Assembly (NCBI GenBank): GCA_017506865.1 | Contig: JAFCMP010000057.1 | Location: 1,240,001-1,304,000 of the forward strand | Direction: 5' to 3' | From: Tribonema minus | Lineage: Eukaryota; Sar; Xanthophyceae; Tribonematales; Tribonemataceae | DNA: 64,000 nt | Shown here: positions 1 to 64,000 of the stretch, piece after piece | Layout: each line of letters starts with the position of its first letter | Numbering within the stretch: the first letter of the stretch is position 1 | Notes under the pieces: generated by a model | The model's input: only the letters and a program-made list of their open reading frames with translations | The model's database searches: none | What the model was told of the DNA's origin: nothing | Program-made: the position numbers and the translations under genes

Positions 1-416
1 CGCTATATATGTACCAATGGCAGCATGGACTGTGCCCCCTCCCCCCTCCCTCTGCTCCACTCTACATGCCGCCGACAGGGCGCAGCACAGGGGCTTCCTC
101 ATCTCCCGCGCCTACATGGCTTCCTTATTTCCCGAGCCTACATGCCGGCACGCACCACACAACAATAATCTCTCTCTCTTCCGCGCACGGGCGCTGCCGT
201 GTCGGGGATCACAGCCGCACGCAACTCATCAGTCATTGGCCCACACCCCCCCCCCGCAGCTGTCGACCGCCGCCAGTCTGTAGCCGCCGCCGCCGCCGCC
301 GCATGCGCGCCCCGCTCCCGCTCCTGCGCGCGCGCCGCCGCGGCACCGCACGCGCGCTCCGCAACGCCCGCCACCCCCTTCCTGCACACCGAGAACACAC
401 CGCGCAGCAGCAGCGC
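1..416. other. Flank downstream of the calponin-like gene; no gene recognised
   Basis: This GC-rich stretch has short CGCCGC runs around 283-302. The stop of the minus-strand calponin-like gene lies at 417-419, so this is its 3' flank. Open frames cross it on both strands, as expected for very GC-rich DNA, but none has a recognisable domain or a paired splice site. Confidence 0.5.
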
Positions 417-3400
417 CTACTTGTCCCAGAACGCCAGCGCCGCGCCCTTGTCCCACGACGTGGCGACGGCAGCGGGCGCCGGCGGCGCGGCATCCGCAGC
501 GCTGCTCAGCGGTTCCTCCTCCTCGGCAGCAGCGGCGGCGGCGGCCTTGACCGGCGCGCCGTTCTCCTCAGCGGCGTCGAGCGGCGCCGCCGCGTCGGCG
601 CCGGCGTCGCCGGCAGCAGCAGCAGCGGCGGCGCCGTCATCAGCAGTGCTCAGCGCCGCGACCGCGCTGCTCAGCTCCTCGGCGGCGGCGGCGGCGGCAG
701 TGGCGGAGGCAGCGGGCGTGCTCAGCATGGCGGCAGGCTCCGCCTCTGCGGCGGGCGCTGCCTCGGCGGCGGGAGGGGGGACGGCGGCAGCGGCGGCGGC
801 GGCGGGCGGCGGCGGCAGCACCGCGCTGCCGCCGTGGTCGGCGTTGAGCGTGATGCCCGTGAAGCCGGAGCGGTTCTCAGAGCGCTCCATGATGCCGCCG
901 GAGCCCATGCCTGGGGGTGCAGTTGGGGCGGGGGTGTAGGGGGCGGGGGGGGGCAAGGTGAGCTCCGTTCGGTACGAGTGAGAACGGGGTGCAGCAGGGA
1001 TGGTGGTGAATGTCGATGGCTTCGGTCGCGAGCGCGCAGAGCGCGCGCGTGCGCACAGAGGGCTCGTGCGCGTGTTTGCCTGCCATGCGCATCGGCATCC
1101 TCACAGTCGCGCACCGTCCGCTGCGGCCGCGCGGTGCACGTCGCATTTGCCATGTGCCGCTCGAGCCACTTTGAAGCAAGTGTAACTGCAGCATGAACTT
1201 GGAAGCAGCGCTAAACAGCGCGGGCGCGCGCGTCAGTGCTCAACGCTTGGCTTGCACGTGTCGCAGCACACTACTGGCGCTTGGTGGCACGCTCCGGCTT
1301 TCACCGAATGTGCTTGCTCGTGCAAGCTCACACATGCCTGTGTATGGACAAATCAACGCGCGCTTCACCCGACAACTCTGACGCACGAATGACTTGCACA
1401 CGCCGAAGCGTGCCACATACGGCACACATTCGCGTCAGCGCACGACGCACACACGCGTCCGCGCCCCCTCGCGACCCCCTTCCCCCCCCCCCGCCCCCCG
1501 GCATACCCCCACCCCTCTACCAACATGCCCCCCAGACTCACGAATGCCCACAGGCAGCGCACTGCACGCCACGGCACCATACGCACGCACAAACCCCCGT
1601 AAGCAACAAGACACTGCGTCAGCACTCGGGACCACACATGTGAACGCCCACTGCGATGCCGCGGACGGCATCAGCGCGCACTCTTCGACTTGTACAGAGC
1701 ACACTTGCAATGCTCCACTACAGGGTCCACATGTGCCTCTACGCGTTGGCTACATCAGAGCAGACACTTGGTTGTCAGACTCCACCTCGCTGATTCGCAG
1801 CGCGCGCTGCCGCTCATGTGTGTGTATCTGTACCTATACTTCAAAAGTTGAAGTATAGCGTACTTCAAAATTGAAGTATAATGCACATACCCGTGAGCGG
1901 CACGGAGTTTGCGTCCGCGCCCGGACTTGCATATGTCAGCGCCCGTGGTGATGCCGCTCGCGGGCACCTCCTTGCGCTCCATGATGCCGTAATGATGCTC
2001 ACGCTCACATATGCCTCTACAATAACAGTATGTATACTAATTCGCAGACTTATTACTTGCGGACTCTGCCTTGCTGACACGCGGCCTTGCGCGCTGCCGC
2101 ACGTCGTACATACATACCTGTAAGCGGCACGGCATTCGCGTCAGCGCTCTCACGTATGCCTCTGCAACTGCAGCATACCGTTGCAGGCGTACCCCTTGCG
2201 GACTCTGCGCTGCCACACTTGCGTACACACATACCTGTGAGCGGCACGGCGTTTGCGTCAGCGCTCGGACCGCACATGTCCGCGCCCATGGTGATGCCGC
2301 TCGCGGGCACTTCCTTGCGCTCCATGATGCCGTACGAGCCGAGGTTCGCCTGCGCGACCATGTTAGCGTCCACAGAGGGCCCTGCGTAGTCCGCGCCCGA
2401 TGTGATGCCCGTCTTGACGATTGTGGAGCGCTGCCGCAGCGAGGGGGAGGGGGGGGGGGGAAGGGGGGTAGGTGGGTAAGGCAGCGTCCGCAACGCAATG
2501 ATAGTGGTGATGCACAAGTCTGTCAGGGACCAATCATTTTCTGCATCAGTGAGGAAGATGCCACCTGAATGATTGTGGCGCACTGCTCCGATCTGAGTGA
2601 TTGTGGGGCACTGCTCCCCACTTCTTGCCACCAAGTCAAATTTTTCAACCCTGCTCTGGCTGCACGCGCGGATCTGCGTCATGGACATTTAAGCGAAGCC
2701 TCTCGCGTCCACATCGCCTGTGCGCCGACGCAGCGCGGCGCCGCTGCGCGGTCTCCAACAACGACTTCGCAGCCATCACTTGCGCATCGGCAGCGCCCAC
2801 AGCGCTACCTAGGGGTGCCTGCGAGTGTGAGCGTCGCACTTGCACTCTTCGCCCCGGATCGCAGTGCCTGCGGCACCGACCCGAACTCACCCCCACCTTT
2901 ACTACGACCCCCTCCCTCACCCTAGACCCCACCCTATCCCGAACCCTAATCCCCCCCACCCACCCCAGTCTCTCTGACACGCGCTCTGACTGTGCCAGCG
3001 CTCACCTCCATGATATCAAAACCTACTCTCACCCTGATCCTGATCTTCACACACCTACCCTCACCCTGCCCCCCCCCCCCCCCCCCCCCAACCCCCCCAA
3101 TGAGTTGCTCGTCGCTAACCAGGTGTACTTGCACATCCCCCCCCCGCCCCCCCCCGCTCTCTGCTCACCTCCATGATGCCCGCGGAGCCCATGGAGCTGT
3201 GCGGCACGGCGTTGGCGTCGGCGGACGGGCCGGCGCTGTCGGCGCCCATGGTGATGCCGGTGCGCACCACCTCGCTCCTGTCCATGATGCCGTAGCTGCC
3301 CATGCTCGTCATGCACATGGACGATGTGTCGCCGATGCCCGCGTACTCCGCGCCCGCCGTGATGCCCGTCTGCGCGCGGCACAGCAGTTACAGTTACAGT

Positions 3401-6400
3401 TATGCGCTGTAAAAAAGTGTGACTTCAATGGTTGCGCCAAATTACAGTCACTACACACACGGCTGCAGTGATTGAGAGCGCCGCCGTGATGCCCGTCCGC
3501 GCGCACGCGGCATAAGCAGTTGGAGTTGAAGTTGAAGTTATGCCTGAGTGTTGTCGTCACAGGTACTGATTGGCAGGCTGTCGTGGGTGATTGAAGGTAC
3601 GCAAACTTTGATACTTGCGCCTGATTACAGGCCCGTGTCGCCAATGCCCACGTACTCCGCGCCCGCCGTGATGCCCGTCTCAGCAGTTACAGTTACAGTT
3701 ATGCGCTGTGAAAAGTATATTATGTATATCACTTCAATGGTCGCGCCTAATTACAGTCACTACACATACGGCTGCAGTGATTTAGAGCGCCGCCGTGAAG
3801 CCCATCTGCGCGCACGGCGCACAGCAGTTACAGTTACAGCTACGTCCGATGCATGGTGCATGGACAGATTGAGAGGCAGCCGTGACCGTCTGCGTGCGCG
3901 CCGCGCAGCGGTTGCGATTACCGTTGCGGCGCGCTTTTGATAGGCGCGCTTGATGCAGTCACTACAGATACGCCTGTAGTGACTGAGAGCCCCGCCGTGA
4001 TGCCCGTCTGCGCGCGCGCAGCACGGCACTTACAATTACGCCTTGCGTGATCTGCAACCACCGCCTGATGTGAGTGACACTTTGATACTGCTACTGCAGT
4101 CACTGACTGAGAGGCTGCCGTGATGCCCGTCTTGCAGTTGCGGCTAAAGTCCCCGACCACAACAATCTATGCGCTTGAGTGGGAGCAGTATGCGGCACAC
4201 GCACGCTCCTGCCTGTGCGGTGCCCAGTTTTCGTAGTGGCGGCAGCAAACGCACGTCCCGCGCAGCCGCCCGCCGCTGACCCTCTGCGACACCAAGGAAC
4301 AATCTACAAAGGGCCACCTCAGCTAACATAATGTCTGTGATCACCTGATCACCTGGTGAAGCAGCCACTGTGCGAGGTAGCCAGTGTGCTCTGATGCATC
4401 GTGGACACGAATGAAAATATTGTAGAGCTCTAGGTGATGAGTCCTGTCTTGGTTCATTGGCGCTGCCGCTGGGTTAGGGTTACGGTTAGAGTTGGGGTTA
4501 GGGTTAGGCCGCCTCTCACCTTGACGATGGGCAGGCGCTCCATCACCGCGGCGCTGCCCTGCATGGCCTTGGTAATGGTCGTGTCGAGGCTGTGCAAAGT
4601 AGCCACTGCGCTTTGATGCATCATGGAAACGCATGAAAAGATTGCACAGCCCCAGGTGACGAATTCTGGCCTCAGTTCACCGGCACCGCCGCCGCTTGCG
4701 CCGCCGCTCTCACCTTGACTATCGGCAGGCGCTCCATCACCGCGGCGCTGCCCTGCATGGCCTTCGTCATGGTCGTGTCGAGGCGCGCCTGGCGCATCTG
4801 CTCCGCCGTGAACTCGCGCTTGTTGGCGGTGTGCGGCTTAGCGCCGAGGTGCGGGCCCGCAAACTCGGGCGTCGACGACTGCACCGCGCTGCCCAGCGCA
4901 AAGAGGCAGCGGATGACGAGGCCGACGTCCTTCTCCTCAAAGAGGTCGACCGTCTCGAAGAGGGAGTACTCGGCGACGCCGAGCGTGCGGCACGCCTTGA
5001 GGACTGCGTTGGGGGGGGGTACCAGGGGGGGGAGTACACAGTACAATTTCAAGAGTACAGGATCCGCAGCGCGCCCGGAGTACTGCATGCGTGTAGGGTA
5101 CACGGGCAGTTGCAGAGTACAGCATCAGACTATGCGCCAGGGGTCCTGTGCTGCGCGCTGCAGCACGGCGCAGGTGAACTGGATGCACAGAGCACAGCGG
5201 CGAGCACAGCACCAGTGGCAGACTGTACTCTGCAGGGGCGGTGTGCACCGGCAGAGCCGCACTGCTGCGCGCATGCCAAATGTACCGCGTGCAGCGGCAG
5301 AGTGAAGCGCCAGCAGCGATGCGTTCTGTGCAGAGTGCTGCATCGGCGGAGCAGCGCGGTGCAGGTGAACGAGGAGTACAGAGTACAGCGTCATAATACA
5401 GTGAACTGTGCACGGCGGTATGCACCGGCGGATACACAAAACGTCAGTGGCGCGGGTACACAAAGAGTACAGACGTACACGTCTGAGAGTACGGCGCCAG
5501 CGGTAATGACGAATGCCACAGTGCAATGCGCCGGCAGGGCAGCGGCGGCGCGTGACCACGTGCCGCGGCGCTGCGCCGCGTTCTCCGTGCTGATTGACAG
5601 CGCGCTGCAGTGCGAGGCCACGACGCCCCACGCAGCAGCACAGCGATGAGGCCTATGTAGACAACAAGCGAGACGCCACGTGTCGTTGTGTTTGGTGAAT
5701 AATAAACACGCGAGAAGGGCCGCCGGCCAACATGGCGTCTGAATGAGCGTACTGCGTGTCATGGCGCTCATCGCCGAGGCCGCCTCAGATGACAACTCCA
5801 GAATGCGGCACGGCAGAAGCGCCGCATCAGCGGGCGCTGTCCCCTGACGGCACAGCGTTCGCAACTTCAACAGCAAAATCACCACTGCACATGTCTCCCC
5901 AGCGCTCGGCATCGCAACGGTGCACCGCCTGTACTGCCGTATTGACAGACGTTAGGACTGTATGCAGTGCTTCGAAAAGAAGTCTGGACGCGCGATGCGC
6001 AGCGGTTCGGCACAGACAATCGAATCGCGATGCGTGCGCGCAGAGCGGCGGCCTGCCTGCACGGCCGTTGCGCCGCAGCAATTAATCTCATTAGAGAATC
6101 TCCGCTCATGTCGCGAAATCGCAGATGCCAAAGCCACACACTCTGCCTCGCATACACAAACACAGCTGGCGGTCCCGCAAAATGCGGCAGCGCTCAACAG
6201 CGCGTAGACAGCGCTCAGCGCAGCCAGCGCAACTGCGCAGCGCTGTACATCGAGGCAGGTGTCTCAAGCAAAGTGCTCAAGCCGTTGGCCCCACGCGTGC
6301 GTGCGCCGCGCGCTCCTTCTACAGCCTGTGGCAGTGCACGATACTCGGGTCGCCTGTCCGATGTTGAGGATGCGGGCAACTGCTCCGCTCAACGGCGGTG

Positions 6401-6945
6401 GAAGTGCCAAGGTTGTCTGCTGTAATTGGCGCTAGATTGTCTTAATCCGCGGGCTTCCACACTCACAAAATTATCACGCTGAGTGGTAGAATAATGCTAT
6501 CGATGCATGCAACTGCTACACTGCATGTATGCTTGACGTCGTGGCACTCACAGTTCGAGATGTTCTCCATCTGCTTGAAGGGCATCTTGGAGGAGTTAAT
6601 CCTCTTGATGGTGCCGGGCTTGATGGCATTGATCAGCTGGCACAGCAGAGTCCCGTCCTTCAGCGACGACGCAAAGCTGCCCTCAAACTTCACTCCCGTC
6701 ACTGCCTCCATCCACTCCTGCGCCGTCCTCTCCCCCTCGAAATCGTACTTGGCAGCTGCCTTGAGGGCCAGCTCCGCATCCAGGCCATACCCGCCTCCCC
6801 GCCCCACCATCATTTTGTCTGTCATGACACGCTGCGCCGCTGCTGCGCCTCTGGGCTGCTGTGGCATCATGGGCACGATCATGCTTGTGTCGTCAAGTCG
6901 CTGGCAACAGCAGATCGAGAACTTGGCAGGGGCTGGATAGGCCAC
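417..6945 (-). CDS. Calponin/transgelin-like protein: CH domain plus five calponin-like repeats
   Basis: An actin-binding calponin-family protein read as five exons: 6552-6945, 4714-5003, 3169-3369, 2235-2430 and 417-910. Introns are GT-AG with phases 1,0,0,1, and the sum is 1575 nt (524 aa plus stop). Exons 1 and 2 together make a CH domain (about residues 70-190), with motifs AQEWMEAVTG, SLKDGTLLCQLINAIKPG and, after splicing, ISNFLKACRTLGV. Residues 229 to about 400 hold five units of roughly 32 aa with the core (T/S)GIT.GAD..GPSADAN and a linker GS.GIMER, which resembles the calponin repeat. The C-terminus is an Ala/Pro/Glu-rich low-complexity tail ending AFWDK. The start could be Met at 6945 or an in-frame Met slightly downstream. 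Introns 1 to 4 carry echoes or repeats. The expected role, binding and stabilising actin filaments, is inferred from the family. Confidence 0.9.
1882..2234 (-). repeat. Decayed copies of the calponin exon 4 donor edge
   Basis: Downstream of the true donor (exon end 2235) lie two further copies of the exon end, reading GADANAVPLT followed by gtatgt, around 2121-2170 and 1889-1995. The distal copy carries about 100 bases of exon sequence, including the MERKEVPASGIT coding stretch, but is frameshifted relative to exon 4. Each copy keeps a usable-looking GT. Confidence 0.8.
3370..4135 (-). repeat. Tandem array of the calponin exon 3 acceptor edge (about seven copies)
   Basis: The plus-strand marker GATGCCCGTC, complement of the exon 3 start ACGGGCATC, occurs in the real exon at 3361. 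Related or decayed copies lie at about 3488, 3670, 3797, 3894, 3999 and 4122. Units are about 90-180 bp. They contain the acceptor, 12-50 bases of exon start and upstream intron rich in AGTTACAGTTACAGTTA. The 3670 copy retains the most exon sequence (TGITAGAEYVGIGD) before a stop. Confidence 0.85.
4340..4664 (-). repeat. Duplicated exon 2 end with a linked small element
   Basis: The segment 4518-4590 repeats the 3' end of calponin exon 2 (TTKAMQGSAAVMERLPIVK followed by gtgagag) seen at 4714-4790. Each copy is accompanied by a copy of a short dispersed element, at about 4340-4437 and 4594-4664. The unit of element plus linker plus exon end was therefore duplicated together. Splicing the extra copy in from its nearest acceptor would shift the reading frame. 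Confidence 0.75.
5035..5510. repeat. GTACA/AGCACAG-rich degenerate repeat in calponin intron 1
   Basis: This part of the 1548-bp first intron is full of AGTACAG, GAGTACA and CAGAGCACAG words at irregular spacing. It looks like an old, decayed short-unit repeat. I find no exon in it. Confidence 0.5.
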
Positions 6946-7656
6946 AAGGTTTACTGCGCAGTGACCAGTGCAACGTTGAGGTTGAGGTGTTCAACCTTGA
7001 TACGACACACTAGCAGCAGCAGATTACCATCAGAAGTGTAAACCAGGCTAAGGTTGCTAGTTTGCGCCGACCAGCTTATGTCATTCTGCGCTCACCTGAC
7101 GAACGTGCAGTCGGAAAACCCTGGAAAGGAGATGGGATAGCAAGCGTTGGTGGTGCTGCTGCTATCGCTCAACGTGGCTCCTGTAGGTATAGAGAGCTAA
7201 CTGTTCCAGGCTGGATCAGCGACTCTATATCATTTTCTGAAGAAAGCTCGCAACCCCCCCTAACGGCCGCCCCCGAGGGGTCTTCAGAGCTGCTCTGACA
7301 CTTCAGACGACAACACATGCCTTTCACCTCCAGCAGATTGAGTACACCGGATGCAAGAGGAGAGCCTTGTACACAAAAGAGCAAGAAAAATCCGAAGTTG
7401 CATATTTTGTAGACGATGGCCATGGCACTGGATCAGACCAAAATCAATGCTTGGAAATAGGGTAAACAGCAGCGAGAAGAGGCATCCAACGCGCCAACCA
7501 TAGTAGGTGCACGTCTCGATCAAAGTGGCCTGAAGTGCTGCAGAAAGTCAAGCGACATCAACACCAAGCCGCCCCACCTTCAACAAGAGTCACTGATGCA
7601 AGAGGACTCCGGTTGGACGCATAATGAGAAGAAGCATGTTGAATTATGCAGCGGCC
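6946..7656. other. Intergenic stretch between two minus-strand genes
   Basis: It lies between the calponin-like start (6945) and the stop of the JmjC gene (7657), so it should hold the calponin promoter and 5' leader and the JmjC 3' end. I recognise no coding segment or specific regulatory motif. Confidence 0.5.
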
Positions 7657-10600
7657 TCAGCATCGGATTCGCTTCGCAGCTCTCTCCAGTGCCGCGTCAG
7701 CCGCGTGCCCTTCCACCATCACATCGCAGCCCAGTGAGCTTGGCACTTTCTCTTCCACCGCACTTTGCATGGCGCCAAATCCCTTGAACTGCGCCCACGG
7801 TCGTGCACGCAGCTGGGCATCGCAGCCATGTACCGCGGCACCACCACTGGCATTTGCCGCTGGCTCTGTCAGCGCCGTCACAGGCGGCGGATCTGATGGA
7901 CTGAGCGGATGTTCAGCAGTTGCGACAGCTTCCAACGCGGCCAACAGCTCGGCAGCGCGTTCGTCTGTGAGCCCCTGCAGCGGCGGAGAGGCGAGCCGGG
8001 ACCAAGGCGTCGTGATCAGCGAAAACTTCAGTGCAACCCGTGCGCCCCCGTCACTGGCGCAATCCTGTCGGCTGTCGCATGGTACAACGACGCTCGTCAG
8101 TCAAGTGGGGCGGATGCACACGACATAGCCTAGCGACGAACATGCAGCAGCCGCGGCCAAGATTATCGGTGGAAGGCATTCAATTTGCTGACCACACCAT
8201 TGTGTCACCTAGAGGTCTAGGATCTTTTGATTCGTTTCCATGTACCTTTTGATGCAAGGACGTGAAAGCTGCTGGCCACAACGCAGCGAGCTGTACATAC
8301 ATGACGTGGATAGCTATGGCATGCACGCACACAAATGCGTTGCTGCTCTGGAGCGCATGCATGCATCCAGCCCATGCTTGCACACCTGCAGACACGCTCA
8401 CACACAAACCAAGACAACGCACATGCCCGCAACATCAGCGGAGATACATACCGTCCCTTGCCTGCAGCGCGCGCTTGTTCCAGATTCGATGCACCCACGT
8501 TGCCTACTGCTCCGGAACGCATGCATCATCAAGGCCAGGCTTGCAGACCCGCAGGCATACCTTTGCACGCACCGAACACAACACATGCCTGCAGGCAAAG
8601 TAAGTGGAGATATCGAGCGCCCCTTGCCTGCAGTGCGAGCGCCTCCAGCGCTCGCTCCAGATTCGACGAGTCCACGTAGTTGCACGAGACAGCGACAACT
8701 GGCCCCGGCCCCTCGTTCTCCACCTCGTGAGGGCACCCCGAAGGCACAAACAGGAGATCCCCTGGGGCGGCGCACAAACAACGTATGTAGCAGTTCAGCG
8801 AGTTCACCAGACGCGTTGCTCACTGCTCTGCTCGAAGGCCAATCAATGCTCATTCATGCGCAAGCGCGCTTTCCAGGCGTCACGGCGACACGCTGCAGCA
8901 GCAGCTACGCAGCTGGGGTTTCGTGCATACTGCACGTGGCAATCGGGCGGTGCCAATGTAGACGCCGCGGCCGACGCTCGGTCAGCGCCGTCGCGCTCAG
9001 CGATGAGCGCTGAGCCATTCGCCAGCTGACTTGACAGCCACAACCGCACACAGAGTGCCTGCATGCAGCGTGTGTGCTGGGTGGCACTGCAAGTTGAAGA
9101 AGTTGGCAGTTCAAGCTGAAGTATGTGACACTTCAAGTTGAAGTGTGTGCAGCTGAGCAGACGGTGCACACCTGCCTCCATGGCGCACTGCCACCCCGTC
9201 AGGGCCGCCGCCGCCGGGTGCTTGCGGTAGTCAGGCAACTTCAAGTCCACCTCAAAGCTGGGATCGTGCGTCCCTTCTCTCCAGACGGGGTAGAGCAGCG
9301 CCAACTGGTCCCTGCGTGCACATACGAAAGGAGTACTTTCAGCATACTTTGAGAAAAGACAGCGCCACGTGAAGCGGCGCCGCTGCTGCGTCTGCGGCGT
9401 TATGCCGACGCTCGCATAGCGCGTCCCGTGACGATTGATGGGGGGGCAAGATGGGTCTCTGACCATGCGCGCAAGGCACCGGAGCGGGCGTGCACGCCGC
9501 GCTGCAGCGGTGCTCGTTGGTACTGCAACTTGGCAGTAGTATTGTGTGTCAAGCACTGACACTGACTGTGCAAGATACTGAGCTTGAGCGCCAGCGCCTG
9601 GGCATGCCCGCAGCCGCGACGCCTCGTGCTGGATCAACTCTTGACTGAATTGTAAGAGTTCACCTTGGGGTTAGGGTCATGATCCGCACAGTCAGTGTCG
9701 TTGTCGTCCGCAAGCGGCCCAGAGCTTCCGCGCGCCATAAAACTTGTGCGGGCGGTCTGTTTCTACGTGCCGCCGCTATGGGGGTGACGACGCGCGGCCG
9801 GAGGCCCGTGCATCAGCGCTCAGCGGACACCAACAGCAGCGCGCCGTCATGCGACGCGTGCGCGCGCACACACGCGGCGACCACCGGGGAGCAGCATCTA
9901 CGCTACTGCTCGTGACGACACAAGGGCGGGCGGGTGCCCGTGTGCATCAGCGATCGGCGCGCAATCCGCCAGTCGGTGGGCGCGCACGCGCACGTGCTCA
10001 CGCGAAAAATTTGCTAACACCTCAAGAAAAAGGTACCTTTTACCGCATCAATCCGTAGCAACAAACGACAACTTGCAATTATACTCGCGGTATCGAATGA
10101 AGTTCTATATCGTCACCTGGGGAACAGCGTCCAGCGCTTGCGGCCCGCCAGCAGCGCCATCCAGAAGTGCGAGCCAAAGCCGTCCACGTGCAGGCCGCTG
10201 CGCGAGCCGGCGCCGCCGACAAACAGGCTCGGCCAGCTGTCGGCGTAGGGCAGGCCGCAGGGCGCGACGCTCCCCCCCACCGCCGCCCCGCCCCCAGGGG
10301 GCCTCGCAGACGCGACCCCCCTTACACCGGGGGGGTCTGTTGATGCGCCGTTGGTGTGTGTGAGGTGGCTCGTGGCCGCGGCGGGCGGCGGCGGCGGCGC
10401 TGCTGCTGCTGCTGCGGGCGTGCTGCCGCTGACGGGCGGTGCTGCGGAGGGCGGAGCGTCGTTGATGTCGTCGTAAGGGACGCGGGCTGTTGGCGGCGCG
10501 GGGAGTGGCGGGCGGGCGCGCGCGGCGGCGCACTGCAGCAGGTCCCCTGCAAAGTACCCTGGCACCTGCGCGGTGTGACGACGGGAGGGGGGGGGTGTAG

Positions 10601-13600
10601 TGATGAGAGAGTAGGCGGGGGGGAGTGGAGAGGCATGACCGAAGTGCCTGGTGCCAGGGAGGTCGTGGGCGCAGTGGTGATGCAGGCAGCGACGTGGTGC
10701 GAGGACAGGGGGAGCGTGTAATGATGAGTGATAGGCGGGGGCGGGGAGAGGTATGATTGAAGTGCCTGGTGCTAGGGCGGTGGTGATGACAGTGGGGATG
10801 CAGGGAGAGAGACAGCCCCCCTCGTGGCGATTTCATCTTGAGGAGCATGTAAAGGTGCCGGAGTTTGCTGTTGTGCAGCAGGTGGTGTGCGCTGGGTGGC
10901 AACTGCATCTTGTTTCACGAAGGCGATTGACGGGGATTGTACATAGATGACCCATGTTCCGAACAGACAAACTACACTTCTGAAGGATGTAATAGGGTCA
11001 AGCTGAAAACGCATCCTCTGCCTTCCCCCCCCCCCCCCCCCCCCCCCCCTTCCTGCAACTCATCGAACATACATACGCGCTCGATCCTCTCCCTTTCTCC
11101 CAGACCTGCCCTGATGACACTGCACCACAAGCAGACTGAGGACGGCGCAGCGCACCTGAAAGCTGTCCATCAGCAGCGGACACTCCATGCCGCAGTTCTG
11201 GGGGATGGACCAGTCATGCAAGTAGAGCACCTCTGGCGTTGTCCGTTGTGACCCCGATGGGGCTGATCTTGGTGCTGCCGGATCAGCACCGGGTTCAGCA
11301 GCGGCATGCGGTTGCTCCTCACTGCCACAGCATACGGAGCGCACGCGAACCATGGCACAGAAACGGTGTTGCTCAGAGCAAAACAGCGGGACGGTGCTGA
11401 GCAAGTTTGTCGGTGGATGTGGCCGGGACGACAATGCATGTGTGTGGGAAATGGGCAGCATCTGGCGATCTTCGTCGCGTGTTCGGCGTCACGGTTTGCT
11501 CTGAGCAACGGCTGACATGTGAGCATCGCCATCATCAGTTGAGCACCAGTAACGTCGGAGCACCTCTGTCACATGTTGCACAACGCAACCGTCTGCGTAA
11601 TGGGGCTCAGCATCACGAACGTCTGAACAGCATCACCAACATCTGAACGTCGCCGTTACCGGGCGAGCATTACCGACTCCTGAGTATCACCAACATCAGA
11701 GCACCATTGTCACCGGCTTGTGACATTCCTCCTCACGAACCGCACCAGAACTCTTCAAAATCAGCACAGACCGTGGAAGCATGCTTCGTGTCTTTGTGTG
11801 TGCGCATGTGAGTAAACCTAACCCTAACCCTAACCTAACCCTAACCGATGTTGCTGCCCCCCCTCCCTGTCCCCGCCAAGCTAGTAGCTCGAGAAACTGC
11901 CGCAGCACATGGGAGCCCGCCTCCCGTGCGCGCCCCCGGCGACTGGCGAATCGCGATGGCAGCTGCCGCCGTTGCATGGTGGGGGCAAGAGCAGATCGCT
12001 TGCTGGACCAACTTGAACACATTTCACTCCCTAACTTCATCAAACTTCAATTGTTGCAGCAATATCTTGGCGCGCAGCAGCGTCTTACCGCGCCGCCGCG
12101 CCGACAAACGCGTCGAAAGGCATGGACCCCGCGTCCGCCAGCCCCGCCCAGTGCACGCAGCCGTCGCGGTGGCGCTTCAGCGGCACGGTCTGCGGCGCGC
12201 GCGCGCAGCGGCAGGGGAAGCGGCGTCAGCCGCTGCCGCAGGGGTGCAAAGACGATGCGTGAATTTGCGCTTGAAAGAACCACTCCATGTGTTGCAGCAA
12301 AAGGGGCTCAATTGTCAAAGGCCAGTGCAAGAGTCCCTGCGCGGGGGCGCGCAAAACGCGGAGCTGCAGTTGAGCACTGGCGTCGAGCGCTGCTGCACGG
12401 CCAACCAGCGCTTTCTGTGAGGTTGCTTCTAGAGAGTGATACGGAAGTGTGACCTCAAGACTCAGTCACAAGCACCATGTTTCTTCTTGAATCGCAGATT
12501 CTGCTCGCCTTGCTGCCGATGACGCGTGCGAGCCCGTCCAGGGTCCAGCAGCGCCCGTCACGGAAGCACAGGCGCGCGCCGCCTCGGATGAGCACCGGCA
12601 CGCCCGCGCGCGCATAGTGCGCCATAAAGTCCGCCACTGTCAAATCTACCGTCCTGTCGAAGGGAAAAAGACAGCGGCAGGTGCATTGCGGCGATGAGCT
12701 GTTGTCAGAGCTGCCACTGAGTAGGGTGACAGCGCATGGGATGGGAAAGGTGGGCGGTCGCTGTTGTCGCAATGGTACAGCGCTGCTACAGCGCTCAGCA
12801 GGCACCCTGCCTCACATGAGCATCGGCACAACACTAGAGCAGCTTCTCTGCGTCGCGTGAGTAGAGACATGTCCGCAGTGTGCGTGCCGCCGCAACGGCC
12901 CCCCACACACACGCACCCACCCACCTTCGCACCTTACGTCCACCTCGCGCATCAGCACCCCCCCCCCACTCCCCGCGCACCTCCCCGCAACCCCCTGCTC
13001 AGCCACCCCCTCCCTCTCCGCACGCGCCGCCGCCGCCTTCCGCATGCGCGCGCGCTCGCTCCTGAGCGCTGGGCTCTGGCTGAGCGCTGCTGCTGCGTCC
13101 ATGTGCGCCAGCGCCTCTGCGCCGCGGCCCTGCCGCTCCAGGTACAGCGCGAGCCTGGCGCGCGCGCGCCCGCCGGCGCCGGCGCGCAGCTCGCACGTGA
13201 GCTCGTGCACCCTGGTGCACGGGGGCAGGCCAGACTTGGGGCGTCACTTGTGATGTCGCACGGCACGGTGATGAACGAGTCTTCGCGCATTGGGCGCAGC
13301 GGGTGCGCATCATGTAGTCACTGGCGTACCTAGTTAGTGCTAGCGTCTGGCGCGCGTTGATTAACGGGAAGCACAGCAATTGAGTGCGTTCACGCCGCCG
13401 GGGCAAATCAAGGGTGCACATGGTGGTGTGCGCCTGTGGACAGTGGGGTGGTGCTGTTGTTGCAACCGTGACTGCTGTTAATAAGCTTGCACGGTGGAGC
13501 ATATGCGTGTGCAGCAAAGTTTCTTTTACTGTTGCTGCACTGCTGCACTCTTTCGTTGTCAGCTGGGGAAATTGCAGGTGAACAGCAACTGGCGCTCCAG

Positions 13601-13675
13601 ATCTGAGGCCAGTACTCACCTCTCCTTGATGAATGCCTGACCCTCCGCAGTCCTGAGGGCATTCAGAGACGACAT
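7657..13675 (-). CDS. JmjC-domain oxygenase-like protein with helical N-terminus
   Basis: Predicted Fe(II)/2-oxoglutarate oxygenase of the JmjC (cupin) family. Nine exons: 13620-13675, 12981-13211, 12509-12653, 12089-12189, 11156-11267, 10117-10565, 9172-9311, 8628-8761 and 7657-7974. They sum to 1686 nt (561 aa) with all phases matching. The start is ATG at 13675 (MSSLNALRTAEGQAFIKER). Residues 20-95 are Ala/Arg-rich and helical, TPR-like. Residues 96-145 begin the JmjC fold (ADFMAHYARAGVPVLIRGG). Metal ligands are visible as HVD (about His341, Asp343) in SGLHVDGFGSHFW and a distal His423 in FVPSGCPHEVEN. A Pro/Ala insert of about 85 aa splits the domain. Two introns use GC donors (after 12509 and 8628). 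The acceptor of the 11156-11267 exon is the least certain. Substrate, whether histone or another protein, cannot be told. Confidence 0.87.
8168..8242 (-). mobile_element. Copy of a small dispersed element with TCACCT end
   Basis: This copy reads GGTGGAAGGC, then TGTCACCTAGAG, then ATCTTTTGATTCGTTTCC. The same order of words occurs at 61694-61768, and the inverted complement occurs at about 4340-4437, 4594-4664 and 20963-21020. It lies in the last JmjC intron. It is too short to code and is probably a MITE-like or decayed element. Confidence 0.55.
8436..8495 (-). repeat. Echo of the JmjC exon 8 donor edge
   Basis: This repeats the exon end seen at 8628-8660 (SNLE then A, followed by CTGCAGGCAAGG). 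The copy differs, reading SNLEQARAAGKGR with a GT donor gtatgt where the true exon uses a GC donor. Confidence 0.6.
11815..11846. repeat. Interstitial telomere-like CCCTAA tract
   Basis: About five CCCTAA units, one imperfect, in a JmjC intron. The unit matches the TTAGGG-type telomere found in many algae. Confidence 0.8.
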
Positions 13676-14403
13676 GAACAATAGCATTTGTCACAGCAGC
13701 AGCTATGGTCATGCATGCGGATCACTCTGAGCTGCCTCTTTGGTCTCAAGTATTGATGCAGGGGGCTCTGTCAGTCTGATGGCGTGCCGCACCTGGACAC
13801 CAGTTCCAGCTGTGATTGTGAGTCGTGTCCTGTATCGGCTGAAGGTCGTACTGTGCCATCGCGCAAAGATCTGCGCCACCATACCGCCAATTCAGGCAGG
13901 GTGCCGATGCCGCTGGCCTGCCGCGATGCCATCGTCATGTCTGTGCACAAGGTTTGCTTAGTTGGCTTGCGGAGCACTAGGCGCAGCTGACGGTGTCTCT
14001 AGTGATCACAATCGCATCACACCACGATCTTTCAGACCAAATTGCACTTCAACAAACGATGCAACTTCAACGAATGGAACTTCAAACGCTCTCCAGTAGA
14101 CACACACCCCTTGAAGGCGCAAAGTGAGTACCTGACCACCAGCAGACTATCTCTGTGCCGGAAGATTGAGCTTGCAGTGCTTCTGATGATTACCTGAGCG
14201 ATCACAGTCCCCGCCGAAAACCTCGATGCCCATTGCACATCCCACTTGCACTTAATGCTTGGCCCCAAGCTTAATGGTATCACCGCTGCCTCTTGCTCCC
14301 AGGTGCGCTGGACTGTATCCGCGTCGAGCGATTCTGGACGGTGTCGGCGCAATTGGAAAAGCGGCGGGAGCGAAGGCGGGGAACCGCACAAAGCCTGTAG
14401 ATC
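13676..14403. other. Region upstream of the JmjC gene
   Basis: This is probably the JmjC promoter side and the 5' flank of the candidate plus-strand gene. At about 14300-14400 several frames look partly coding on the plus strand, for example RVERFWTVSAQLEKRRERRR. No frame could be linked to a full gene. Confidence 0.35.
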
Positions 14404-14925
14404 ATGTTCATCCCTTCCAACACTAACATGAGGCGGGGCCGAAGGCAGCACCCCCGCTCGAGCACCGGGACCGCTGGCGATCGTGATGTGAGTGCTTAGG
14501 ATTGGAAAAAGGATTGGTCAAGGCTTGAGTCATTTGCCTCTAAAAACAACAATAGCCCTGTGCATCGTTGAACCTGGAACCACCATCGACTGGTCTGGCA
14601 GCAATACAGCGGCATCAAGCCACTTGCCAATGGCTTCAAAATGCTGCGCGCAACAACGCAGGACACCGGGGGTGGTTGAACGCTCATGAAGTTGCCTGGT
14701 GCACTGTGCTCTCTAATTGAAGTCATGACGGCTGCTGCTGCCGCTGCCTGTTTGCGCCATTGTTACGCGAACAGCAAAAATTGACATCACATATGATGAT
14801 GATTTGTGCATTGTTTCAGGCTGCTGATCCGACAACGGCTTGTATACGCCCGTGCCAGATCAAAAGTCACGTCACCAAAGTGGATTGCACCCTAGCACTC
14901 GCAAATCTGTGGGCAACGTTCTCAG
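14404..14925 (+). CDS. Candidate 5' exons of an unrecognised plus-strand gene
   Basis: A possible first exon runs 14404-14487, starting MFIPSNTNMRRGRRQHPRSS and ending in a good donor (gtgagt) in phase 0. A possible second exon starts at 14820 after tttcag and reads AADPTTACIRPCQIKSHVTK in the matching phase, with a donor candidate near 14925. The join to the clear last exon at 16137 does not close in frame with that donor, so at least one exon or boundary is wrong or missing. No family recognised. Confidence 0.25.
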
Positions 14926-15387
14926 GTCTGGCACACCTCTGACCCGTCTGAATGTCTAGGCCGCCACTGTGGCCCTGCTGCAGGCGACGCATCCAGCAGC
15001 AGCAAAAACGTAATTTCCATAATAACATACCTAGACTGTGAAGGCTTCTGACTTGACACCTTCACCAAGCCGTGGGGTGCATAGCGCTAATCCCGCACAG
15101 GAAACTGCGAACCATCACAGTTTTGCAAGTCGCTGGTTGACGACGTGTGATTTACAACGTGAGAGCACGCAGTTCTAGGTTTTTACCACGTCACACAATG
15201 ACTCTTGTTGAGACAGTTGCAGCCGTCGCCAGGGCCTTACTCCCGCCGCACGCATCTTAGGGTTAGGGTTAGCACTCAAGGTCGCAACGCGGGCCGCTTC
15301 ATGGCAATTCTTCACAGTCCATCGAAGCGTGTTCAGAAACAGCCTGCCATCGCGCCACGTGATTGAGCGAGCCCCAATCGCTCCAGC

Positions 15388-16136
15388 TTACCGGCGGCGG
15401 CGCCGGACCAGAGCACCACTCTGTCGGGTGCATCATGAACTTCACAAAGTAGTCCATTGCAGTACGTTCTTGCAAGTGTTCCTGCGCCCTCAGAGCGAGG
15501 AAATCCTGATATAAACCGCACGTGTACGCCGCTGCGCAGTCTGGCGGCAGCGCTATCAAAAGAGCAGCACTCCCTTAGGCATATCATGAACTTCAGAAAG
15601 TAGTCCAATTTGAAACGTGTTCTCACAACCGTGCTTACTTGGAGCAAACCGGACATCCCCCGCGCTTGTCCGCCGCCCGCGCAGTTTGCTGGCGGCAACG
15701 CCGTCAAGAAGCGCAAATGTTCATCATTTACTTTACAAAGTAGTCCATTGAAGTACGTTCTCACAACCGTGCCGAGGGAACCCTGACATCAGCCGCGCCT
15801 GACCACTGCCGCGCAGTCCGCCGGCGGCGGTGCCGTCAGCAAGAGTAATACCTCATCATTGTCAACACTCCATTATGTTTGTCATGAACGAAACACAAAT
15901 ACTTCGTTGAAGTACGTTCTACAAGTGGCGCCATCTCGGAGCGATGGAGCTCTGATATCAGCCGCGCCTGCCCGCCGCTGCGCAGTTTGCCGGCGGCAGT
16001 GCCTTCAACAAGAGCAACACTTTGTTAGGTTTATCATGAGCTTCACAAAGTAATCCATTGAAGTACGTTCTCACAGCATCTCGGGGCGAGGAACCCTGAT
16101 TGAACCGCTTGACCGCGCCTGTCCGCCGCCGCGCAG
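15388..16136 (+). repeat. Tandem array of an exon acceptor edge (five copies before the true exon)
   Basis: Copies of cgcag followed by TTTGCCGGCGGCAGCGCC lie at about 15388, 15538, 15685, 15817 and 15986. The intact exon follows at 16137. Units are about 130-170 bp and each includes TTCACAAAGTAGTCCATTG-like and GAAGTACGTTCTCACA-like intron sequence. Copies have drifted by substitutions and small indels. Confidence 0.85.
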
Positions 16137-16286
16137 TTTGCCGGCGGCAGCGCCGTCAACAGCATCGAGGCCGCGCTGGAGGACGACGCATTTGGGCTGG
16201 CGCATGAGCCCGTCGCCAAGCTCATCCACACGGAGTGGACCAAGGAGGCACTACCAGATGACCATGACGACAATGACCTGGAGTGA
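16137..16286 (+). CDS. Last exon of an unrecognised plus-strand gene
   Basis: The exon begins after gccgcgcag in phase 0 and encodes 49 residues before TGA at 16284-16286. It opens FAGGSAVNSIEAALEDD and ends DDHDDNDLE, an acidic tail. Codon third positions are mostly G or C. The five decayed copies of its acceptor edge immediately upstream show that this is a real exon boundary. It converges with the minus-strand gene ending at 16621. Earlier exons may lie at 14404-14925. Function unknown. Confidence 0.5.
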   Translation, partial: FAGGSAVNSIEAALEDDAFGLAHEPVAKLIHTEWTKEALPDDHDDNDLE

Positions 16287-16620
16287 GGGCGCGTGTCCCG
16301 CCTGTGTGAATACATACATACCGTGCGCATGTAAATACAACGACAGAAGCAGATGGTACGGGGGTCGCGTGCGCGTGTGTGTGTGGCTGTTTTAAAGTGC
16401 TCTGGATTGCACGCGCGCTCGCTTTTGCACTTCACTTCACATGTGACATGTGCGATTCGGTTTACAGACACTTGAGTGATGCGCGCCGTCCCTCACAGCA
16501 ACGGCAGCGGCAACAGCACGTACAAGCACCTTCATCACCGCGACGAACAGCACATGCCCCGCGCTATGTATATGTGTATGTATAGAGCGGCGGCAGCGGC
16601 GCCCGCAGCAGCGCTCGGCC
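16287..16620. other. Short convergent intergenic stretch
   Basis: It lies between the stops of a plus-strand gene (16286) and a minus-strand gene (16621). It should hold both 3' ends. No gene recognised. Confidence 0.5.
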
Positions 16621-19600
16621 TCAGTCGTCCTCCGCCGATGATGACGACGACGACGCGCCCTCGCTGTCAGACGCGAGCACGCGCCGCCGCTTCCGCTCCC
16701 GCTCGACACCGCGCTCGTCGTCGCTGCCGCTGCGCCGCGGAGCGCCGCCGTGCTGCCGCGCGTCGCCGTCGGACGCGCCGCTGCCCTCGCTGTCGCTGCC
16801 GCCGCCGCCGCCGTCAGCGACGCCGCCGGCGGCGCCCTCCGCGCCGCTGCCGCCGTCGAGGTCGAGCACTGCCTCCCTGTCGCTGTCGCTGTGCTCGGAG
16901 GGCGTGTCCTGCGCCGCGGCAGCGCAGAGTTCTGACGTGAGATGCGATGTGACGGCGTACTGCAGTGGGCGCTGCGCGATGGCGTGGGGCTACACGACCG
17001 CAGAGCGCTATAAGGGCAGTCCTTGTGCTGCGACAGCCCAGGACTCAGACAGCCACGTGACTCAGACAGCCACGTGGAGGTGACTGAAGGGAGAGGCATG
17101 TGTGCAACACCCTACGACAGCAGCTGGTGTGGTGGCCCTGCCGAAGAGAATGGCGCATACAATGGTGCACGGCCGTAGCTAGAAGCATGCGCCATCGGAC
17201 AAGCACGTCCACAACCCTGGCTGGTCGTGACGTGACAAGCGTGTGCGCACTGGTTCATGACGAGGTTCGAGCGCGCCATCCTTGCGTTGCCGACATGCTT
17301 GAGGCATGCGCCAAATCGTTGAAGCGGCGCCTGAAGGGTCTGCGACTCCCCAATCAACACACCATCACCACCGGCGCGCTCGTCACAGATGACTGATACT
17401 ATAGTGGACGGCCAACTCCGCCCGCAGCATCACACGCAGCAAACGCCGCACTCACGTCACGCAAACGGCGACGCGTGACGTGTTTCGTCGCGCGGCCTAC
17501 TTGCCTCCTCATCGACAGCCGACCCCACGTGCAGCATATTATGCGCAGCAACCACCGCAGTCATGCGACGCGTCGCGACATGCGTCACTTCTTCATTCAT
17601 TTTCTGTTTACGCACCTCCTCGTCGACGACGAAGCCGTCGTCCACGTCGTACTCGTCGTCGTTGCGCACGGGGAGGTCCACGTGAAGCTGCAGGTGCGGC
17701 ATCGCGCGCCACAGCTCGCTGAAGTTGCCCTTGAGGTCGAGGAAGAAGTCGTGGCGTGCGACGTCCTGTACAAGCTCCGCTGCCTGCAACAGAGGCGATG
17801 CCTTTGTAGGTTAGCGTGGCAACCCTAGAATCATCTGCTTCGATATATCAATTTCAGACATCGGCTCGTCTTCATTGGTAGTACTTGAAAAAAGTCACAA
17901 AGCTTTATCATCACTTTATAAATTGTAACGCTGGTGCCTACCAGTATGTTGATGCATGCTGTGCACCGTAAGAGGGGGCCTTTTTTAACCCCCCCAGGGG
18001 TGGATACCAAGAAGACGAGAGCACCAGAGGACCGACGCCCATCGTGTGCTGCTGACCATATGCCGCCGGCTGTCCCACACCTAACACAACTCCTGTAACC
18101 GTCAGCGTGCAACAGCAACGAGCATTTAACCACAAATATGCTCCAACCGTTTGATCAGTAAAACGGGCGCCACAAGTGCGAGCTCTGCCTCAGGTGTCAC
18201 CCTGCGGCCACCGTTGCTACCGCGGCGGAGGCTTACGCATTCCGCTACGCATCGAGCCGCAATGCGCCCGTGGACGTCACCGCTGTGAGCACAACCGCTG
18301 CTCCAGCCCTAACCCCACAACAAGCGCTGATGCGAACTACCACTACCCCTAAGCCTACAGGGGGCTCACCAGCTGGCGCTCTTGTCCCTCACAGAAGGCC
18401 GCTAATAAGCCCGCGGCCTGGCGCTTGGTGGTGCACGTCTCGCACAGCCGCCCGCAGTAGTTGCGCCGCTCGCGCCAGGGCCAGTGCTCAGCGCCCACCT
18501 GCGCCATCTGCGCGCAATAATACGGCACAGGCAGATGGTATGTATGCTGGGTATGTATTGACTGTTATGTGTAAGGTTGTGTACGTATTGACTGTTACGC
18601 GCCACGGCCAGTGCTCCGCGCCCACCTGCGCCATCTGCGCGCGCGCACAACAATAACGGCAAGCACAGGCAGATGGTATATACAATCTTTTGATTCGTTT
18701 ACATGTATGCTGCGTTCGTATTGACTGTTATGTTATGTGTGAAGTTTTGCCGCTCGCGCCAAGGCCAGTGCTCCGCGCCCAGCTGCGCCATCTGCGCGCG
18801 CGCGCACAACAAAGACGGCAAGCACAGGCAGATGGTATATACGATCATTTGATTCATGTCCATGTTTGCTGTGTACGTATTGACTGTTAGGTGTAAAGTT
18901 GCGCCGCTTGCGCCAGGGCCAGTGCTCTGCGCCTACCTGCGCCATCTGCGCGAGCGCGCAACAATAACGGCAAGCACAGGCAGATGGTATGTACTTCGAA
19001 GTATGCTGTGTACGTATTGACTGTGATGTAAGAAGTTGCGTTGCTGGGCCCAACCCGCGCCCACCTGCGCCAGGTGCGCACGCGCAACAAACGGCAGGCA
19101 CCGGCAGAATGTATGCTGTGTGTACGCATTGATGATGGTGTGAAAGGGTGCAGCGACGTAGCATGCACCGTGCAGGCCTGGCAGAGGGAGTGCCACTTGT
19201 TGTTATTTGCGCTACACTACACACTCGCATCTGAAGAAGGCATCTCAGATGCGCCTACTGCAGGGCTGCTGAAGCGTGAAGCTAGGTAATGCACAGATCG
19301 CCAATGCCGCCAACGCATCACTTTCAACTGCATTATGAAGTGTCACAGAACATTATGATGTCATTATAGCCGTGAGTGACAGGCGTAGCGCATTTCAAGC
19401 GTGTCTGAGTTGTTGAAGTAGACACTTGAAGTAGAAATGAGCAGCCGGCCACAACCAGCTCTGCATTCACGCCCATGCCTGAATGCTTGAGACAGGGTCC
19501 TTCTCCGTGCAATACTAAGTGATACACCCCTTGTATTACTGCCAACGCTACTATTACAACAGCGAATCACCTCCTCCAGCGCCTCCTCGTTCTCCAAAGA

Positions 19601-19696
19601 CAGAATGCCGTTTTCAATGAGCTCCACAATCGACGCCTGCAGCGACTCCCTGTCCGCCACGCCAGTGCCTGCGCAGCGCTCCGCCAGCTCCACCAC
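16621..19696 (-). CDS. Unrecognised protein with acidic Ser-rich, NLS-like C-terminus (5' incomplete)
   Basis: Four phase-0 exons are supported: 19571-19696, 18370-18507, 17616-17783 and 16621-16908 (720 nt). In order they encode a helical segment (VVELAERCAGTGVADRESL), a Cys/Arg-rich segment (EHWPWRERRNYCGRLCETC), a segment with RHDFFLDLKGNFSELWRAMP, and an acidic/Ser/Gly tail. The tail contains the basic cluster ERERKRRR and ends SSSSSSAEDD. The tail suggests a nuclear or chromatin-associated protein, but I do not recognise the family. The first listed exon has no ATG, so the true start lies upstream and was not found. Intron 1 holds five echoes of the 18507 acceptor. Confidence 0.58.
18508..19090 (-). 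repeat. Tandem array of an exon acceptor edge (four extra copies)
   Basis: The exon start (ATGGCGCAGGTGGGCGC on the minus strand) is repeated. Plus-strand markers CCAGTGCTC..CGCCCACCTGCGCCAT occur at about 18482 (real), 18608, 18775, 18919 and, decayed, 19049. Units are about 125-165 bp and include GTACGTATTGACTGTTA. Two units also contain ATCTTTTGATTCGTTTACATG, a fragment of the small dispersed element. Confidence 0.85.
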
Positions 19697-20212
19697 CTGT
19701 CGCGCCGTCAACCGCAAGTTCAAAGGCAGTCAGGTGACGTCCCGCAGTGCAAACTTCAATTCTGGCTATTGACGCAGGTGTGCTCATGGAGGCCTGCCTG
19801 GACGCAGACTCGCAGCGGTTGGAGTTAAGCCAGCTGTGAGATTTAGCCAACGAAGCAGATGCAGAAGTGGACATGCGTTTGCGATTCCGTGCTCTACGCG
19901 AGCAGCACGATCAACTGCGCACGAGCAATGAGGCCGCCTGAGGCGGCACAGTCGGCGTAGAGCGAGCTGCCAGTTCGGTCAGCAAAGGAGCCATTGCGGA
20001 CAAGAAAATAAATGCCTCACAGCTGTGAGAGCTTGGTGTCGGCACGGCAGCGGAGCGCTGCGCGGCGGTCGCTGAGCAACGACACTGCGGCCACCTGGCG
20101 CTTGCCGCCTTGCTGAAGTGCATGATGTCCGTGCATGCCCGCACGGACCCCAGCACGTGCAGCTTACTACCATGCAGTGCCCTCTGGCATGCTGCAGTCT
20201 GCATCCACGCAG

Positions 20213-20347
20213 GGGCGCAATCCGCGCACCCATCGATATCCACGTGCCGCCCGTGCCGACCGTCGCGCTGGCGGCGCGCCTTGCCGGCAAGCGCGGCGGC
20301 AAGCGCAGCGGAACGAGGCGGCCGGCGACGGGGACGAGGCACCTGCG
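20213..20347 (+). other. Possible plus-strand exon, unplaced
   Basis: It is bounded by cacgcag and a good donor (CTGCG then gtaagc) and is open throughout, with almost all codon third positions G or C. It reads PIDIHVPPVPTVALAARLAG followed by a Lys/Arg/Gly stretch. It enters and leaves in phase 2. No partner exon was found, and a minus-strand gene ends 10 bases away, so it may be chance or a relic. Confidence 0.25.
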
Positions 20348-20356
20348 GTAAGCCGC

Positions 20357-21844
20357 CTACAGGGTCAGCGCAGCGTTGTCACGCGCACTCATATGCGTAT
20401 TTTTGCCAGTGGCGTCAGCATGGCCGCGCAGCGCGCGCACGAGTCCGTCCGCCTCGCGCACGAGTCCGTCCGCCTGCACGGACGCGGCGCACGCCGCCGG
20501 CGCCACGCGCCGGCGCGCGCCGAAGTAGGTAGGGAGTTTCAGCGACGAAAGATGAGTTGCCTACGTATGCGGCGTGAGAGAGAAGTGATCCGCGCTACTT
20601 GCCTGCGCCGGCGTGAAGAAGGCGCCGGCGGCGTCCTGGAACGCCGCGAGCAGCGCCGCGTCGAGTTGGCGCCCGCACGACTGCGCGATGAGCCGCAGGC
20701 AGCGCCGCCGCCCCATGCCCGCCTGCGACGTGAGGAGGGCCAGCACGCTGCGAGGGCGCGCGAATGAGGGAAGGGGGGGGGTGCGTTCATGTACTTCAAC
20801 TTGAAGAAGGGTTGAAGTGACAGGAATTCAGGGGGCAGGGAGGACGTGTGCGCATGTGCGGTGCGGCAGTCAGGAAGGCAGAGGGGCGCGGAATTGATTA
20901 AAAGCGTTGCTGTGTGTACAGCCGTGCTGCGCCGCCTTTGGTTTGTTGTTGGCGGGCCGGACCTGGACACCTGGTGAAGTAGCCACTGTGCTCTTCGATG
21001 CATCATGGAAACGAATCAAATTATCGTGGTATTTTGCGTCAGTGAATCACTGGCCATCAACGTCAATGCACTGAGTTATCAGCGAAAATGCCTGGCACTC
21101 ATGTCAACAAGTCAGGTACTGCACCTGTAATGCTGATGGAAGGAGTTAAAAACCATGACATGAAGCACGGCATGACCGTCGCGGCTGTAGTCTGGTGCAG
21201 CATGCAGTGTCTCTAAGACACAGAGAAAAGTGACTAGAGTAACCCGGTCGCACCTTGCTGTGTGTTACCAGGCATGCTTGCGGTTATGAACTGAATCCAC
21301 AGAGCGCGATCGGTGTTGTGCATTCAATGGTTTAATTAAGGAGAAGGCGTCTGTCTTCGCGATGGAACTTCAACCTTTCATAATTGACAAGAAGCTGCAA
21401 GACTTACCGCCCCAGATCCTCGCTTTCGTACATGTCGCCGGCAACAGCCGCGACATTAGCTATATAACGCCGTGTGTGTCTTTGGGCTGCTTTATTTCCT
21501 GAAAGCCTCCCTCTTGGCAACACCCCTTCCCGACCGACCCCGACGCCGCCGCCGTCTTGACTATCGGCGCTGCCACTGTCGTTGTCTCCGTCCTCCTCGG
21601 AGGCGCTTCCATCGCTGCTACCACTCCCGCTTCCACTTCCACTTCCACCTCCGCCTCCGTCACCGCTACCGCTGCCGCGCTCGCTGCCGCTTGATGGTTC
21701 ATGATGCCGTGGTGCACCATCGTCGAGCACCTCTACATCACTTTCTGGCTCGCTGCCGACTTGATCGCTGAATCTGGTGTTGTCAGAAGCGCCATCGTCA
21801 CTTTTGCCACCGCTGGCTAGGCTGCTCGTCTCGCTGTCTGCCAT
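20357..21844 (-). CDS. Unrecognised Ser/Gly/acidic protein, three exons
   Basis: Exons 21408-21844, 20603-20747 and 20357-20560 sum to 786 nt (261 aa) with matching phases. The first half is low complexity: MADSETSSLASGGKSDD, then SGSGS and EEDGDN runs. The second half is folded-looking and Ala/Arg-rich (ANVAAVAGDMYESEDLGR joined to VLALLTSQAGMGRRRCLRLI). The second intron is only 42 bp and uses a GC donor (CAG then GCAAGT). In-frame Met codons lie upstream as far as 22030, so the start could be earlier; 21844 was chosen because it opens the acidic domain. Intron 1 holds a copy of the small dispersed element at 20963-21020. No family recognised. Confidence 0.55.
20963..21020 (+). mobile_element. 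Copy of the small dispersed element
   Basis: It reads CACCTGGTGAAGTAGCCACT, then GATGCATCATGGAAACGAATCAAA, matching the copies at 4340-4437 and 4594-4664 and, inverted, those at 8168 and 61694. Confidence 0.55.
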
Positions 21845-23003
21845 GTTGTGAAGTAGCGCTGCAGGAGTCAAATTCGAATTCGGGCGCGAAGACATCCGAG
21901 TCCAGTCCGAGTCCGAGAGGAAGAGCTCCGCACCGCTCAACCCTGGAGAGAGGAGGAAAGCGAGAGCGCGACGCGACGTTGACACTTTATAAGTACATGC
22001 TTTGTTGGGCATTTTCTGCGAGCACGACACCTGTGGCCGCGCAGCTGTCTTGCCTGCGCACCTTGCACTGCAGCTGTACGAAAAGTCGCACAGGTACTTG
22101 ATTTTTTTTTTTTTAAAGAGCTCCAGATGATAACAAAGACTTGTTCAAACTAGAGTCGTGTTGAAACCTTGACAAGACGACTGCCGCAATAGCAATTGCA
22201 TGCGCTCGTAGGCTACGGGAGTGGTAGTCACATGCACGAGCATATATGTTTCCTCTGCCTACTGAGCACTGCTGCAACTTCGTGAACAAGTGCTTCAAAG
22301 CCAATGCTTTACAGGAATGCGTTGTTCCATTTTTTGACTGAAGACTCAAAATGGGGCGTCATGCTCTGACATTCGTCAAAGATGCGTATATGGGATCGCT
22401 TGTATCACAAAAGTGAGGCAGCAATTAGATTGCAAGTACCATGATCGCTGAGGCTCAAGAGAGCTGCCATGGCACATGCTTTGTAGAACTGCGTGGCTTC
22501 ATACTCAAGACGTAGTGGTGGTGTATCTTCACCGAAGGTTACTCAGTGAAGTGCATGCCAGATGCGCCCATGTTTGCCCATTGACAGGAAAGATGCGCAT
22601 GTTTGTGATACCGTGGATAATTCTAAAACAGGTCGTACATTTGTCAGCTTGTGCCACAAATGTTGCTAAGCATGACAGCTTGCTGCAGTGCCTGGTGACG
22701 TGTATTCCATGCGATCGGGTCTCAAGCCGCTTCGAGCTGCATCCAACGCACGCGCGCTTGATCACAGTGGTCTCACTTGGCCAATCCCGGATTCCCGGGG
22801 CTCATAGACAACGCGTTGGGGGGAACGGGGCGCGCGAGCCTAGCGTCACGAGTAGCGTGCCAGCGTGCGTGCGCGAGGTCACATTTTGCGGACGAACTTT
22901 TGCGTATCTTGAAGGACGTGGATCGCCAGTTATCTCAGGGGCACACTGATTTGCTCGGTTCAGGATTCACTCCACCAGTCTTACCTCTCTCTCAACCATC
23001 ATC
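21845..23003. other. Divergent intergenic region upstream of the FCP gene
   Basis: It separates the minus-strand gene (start 21844) from the plus-strand FCP gene (23004), so it should carry both promoters. It contains a T-run at about 22101-22114. The FCP leader just before the ATG is pyrimidine-rich (TTACCTCTCTCTCAACC). I see no TATA box that I would defend. Confidence 0.45.
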
Positions 23004-24459
23004 ATGAAGGCCGCCGCAGCAGCTGTCCTCCTCGCCGCCGGCGCCCAGGCGTTCGTCGCCCCCAACGCCCTGCGGGTAAGCAAGCTCTCTTCTGCCTCGT
23101 GCTAGGCAAATGTTGCACGTTCATGTGCAGGATGAATGTTTGCCCGATTGCGCACACCTCGACACACAGCAGTGCCAGTGAACGAAAGCTTTGATTGCTG
23201 CGCTAGGCAGCGCGCGTGCTGTCTCAGCTTTGCATGTGCGCTTTGGCCCGAAGCATAGCCTGCTAGGTAGTCTGAATGAACCCTCCCGGTGCGGAGGGTC
23301 TCCGTAGGCACTTGCTTGCGCGTGCCTTCGCCCCTCTGGTGCTCAACGCAATGCTGTCATGAGCGGAACACCTGGTGATTGGACCAGGCAGGGGCCGGCC
23401 TGCTCTGGTCCCCCACCTTGCCGCATTGCTTCGCAGTTTGGCCGAGCATGCAGGGAAGCACTCCGTGCTGAATGTGCTCACGCCACCCTTGTCGTCCTGT
23501 AACACCGGCACCTGAGCTCACACCATCGCACTCCTCTCCTTGCTCCATTCTGCAGGCCGCGGTCCCCAGCAGCTCCTCCGCCATGAAGATGAGCTTCGAG
23601 AACGAGGCTGGTGTGGTCGCCCCCCTGGGCTACTGGGACCCGGCTGGCTTCAGCGCTGACGGCGACGTCGAGAAGTTCAACCGCTACCGCGCGATCGAGA
23701 TCAAGCACGGCCGCGTCGCCCAGCTGGCTATGTGAGTTGACCGACCCATCCCCGAGAGCTGCTGCCATTCGTGTCATTTGCTGTCTTGTCTACCTGTGTG
23801 AATGATACCCGTTGGGTGGGTACACTCTCCTGGTTGACGTGCTCTGCACACAGCAGTATCTACAGCGCAGCTGTTGATCTGCATATCCATGGCATGCACG
23901 GCACTGATGCAGGACAGAACCCCCTTGCCTTGCCACTAGATGTGCATGTTTTTGTTTCTTGAGATGCACAACACACCTACATGTAGAACAGTTGTAGTTA
24001 GGAAAACGTATGTGATTGTACACACAGCACGTGTGTCCTCGCGCGCAGCACTGACATTTCCCTGTTTATCTTCCGCCCCGCAGGCTCCACACGTTCGTGA
24101 CCCACTTCTACAAGTTCGATGGCCTGGTCTCCGCCGGCGACGGCATCCCCTCCACCATCCCCTACGGCTTCGGCGCCATCGGCCCCTGGCCCATCGCCGG
24201 CGTGGCGCAGGTCCTCCTGTTCTGCTCCGCGCTGGAGATCCTCGCCCCCCAGAAGGAGGACAAGGCGCCCGGGGACGTGCAGCCCGACACGGGCGCGTTC
24301 CCCAAGCTGGAGCAGTACGACGACGCCGGCGCGTTTGAGATCCAGACCAAGGAGATCAACAACGGCCGCCTCGCGATGGTCGCCTGGACGGGCGCCACCG
24401 TCGCCGCCTTCCTCACCGGCGGCCAGGACCCCATCGACACCCTGCTCAGCAAGTTCTAA
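23004..24459 (+). CDS. Fucoxanthin-chlorophyll a/c light-harvesting protein (FCP/LHCF type)
   Basis: Antenna protein that binds chlorophylls and fucoxanthin-type carotenoid in the thylakoid and passes energy to the photosystems. Exons 23004-23075, 23556-23731 and 24084-24459 total 624 nt (207 aa), GT-AG, phases 0 and 2. The N-terminus MKAAAAAVLLAAGAQAFVAP has a signal peptide followed by the AFVAP motif used for import into complex red-lineage plastids. Two conserved LHC helices are visible: EKFNRYRAIEIKHGRVAQLA (helix 1, E..H.R) and TKEINNGRLAMVAWTG (helix 3, E..N.R). Both have the chlorophyll-binding Glu and Arg. A third hydrophobic segment, PWPIAGVAQVLLFCSALEIL, lies between. Its introns have no exon-edge echoes, unlike neighbouring genes. 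Within the LHC superfamily this is FCP-like; the exact subgroup needs a tree. Confidence 0.97.
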
Positions 24460-25639
24460 GCGGCTCGCTGCAGGCGCCGCTTTTGGTGTAATATACATAC
24501 CCCCCATGACACAGATTGGAGCCGCGTGTCTACAGGTTACAGCCCCTACAATATAGACAAAATTTTGACCCCGTGCACGCGCGTGTGGATTGACGATCCT
24601 CTTCCTTGGCTTTCTGTTGTTGGTCTGCCCTGCCTGTTGACTTGTGATGTGAACACGGGAGTGTTGGGAGAGTTTCATTGGCAGATATGTCTACGTGCTT
24701 GCACATCGGTGATGTCTTATGTGAATTCAGCATGCACTTGACTGCGGTTGACTTGGGTGTATTTCTACGTGAACTGAAATGCGTGCTTCAATGTGTGCCT
24801 AGACAAAAAATCGCAGCCAGCTTTCATTGCATTAGTGAATGCATGTACCTTGCACAGTTTTGTGAGATGCGCGTGCGGCTTCAGCGTTCTCTCACTTGTG
24901 TGTGCGAATGTATGTGTATGTCACAAGCCATGCCTCTGCAAGCCATGCCTTGCACAGAAGGGGCAGGCAGGTAGCCACGATAGCGTTGTGTGACAGTCAA
25001 AACAACGAGCGGCCGCACCTGTAGAGACACTTGAAAACGCAGGCTGTCTTGATTTATTCAATATTTTGCAGCGCTCCACAACTAAAACGACAGCAGCGGC
25101 CCGTAAGATGCCAGACGCAACAACCATCACAATGAGAAACGACACAGATTTGCCGCCGCGCGTGCACCGCCATGACCGTGTAGCAAGGCGCGCAGGGGCC
25201 TGCGCCTTGCGACCGATCCCGCAAGCACTGCGCAGCGGCACGCGCGCCACGCTGCTTGACCGCCGTGCACGCCGTCTCGGCACTCAAAGGCAGCAGCACC
25301 GCGGCCACCGGAGGGAGGCGCTGAGACAGCGGCCGCTCCTCCACTTGCCGGCCGTGCCGCACGGAACGCGCCCCGGCGTTGTAACTCAGAGGCAGCAGCA
25401 GCAGCAAGGTCGCCAAGTATTGCCCTCTCCTCTCGCGTGTCCGCCGCTGCCGCCGCCGCCGCCGCAGCAGCTGCGCAACGCGCTGACCGTGCTGGGTGCT
25501 GACGCCGCAGTCACAACGCAGTTACAACCGCTTGCGCGGCAGCGTTATGGCCCAGCGCTGCGCGGGCGCGCCCCCTGAGATTTCATCTTGGCGAGACGCG
25601 CTTTCGCCGCGGCGGCGTTCTGCGCGTGCAGGGCTTTTA
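24460..25639. other. Convergent intergenic region between FCP and the esterase gene
   Basis: It holds the 3' ends of both genes. Long minus-strand open frames cross 25054-25640 but show no domain and run past the esterase stop in another frame, so I treat them as chance. No other gene recognised. Confidence 0.45.
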
Positions 25640-28600
25640 TTATAGGTCTCTCAGAATGGACTCCTCTGGGCTGTCCTCGTCGACGTGGCCGTGCCAGGGC
25701 GCCTGCATTTTCATGGTATCGGGGTCGAGGTGCGGGTACGCTGCCAGTATGGTGCGCTGCAGCTCTGCGCAGGTATTGAGCGAGTGCGAGGGAGCGGTGG
25801 TAGGTACATGCAGAGTCGGGGAGGGGGGGGGGGGGGCGGGCGCATGAGTCAGTGTCGTGGGCCAAAGACAACGCGCATGCGCTGCACACGCATGCACGCA
25901 TGCTGCATGCAGGCAGGAGATGGGCCACTATGGCCCAACAAAGTGCTGTGGCATGAGCCGCGGCACATGAGGCAGAAGGGGTGGGGGGGGGGGGGGAGGG
26001 AGGCTTGTGAGGCCAAACGGGGAGGGGGAGGGGCAGGGGGGTGGTTGCGCCCTCGAGACAGAGCGCAAGCGCAACAAGCGGCATCGAAAGGTGCGCAAAG
26101 CATGGAAGTTGGGCTGGAAGTTTGCGCAACGACAAGCCTGCTGCACACCCACTGCGTCGTTGAGCAGGCGGTGACCATCTGCTGGCCTGTTTCATTGCGC
26201 CGCGTCGCCCCTCAAACACATGGGTTGGAGGGCACGCCGCGCGTTGATTCGGGCGCGCATGTTGGCGCCGATTTGACGCGCGTGCGCTTGCGTGTGTGTG
26301 TTGGCAAATGTGTGATCGGCCCAGTACAAAGACATGGCAGCATATCTGACAGTGCGCTGCCAATGCGCTGACAACGCGGTGCATGGGACTACATAGTGGC
26401 AGTTGAAGCACAGCTGGACGCGCGACAGACAATCTATAAAGAAGTGAACTCATGGCGTGCGCACCTGTGAAGAGCACGGCGTTGCCTTCGGCGCTCAAAT
26501 GCAAGCCGTCGTGCAAGTACTTGTCGGCCAGCTCCTGCACACAGAAACGAGCGTAAAGATGGGAAAGACTCAGAATGGCAGCCTGATTTGCCAAATTATC
26601 AAAGACAGGTCATGGCATCTCTGTGCGCAGCAAAATTGTCCAGTTTCCGCATTATGGTAGACAATGATCGCGATTGCTGTTCGTCAGTCCATGCTGAACA
26701 TTAGAGCTACCTGACCTAATATTGCAGGCTAATAATGTACAGCCAAACAGTTTTGGCCAAGATGATCACTTGCCTCCATTACAGTCGATCATCGTTGAGG
26801 GTTATGATATGCTGATCTGCCAGCCAAACGAACACCTGTGCTGATGGCGCCGACCGTTCCGTCAGGGCTGCATGCAATCACAACGCTGAGGTGCGCAGCA
26901 CTGACGACAGCGGCTTTGGCAGTCATGCTACCCTAAAAGTCGCCGGTTGCTTATCCAGTCCTAGTGCGCTGAGCTGCAGAACGGCGTGTGCTGCACGACT
27001 GACGAGACTGCGTTTAGGAAGACATGGGCTGGACTAGGGTTGATGAGGGCGGGGCGAGGGTGCACCGCAAGGGTTTACTGTTCCGGGTTAGTGGTCACTA
27101 ACCCTAAGTAAGCCTGACAGTAAGTCTAACCCGACCTCTGACGCTAACACTACCCGCGCCTGAAGTGATCGCCGGGCCGAGCGGGTGTGCAGTTCGGCAG
27201 TGCGTGTGCTGATCAGGAGCATAATCAGGACTAGCATCAGCCACATGTAAGGCTAAAGTGAACCAGAGGTGAGGTATCAGGACTCCTTAGCCCAAATCCT
27301 CACCCTAACCCTACGCCGCGGCTGACCTTATCCCCCCTGCCAAGCGCTGTGTGAAGGTCAACGGCGGGCACGCCCCATGTTGCGCAGTAGGGGTGTAACT
27401 AGGGTTAGGCTTAGGGGTGAAACCAACCAGATTAAGGCTACAGCCCCGGTTCACTGCAACTGACCTGATCGCCGCCACCAAGCGCCGCATGAAGGTCAAC
27501 AGCGGGCACGCGCATGTCGCGCAGTAGGGGTGTGACTGGGGTTAGGGTTAGGGTAGAGCCAACGGCATTTTAGTAGCTACAGTCCCGGTTCACCCAAACG
27601 ACTGAATTCACCAATTCAAACCCTAACCCTCATTCGCGACTGACCTGATCGCCGCTGCCGAGCGCTGTGTGAAGGTCAACGGCGGGCACGCCCATGTCGC
27701 GCGCGAGCGCGAGGCACGCGCGCGCGTACTGAAGCGTGTGCTCCTGGCTCCTGTCGAGAGGCCTGCCACGGCGGGGGAAGGGGGAGGGGGGGGGGGGGGC
27801 AGTGCAGCAACGCTCAGGTATTGTGTGCATGTCCCTGCCGCAACAGTGGAGTTTGTGGCGTCAGCGCCACCATACCATGTTGTTGCCGAGTGGTACCGAG
27901 CAGTGTGTCAGCTGTCAGCAACTGACCCGGTAGCGTCGCAATGTCCATCAACGGCGACACTGGCAGCGCTCAGTTTCTCCCGGCATACTTCAAAGCGTTC
28001 ACGCAGAAGCCATGTCTGACGGCTGCTGCTCGCAGAGCACTTTCGGGCATGCGAATTGCATGAGGCGCCGCTTGCCAGCAACAGGTCTGTAAGACAAACT
28101 CTGCTGTCGAAAGCAGGCGGTCTGCTGAGATACATTGAACAGTATCCAGATTCGTTCTAGAGATGACGACAGGGGCTATCACATGCGCACTGAATCCAAG
28201 CATAAAGAGAGGGGGGTTCATAAATAGTAACATCGTATTGCTATGAAGTGGTACATTATTCGTCTAGGCACAACTTTGATATCGTATGCCGTGTGAGGCG
28301 TCTGCAAGCAAGATTTCCTGCAATGGGACATGTATACATCGGCCCGCTGATTGACGACTACCTAGAAAACTGGGGAGATAGGGGGGACGACGCAGTGCAC
28401 GCACCTGCCCTGCTTTGCTCGGTGCGCTTCCCACTTGCCCAGGTGCACCGGCGCGGGCGCAATGAGCACCAGCTGCACGCAGAACGGCGCAGAGGGGCAT
28501 TGCGAGGGCACCATCAGTCTCTTCTGCCGGCAGTCAGTGCGGCGATGAGGACGAGTGCATGCGGCGGCTGTGTGGCACGCAGCAGATTGTCTGTAGAAAT

Positions 28601-31600
28601 TTCACAGGCGTTCGACGTGTTTCAATCAGTGCTGTTCGCCATGGCAGAGGTCTCGCTGTGACTGCCGCCGCCGCTGCCGCAGATGAGCCATGACTTGCAA
28701 ATATGCCACACTGCATGGCGATAACGTCCCTGCGTGTTGATTGTCTGCCCGGCGGTGCCACCGGGCGCAGCTGACATCACCAGTTGCCGCTTAAGATGAG
28801 GGTTCCACATCTTGCCGCCAATCCCGCCCGCTGCATTTCCGGGAGGAGGCGGGGGGGGGGGGCTGCCACGCGTGCGCTCTAAGAGGCACGCCGGCGCAGC
28901 ACCAGTGCTTCGCAAGAAATGGACCTCTTGCCGCCGTCGCAGCGCAGCGCAGCGAGCGCCGGCGCACCTGCCGCGCGTCACTCGTGGCACGCCTCAGCAG
29001 CAAGGACACTCGATTTTGCATGTGCTGAGCGCTGCTGCAAGGTGACGCGCACGGCACTCACCGCGGCATCCGGGTACGCGGTGCGCAGGTGGTTGACAAT
29101 GGCGTTCATGTTGGCGCGGTACTCGGGGAGCGGCACGTGCTGCCTGCAATGGGGGGTGGGGAGCGGCGTGCCAGGGGGGCAGGGGGGGGGGGGGGGGGGG
29201 TGAGCGAGGGTCACTTCAGGGTGAAGTCAGAGTTGAAGTCAGAGTTCGTGTTGGCGCGGTACTCGGGGAGCGGCACGTGCTGCCTGCAGCGGCGGGGGGG
29301 GGGGGGAGGGGAAGGGGGGGGGGGATAGGGTGGGGTTGGGTTTGGAGGTTTAAAAGCGGGGCCATGCGTGGGATCATCTGGGCAGTGGATGAAGCACACC
29401 TCACGTCGGTCAGTCTTTTGCAGCCGATACTACATACCGCTTAACCCTTGTTTTTCTGACAATGAGCTCAACAAGGGCAAAAACAGGTTTACCCACAGAC
29501 GCTTCACCTTGTGGAATCATGGAAACTTCAACTTGCTAGCGAAGCGCTGTTGAACGCCCCCACAGCGGCCGCTGAGGACGCCACGCACTGTCATAACACT
29601 CACTTCTCGTCAGCAAGCACGGCATCATGTGAGGACGCCACGCACTGTAGCGACACTACTTCTCGCCGGGGAGCGCGGCGTCGTTGATGCCATCATGTAA
29701 TAACGAAAGTTGCACTTGAACATCATAAAGCGCTCCTGGCGATGAGCTCAACAGCAGCAGTTCAGTTACCGACAGGAACCTCAAGCTATCGAATCATGGA
29801 AACTTTGTGCACTTATATGCAACTGCCCCACAACGGCCGCTGAGGACGCCACACACTGTAGCGACACTCACTTCTGGCCGGGGAGCACGGTGTCGTTAAC
29901 GCCGAGCGCAACAAGGCCGAGAACAGGCTTATGCGCGGAAACATCCACTTGTGCACTTGCGGAAACTGGACTTGCTCATGGAGCGCTGGATGTGCAACGC
30001 TCCGCAACGACCGCCAAGGACGCCACGCACTGCAGCGATACTCACTTCTCGCCGGGGAGCACGGCGTCGTTGATGCCGAGGAATACAGTGACGAGGGCTG
30101 TCGGCTGTGCCGCCCCCGCCTTGAAGAGCCGATCCAGCTGCGCACGACATCACGCACACACAGCATCGCGAGTGAGTCAATGCGTGAGGGAGTCCGTGCA
30201 CGCGCAGCGTCGCGAGTGCGTCGATGCAAGTCTTGGCATGCGGTAGATAGTCTTTGGCAATACGGACGCTACTTCGGCTGACAAGGAGCCTCACCTGCAA
30301 GCCTGCGCGGTGCATACAACGCGCATACGCAGCGTTGAAAAAAAAAATGTATGGCGACGCAAGTGTCGCATTGAAAACGCGTCCTGTGGCAATGAATGGA
30401 CGACCTTGTCAGGAAACAAGTCTTCTGTTCGGACAGCGAGCTTCGGCTGCGTCCCTACATCCGCCATGTAGGACCACGCGATCTGCTGGGATGAAGCGAT
30501 GCAAAAGGACTGATTGCATAAGTTGAGTATTGCTGGCACTCTCCGGCTCTACACCCACACCCTGTCATCTGGTGGGACCGGCATGTACTCGTCAGGTGTG
30601 AAGGATGCTGCAAACCGTGCAGGCTGAGTTGGCGCCGGCCGCTGATGCGGCGGCCACACCTGGCATCATGACGAATGTCTTCCCCAGTTACAGTTCTTAC
30701 TTGCGTGGTCATCTCGGTCATCGCTACGAGACATCGCACTTGAACTTGCATGCTGCATGGCGGCGTGATCAACTGATGCGACCGCAAACCAACTGGCGCT
30801 AACGGTGCTCAAATTTATGCCCATGTGCGCTTGGGCCCCGCGAGCTGCAATACGTTTCTTGGGGTTAGGGTTAGGATCCAGCATGTATCGTCCTCAACTT
30901 CACAGCAAGTGTCCAGCGCGCGGCGAACGGCGTCAATCAAAGGCTAAGCACTGACATGACCACGCCGTTCGGCGAATCAGCACCTCTACAGAACAGCAGA
31001 GGAGCCTGAGGGGATGCACTGATGAAAAAACAGCAGCATCGTGCTCACCATGATGACGGCCCCAGTGGCTGTTGTCTCCGCCGTAACCGCGGAGCACCGA
31101 CACGATCACGCCGCTCGGCGTATCAACACCTCCGTGTACGGAAAAGCAGCTGAGCACTGACACAATCGCGCCGTCGGCGTATCAGCACCGCGCCGTGAAA
31201 CTGGCACAACTATTAGGAAATGCGCCGATGAAAAACAACAGCATCGTGCTCACCATGATGACGGCCCAGCGGCTGTTGTACCCGATGAAAAAGCAACAGC
31301 AATAGTTTCTTCTTGCATAAACAGCACGCTCATAGAATTCTCCTGTTGTACCAGCTTTTACGATTTCAAAAGTAAGAACCTTCAACTTCGCCTGTAGCTG
31401 CAGCTGAACATTGAACACCTTCAAAACAGTACATGAAGGAAACGCGTGTGCTCACCATGATCACGTGTAGCCGCAGATGAACATTGCATACCTGCAAGAC
31501 AAGAAGGGAAACGCGTGTGCTCACCATGATCACAGCCCAGCGGCTGTTGTACCCGCCGTAGCCGCGGCAGACCACGTCCAGGCGCCGCTGGTACCAGTGC

Positions 31601-34082
31601 TGCATCTACGCTCAGCAGCGTGGCGCCGGCGCAGCAGCAGGCGCGCAGAGAGCACGTGACACGTCAGTAGTGTGTTAGGGTCAGGGCTAGATGAAGAGAG
31701 GTGTGGGGTTAAGGTGAGAGCGCACCGCAGTGCGCGGAGAGCACATATGACACGTCAGCAGTGTTACTAGTGTAGTAGGGTTAGGATTAGGGTTAGTTAG
31801 GTTTAGGATTAGGGTAAGGGTTCGGGATGTACTATTATCTTATCCACTTCCGCTTGAGGGGAAGAATCCCATGTACCCCTGACTCGTGGCACACGTGACG
31901 GAGGTCGAAAGCGACGAGGGTACCGATCGGGCCAACGTGTATGGCAGCTGCATATGACAAACGTGTGTTGTTACGGGGGTGCTATGTACGTATTTGGTTG
32001 GTTCATTGGAAGGTATCGCCGGCGCTGCAGCGCCGCGCCGCGTCGGCAGCGGCCGCACATGGGAGGCACGTGGGCCCCCCTTACTAGACGCACCACCGAA
32101 CCGCTCTGCCCCCACGCGCACAACTAGAGGCTGTCACGTCAAAGCCCATCATGCGTGCTTAGCAACAGCCTCTCTCTTGCGAGTGTTCGAAGACTGGGCG
32201 CTCCGAGGCGGGTGCGCGCAGTCAGCTAACCCTAGCCCTAACCCTAGATCCGCACGGTGCCACCGACGTCAGCAGCGCCGCCTCGACGTCTGCTGCTGCC
32301 GAGTAGAAGTATATATATATATCTACACTAGCTGATGTGCATGTATGCGTCAGCACCGGCAGCGGCGCCTCGTCGGCTGCCGCCGCTATCTGCTGCCGCT
32401 GCCGCTGCTGCCATTTCTGCTGCCGCTGGCACGTGTGTATGCGTCAGCACCGGCACGTGCACACGGGGTTGGGTCAGGGCCAGAGAACCATACGGACGGG
32501 ATCAGAATCAGGCCATGTCATTCACACACGTGCCCCCCCCCTCGTGTGCTGGTGGTCAAAACACACATATGCCGTTGCTGGTGACATCGGTCCACCGCGG
32601 GTTAGGGTTAGGGTTGGGGTTAGGTGACATCGCTCAACTCCACCGCGTGCCGAACCCCGCCCCCCGCGCTGGCAGACACGTGGCACGCTGACTGTGCGCG
32701 CAACTGCTCAGCAGTGTCACTGCCTACGCCAGGGGGCATCATCGCGAGCGCCTGCGCGCGACGTCGACGATTCGCCCCGCTAGGCCCGCTGCCACATCGG
32801 CCAGGTCACGGCTCAGCTGCGAGGCAGCGCTCAGCATGTATGTGGTTGGGGACATCTTTGACGCCAGAAGCCTCAGCAGCAGCGCTCCGCGCCGTTCCCT
32901 CCCCACAGCCAGAAGCAGCGCCGCGCCAGCAGAGACCGCAGCGCACTGACCTGAGCAGCACTGCGGCGCTGAACTGCGCGGGGGAGGGGGCGGCGCTGCC
33001 CCATCCGCGCTCACGTCGGAAGCCGGCCGCAACTTCAAGTGCGCCGCTGGCGGCGGCTACGCGAGCGGTTGCGCAAGTCCCAAAGACCCAAAGAGAGAGG
33101 CTCTGCCGTTGTTCATTCCCGCTGCTTATGCTACCACTGCCTCCGCCCCCACGCCACATCACCCCCCCCCCTGCGCCCCTGACAGCAAGGACTTGAAGTG
33201 ACGTGCCGCCTCCGCGCTGCGTACCTGCGCGAGCCAGCCCATCTTCTCTGCGTCAAAGCCGTACTGCGTCACGCTGTCGCCGAAGGCTATCATGCGCGGC
33301 GGCGCCGACTCCGCGCCATCGTCCTGCGTTCGAGCGCGGGGGGGGGGGGAGGGGAGGGGAGCATTGCTCAACTCGGGGCCCGGCGGACGCACGCGCATAC
33401 ACTGGCGAGCAGACAGCGTGGTACGTAAAAGCGGCAATGTGTGAGTGTGTGTTTGTACGGGAAGAGACGCAGCGCCGATGGGCCAGCAACTGCGCGGCAG
33501 CATGCATGCGCAGCGCACGCGCAGAGGCTGCGCCCCTTTCAGAGTCGCCGCCGCCCCCCCTGTTGCCGTTGTCAGCGCCCCCCCTTACTTACTGCTGACA
33601 GCACAATCAGTTGAGCGCAGTTGCAGCAGGGGCGGGGATGCATGCGCGATGGACGTGAAGGGCCGAGCTGCTGGCAGTACGCAGGCGTTGGCGTTACAAG
33701 TATCTGCGGCCTTGCAGTGAATCCCCTCACTAGTGCACTACACCGGCACATGTTGGGAGTGCATGTACAAGGCAAACACCAGGAGTCCATCGAGTGCGTC
33801 CTAGAGGTGATGCGATGATAAGGCAGAGCTTCAATTATGAAAAAATACCATTGAAATGGCAAGTACGAGGCAAACACCAGGAGTCCATCGAGTGCGTCCT
33901 AGAGGTGATGCGATGATAAGGCAGAGCTTCAATTATGAAAAAATACCATTGAAATGGCAAGTAGCTGCACTCACCCTTTCGTGTTGCCGCAGCTTCTTGT
34001 TTAGTATGATGTTGGTGACCAGCGCAATGCCCGCCAGCCCGCCCAGGATCACAACTGCGGATCGGGAGTTCCAGTGTGCCAT
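25640..34082 (-). CDS. IAH1-like GDSL/SGNH esterase with N-terminal membrane anchor
   Basis: SGNH hydrolase resembling isoamyl acetate-hydrolysing esterase (IAH1). Nine exons: 33975-34082, 33225-33323, 31525-31599, 30046-30137, 29062-29143, 28405-28472, 27645-27762, 26465-26534 and 25640-25764. They sum to 837 nt (278 aa), with all phases matching. Residues 9-29 (VVILGGLAGIALVTNIIL) form a membrane anchor. Block I is MIAFGDSVTQYG (nucleophile Ser53), the block II region RGYGGYNSRW, block III VFLGINDAVLPG (Asn117), and block V YLHDGLHLSAEG (Asp223, His226). The C-terminus has the family features LAAYP.L and PWHGHVDEDSPEESI. The anchor is unusual for IAH1 proteins and suggests an ER or other membrane location. 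Introns hold several echo arrays. Substrate is probably a short-chain ester or lipid, by family only. Confidence 0.92.
27310..27560 (-). repeat. Echoes of the esterase exon 7 donor edge
   Basis: Two copies of the exon end (plus-strand word GAAGGTCAAC.GCGGGCACGC) lie at about 27325-27380 and 27468-27525. The real exon end is at 27645-27700. Units are about 145-180 bp and carry TTAGGG-like stretches between them. Confidence 0.8.
29249..29292 (-). repeat. Echo of the esterase exon 5 acceptor edge
   Basis: This repeats gcag followed by GCAGCACGTGCCGCTCCCCG (real copy at 29110-29143), with the acceptor intact. Coding similarity ends after CGCGCCAACA. Confidence 0.8.
29575..29915 (-). repeat. Echoes of the esterase exon 4 donor edge
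   Basis: Copies of the exon end encoding GINDAVLPGE lie at about 29602 (poor), 29658 and 29871. The true end is at 30046. Two distal copies also carry AATGAGCTCAACA-like intron sequence. Confidence 0.75.
31030..31475 (-). repeat. Echoes of the esterase exon 3 donor edge
   Basis: Plus-strand TGCTCACCATGAT, the complement of ATCATG followed by gtgagca, occurs at 31519 (real) and again at about 31449, 31248 and 31042. The 31042 and 31248 copies include 25-45 bases of exon (N.SRWAVIM). Confidence 0.8.
31773..31827. repeat. Degenerate TTAGGG-like tract
   Basis: Mixed TTAGGG, TTAGGA and TTTAGG units in esterase intron 2. Confidence 0.6.
33769..33963. repeat. Exact 98-bp tandem duplication
   Basis: The block starting GGCAAACACCAGGAGTCCAT at 33771 is repeated without visible change from 33869, in the first esterase intron next to exon 1. 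Perfect identity points to a very recent duplication. Confidence 0.85.
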
Positions 34083-35631
34083 GGTCGCTCTGTTTGCGGC
34101 TGCTCAGCAGCTGTGACCCGTGCGCACGAGAGGCTCCTGGTGTGCTTGCTGCCTGCAATCGAGCAAACAGCGGAAGATTCGAGGTTGTGTGCAGGATCTA
34201 CGAAGATCCACCTGACCAGATCGAGAGTTTACGATGACCAAACTTCATTTAGGCGCTTTCATGAGGCACTGCCAATGAGACTCACTCACCGCAACCGTGC
34301 AAAGCCGCTAACACGTCGTGCAAGCTACCCCCTCTTTCTTCAACTTCTGCTTGAAGTATACATTTGAAGTTTTCGTCTAAAATGTTTTAAAATGTATTGT
34401 AGGTCATGCTGTAATTTGATAAATGTCAATGCCCTTGAGATGTCCAACGCAATGGCGACCTCACAGGAACAAAAACGATCCAGCGCTGAGAAGGCACCCA
34501 CAAAGAATGCCAGAGTGTAGTACATCATCCCATACCTGGATCCTGAATCCTGATTTGCGTTGTGCTCATGACCATACGCAATGGACAGGTGCCCCACGCA
34601 GGCGATGGTGACCATAAGCAATGAGCAGTGACATCAGCAGGCGCTGCAATGTCTCATGACCATACGCAATGGACAGGTGCCCCACGCAGGCGATGGTGAC
34701 CATGAGCAATGAGCAGTGACATCAGCAGGCGCGGCAATCAACAATCTCACAAAGGACAAAATACAGCGAGCACAGCAATGCAGCCAGCAAGGCACTAAGG
34801 AGTATGATTCTTCAGGAGACACCTGATCAAGTCATCCGCGCTTGCGCGACACCGCGCCGCATACACTAAAGGGGGTCCAAAGGGGAAGGGGGAGGGGGAG
34901 GGGGAAGGGGGGGGATAAAGGGTAAGCCCGTGGAACGCGCGCCGAGACAGAGGCAACCAAGTGGCCGTCTTGACAGCGCACACACCTCTGCGCAGCACCA
35001 CACTTGAGGCGCTGACAGAGGCGGAAACGAATTCTTAAGACGCTAAGGGAGGGGGGAGGGGAAAACCTCGCTGCGGATACGTCTAGCGGCAGCGCTCACG
35101 AGCACACGGCTTGTGCTCAACCAACTGAGCAGCCGCGCGGCGGCGCTGACCGCACAGGAAACAGTTGCTCGGCACCCCGTGACAGGCGCACACGCGCATG
35201 CGGCTTGCCATGGCACGCCGCGCGCCGTCGCCGCAGGGATGCCACTGCGCGCGCCGCCGCGGCAAAACGCGTGCGCCGCGGCGGCTGCGACAGCGCTGTC
35301 ACACGCCGGCAGACGAACGCCCACGCGACCCGATTGTTGCTGCAGGCGGCGATGGGGCGCAGCACTGCTCGACCAACAGCGCATCGAAGCGGCAGCAGCA
35401 GCAGCAGTCTCATGACGACCAACGACGGCCTGTAGCTACACTCCTACGACAATCGCCTGCAGCGGCAGCGCTCTACCGCCGCCGCGGCGAAGCGCCGCGC
35501 GCCGCCGCAGCCGCCGCCGCCGCTGCGCAGAGGCGCTCCGCCGCCGCCGCTGCGCAGAGGCGCTCCGCCGCCGCCGCGACGCGCCGCCGCTCAGATGACG
35601 CACGCGACCAGTTGGTGTTGAATTTGAAATT
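34083..35631. other. Intergenic region between the esterase and phosphatase genes
   Basis: It holds the esterase promoter side and the phosphatase 3' end. It contains the 88-bp tandem repeat at 34565-34740, a purine-rich GGGGGA tract near 34870-34915, and CGCCGC-rich low complexity at 35475-35595. No gene recognised. Confidence 0.45.
34565..34740. repeat. 88-bp tandem repeat, two copies
   Basis: The block starting CTCATGACCATACGCAATGG at 34565 recurs at 34653 with only two or three differences. It lies just upstream of the esterase gene. Confidence 0.85.
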
Positions 35632-38600
35632 TTAAATGACGTCGCCCCCGTACGTGGCGGTGTTGCGGAGCACGCCCCTGCGCCCGAGGAAGCGCCCGCC
35701 GACGAAGCCGAGCGCTGCGGCGCCGACCACACACACCACCGTCACCGCAGCGTACGCGCCCTTGTTGATGCTAGAGCCTCCGCCAGAGCCGCCGCCGCCC
35801 TGGTCGGGGCGCCCTCGTCGGCGGTGGGCGGCGCCGCGGCCGTCAGCGCCTGGAGCTGCGGACGTGTGCAGCACGGCGCAGCGGGGAAGAAAGTTATTAT
35901 TAGTGTACCCATAGCATGGGTACAGACGTCTTTGGAGATGGCGTGTGGCAGCAAGTGCGCGGAGCTGCACACACGAGCGGCGCGGGGCAACGGGGAAGGA
36001 AGTGCGCATTAGTATACATGTATCATGGGGGCTCATCGTTGGAGACGGCGTGTTGCGGCAAGAACGCGATCCGAGAAACACGGGGGGGGGTTCGCGCCCC
36101 CAAGCAGACGTGATGACGAGTAGTCGGCAGGAGCAGCGCGCGCGCATCACAATGCATTGGGGAAAGAAGTCCTGGTTTTAGATTCTGGCGTGGGGGCGCG
36201 AGAAAGCGCAGATGCTTCCATGTCGAGCTCTATACCAGAGTCTACATGGACTTCGTTAACAAGGTGTATCGACGCTCACTGCCGATCGCTCTGGCATCGC
36301 CGCACGGCATGTGCCCTCCAAGCACTCTGTGGTGCACGCGACAGGTACGCCTTCTAAACCAAACGGTGCATCAAGCGTGCAACCAAAGAACGACTTTTCT
36401 CGCCTGTAGCAGCAACAGTTACGAGTACTCCAAGTGCACGCACGTCTTGATGGCACGTCAACTTCAAAGCCCCGACGCGCCGTGCCCGCGCCGTGAACGC
36501 AGCGCGAGCGACGGCGTCCAAGGGGGGGTCCGGTGCTCCCGCACAGCAGCACATCACCTTCAAGTCCCAACCAGGTCATGTTTGAGTCATCACCTGCGCC
36601 CTGAGGCAGATGTCAGCGGTGGTGTTGCCACACTCGTCGCACCAGTCCGCGGGGCTCGCGTACACGGCACGGCATCTTCAAGTTTTCACCATCAACTTCT
36701 CACCTGAGCCTTCAGGCAGACGTCGGCGGTGGTGTTGCCGCACTCGTTGCACCAGTCCGCAAGGCTCGCATATACGGCGCGTCAACTTCAAGTTCTCACC
36801 ACTATCAACTTCACCTCCTCGCCTGAGCCGTGAGGGGGGGTCCGGTGGTCCCTGCACAGCGGCACGTCAACTTCAAGTAATCACAATATCAACTTCAAGT
36901 TCTCACCTGCGCCTTGAGGCAGATGTCGGCGGTGGTGTTGCCGCACTCGTCGCACCAGTCTGCGGGGCTCGCGTACACGGCGTTGATGCTGGCGGTGTAC
37001 CTCTGGAAGTCAGCCCACGCGACCACGCCGTCTGCGTCCTGCTTCACCCCGAGGGGAGCGGGGAACATCAGGGGCTGCGCGCGTACGGGGGAGGCGGGGG
37101 GGGGGGGGGGAGGGGGGATATTTCTAATTATTTTTGCTTTTGTGACCACAGCTTTGAACGGTTGTTGTACATGGAGGTGCACGACATCGACAAAGTATAC
37201 ATTGGAAACACTAGCTGAGCGTGTTTGTTGGGGAAGTGGCACTGCTCAGGGGCAGGCCACCGATGTCTGCGAGGAGGGAGGGGGGGGGGGGCGCGGTGAC
37301 CGAGACGTCCGGAGCTGTACTTCAAGAGCGAAATGCATCGGTGCATGCAGTGTGGTGCTCTCAAGTGCGTCCCGGAGTGGTACGCAAGATGCCTGCTGTA
37401 GCAACGTTGACATCAACCATCTGGGCTTTATTGCGCCCTCAGCGAGAAGTACTTCCACATACAGCTTGCAGGTAGCGCACGCACTGACGCACAGTGCGTG
37501 CTGCGATGAAGTAGTTGTGTTGAGCGTCTCCGGTCAGTGTTAGGGTCAGGGTCAGCCTCGCATGCTGTCCATGGCAGAAGAGTGACACCAGCCCACAGGG
37601 CACGCGATGAGGAAGAGAGGAAGAGAGAACATTCAATACTTCAAGTGAAAGTGGGGCAGACGGAGGTGACGTGCCACTGCACGTCTGAGCGCGCTTCTAC
37701 ACCATTACGCGGCGTGACCAGAGACACTGCTGCCGCAGTGCGCGTCACCTCGGGCACCGTGTCCGCGTCACAGGGCCTGCAATGCGGTAGCGAGGGCATT
37801 TAGTACTTCAAGTGAAAGTGGAGCAGACGGAGGTGACGCGCCACTGCACGCCTGAGCGCGCTGCTGCAACATCGCGCATCACTTGGCGCTGCTGAAATCA
37901 GTGAAATGTGCATCACCTCAGGCAGAGTATCTGCGTTGTTGCCGTTACGGAAGAGGAAGCGCACGCCCCACACCCCCCCCTGGCTCAGCAGCTCCATGAG
38001 CAGGTATGCGGCGTACTCCGGTATGCCATACACCAATTCCTGGAGTCCTAGCAGCGACAGCACGCTCTTCTGGGCCTGCGAGGGGGGGGGGTTGCGGGGG
38101 GGGGGGAGGGGGGGCGGGGAAGGGGGGGGGGTGGTGAGCACACTTGCATCGCAGTGGTTGAATGTGTCATGCAGGCAAATTTTACATGCGAGCAATGAGT
38201 GATAGGGGTGAGGGCTAAGTTAGGGTGAGGCAACAAACGCTTAGAAGCGATGCTTGGCGTGTGACAATACTGTGCCAACTCAACCACTCCTCGGTTGCAT
38301 TAGCTGCGGCTTGCGCCATGCCGCTGTCAACTCGAGACGCGTTGTAGTTTTTGGCGTGCGGGGCATCCTTTGTATACGTGTATCTGTGATGCCTACCATA
38401 TGCATTCTCAAACAGCATTCCCCAAGTTCAAAGTACTTCTGCGGGATATGAACCTTACACATTCATGACATGAACTCAGAGACACATGCGTGCGAGTGCA
38501 CACCTGGAGGCGCACAAGCCTTCACACAGAGAAAATGCGTGCGCGCAGCTCACCGGGTAGTGCCCCGACCACACGTGGAGCGTCACATTTGAGGTTCCCG

Positions 38601-41600
38601 CCATGGCGCCCGTGAAGTCCGCCATCATCGCCGTCACCAGGTTGCCGCCGAGCATGCGCTTCACGAGTGCGGGCGCGTAGCGCTGCTGCTCCAGCCTGGA
38701 CAACAGCGCGTGGCGCGCAGCACAGAGTTGAAGTGCAAGAATACAGCAGCAGGGGCACATGGTGCAGAGTGTCATCGCTGCCACAGCTGCAGTCGAGCTG
38801 CTTGGCCGCGGGCGCGTAGTGCTGCAGCTCCAGCCTGACCACCGACGGCGCGCGGCGCGCAGCGCATATGCACAGTTGATGCATGAGGATACAGAAACAG
38901 TAGTAGTAGTAGATAATGCAGAGCGTCGCTGATGACGCCTTGCAGCCTGCAGTCGAGGTGCTTTGCGGGCTTGCGAGCAGATAGCGCTGCTACTGCAGCC
39001 TGACCGCCGACAGCGCACGCGGCACGTAGCGGGGACGGAGCGGTGAAGCACGGACACTGGTAGTTGACGTGGAGCATCGGCAGCGGCACAGCGCAACTGC
39101 GGCCGCGCCCCATCGCAAACCCCCCAAGGTCGCCCGTTGCAGTGCACGTTGAATAGACGAGGACGGGCGTGGAGCGCTGCTGCTCCAGCCTGGCAGCTGA
39201 CAGTGCGCATGGCACGCAGCGAGTACGCACAGTTGAAGTACGAGGACACAGCAACAGTAGCAGTAGATGGTGCGGAGCTTGTTCCTTGCGCGCACGTGCA
39301 ACCCGCTATGCGGCGCCACTGCAACCGCGCTGGGAGCTGTCTCAGTCATGGACTCACTCATTGACTCGCTCACTCATTGGCACTCACCACGCGGCGACCC
39401 CGTGTCAGCTCATTCGCGCCGGGAGTTGTCTCACTTGAGGACTCACTCACTAACTCAGTCACTCGCAATACACGGCACTCACCACGCGGCGACCCTGCGC
39501 ACGCCTGTCAGCTCGTCTGCGCCGAGCGTCATCAGCACCTGGACTCACTCATTGACTCACTCACTCACTTGACACTCACCACGCGGCGACCTTGCGCACG
39601 CCGGTCAGCTCCTCCGCGCCGAGCGTCGCGTGCACCGTGCCCTGGTCCTCCGTGTTCAGGCAATCAAAGATGTTGTAGAATATGTCTAACGTGATGGTCG
39701 CGTTGAACTGGGACGTGCACAGGTCCGCCGCCGTCAGCTGCGCCTGCGGGAAGTTGAAGTTGTTGTGGTGTGAGTTGTTGAAGTATGGCGGCGAGGGCGC
39801 GGCGGCGGCGGCGCACAACAGCGGCGCACGGTGCAGAGCGCTCGCCGCCCGAATGCGGCGCCATTTGAGAGGGGGGCAACTGCCGCCGCGTCGTTGAGCG
39901 CTGAGGAGTCTGCCTTGCGCCCGCAGGCTGCGTGCAACGTGGGCGGCGCTGGAACCCTTGCGCTCGCGGGTCGTGCGCTGCTGAGAGGCGGCGCGCGAAG
40001 GCACTGGGTGGCGCGCCCATGCGCGGCGTCGCAGAGGATGTCGGGCTGCACGCCGCTGCTACGTGCCGGGTGTGAATGCGCCTGCGAGTGCACGTCGGCA
40101 AGCAGTGCGCGCAGCACGAGCGACCCTCGCCCCACGCCCAAGCCACTGGCCTTGGCCTTGGCCTGATCTGACGGCCAGAGGCGGGCCGAGGGGCTGCGCG
40201 GCGGAAGGCGACGGTCGTTGTACGTCGGGCGCCGCAGCGCCATGGCGTATTGGCACGTTCAAACCTCAAGTGCTCAACGACGCGATGACAAGCGTACGGG
40301 CAGTAAACCTCAAGTGCTCAGGTGCACGGCAACAATTGATGCGGGCAGTGTGAGCGCTCCTCACCCCACTCCAAGTCCCACATCATCATCACCACCCCTA
40401 ACCTCGGCCTAACCCTAACCTGGAGGCTCGTGAAGAAGCATCGTTACAGCGCGGGTTCACCAAGTCTGGGACCAGGCGGCGCCAGAAAATGCCGAGCGCT
40501 GATGCTGCGCAGCAGCAGCGCTCACCTGGAGGCTTGCAAAGAACCCGCCGAGGCGCATCTGGTACGCCACGAGCGCCGATGTGCAGACCGCGGCGACATG
40601 AATATGGGTGCGGCAGCGCGCAGACTGATGAATTCATGAGTGAACGCATGAACAACAGTGTACGCGGCGGCGGTGCTGCTCACCTGGAGGCTCGTGAAGA
40701 ACCCGCCGAGGCGCGCCTGGTACGCGACGAACGGTGCGGAAGTGTACACCGCGGTGATGGCGGCGTTGTACGTTGGGCACTTGTCGAACGCGCGTATCGC
40801 GACGTCGTTCGTCCCCGTCGTGGAGTGCACTGGCACGACCGTCAGGTTGTAGGGGAGCAGCGAGGGGGAGTCGGGGTCGGGGGGGAGGGGGCCCTTGAGC
40901 GCGCCACGCGGGGGGTACAGGCCGTACATGAGAGACGTCGCGGACGCCAGCGTGCGGTCCGTGTCGCTGGAGTTGACCTGCAGAAGGGGAGGCGGAGGGG
41001 GCGTTGACGTGCATGAGTAGCTGTAGGGGGTGGTGACGGTGATCAAGTGCCAGTGTGCGGTCCGTGTCGCCGGGCGGTGATCAAGTGCAGGAGTGCGCTC
41101 CGTGTCACTGGAGTTGACCTGCGAGGGGGCGCGCGGGGGGGGGGAAGGGGGGGGGTCACTGACATGGGCGGTGGCTGTAGGGCGTTGTGTCTAATTCAGC
41201 ATGCCGCGTCTTGCATGCGGTCCGTGGCGCCAATGTCAGCTGCGGCTCGTAGCACATGTTTGCTGAGCGCAAAAGTGCCGGGGTGAGGGCGAGGACTCGA
41301 GCATGTAGCTGCGACGCGCGCGCGCACACCATGACTTTGGCCAGGTCAAACGTGGCGAGGCCCGCCATCGCCTGCGGCGGCACCGCCTCCGCGGCCCCTT
41401 CAACTTCAATTTACAACTTCAACTCCTGAGCACTGTTACAACAAAGGTGACACCGAGCGCAGCGCCGCGCGCGCGCACCATGACTTTGGCGAGGTTGAAT
41501 GTGCCGAGGCCTGCCATCGCCTGCGGCGACGCCGCCTCCACAGCCACAGCCCCTTTAACTTCAATTTCCAACTTCAACTCCTGAGCACTTTCTAACTATG

Positions 41601-42789
41601 GTGACGCCGAGCGCAGTGCCGCGCTACCATCTTGAAAAAGGATAGGTAGTAGAGTATCTTGAAACGACCGTTAGCTGCGGCGCGCGCGCGCGCACCATGA
41701 CTTTGGCGAGGTCGAACGTGCCGAGGCCCGCCATGACCTGCGGCGACGCCGCCTCCACGTAGCGCCTGCGCAGCGAGACGCCGGCGTTGTAGCACATGAG
41801 CTCGCCCTCCGGCGTGAGCGCTGCTGCGGGGCCGCCCATGGTGTCCGTGTTGTTGTACGGGTCCTTGATCAGCGGGCCGCGCTCGCCGTGCCTGCGGGGC
41901 GCGCAGGGGGAGGGAGCGTCACTCACTTGCTTGAAGTTCGCCACCGGCGGCGCTATCAATGATACAGGGCGTTGTATCGATGATGCGGGTCGTTGTGAAA
42001 AAGAAGCAAACAAGGTTCCAGAGATGCCCGCATGCCGTCCAACATCGCCCCTGTAGTCCGTGTTGGCGTAGGGATCCTTGAGCAGCGGGCTGCACTCGCC
42101 GTGCCTGCGGGGCGCAACGCGCAGGGGGGGCGCCACTCACTCACTTGAATTTTGCCACCAGCATCATCAATGGTGCGGGTCATTGTTAGGAATAGAGAGC
42201 GGGATGGCAGAGGCGCCCATGTGCTGTAAACGTGTCACTGGATTGCCTGGTAAAGCTTCTGTTGAGATTGCGCCGTGAGAGTGGGCTTCGCCGCGCAGCA
42301 TCGCATCAGAGCAGGACGCTTCGCGACAGATCACATTCGCAGTGACGCACTCCCGCGCCTTCGGACAGCGGTCGCTTGCAGTGGCAAGAAGAAGGTTGTG
42401 CGTGCTGCTGCGAGTGGCTCTGTGAATTGCGCATGCAGCAGCCAGGAAAGCCTGCAGGCGGTCCAAAGTACTACCGTGCATTGTGAATTTGTATTTGTTG
42501 CTGCCATTATTGGGTATTGCTGGTGCTGGTGTTGGTGCTGCTGCCGCTGCCACTGCCGCTGCTGCAGTCAGTTCCAGTACACAGAGAACAGCAGTGCAGG
42601 AGTGAGAGCTCGGGCCTTCGGCCAGATTATCATGCCGTACATAGCACCCGAGTGCACAGAACCAGATTGTAGAGCCACTAAGCAGCACAATCCTCTGTTC
42701 ACTTGCCTGGTGAGCACTATAGCATGCTCTACAGTCCAGGCAGCATAGGCGCCACAAGCCTGCAGCAGAGCCAGCCCAGCTATCCTCAT
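35632..42789 (-). CDS. Histidine acid phosphatase-like, secreted or membrane-anchored; last exon out of frame
   Basis: Histidine phosphatase superfamily, acid phosphatase branch. Exons: 42707-42789, 41696-41891, 40684-40977, 39580-39743, 38554-38695, 37917-38075, 36907-37074 and 35632-35855. The first seven total 1206 nt in frame (402 aa). Exon 1 is a signal peptide (MRIAGLALLQACGAYA) leading into AIVLTR. Splicing through a GC donor then gives the catalytic RHGER (His29). The distal site reads VWSGHYP (His291), where the family normally has GHD, so the usual proton-donor Asp is absent. The last exon encodes a C-terminal transmembrane helix (AYAAVTVVCVVGAAALGFVG) but is reached one phase off. 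Upstream in that exon the in-phase frame also looks coding. A frameshift, a micro-intron or a base error is likely. Activity is uncertain. Confidence 0.86.
36585..36795 (-). repeat. Echoes of the phosphatase exon 7 donor edge
   Basis: Two near-full copies of the last 75 or so exon bases (CDECGNTTADICLKAQ, then gtgag) start at about 36588 and 36700. The true exon end is 36907. Both preserve the donor. Confidence 0.85.
38800..39195 (-). repeat. Echoes of the phosphatase exon 5 acceptor edge
   Basis: The acceptor plus exon start (LEQQRYAP) recurs in decayed form at about 38822, 38983 and 39174. Each copy is followed by CACAGTTGAAGTACGAGGAC-like intron sequence. Units are about 140-190 bp. Confidence 0.8.
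39345..39560 (-). repeat. Echoes of the phosphatase exon 4 donor edge
   Basis: GGCACTCACCACGCGGCGACC recurs at about 39378 and 39476, ahead of the true edge at 39571. ACTCACTCATTGACTC spacers lie between copies. Units are about 95 bp. Confidence 0.8.
40400..40575 (-). repeat. Echoes of the phosphatase exon 3 donor edge
   Basis: The exon end (QARLGGFFTSLQ) and donor are repeated at about 40520-40575 and, shorter, at 40420-40440. The true edge is at 40684. Confidence 0.75.
41300..41560 (-). repeat. Echoes of the phosphatase exon 2 donor edge
   Basis: Two further copies encoding QAMAGLATFDLAKVM with intact donors end at about 41330 and 41480. The true end is 41696. Flanking intron includes CAACTTCAATTTACAACTTC. 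Confidence 0.85.
42045..42125 (-). repeat. Echo of the phosphatase exon 2 acceptor edge
   Basis: A diverged copy of the catalytic exon start encodes RHGECSPLLKDPYANTD after an intact acceptor. The true exon reads RHGERGPLIKDPYNNTD. The copy has lost the RHGxR arginine. Confidence 0.8.
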
Positions 42790-43969
42790 TTTCCTCGTCG
42801 CCGGCTCAAATAGGCTTGCTCGCAACTGTTCGCGCGCGCTGCACACTCCTGTAAGTAACGAGATATTGCAGGACGAAGCGAGTAAGCAACAGGATCCGGC
42901 GCGTGCTGCTGCGACACGGAGATCAGAAAAACCATGCGCAATTCGGCAGCCACACGGCTCACTGTGGCACTTTTGAGCAGCCCTGATGTCCATGCAGAGC
43001 GCACAGCAGCAAGCTCGATAGCAGAGTTCGAGCACATGACTTACAAACGGCGGCGACGGCCTTCATAGATTCTCTACAGACGCGAGCACCCAGATGGATA
43101 TATCCATCCAAAAGCAGGGGCAGGATCTCACCGGGTGAAGCAGCATTTGGCTACACCAACACCACCAACAAAAGCTCGCGGACTGCTTCCTGATTACCTG
43201 GCAGACGAGGCTGCGATAGCGGCAGAGCCAGCTCTCCGACCTTGTCTGGCGCACGTCCCGAAGATCTCGCGAACTTCGATTCGCGGAAGTTGAGCCACTT
43301 CAACTTGAACTCTGTCATTGCTCGACCCCCCCCGTCTGAGGCCGCTGATGTGCTTGAACGACGGGGTCATGTTTACGTATTTGTGCACGCATGCCTCTGC
43401 AGGGTCATGCACGCATGCCTCTGCAGGGTCATGTTTACGTATTTGTGCACTTATGCCTCTGCAGCTGTGCCTGCTTGAATCCATCGCACGCAAATGGTGC
43501 ACGCACCATCCCCTCTGCAGTCAAGATAAACGAGGTCGGACACGACGTGCAGGAGGGGCTATCATGTGGCGCTTACAAGGCACACAAGTCGAGCATCACT
43601 GCTGATAATGAACATGAACGCTCTCATGTGGCAGTGTGCAACAAGTTTGTGATCGCCCTCACTGACTGCACTCTGACGAGGCACTCCTTCCGAGAGAGGC
43701 AATTGTCGCTAGTGCAGCACGCATCAATGCGTCATCATGCCAAGGAGCCATACTGAGTGTTGCAGCCATTATGTGCTACCGCTCGACTTCGAACTCTGTT
43801 GAAAGACGGCATGCAGCTGCACAGGCAGCGAGCACACCCAACAAGCATCATCACGAGAAGACAGCGCCACCCTGGGCCCGCAGTAATCACGTCGTGAGCG
43901 TAGCATTCGCTCTGTGGCGCAGTCCGCGCGCGCACGTGGCAGCAGCGCTCGCCCACGCTGTGTCATTGC
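42790..43969. other. Intergenic region between the phosphatase and Erv-type genes
   Basis: It should contain the phosphatase promoter. It includes a short direct repeat of CATGCCTCTGCAGGGTCATG around 43390-43430. Apart from one small uncertain frame (43151-43318), no gene is seen. Confidence 0.45.
43151..43318 (-). CDS. Small uncertain open frame
   Basis: An ATG-started 55-codon frame beginning MTEFKLKWLNFRESKFARSS, with an alternative donor (CCAG then gtaatc) near its end. It could be a first exon or chance. No family recognised. Confidence 0.2.
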   Translation of the reverse strand: MTEFKLKWLNFRESKFARSSGRAPDKVGELALPLSQPRLPGNQEAVRELLLVVLV

Positions 43970-46900
43970 TCAGTCCCGTTTCGCCGTTCGCCGCACGCCG
44001 TGAATGAGGCCCACTAGCAGGCCCGACATGGTGAAGACGCCGCCGACGATGGCGCACGTGCTGGTCAGAAAATTGAGGAAGCCCTCGGCGTCCTCCTGTG
44101 GCACGTCGGTGGATAAGGGTCGAAGTCAATGTTGAGGTTGAGGATTTGGTGGCAGCTCGAGAGCAACTCATGGCCGTTGTGGCATGGGGCCGACGGCAGC
44201 GGCCTGAAACATGCCACGGTGATTGACAAGGACAAGCCCTGTTGCGATACTTTTGGATAGAGTAGTGCAATGGACTATGTTACTGTGGTAACAAGTTCAC
44301 ACGCCCCGTTGAAGGTGGCACTCGTCGGCTACGTAAGCCATCCTTGAGCGGTGAGGGCGAGCTGTCACCTCACACTGCTGATCAGATCCAGCAAGGCCTG
44401 AAAGCTGTTGCCGCACTGCGCCGTCACCATGAGCAGCATCATCCACAGCTGTGCATAAGGTATTGGAGTGCCAGTGCTGCTATTCAATCCACAGTTACCG
44501 CCCCCTCTGCTCAAGCGTTCGCAACCCGCAAGTGCTGGAGAGCTCACCGTCAGTGCTACCAAGCGAGCAGCTTGAGACGGGGGAGGAAGGGTGGTAGCCA
44601 CGTGAATTCATTACTTGGTGCGGTGCGCACGAACAAAGTAAGTAGACGAATGGGACAGGCACAGAGCCACTCACAAAGCATTAATACAAGCAGCATCACC
44701 ACCACCCACACAGGAGAGACAGATTGTGCTGACGAGCAAGCGCACAGACGCAGACGCACATAACAATCGATGTGGGGTAGGTATGTAGGCATGGTTCATG
44801 ACTGCCGATACCAGCAATATATCAGTAAACACTCATAAGTATCACCAGCCACACTGCAGAAACGGGACGTGCTGATGGGCAAGTGCACCGATGCAGACGC
44901 GCGTCTTGACTCAGGTGGGATATGTAGGCATGGTTCACGACTGTACATACCACCAATGTATCAGTAAACACTTCAATGTACTTCGAACTATCACTAGCCA
45001 CACCGCAGAAAAGGGTTGTGTTGATAGGAATGTGCACCATGCAAGAAGCAGGTGCGTGTCACGATTGATGTGGGGTAAGTAGGCATGTTTCACGACTGCC
45101 GATACCACCAATATATCAGTAAACACTTCAACGTATCACCATCCACACTGCAGAAACGGGGTCGTGCCGATGGGCATGCACCATGCAAGAAGCAGACGCG
45201 CGCGTCACAACCGATGTGGGGGTATGTAGGCATGCGTCACGACTGCCTATACATACCAGCCCACGGACCGCGCGCCGCTCACCTCGCGGTGCACCATAAC
45301 TGGTGTGAAGTCGTACGCAAAGTGCACACCCGGGTATCGGCGCGCCTCTGCAGCAGCGGGACAAGGCGCGAGCGAGACGCCGCAAGTGAGGATCGGCGCG
45401 AATGCGTGCACGCAACGCTTTGGCAGATATGGCCATGGAATAGACAGGTTTGTTGACCTTGGTGTAAACAATATACAATCTTGACGATGACATGTGCCAT
45501 CAAGTACTTTTCATCAATTCCACAAAGTACTTTGAAGTGTGTACGAACGCCGTGCACGCGTCAGAACAGACTGGCGCGCGGTGGTTGGGCACGCGTACAG
45601 GCGGCGGCCATGCGTCCATGCCCCTTTCTCAGACACACGTGGAGGTAACAGCCTGTGCGTGGACTGACCGCATGGCAGCGACGCGCTCACGCCGCAGCGG
45701 CAGGCGTACGCCGCGTCTCGGGGATTGCGCTGGCGTCACTAACGACGATCGGCGTGCACTGAGCGGTGCTGCACCTCATCACAAGCGCGCGCGCCACCGC
45801 TTGGGTGGAGACGCCCCCGCCGCCAGCACATTAACCCTAACTCTAGTTCTAACCCTAACCTAACTTTAACCCTCACCCTAACTCGAATTTTAACCCTAAC
45901 CCTAACCCGAAATGCGTGTGCTCCACGGCAGCCAGTGCGCTGCAACACGCGCACATCGGGGCTAACAGCTGCCTCAACCACTTTTACAACAGAGCACTCG
46001 TCACTTAACCACCTAACCCTAGCCTTGACCCTCACGCTGACAGCGATCGGCGACTGCCTGCACTTGCTGACGCACACTGCCAGCTACTGTGCCCGACGCA
46101 CTTCTTCACACTTGAACCTCAGTCTTGAAGTTGTCGATGCACCAACGCAGGTCTGATACTTGAGATCTGATGCTGCGGCAGCGGTGCATCAAATCCATTG
46201 GTGTCTCTGACGCCGAGCGCTGCTGCAGATCAGCGACCGTGTGCAGAGCGACGCAGGACACATACACATGTACACACAGAGATGCCATCTGGCAATGTCG
46301 TTTAGAAGTGATCGTCAGTGCGCACAGAGACACTTTCAAGGTGTTCACAGAATACATGTAGATTCCGGCAGCAGGCTGCACATACACCACCTGGGCTTTT
46401 TCGCGCCCTGAGCGAGCATTTATAAAAAGTACACGCGCGGCGAGGCCAGCGATTGCTACTGCGTACAGCGCAGCGAAGACAGAGTACAGGCAAGTACAGG
46501 GGTGTACTGCTACACTGTACACAGTACTGACAGCGCGGCTCCGCGTGAACGCTCGCACGCACCTCTGTTGGCCGCCAGCGCCTCCTTCGTCTCGTACTCG
46601 CTGCGCGCGCATCACACACGACAGAGCAACGCCACAAACGCGTCAGGGACAGTCGGCCGCATTCGCAGCAGGCGCAAGATGCGGCAGCTTTGGGTCATGG
46701 CAACTTTGTGCAAGTGAAATGCTTTGCTGAGCGTCATCGAGGCGCGAGGCGCATGCGCGTGTCCACGCGTCTGCAGCTGCGTCAACGGCTCGTGCTGCGT
46801 GTGATGCAGTGTCCGCGTGCATGCAACAGTCCGCCATGGACAGGTCAGAGTCCACAAGAGCTCATCGCCAAAGGGCCTGGACTTGAAGTTGCAGTGGGGT

Positions 46901-47779
46901 GACGCACCTGCGCGCGGTGTACCGGAAGGAGCAAAGCGCCCCGCAACGCTCCTTTCAAAACCAGGTGCACATACGCTTGGACGCACTCCGCCGTCAGGCG
47001 TAGTCTGCGCCGCGACCCAAACTTTGCACGGATGCGCTATTCCCACTGCACTTGAAGTTCTCAATGCGGGTGACGCACCTGCGCGCGCTGTACTGGAAGG
47101 AGCGCGTCGTGCGCCCCGCGCGCGTCGTGACGGCGGTCGGCACGACCTTGAGCGTGTACGCGACGCGCGCCGTGCCCGGCGGCGCGTCCACCGACATGCC
47201 GCGCAGCGGGTGCTGCGGCGATGAGAGACCGGGGGGGGGGGGGGGGGGGATTGGCACTTCCACGTGGGGGGCGGTGGGGGGGGGGGGCACTTGCACGTGG
47301 CAGAAGCAAGTGCATCGAGCCTCGTGTGACCTCTACAAGACGATGCCGCACACTTTCGGGTGCGATGACCCTTGGTGTCCGAAGCAGAAGAAGAAGATTG
47401 ACTAAGTCAAGCATCATGCCCTGACCTCATGTCCAATCTAAGTGTCGTCCCCATGACGTGTCTTCTACGTATGAGCATCGTTGTGGTCGCCTGGACCCTT
47501 GGTGTGAAGTGAGCATCGCTCCTGCGCGGGCCCCTGCCGTATGCCAGCTGCCGATGAGCGCTGATCAACAATATTCAAGGAGCGTCATATACCTACTCCG
47601 CTGCCGCAGTAGTCATACTTGCGACACACGCACCTGAGCGAGCGCGTGCCGTTTGGCAACTGGTATGCATATGTTTCCTGTACTATCATGAAGCACAACG
47701 CTTCATAGCCCGCACACCGACCGGCCGGCAGGGACGGTCACGCCGCCTCACGGCACGGTGCGGCGCTGCGCGAACGCAC

Positions 47780-47812
<33 letters not shown>

Positions 47813-50675
47813 CCAGCAGCAGCGCTCACCTTGAACTCGCTCAGCGGCTCCCCGAACGTCAGGTCGTGGATGTAGTGGTCCAGCGTTGCGGCGCCCGCCT
47901 TGTCCGAGTTGGGCACCTTGATGTGCAGCACACCGCCCACACGCGCGATGCTGCGGCGGCACGGGTTATACGAGAGGAGGAGTGGGGGGGGCGGGGGGAC
48001 AAATAATTGAACAGCTTATAGAAGGAGGACAGGGGTGATGTCGGAGTCTGACTGGCGGGGCACGCGCGGGGCCGCCGATGCGCTGACGATGCAGGGGGCG
48101 ATAGATTGTGTTCTAAGGCTACCCTACACCCGCAGCAGATTGCTATGATCTCCCAAGCTGTTGCAGTTAAAGCATGCACTTGATAGTATTCACAGTAATA
48201 CCAGGAAGCTACAGCGTCCAAGGCAGATGTCGGAGCCTATCCTGCCACTCGGCGGAAGAGCCAGCCTCCCTGAGGCTGTGAGGGAAAACGGAGCTTACGT
48301 TTCTCATCAAGACGAGCGTTGGAGAGGAGCCTGCAGCATGGAATTTGCCCGCATGACACAGCACTGCTTGCTCTCAACCGAGGTCACGCTGCAGCGCGCA
48401 CGCATGCAACCGTTGTCGCAGACGCGCCAGCGCCGCCGCGGCACGTCACCAGAGGGGAAGGAAAACTTCTATGTACTTGCTTCTCTGCGGCGTGAGGGCG
48501 CACATGGCAGGGCACCAGCGGCCGCTGGACAGCAACGGCGCACTGTGTTGTTTTGTCGTGACTCACGTGAGGTCGCCCTGCAGCGTGCACGCTTCCTTGG
48601 ACGCGCCGTCCGCGTCCGCGCGCAGCAGCCCGCGCGCCAGCCGCAGCTCGCCGCTGCAGCAGCGGCACAGGCAAACGGCGGTGGCGACAGGCAGGCAGGT
48701 ACGCATTGGCTCCAGCGCCGCGTTGCACCAGCGCACCACCACTGCCGCGAGTCACCAGCATCCTTTGAATCCGTCGGCGGCTGACAGTTCGGCATATGCT
48801 GCTGTCTCCGATGTCCAAGCCTCAGCGTCGGCGCGCACTCGGGGTGACAACGTCATGGCTATGGTGGCAGCGCAGCGGTTGCCGAGCGCGGCACCTTAGG
48901 GTTTGGATTAGGTATGGGTTAGGATTGGCATCAGGGCTAAGCCTGCGCACCCAGAAGTCAAGTCCGCCGCCGGCGGGCGCCGCCTGGCAATCCCGGCACG
49001 TGCCGTGCCGCCTCACACCAGCCCTAACCCTAACCCCAACCCCAAGGAGCAACTAGCGACCTCAACATCCTGAATGGCGGCATTGGCTTCAGCATGGGAC
49101 CTGTGTCACGACAGCCCTCACGTACTTGAACAAGCAAAGTACACACCAGGACGTGTACATACCTGTTGGGCTCCCGTATCTCCACCGCATGGTCCGTCAC
49201 GGACCCCAGCCCGCGTCCCCCCTGCGGCGCGCCGGCGGCACAGCGGAAGCGAGGGGTGCCATCAGTATCTCAGCGCTTGGCGGCGGCGTAGAGTGCACAG
49301 CGTACATATGCAGAATCGGCCACAGCACATTGGGCTGCCAGCACCGCGGTCCGTGCATGCGCGTAGTGCGTACGCACTCAATGGTCGCAACTAAGAAAGA
49401 GAAATTTAATCAGCGATGATCAGTAAAGAAGGGCAGCAAGGGACCTGAACAGCCGCCGCCCCTGACTCGCACCGGCTACGGCGTACCGATGCCTGTCACT
49501 CGCGCCACGTCAGGAGGCCTAGACCGTGGTCACGCATCCACAATGGCAGACGCCTCCTCTTCACTTCCGCGAGCTCAGAGCTACAGCAAACAACAACGGG
49601 CTTGCGGGCCAGCTGAGGAGAGTGCGCGCCCCCCTTCGCCCCCCCCCCCACACACCCCCCTCGCTGTCTCACCCGCACGTTCTCCACCTCCAGCGTGAGC
49701 GCGTCGCACGGCAGGTGCGGGAACGTGAGGTGGAGGTGGACGCGCGTCTCGCGCAGCTCGTGGTGCGCGTTGACGCGCATGTGCGTCACGGCGTCCACGC
49801 GCAGGTACGCCCACAGCTCCGAGACGAAGAGCGCCGCCATCACCGCCACGCTGCGCGCGCGCGCGCGTGCGCACGAGAAGGGGGGGGGGGGGGGGGGCAA
49901 TGGCCCAAAGGGGTGAGAGGGGGGAGGGGGGGGAGAAGGACTGGAGGAGGAAAATGAGAAAATGGTGCAGAGAAGTGAGAGGAGGCGGGCAGCAGCGCTC
50001 GGCGCAGGCGCTGCACGCTGCGGAGGCACGCGCAAGCTGTGCTCGCACACGTGCGTGTTTGCTGCGCGCATGGCTACATCAGCTAGAATGCGGTTTCGGG
50101 ACAGGTGCACCATTGTTGTTGCGCTGCCACTGTGTTGAACGCAAGCGCGTCGGAGGCGCAGGGTGGGCGCCTGCGTTGAGGCCAGTGCACCTTCTGCCGT
50201 GGCGCGTATAGCCCGGGCTGCGCATGCGCAGTGCAGCGATGCTGCTTGCTCGGCAGTGTGGCTGTCGCTGGCGCACGCAGCTTGTGCGGATGCATACATG
50301 GACTCATGTATACAGAACCGCACCATCACTGAGTTGGTGAGCGCATTCTTGATCTAACTTCGAGCGTGGCTTGCTGATGATGCGGCTCGGTGGCATGGAC
50401 TATGTAAATGGCAGTAGATCGCGGTTTTGCAGTGACGCTGGTGCAAGAGTCTGATCTCAAATATCATAGCAGCAACATTATTTGGCCTGTGGTGTCGCAT
50501 GGCTCTGCCAATGCGGAATTTAATCTGTGGTGTAGGGTGTGCTTTACACTGCGACTGCTGACCTTGCTACGGATATGAAAGCTCCGATAAGGCTGGTGTC
50601 CTTGACGCCATCGACAGCCTTGTCGAAGAAATCGAAGGTCCTGAAGGAAGGTGTGGACACCTTCGGCGTCGGCAT
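43970..50675 (-). CDS. ERGIC/Erv41-Erv46-type ER-Golgi cargo receptor
   Basis: COPII-vesicle cargo receptor family with two membrane helices and a large lumenal domain. Exons: 50563-50675, 49673-49850, 49163-49221, 48943-48983 (tentative), 48567-48741, 47830-47950, 47079-47212, 46563-46600, 45283-45347 and 43970-44095. They sum to 1050 nt (349 aa), close to the family's roughly 380. The start gives MPTPKVSTPSFRTFDFFDKA, the conserved N-terminus with the FDFFDKAVDGVKDTS motif. Helix 1 is ISVASVAVMAALFVSEL. Lumenal landmarks are LTFPHLPCDALTLEVEN, EACTLQGDLTIARVGGVLHI, HYIHDLTFGEPL, HPLRG, YTLKVVPT and PGVHFAYDFTPVMV. The last exon carries FLTSTCAIVGGVFTMSGLL (helix 2) and ends RRTAKRD. The 41-nt exon needs a weak GC donor; without it the frame does not close. 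A 38-nt micro-exon (46563-46600) is well supported. Confidence 0.9.
44765..45270 (-). repeat. Intronic minisatellite, about four copies of a 150-bp unit
   Basis: In the last Erv intron, units contain GTAGGCATG.TTCACGACTG, CCACCAATATATCAGTAAACAC and CACACTGCAGAAA. They begin near 44775, 44925, 45080 and 45225. The last copy abuts the donor of exon 45283-45347. Confidence 0.85.
45831..45909. repeat. Degenerate CCCTAA telomere-like tract
   Basis: Many CCCTAA units mixed with CTCTAG, CTTTAA and CCTCAC variants, in an Erv intron. Confidence 0.75.
46885..46940 (-). repeat. Echo of the Erv exon 47079-47212 donor edge
   Basis: GGTGACGCACCTGCGCGCGG, then TGTACCGGAAGGAGC, repeats the exon end seen from 47070 to 47110, with its donor. 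Confidence 0.7.
47781..47810 (+). repeat. (CAG)10 microsatellite
   Basis: Ten perfect CAG units on the plus strand inside an Erv intron, close to an exon donor. Confidence 0.9.
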
Positions 50676-51071
50676 GGCTAGCCTGTACAAGGCGCCCAGC
50701 TGTGCTAGGGCTTTACCACTCTCCTGTGGTCCAGAGCGTCCCCGATGTGAAGGTCGGCTCCGCCTCCGCAATGTCCTGTCCCCAGAGTGCTCCTAGTGGC
50801 GTTCTTCGCGCCAGGTCAATAAGATCGTCCGCGAGGGAGCACTTCTCTCGGAGTTGTGCGTAACGGCTTGAAGTTTGCCAACTGAAGAAAGTTGAAGTGC
50901 TTCACATTATTCTGATGGCAGAGGGGCGGGTTGTAGCAGCAACATCAAATGATCTTGCTGCCTGCTTGGTCCCTTGAATGAATTGACTGCCTGGCGTGGC
51001 TCCATCGCTCAGCGCTCCTTGTGCCTATTCTCGCAAGTTTCTTGTTTGCATGACGAGTAGCCAAGTAAGCC
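50676..51071. other. Divergent intergenic region
   Basis: It lies between the Erv-type start (minus) and the HNH-like start (plus) and should hold both promoters. It is visibly more AT-rich than the flanking genes. No motif defended. Confidence 0.45.
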
Positions 51072-54000
51072 ATGGAGGAGGACCACAGGCGTTATGCGCT
51101 CGACCATCTGTTGGCTTCAAGAAGCGAGCGAATTTCTACTGAGCAGCAGGACCTCTTGGCCCGTGACGAGGTGCGCAGAGCGCTACTGGCCGAAGACCTC
51201 TGCGACCAAGCGAGTCTTGACAGCATAACCTACGACAGATTGAAGAGCTTGGGCAAGCCCTTCAGTGATGATGTGGCACTAGCACCGACAACTGCATTTC
51301 CTGGTGAGCCAGTGCTTGTTGAGGTTGCCTCTAAAGATGTGTGTAGTATACTTGGTGGCGCGGCATCATTGCTGCCTAGTTCGGCAGGTATGATGCCGCT
51401 GACACTGCCATGAATCAATGTGCTCCGATTTTGGTTCATTGGCGGAGCACGGTGGATGTGCCCGAACGGCGGTTGTGCCCAAACGGCAGTTGTGATGTTG
51501 TGCTCAAACGGCGGTTGTGCTGCACGTCCTTCACGCATTGCCATTTTGAAGCTGTGTGGCCTGGTAGTTGGCCATAACTTGACACGTGCAAACGGCATCT
51601 GCAAAAGCATCGCATACGTCTGGCTGTCGTGCTGCTCGCCATAAGTTCTCATCACTAGTGTGCCACCAGTGGGCATTAGCTCTGATTTGCGCATGTGAGC
51701 TTGCTCAGCAGTAGCACGTGGTGTGCAGGTGGCGAGCGCACACCAGATCTCCTCGACTGCATGTGCAACATGCAGCTCGTACGATTCTCTGCCGGGAAAG
51801 ATGAGAGTGTTGCATGCATTGCGGACTCTTTCGTGTATCCATGCAGAGGGTGCATATGGCGCATGTTAAGTCAGTCAGTACCGCATGGTTCTGGTTTATG
51901 TCCTCTCCTGTAGCTTATATGTACCACACTTTCTCAGCACCAGTGCGGTGGGTGTTGGTGTGCAGCGCGTGCGTGCAGTGCATGTTCTGCTGCGGGCATT
52001 ATCACACAAGCACCCTGCTCAGTCTGCAGCACATGGCAACCACAACTCGCCAGCAGCTGACACTCTCTTGTTCTCCTTACTGCCACTGCCCCCTTGTGCT
52101 TACCCCCATGCATGTGCTCCCCGCACTTTGACGGTGGAATGGCACCATCGCCGCCCATCACAACAGGTACGATGCAGCAGTAACTTCTATGTATCCGTGT
52201 TGGCTGTGAAGTAACCATCAGTGGCAGCAGCAGCATTTTTTGCAATTTGCAGCGGCGTGTGGGATCCTCTCTAGGTCCGACTGCTGTAGCAAGCACTCAG
52301 CTAGGCGACGTTATTGGACCGTTCTCATTTGCCTGTAGGATCTTTCCTGAGATTCCAGTGCAGCAGGGCAACACGTGCACACAGCATGATGCGCTAGTCA
52401 GCACCAGCGCTGATGCACCTCTCGAAAGCTTTGCGTTTGCCAGTATTGCAAGGCCTCGCTATGGCGCTGGACCACCTATGTAGCGTTGGATCGATGCATG
52501 ATGTGCCAAGTGTGACAATGTGTGGCAGGCTAGCGCACAGGATGGGCTGTACCTGTGGCCTTGGCACATGCGCATTGTGGCCCGCTCACAGCCTCTACAT
52601 TAGGTGGTGCTGACAATGGCGTGACTAACAGTATGCCCTTCATGTTCGTCATTGTTAACAGCGCCTTTGCTGACAGCACACAGTGCTGGTTGGACGCATC
52701 ATGTCAGCTATGTAGTTAGCGGCCGTCTGTAGTGTATTCATTCGCCTATGTTTGCGTAGACCACCAGCACAGAGAGGAACTGTTGAGCTCCTAGAAACCA
52801 GCACGTACCACAAGGTTTGCGGCGTATCAGGGACGCACCATTCGTCATTGGGTCACGGCAGTTGTGTCACTGATGGCTGAGGGTCTGGGTCATTTCATTG
52901 CGGCGCACACGCAGCAATCGCAGGTGCACAGTGGCTCAGGCTCATGCCCTGCGTTCACCTTCATCACCAACTCAAGGTAGTGAGGAGGTAAATACTTGCG
53001 TATTCTTGCAGGGCTGGCAATGTCAATGGCCGGGGTGGCCGTTCACGCCACACGTGGCTCATGTTGAGCTCTGCCATGCTGTGCCTCTGCGCCTCGTCTG
53101 ACTCTGCTTTCAGGAGCCGCGCAACGTGGCGCTGGCGGTGGCGGTGGCGGTGGCGCTGCCATAGGTGAGATAGGTCACCGTGCCGTATGCTCTTAGTCTA
53201 CAAGTGGCTGGCATTTTCTCTCCTCTTTAGTGCCATAGGTGGCGGTGGCGCAGTTGACACGGAATGTTGCATGTGCTGCGTCTGCCATTTTGCCACTGAA
53301 GAGGTTGATGCGGCACAGCATCATGTTGCTGATGATCATGAGTATTAAAGGACGCAGTTCATCAAAGTCAACTGCCTGTTTGTACCAGCATGTGCAACGA
53401 GGCACGTTGATGCAGAGGATGCACATCGTGTCAGGAGGAAGTGAATTCGATGCACGCTTTCATGCCTGCTTTTGCAGGACTTGACCTGCCTGATGCAGAA
53501 CTTCGGAGGCTTGGGCGGGCAATGGCCACACTCCTGATGACAGGCGGGGCGCCTAGCGACTCTGCAGCTTCCTCCGACACGCCTCTCAAGACGAACCTGA
53601 TGGAGACACTCAGTTCCGTTAAGGCAGGGCCATGCGGTGATGAGATCTACTGCATGGTCACACACCAGCATCTGCCTAGGCACGTTGTCACGGGGGAACA
53701 CCTGCTCCCCAGAGCCTGGAACACGTGAGTTGAGGCCTGATAATGTGTTTGCGTGATCATATTGACATGGCTGGGGGTCGCAGGCAAACAGCAGAGCAGC
53801 ATAAAGGCCGACATTGGTTGATTAGTGGTGGTGGGAGCCATGACAGCAGTACTCGCCGTGGGGGGCCTAAGAACAGTGAAGTGTGTTTACAGATGGGCTG
53901 AGGAGGTGACACTCCACATATAACTTAAACTCAGGAGCCTGCACCTAGGGCTTGGACCCCCCATCCATATCAATGGCTTCAGAGGAGAGGGCGCTTCACC

Positions 54001-55567
54001 TGCAGACTTGGTCGCAGATTTGTATGCATCTGCGCGTGCAACCCAGGGGGATCAACTGCCTGTCACGTTTTTGATCGCAATTGACTATGGCAATTGTTCT
54101 GGCGGTGCGCATCTTTCATGTTGTGACACTTGTGCCGCATTGGTCTAGAGTGGTGATGTCGCATCTGGCACCAGAGCCAGACGCTTGGGGTTACTGCATC
54201 GTTGTGAACAATGTACTACATGTCACGTTCAAAGCTTGTGGCAAAAAGCAGTGAAGGCATTCAGCACACCACAATTTGCTTTTCTTAAAGTGATCAAGGT
54301 GCGGGATTGAGTGTGCCGCGGCTCTGCTACAACTCACTCCTGGATGTTTACCAAGTACGCAATGCCCCTGTCTCACTGCTCCATGCTGCGCTCAGGTTGA
54401 ACAAGACGCTTTTCGGCTTTGCGGACATCGATGACGTCCGCAACGGGGTTCTGATGCTGGGAGTCATTGCGCGCGCGTATGCCCGATTCCAGCTATGTCT
54501 AATTCCCCAGCTTGTGCCCCCCCTGAGCTATGCGATCGTCGTTCACGTTCTGGACCCGAATCTGCGCAACAAGACTCTGGTGTCTGCACTGCCCCAGGTG
54601 CGCTTGATTGCGTGATCTGATTGTTGCAATATAGAGAGCTGTTGCTCACTAGCCTGTTGCTCCACACCCGCAGAGCTAGACATCAAGGTGACAACGCTGC
54701 AGAAGACCGTGTGCTGCTAGAAGTAAATGTGTTGTAACCTGTCTACCGGCAAGTGTAACTGCCGTAACCGTCAAGCGTGCAAACAATGAGCATGTAACTG
54801 CCATATGCTCCAACACTTTTGAGATATCAAGTGCGTGCCGTCCGTACGACAGCACAGTTGCGTCGAGGTGTGCCCGATGACAAGGTGGTTCTGTAAGCCG
54901 TGCGTAGCAGGTCGCCACTGAGGCTTGCATACCCCATGCTCTGTCGCGGCCAGGCTTGAAAGGGACTGTCTGGTGCATCACATGGTGCCAAGGACAATGT
55001 CTGTGACCAACATCAATTGTGAAGTTGCAGATGTGTCTCCGCTTTGCAACGGACCGCTTGCAGTCTTACTGTATTGAACACAAGGCCATTGTTTACTCTT
55101 GGCATCGGTCTTTCACTCCACACTGCCGTGACAGTCGGAATAGTCACGCCAACTTTGAACTGATGCGTGCTTGCTGCGTCTGCACTTGGCCTCAGGAGTA
55201 TGGCGAATGTTGTCCGTCCAATGCCGCCGACGACGCGCAGCTGACGGCCCTTCTCACCACCCGCCTGGGAGGCACCACTTTCGGCGACCTGCATGGCACG
55301 AAGGTTACAGCTGACCCTGACAGGCAGACAGACTACCCCTCAGACCCGCTGCTCGGGCCCTACGCGCGTGTACTGTACTGGCAGACACTGCGCTGCATGT
55401 GCGAGGCTCGGCAGAAGAGGTGGCCCGCAGAGTTTCTGCCGCAGCTTGACATTGCGAGCATAGCGCCGGGCTATGCAGAGCGCGTGAATGTGTGGCAGGC
55501 GTGCAGCCACCGTGTCTCCGGTGCAGTGGCCTCTGATGCAGCTGGTTCTGATGAAGTTTCGGATTGA
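51072..55567 (+). CDS. HNH-nuclease-like protein in an AT-richer island
   Basis: Exons 51072-51303, 53478-53724, 53935-54104, 54356-54597 and 55196-55567 sum to 1263 nt (420 aa) with matching phases. An extra Gly-rich exon, 53114-53164, also fits in phase. The start is MEEDHRRYALDHLLASRSER. The central region resembles an HNH_2-type domain: YCMVTHQHLPRHV, then TGEHLLPRAW (first His), then DDVRNGVLMLG (Asn). The third His expected after NG is replaced in VIARAYARF, so catalysis is doubtful. The C-terminal exon is a Trp/Arg-rich segment ending SDEVSD. The gap between the first two exons (2.2 kb) may hide more exons. The domain call rests on motif order only. Confidence 0.55.
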
Positions 55568-55637
55568 AGCGCCTCTCATACAAGGGGTGTATAACAGGGA
55601 GGGGGGCGCATTGAGGCTGTGGGGCTAGGTGGTGCAG

Positions 55638-55688
55638 TAGGGTTCGGGTTAGGGTTAGGGTTAGGGTTAGGGTTAGGGTCAGGATTAG
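55638..55688. repeat. Interstitial (TTAGGG)n tract
   Basis: About seven TTAGGG units, five of them perfect in a row, 70 bases after the HNH-like stop codon. Confidence 0.9.
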
Positions 55689-55809
55689 CAGCCGCGCCAA
55701 CCATACGCCGTGACCAGCACTGCGATTGCGCTGCTGCATGTTGTGTGGATATTTGTCACTGTGCTTTGGCACCGACTCTGCAATGCCTGCGTGAGCGCAA
55801 GGCATCCGT

Positions 55810-55811
<2 letters not shown>

Positions 55812-55850
<39 letters not shown>
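55812..55850 (+). repeat. (CTG)13 microsatellite
   Basis: Thirteen perfect CTG units between convergent genes. Confidence 0.9.
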
Positions 55851-55852
<2 letters not shown>

Positions 55853-56884
55853 CGTGTGCCTCACCCACCCTTCCATCGTTCATTATGACATGCAAACATA
55901 TGCATGAATGGGCATTCTGCAGTGAAGTTGATGTATGTGTAGTTGGCCGCTTCAGTTGGATGGCGTCATCACGCAGAGCAAGGTCGGGGATTCAGCATAT
56001 GTTTGTTGCATTTCATGAGGCTGCTGTTGTCGTTACAGAGGAAAGTAGTTTGCAATCAGCAGAAAGTCACGATTGCTATAATACTGGCTTTGTTATTTCG
56101 GTGGCATGCCTCCAGTGCCAGTGCCAATGCCTCCCTGCCATGTAAAGTATGTACGATCTTGATCTTGTACTTGAAGTTTGTGCATGTTCGTCTGCCTCCA
56201 CCTCTGTCCAAGTAGTACCACTGTTGCCACTGCACAAGATGGTTACACTTTGAGCGAATGGGTCATCGCAACAGTTTATGCCACTGTCATTCATGTGCAT
56301 GCTGCAGCACTGTGGCAGCGCTTTGCAGAAATACACTTTGAAATGTGATGAAATGGCAGTTATGACTTGCACTATTCAGAAGGGCGAAACATCAACAATC
56401 TAGCAGTCGCCAAGCATGGAATATGTGACGATGCGATGCCTTTTGTCTGGTCATGTTGAACACGGTATATGTTGAACACGATATCTTGCCAGGCACGTCC
56501 CTCACCACCTGGGCAGTGCTGCAGCCAGCAGGGACGGGCGCATTATCATGCAAGAACAGAAGCTGGGCTCGTAGACGACCGAAATTTCAACGACAGCAAA
56601 ATAAGCCCCCATGGGAACGCACCACTGCAGACAGGTTGTTCACTTATTAAGCCGCACGCCGCAGGCCAAACAGGGCTCTGCCAGGAACTGTGATCTCAAC
56701 AAGAACCTCATCGGATGCAGTCACGTCTCCAAAGGGCGGACGGCGCGACAACAGCAACGATACGCGCAGCGCCGACGTGTCCAGCGACGGCGCGCGTTCC
56801 TTGTCGCCCCGCGCAAACGACGCATGGAGGCCACCAGCGCTCAGCAAACCGCCACCAACGCGTCAGCCGCCGCCGCCGCCGCCG

Positions 56885-59800
56885 CTATAAGAACTCCGCC
56901 GTCTGCATGCGCTTGGCGCGCTTGTTGAGGCCGAGCTTGCGCGCCTCGCTCAGTCGCTTGGTGCCCCCGCCGCTGCCCCCCTGCTGCTGCTGCTGGTGCG
57001 GCTTGCCGCCGCCGGAGCGCTGCCCCCCGCCTGATGAGCGTTGCTGCGGCTTACCGGCGACGCGGATCGCGGCGGGCGCGTCCTGCGGCCGGGTGCAGCA
57101 GTAGTTCATTATTAATATGCAAGCACGGGATGTTGATCACTTTGAAGATATGATGCCCCCTTCAGCAGCGGGACTTGCCGGAGATACGGCATGGGGCGAT
57201 TAGTGTATGCACAGCCAGGAGTACAGGTCGGCGTTGAGTGTGTGCACGCAAAATGCGCGGGGGGGCAGTCCAATGCACAGGCCCTACTGCGGGGGGTGGA
57301 TGCGCTGCAAGACGATGCGCGTGTCCCATCATGCGCCGGCATGGTGTGGTGTTGCGAGCGAGATATGCGCAAGCATGCCATCAATCATGGCACGAGCAGC
57401 ATGGACACCAGCCAACAATCGCCATGCATCCTTACCACTCAGACCTGCCCCCCCCCCCCCCTTCCCTTCAATGCATGCCATGTTCCCCGTGTGAACGCCA
57501 GGCGCAATGGAGGCAGGCGCTGCCTGGTCTCAAGTAACCCCCCCTTCCTACACATATGCTCCCCCTACACTGCACTCCTCACCTTGAGCGCGAAGCTGCG
57601 CGCGACGTGCCCCAGGTGCAGCGCGCGGACCTGGAACGCCTGCTTGGTGTCGGCGCTGTGCGTCGCGTACGCGCGCACGTGGCTCTGGAACGCCGCACGC
57701 GCTGCACACGCAAGCGGCGAGACGGACGCAGAATGGGCAAGAGGAGGTCGCACAGAGTCAAGCGTGGCGGCGCGCAGCATGGCGCCGCTGGCGCGTTCAT
57801 CGGCAGGCATCGTAACTTCAACCTGCGAACATCAACATGCGTGATTGCATCGCGGTGAAGCGGTGCGCACAGTGCGCGAGCAGGGCGAGCGATCTGATGT
57901 GCATGGTGCATCGAACAGCAGCGCAGAGCGCATGGCAACGTCGGGCCGGGCGTGCTTGGACGTCGCGAGCATGAGAACTGGACCCTTGCTGCATTGTGTA
58001 CGCTGACACAATGTGCTAACGCCTGGCCAGCTTCGCTAGAGCCTGCTGCGGATGCCGCAGAGCGGACACGTGTGTTAGTGCAGCCAATCGCAGCTGCTTC
58101 CGTCACCAATGAGCGCGCAGCCCATGGATCTCGGCAAAGGTATCGACCACGCCCACCTCGCGTGGACGTACCAAAAGTGGGCGCAGGAGGGCAAATGTCT
58201 CAGTCTCCGGCACGAGCGCGGCGCATGCACCAGATGCGCAGTGCCCCTGTTCGCTTCAACTGATCACAGGAAACTTCAACTTCAAAGCATGCCGCTTTCT
58301 GAGGAGCTCACCGCTTCCGCCGTTGCCCTCCACAAGCGCCTGCAGCGCCTGCTGCAGCTCGCAACATATCTCAGCTGCAGTCTACCTTTCCTGTGATACA
58401 GGTACACCTTCAGCTGCATCTTCTGTACTTCTACTTCAAATGAGAAGTAGAAAAACATAGATGTACCTTTCTTGAGCAGCTCGCCGCGAGCGCCTTCCCC
58501 CTCCACGAGCGCCTGCAGCCCCTGCTGCAGCTCGTACGCGACCTCCTCGTCGGGGTTGCGCGTGCGGCTGTGGCGCTCCTCCGCGCACGCGCGCAGCGCC
58601 GCCTGCAGCGACAGCGCCTGCGGCCGCAGCCCGTGGCTCTCCAGCACCTTGAGGTAGTCCTGCATCCATGGCGTGGAGTGCAACAAGCGATGGTGTGAGC
58701 AGAGGGGTGGAGTCCCTTTTTCAAGCGAAGCGCTCATTTTTCTGAAATTTTTTTCACCGCCCCGAGCGCTGCTGCGGCGCCAGCCTGTCAGTCAATGCCG
58801 TGTCGTTGTTGTTGTGAGACGTGCTTCTGCGCGTCCTTTGATGACCGGCGTCAACAGGCTCCCGCCGCAGCGGCAGGCAGAACTGGCTGCTTGTTCGGCT
58901 GCGGCAGTGCCAGCGGCTGCAAAACGCGCCCATCAAACACCTGACAGGCCGCTAAGACATACTATACTCTCAAGGTTTAAGGTGGTCCAGGACCTTCAGT
59001 TGCGCCTGTTGTGAATACATAGCACGAGCGGGTGGTGCAATGGCACCTGAAGTTCCAGGCTCCTTCAGCAGGTCTGCGACCAGACCCCTGGCAACAACAA
59101 CAACGGCGGCTGCCGCCGCAGCCCAAAGCCTGCGTGAGCGGCGCAGGAGTTACAAACGCAGACATGTGCTGCTCTGTGGCACGAATACGCCGCCCGATGA
59201 GCACTGCCACCGCGCAGGAACCGGGCAGTGCAGCCGCTGTGCACGGACGCCCTGTTTCTACAGCTGCAGTACCTGTGCAGACGCAATAACCCTAACCCTA
59301 ACCCTGAACCCTAACCCTAACCCTCACCCCAACCCTAAGTACCTGCAGTGACGTGCACGACGACACACCGCTGCATGCAGACAACGGAGGTGTGAGTACT
59401 CAGCAAATGCGGCGCCTCCAGTGGGGGGCGCGACGGCGATGCGGCATCGTGCGCAACGCGACGGCGGCACCGACCACTATGGTTGAAGATACACTTGTAT
59501 ACCTCCAGCAATGTGTGTACTCAGGGCACACTACTTCACTGGCGTGCGCACTGCAACCTACTACTTCTTCAAGTACTTGAAGTATACACATGCACGCGTC
59601 ACGTGTTGCAGCGCTCACCGTCTCCGAGGGCATGAGCAAGAGCTGCGCGGAGCCGGCAACACGGTATGTGACGTGACAGCGGCGCCGACCACCGTTGCCT
59701 ACATGCACGCAGTCCTATGAACTTGCCACTTGGAGCGTGTGTGTACGCAGGGCTACTTAAGTATATATTCAACAATCACATGCGCACGCATGCGTCATGT

Positions 59801-62800
59801 GCTGCAGCGCTCACCGTCTCCGAGGGCATGAGGAAGAGCAGTGCGGAGCCGCGCTGGCCCTTGCGCGCGGTGCGCCCCACGCGGTGCACGTAGTCGCTGC
59901 GGCAGGCAGGGCAAAGGTTGGGGGGGGGGGGGGGGGGGGGGGGGGGGACAGCGGCAGTTCATAGCAGATTTGAAAAAGAACATGTCAGTGATGCGCCGAC
60001 GGTATGCCCTACTTGGTGCACGCAGTTGCTGCGGCACGCGGAGCACGTGTTGGGGGGGAGGGAGCAGTGGCAGTTATAGCATATTTGAAAGGGAAGCGGC
60101 AGCGCTCATGATGCGCTTGAAAACAGTCATCGGGCCAGAGCGCGTCGGCCTAAACCTAACCTCAACCCTAACCCTGACCCTAGCCCGACCCCTCACCTCC
60201 AAATTGTGCGCAGCAAAACCGCCCCCGGCACTGCATGAGAAACAGTACACAGATAACTGCCGGGGCCAGGCAAAAGCAGCGTGAGCGCTGACGGCAGCTG
60301 CGCTCACCGTGCTGGGCAACTGCACAAAATCGCCGGGCGGCGGTGCCACCGCTTCTAGAAAGCCTTCTTCAGAAAGACACGGGGGTTAACACGCGGTTGA
60401 GAGCGGGGAGGGTTAGGGTTAGGGTTAGGGTTAGGGTTAGGGTTAGGTTACACACGGCGACCGCGGCGCCACCGACGCCTCGGCCTTTCTGTCTATGGAG
60501 CTTGCGCATGCGTGCAGCCGTTGCCGCGCCGCAGGGCATCTGCGGCAGCATCAGCAGCAGCCGCAGCAGCAGCGGGTCTCCGATCGCCTTCACCTGGTCT
60601 CCACGGGCGGGTCGTACTGCATGATCCAGTCAACGGTGGGCAAGTCCACGCCGCGCGCGGCAATGTCAGCAGACCTCCGCCTGAGCATCGCCCGGCCTAC
60701 GCCTGAGCCATTGAGCTACATTCCCAAATAGTTGAACAAACGGGATTTGCAACCGTGACTTTCGGATAGAACAAAGAGTTGTTTTCACTTTGATGTGAAC
60801 GGTTTACATTTTTGTTGTACGATAACCTCATCCTCACCTGGTCTCCACGGGCGGGTCGTATTGCACGATCCAGTCAACGGTGGGCAGGTCGAGGCCGCGC
60901 GCGGCGACGTCAGTGCACAGCAACACGCCCGCGGAGCACTGCCCGAAGCCGCGGTACGCGACGATGCGCTCCGCCTGCGGCACGTTGCCGTGGAGCCTGC
61001 GCATGTACGTGAAAGTATGTGCAGTACAAGTACACGTGTGAGAAGACTGCCACATCGGCGTCCACAACGTGATACGCAGTCGCAGTCCGGAAGGTCTTAG
61101 TATCTTAGTCCTTTGATCACTGCACACGTGTACCGAGAAACTGCGGTCCGAGTACGCTTCACGCGGCGACGCGCTCCGCCTGCGGCACGTTGCCATGGAG
61201 CCTGCGCATGTAGGCGTGTATGTGTGTGCAGCACAAGTGGTGCTTGTGTGAGACAGGGGAACCGCCTCGACGTCTGGAGACCAGAGTCTGCGGTGCGGAC
61301 GCTCTTCCCGTGCAAAATCACCGTGGTCACGCAGCGCGCCTCGCTCGCGGTGCGTTCGCGTGTGCGGCGTGTGCGCGCGCGCACGAGACGAGCAACCGCA
61401 CGGGGGGGCGCCACAGCGCGGCAGTGCAAGTCAAGTGGACGCGTGACTTTTGCAACCCTCATATGAATGCGCTGCATGGACACGACGCTAGGCGGACAGG
61501 CGCCGCAACGCACTTCGGCTGAGGCGCGCTGCCGCGAGGCCTGCGCGTGCCAGTGCCGTGCAGCACGCAGCGTGAGCGCGGCTTCGTGCGCGCTGGGAGC
61601 GAAGCGCGATGATGACTCCACGCGAGCGCTGCGGGTTGGCCTCACAACAGACGTCTCACAGGACTTGCCGCAGCAGTGGCGACCAGGGATACTGGTGGAA
61701 GGCCTTTAATTTGACGGCTCACCACACAATGTCACCTAGAGCTCTACGATCTTCTGATTCGCTTCCCTGAATTCATCGCAGGCGCAGGATGCTTGTGAAG
61801 CCACACGGGCGCCTGCGAACGCCCTTCCGCACCGCGGCGCCAACATCAAATGCGTGCGTCGGAGAAATCGCTTGAAGCGTACGCGAGGTCGCAGCGGAGA
61901 GCCAGGGTCTATCAAAGCTAACACCGCCACTGTCGTGGGCGCAGCGCGTGGGCACAACGCGACCGGTGAGCGCTGCTGCAATTCTGATGATGTGCGCTCC
62001 GCACCAGCCCTCGCATACACACACCTGTACACTGGGAACCCCTGGCCGAAGAGGCCATCGGTCTTCTTGGCCGCGGGCGCGTCGTCGGGGAGCGTCTCCG
62101 TTCTTCTGCCGAGGCCAGAGTTGAACTCCGAACTGGCAGACACGCCCGCTACCTGCATATTTGGCGAAGGACATCAACGCGACATGTGCATGCACATTGT
62201 GAACACGTCCTCGTAAGCAGCGTGTCATAGGGCTTTCGTGGGTAAGATTGTGCCGGAGCCACATCCAGGGCAAGGCAGCGGGTGGGGCCCATTGACACGC
62301 ACGCACGCGCGCGAGCAGACTCCTTTTGCGTCTGGCAGCCCCCAAAATGAATCAGAATCGGAATACTTTCAGCCGTTGCCACACTGTCGCCTGCGTCGGT
62401 CAACGAGGTCACGGCGAGGCACTGGTGCCTGGGCAAGGCAGTGGGGGGGGTCCATTGACGTGCACGCACGAGCGCTAGCAGTCGTGTTTTCTTTTCCGGT
62501 AGCGCCCGTTGCCACCGGCGCCTCAGTTGGTCGGCAAGGTTGCAGCGTAGAGTCAGGGTTAGGGTCAGGTTCCTATTGCCTGAGCGATGAGGACAGGAGC
62601 TAAACACCAACCCTAAACAAATCGCTGAAATGCGCAGGCTCCGCATGACGGGCGCAACCGCTGTTGAACGTCGCGCAAACATCAGAACACCGCGCGGTCT
62701 CGCGGTTTGCAAGGATCTGCTCCGAAAGACGCAAGGATCTGCTCCGGAACCCGGCGGCGCCTCGAGGGGCCGTTCGCCGCCTTTTGCACAAACTTCACAC

Positions 62801-63569
62801 TGCCTGCTCCTTGTGACTCTGAGTCAGAGCGGCGAGTCAGAGTCAGAGTGGCAAGAAGCACCTGGTGCAGATCACAGGGGACCAGCGGCAGTGCGCAGCC
62901 AAGACAAAAACGTGATGGCAGCGCTCACCTTGGGCACGGGCGCCACGCCATCCGGCCACGCGGCGGCGGCGAAGAGCGCGTGGTGGAAGTCCACCGAGTC
63001 GCACGTCGACATGAACACGATGACCTGCGCGGGAATCAAACGTCCAACAACAAGCGAGGACAAGCAAAAACGTCAACAAGTGACGTTCAGAATATCCGTG
63101 TTCCTGCATTACAACAGCAGACAGCGCTGCTCGCCAGTAGCGGCCAAAGCAGTGGCTACGCTCTTTCACTTGTCATGTGCGGACAGCATGTGTGCTGTGC
63201 GACACAAGATGCAGCACCAAGCGGGCTCCTGCATGAGCGCTGCGACTGGCGTGCATCACGCACCGACCCGGTCGGTTGTTGGGGGAGAAACACGCATTGT
63301 TGAGGCAAGCCGGGCGCGCAGAAGAGAGCAGCGCGCCGAAAGCCCAGCCCTCTATTTGACCCTGCTCCTTATTAGAGGTCGCGAGAGGCATTAGTGTGTG
63401 CTGCGGGTGATGCGAACTGATGCAAGAGACAGGTGGTCTACACAGCGTCTTCAGTGACTGCGTAGTGACCGAGAAGGACACGTACCTTCTTATTGCGCCT
63501 CTGCCGCAGGAACGCGCACAGCGCGGGGAGGCGCAGCTTCTGCGTCACCACCATGTACTGCTGCACGAG
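56885..63569 (-). CDS. DDX31/Dbp7-type DEAD-box RNA helicase (5' part outside the window)
   Basis: ATP-dependent RNA helicase of the nucleolar DDX31/Dbp7 group, involved in large-subunit ribosome assembly. Exons seen: 63486-63569, 62929-63024, 62025-62152, 60838-60996, 59815-59896, 58467-58659, 57583-57701 and 56885-57082 (1059 nt, 352 aa plus stop, phases matching). Only the second RecA-like domain and C-terminus are here. They carry [37 protein letters not shown] (motif IV region), [29 protein letters not shown] (motif V) and [16 protein letters not shown] (motif VI). [12 protein letters not shown] and [13 protein letters not shown] are the C-terminal signature of the Dbp7/DDX31 group. The tail is Gln/Gly-rich and basic (GLNKRAKRM). 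The first exon shown opens in phase 0 with an acceptor, so upstream exons lie beyond 63569 or off the window. Confidence 0.92.
58298..58350 (-). repeat. Echo of the helicase exon 58467-58659 donor side
   Basis: GAGCTCACCGCTTCCGCCGT and CACAAGCGCCTGCAGCGCCT repeat the exon end region near 58480-58530 in diverged form. Confidence 0.65.
59287..59339. repeat. Interstitial CCCTAA tract
   Basis: About eight CCCTAA-type units, a few imperfect, in a helicase intron. Confidence 0.85.
59600..59660 (-). repeat. Echo of the helicase exon 59815-59896 donor edge
   Basis: CGCTCACCGTCTCCGAGGGC, then ATGAG.AAGAG, recurs about 200 bases beyond the true donor, which remains intact in the copy. A matching acceptor-edge copy (TTGGTGCACGCAGTTGCTGCGGC) lies on the other side at about 60010-60040. 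Confidence 0.8.
59920..59947 (-). repeat. 28-base poly-C run in the tract upstream of an acceptor
   Basis: On the gene's strand this C-homopolymer ends 24 bases before the exon start at 59896, with the 3' splice site between. It occupies the position of the polypyrimidine tract. Confidence 0.8.
60410..60450. repeat. Interstitial (TTAGGG)n tract
   Basis: Six perfect TTAGGG units in a row in a helicase intron, in opposite orientation to the tract at 59287. Confidence 0.9.
60585..60670 (-). repeat. Echo of the helicase exon 60838-60996 donor edge
   Basis: About 70 bases of exon end (encoding the [16 protein letters not shown] region) with an intact donor are repeated 245 bases downstream of the true edge. 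A short acceptor-edge copy also lies at 61175-61212. Confidence 0.85.
61694..61768 (-). mobile_element. Copy of the small dispersed element
   Basis: It shares GGTGGAAGGC, TTAATTTG, CTCACCACAC, TGTCACCTAGAG and GATTCGCTTCC, in the same order, with 8168-8242. The similarity extends upstream of the TCACCT end, so the mobile unit may be longer than the core. Confidence 0.55.
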
Positions 63570-64000
63570 CTGCGGGCGACGAAGGCGCATTGGAACAAGG
63601 TGGAGACGGCATCAGAAATGGCAGTCAGAGCTGGCGGTCGCCGGAGGTGCAGCTATCGCGGCAGCGCGGTGACGGGCTTCAGCTGCGTCGTCCGATGAGC
63701 AGTTTTGCTAGGGCTCGTAAGACATCCACAAGCTGGTGAAGTGAAAAACTACGACTGATCTATACTTCGTACATCGGGATCACAATGAGATGACAAGTTC
63801 AATGCACACACAGCGACATGACCGGCTGCAGCACGTGCGCGCAAGCGGTGCCCCCTCCCCCCCCCCCCCGCCCCCCCGCCCGGCGCATGTCAGGACGCGC
63901 TGCAGCAGCGATCGACGTGCGCGGGCAACGCCTCATGTATGGCGGCGCCCCCCTCAAGTGAGCGGCCCCTCGCTCGACGCCTTGTCGAAGGACATTGAAG
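63570..64000. other. Right edge of window: helicase intron or upstream sequence
   Basis: It contains a C-rich run at about 63848-63882. The next upstream helicase exon was not recognised here. It is probably intron. Confidence 0.4.

Follow-up and report, generated by a model that had tools for sequence, protein, structure and literature searches.

Tandem copies of exon edges within the introns of the alga Tribonema minus

Genes and exon-edge copies in a 64-kb window

The window analysed here is the whole 64-kb stretch of contig JAFCMP010000057.1 from the xanthophycean alga Tribonema minus. Pfam scans of the window revealed a calponin-homology (CH) domain, ERV and ERGIC pieces, an SPB4-type helicase and an LHC gene, together with a GDSL lipase and a histidine phosphatase that both fell below their cut-offs. 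The LHC protein, at 23580-24457 on the plus strand, has 9mcc_A as its closest solved structure, followed by acpPCI (peridinin) and fucoxanthin proteins, which makes antennae of the chlorophyll a/c type probable for this organism. PCP and cryptophyte phycoerythrin families gave no match, and none in the control genomes either, so that nothing follows from their absence.

An earlier note on this DNA had claimed that introns in several of these genes contain tandem copies of their own exon edges, here termed echoes. Using an automated probe of 40 nt of exon and 15 nt of intron at 87 predicted edges, we observed echoes at 19, compared with 33 of 1,528 control comparisons. Among the 19, the site at 60635 on the plus strand is an antisense image of a helicase edge, those at 48566 and 58466 are weak, and 38834 is an echo of the edge at 38695 that the exon finder had miscalled as an exon; some of the 87 predicted edges are false for the same reason, being echoes called as exons. 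Direct tests identified four copies each for 18498 (minus strand) and 16136 (plus strand), one for the donor at 4713, two for the donor at 41695 and three for the acceptor at 38695. In the phosphatase gene (His_Phos_2, minus strand), which we read by eye, echoes are present at most of the edges, with copies of exon ends and their GT sites lying downstream and copies of exon starts and their AG sites lying upstream. Echoes were thus found again on rechecking the phosphatase, esterase, helicase and calponin genes and the edges at 16136 (+) and 18498 (-). The earlier note had also listed Erv exons, where retesting of the window edges gave no convincing exon-edge echo. The features are as follows, with distances in bases from junction to echo.

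3320-3690, minus strand: calponin-homology gene, acceptor junction 3369, echo near 3678, distance 309
4500-4770, minus strand: calponin-homology gene (CH domain), donor junction 4713, echo near 4519, distance 194
15530-16180, plus strand: acceptor 16136, echoes near 15985, 15816, 15684 and 15539, distances 151, 320, 452 and 597
18450-19080, minus strand: acceptor 18498, echoes near 18625, 18782, 18936 and 19064, distances 127, 284, 438 and 566
27300-27710, minus strand: GDSL-like esterase (Pfam match below cut-off), donor junction 27644, echo near 27326, distance 318
29090-29300, minus strand: esterase, acceptor junction 29143, echo near 29283, distance 140
29850-30100, minus strand: esterase, donor junction 30045, echo near 29871, distance 174
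33765-33963, unstranded: young tandem duplication in two copies with a 98-bp unit, identity 99 percent, joint with a 3-base overlap
34565-34738, unstranded: young tandem duplication in two copies with an 88-bp unit, identity 98 percent, joint with 2 unmatched bases
36690-36980, minus strand: donor of exon 36907-37053, junction 36906, echo near 36703, distance 203
38650-39210, minus strand: phosphatase, acceptor of the LEQQRYAP exon, junction 38695, echoes near 38834, 38999 and 39189, distances 139, 304 and 494
39430-39640, minus strand: phosphatase, donor junction 39579, echo near 39482, distance 97, with more decayed copies by eye
40410-40740, minus strand: phosphatase, exon next after the RHG exon, donor junction 40683 (...GFFTSLQ, then GTGAGC), echo near 40525, distance 158
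40660-41130, minus strand: phosphatase, exon next after the RHG exon, acceptor junction 40977, echo near 41118, distance 141
41309-41758, minus strand: phosphatase, RHG-motif exon, donor junction 41695 (...GTFDLAKVM, then GTGCGC), echoes near 41478 and 41329, distances 217 and 366
41675-42120, minus strand: phosphatase, RHG-motif exon, acceptor junction 41891, echo near 42104, score 38, distance 213
44679-45258, unstranded: strong array with units of about 150 bp, at no recognised exon edge
59600-60050, minus strand: helicase exon 59809-59904, donor 59814, echo near 59618, distance 196; acceptor 59896, echo near 60028, distance 132
60580-61220, minus strand: Helicase_C exon 60840-61013, donor 60837, echo near 60593, distance 244; acceptor 60996, echo near 61201, distance 205

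By eye, a further echo of the phosphatase donor at 40683 lies near 40419 and merges into TTAGGG-like repeats. Pfam also places an SPB4-type C-terminal extension near the helicase exon 59809-59904.

Echoes in kinesin genes across the genome

The genome assembly spans 158 Mb in 554 contigs and contains 132 kinesin-motor matches, from which we selected 16 genes on 14 contigs that had several exon matches close together, disregarding repeats. Exon borders were taken from spliced protein alignments, which gave 84 introns; eight shorter than 150 bp were dropped and 76 kept. A copy in the adjoining intron was observed for 48 of the 152 edges, against 12 of 1,520 cross-gene controls. Both sides contribute, with echoes at 18 of 76 donors (control 3 of 760) and 30 of 76 acceptors (control 9 of 760), the acceptors being more frequently echoed (p = 0.054). 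When the same probes were compared with the wrong-side intron of the same exon, only 1 of 74 gave an echo. Divergence between copy and exon reaches about 25 percent, so the copies are not simple assembly repeats. Exon-edge echoing is thus confirmed as a genome-wide feature of real sequence, beyond the window.

Echo-bearing kinesin introns are also longer, with a median of 834 bp compared with 624 bp for those without (p = 0.009), and in the 69 introns of at least 300 bp local duplicates could be detected over 32 percent of the intron bases, a lower bound. Introns in this alga seem to lengthen partly from pieces of neighbouring exons. Of 16 random 10-kb samples of the genome, three gave no local duplicates; one of these three carries a retroelement-like protease and a DNA methylase. 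By rough base class, the share covered by local duplicates is 0.096 for non-genic-like, 0.172 for intronic-like and 0.311 for exonic-like bases; these coverages are lower bounds, and the last is inflated by coding repeats.

Form and decay of the copies

The nearest copy lies 97-291 bases from the junction at 37 of 42 echoing edges, nearer at four and farther at one, and unit length varies between edges. TRF analysis of 33 loci (308 kb) returned 30 arrays with a period of at least 60, with a median of 110.5 and 22 of the 30 falling between 80 and 250. Together, the TRF periods and nearest-echo distances reveal the head-to-tail units of about 50-200 bp that are expected of patch-type duplications. 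An apparent sharp lower limit on unit length at about 110 bp was rejected as largely an artefact of self-BLAST with cheap gaps. Short-offset pairs had apparently been merged into the main diagonal, producing the false limit and making the self-BLAST coverage figures lower bounds; the 88- and 98-bp duplications in the window are absent from the cheap-gap search and were recovered by TRF and a stricter BLAST. A single copy is present at 18 of 40 echoing edges and several at 22, with up to eight at one edge. In the youngest two-copy cases, which have units of 85, 88, 98 and 101 bp, the joint carries one, two or three unmatched bases or else an overlap of three bases, which on these four cases would suit end joining better than slippage. 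Telomere-like repeats showed no tie to duplication ends, with 4 of 36 ends having one within 30 nt compared with 0.235 of random positions.

The decay of the copies can be followed through codon positions. Between exon and echo we counted 131, 105 and 215 mismatches at positions 1, 2 and 3 (about 1,300 sites each), and between echo and echo 235, 196 and 266, so that at positions 1 and 2 the echoes differ from one another about twice as much as they differ from the exon. Exons change mainly at third positions, and echoes exhibit no visible constraint beyond a slight third-position excess, a pattern in keeping with free decay of the echoes next to an exon under constraint. Where copies were detected by their intron part and extend into the exon, identity is 0.877 on the exon side and 0.770 on the intron side, a divergence ratio near two in a subset preselected for exon-side identity of at least 0.7. 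Between echoes, too, likeness is greater for the exon-derived part (0.80) than for the intron-derived part (0.65, against 0.47 at random), an excess that ascertainment through the exon side explains in part, although not fully.

Of the splice sites themselves, GT is retained in 21 of 29 donor echoes (crude expectation 0.70) and AG in 48 of 62 acceptor echoes (0.63), with no sign of strong purging or strong conservation. Of the 22 edges with several copies, 17 have a nearest copy that resembles the exon more than the most distant one does and 3 have one that resembles it less, a gradient to be expected of any array built outward from one end. In intron 2 of locus L023 one echo is identical to the exon over 66 of 66 bases, yet its intron side is only about 0.7-0.8 identical, and a dispersed element of about 65 bp accounts for one unmatched spacer in this intron. 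The codon-position counts, the near-to-far gradient and the greater length of echo-bearing introns support the earlier proposal that border-spanning segments are duplicated locally and that their spare edges then decay.

Explanations of the copies and comparison with known systems

It is possible to imagine a process directed at the edge itself, in which splicing, R-loops or nucleosomes positioned on exons would steer breaks or copying to exon-intron borders, making the borders the source of new intron DNA. The placement of the arrays would suit such a process, as 39 of 53 extend 20 nt or more into an exon, where uniform placement would give about 14, and only one touches both intron edges. 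This anchoring is at least partly a detection effect, because selection keeps one edge copy readable and edge arrays are more easily detected. Using probes derived from the intron only, the share duplicated was 0.25 in mid-intron, 0.22 near donors and 0.34 near acceptors; the paired difference between edge and mid-intron, small at 0.087 (0.015 to 0.162), is in favour of edges and is carried by acceptors, whereas the mid-intron share against that near donors speaks against them, as does the finding that, among 61 copies of the first bases of the intron, 24 stop short of the exon. Edges are mostly not special, with at most a modest duplication excess at acceptors, and the earlier stress on edges is only partly borne out, the edge as a special target being unsupported; what is seen at exon edges is the readable part of duplication that takes place all along the intron. 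Reach into the exon is short, a further point for the edge-directed account. Only 5 of 40 edge arrays attain 75 nt, where the expected share is 0.25 to 0.43 depending on the unit lengths chosen (0.43 or 0.34 in one calculation, 0.37 or 0.25 in the other) and p ranges from 0.07 to 0.00004. A shortage of long exonic reach is therefore likely, its size being uncertain, and we read it as selection against long exonic copies, with a placement bias also possible. The remaining 35 arrays reach less than 75 nt, compared with a median exon of 145, unlike tandemly duplicated alternative exons, in which the copy takes in the whole exon and is under coding constraint. A sharp exonic limit at 57-60 nt, seen at one stage, was an artefact of the alignment window; uncapped, the reach spreads over about 20-75 nt. 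Overall we regard targeting of the edges as unlikely.

The arrays may also be viewed as minisatellite-like, old arrays having expanded through slippage or unequal crossing-over without any duplication process of a special kind. Edges with up to eight copies and the grading of similarity with distance would be expected of this, but many echoing edges hold a single copy, unit length differs among edges and the four young joints overlap by three bases at most. Slippage or unequal crossing-over can add to existing arrays; as the whole explanation it appears improbable. That the echoes are maintained, either by selection, for example as splicing decoys, or by exon-templated gene conversion, would account for the greater likeness of their exon-derived parts, for the perfect match in L023 intron 2 and for the many echoes that keep GT or AG. 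Against maintenance, echo-echo mismatches are spread over all codon positions and at positions 1 and 2 are about double those between exon and echo, GT and AG retention is near the crude neutral expectation, and the unmatched L023 spacer is explained by its dispersed element. We consider it quite improbable as a general account, with conversion possible in single introns. Finally, the introns themselves might each be one duplicated unit of coding sequence containing AGGT. Tandem duplications are abundant, and donor-acceptor similarity is present in L029 intron 4 and L030 intron 1, but only 2 of 76 introns exceed the controls' 99th percentile, against an expectation of about 0.8, and a single array in 53 spans both edges. 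With the signature in 2 of 76 introns, intron birth by tandem duplication was rejected as a general cause; it is disfavoured for most introns and highly improbable as the origin of the echoes.

We think it probable that the echoes are best explained by frequent tandem duplication of an end-joining type, tolerated wherever the exon-proximal splice site stays in use. Local segments of about 90-250 bp would be duplicated in tandem, frequently and across the genome, the mutation perhaps arising when staggered breaks or paired nicks are filled in and their ends joined. A duplication within an exon would alter the protein and be removed by selection, and one within an intron or across its border would leave the mRNA unchanged if the exon-proximal site, the first donor or the last acceptor, were used; use of this site is suggested by protein homology. 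The spare exon edge, now non-coding, would decay and be pushed away from the exon by later duplications, giving longer introns with graded copies of their own exon edges. The duplications, their positions, their decay and their association with longer introns can be read from the sequence itself. Points that sit less well with frequent tolerated duplication are the 0.80 against 0.65 likeness of the two sides between echoes, the 66 of 66 match in L023, the short exonic reach, the higher frequency at acceptors than at donors and the small number of joints, four.

More tentatively, introns might lengthen mainly through a ratchet at the border, where each border-spanning duplication leaves a new readable edge and older ones are pushed inward; a readable edge would be available at each step because selection keeps fresh no sequence but that of the exon edge. 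We regard this as possible but somewhat doubtful. Were it true, much intron DNA may descend from edge copies, the remainder being too decayed to recognise, and echoes with intact splice sites could be raw material for new exon borders.

How introns grow without transposons is an open question, and in this alga the added DNA is still readable and its source is the adjoining exon. Since that exon hardly changes at codon positions 1 and 2, every echo comes with a clock of its own, and a single genome could yield rates of duplication, decay and intron growth. The echoes would also offer many natural tests of splice-site choice by the spliceosome where near-identical sites lie 100-250 bases from each other. 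The figure of about one third of exon edges is that of the kinesin genes in this genome.

Patch-mediated tandem duplications in rice were reportedly described by Vaughn and Bennetzen in 2014. In the excerpts of PMC7971508, tandem duplications are the commonest insertions in rice, with an enrichment at 50-200 bp, and are put down to the repair of nicks lying close together, not to slippage; these are new structural variants, whereas in the alga we see decayed remains in a large share of introns, at about one third of exon edges. In mouse and human cells, CST-guided Pol-alpha fill-in followed by NHEJ yields small tandem duplications at breaks with 3' overhangs (PMC8355091, in excerpt). The likeness would lie in a short segment duplicated at a staggered break and joined by NHEJ; in those cells, though, the breaks are induced and the overhangs about 43-50 bp. 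The earlier note knew of no described system that matches. As to the type of mutation this does not stand, given the excerpts of these two papers; as to its consequence, exon-edge echoes filling introns, it does, as a literature search, with subscription papers mostly outside its reach, found no description of introns lengthened by exon-edge copies. The mutational event is known, and its build-up in introns to such a degree was not found described.

Other systems share single features with the echoes, as far as the excerpts of each paper go. A duplication-based model of intron creation (PMC2891723) likewise has local duplication providing splice signals beside exon sequence, but makes a new intron, whereas in the alga existing introns lengthen (signature in 2 of 76). 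In stwintronisation (PMC7138796) a donor element is likewise duplicated, an event ascribed to repair of an asymmetric break, but over 4-7 nt, compared with about 100-250 bp and decaying spare sites in the alga. Short direct repeats near splice sites (PMC11782384) also lie at intron borders; they measure 4-30 bp and are compared between the two intron ends, in contrast to long copies of one edge inside the intron. Introners (PMC9860276) are similarly a mutational source of intron DNA, but are dispersed elements, and the earlier distinction from them is upheld: among the matches listed, array queries from 16000-16600 and 41310-41690 gave local matches plus one 77-bp match elsewhere, rather than one sequence dispersed over many introns, and the alga's repeats are local and gene-specific. 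By analogy with the rice and CST systems, we infer that a break-repair process of their kind may be very active in this alga.

Interstitial telomere-like repeats

Repeats of the TTAGGG type are frequent at interstitial positions. Across the 308 kb sampled at 33 loci the exact double unit forms 39 clusters and starts at 61 positions, where base composition would predict 0.03. Those in the window are listed below, and others were seen at loci beyond it.

TTAGGG-type repeats in the window
11813-11846
45832-45911
55638-55688
59287-59338
60409-60447

These repeats may mark telomere-like additions at breaks. We looked for an association between them and the duplication ends and found none.

Intron phase and coding repeats

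The kinesin introns of 16 genes (L021-L036) are strongly biased in phase, with 59 of 76 in phase 0, 10 in phase 1 and 7 in phase 2; three of the 76 use GC donors. In the calponin-homology gene, the predicted exons at window 1917-3381 (- strand) carry calponin-type coding repeats, which can pass for echoes, the copies of exon edges seen in introns.

23580-24457, + strand, chlorophyll a/c-type light-harvesting protein gene

This gene has a single short intron, in which no echo was noticed.

Dispersed and retroelement-like sequences

At L006, a locus outside the window, a cytosine-C5 DNA methylase match adjoins a retroelement-like aspartyl protease. The kinesin locus L023 holds an element with matches in the genome.

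L023 about 2940-3005, + strand, dispersed element of ~65 bp within a kinesin intron

It has at least about 40 matches elsewhere, at 81-93 percent identity, and may be a short transposon or something akin to an introner.
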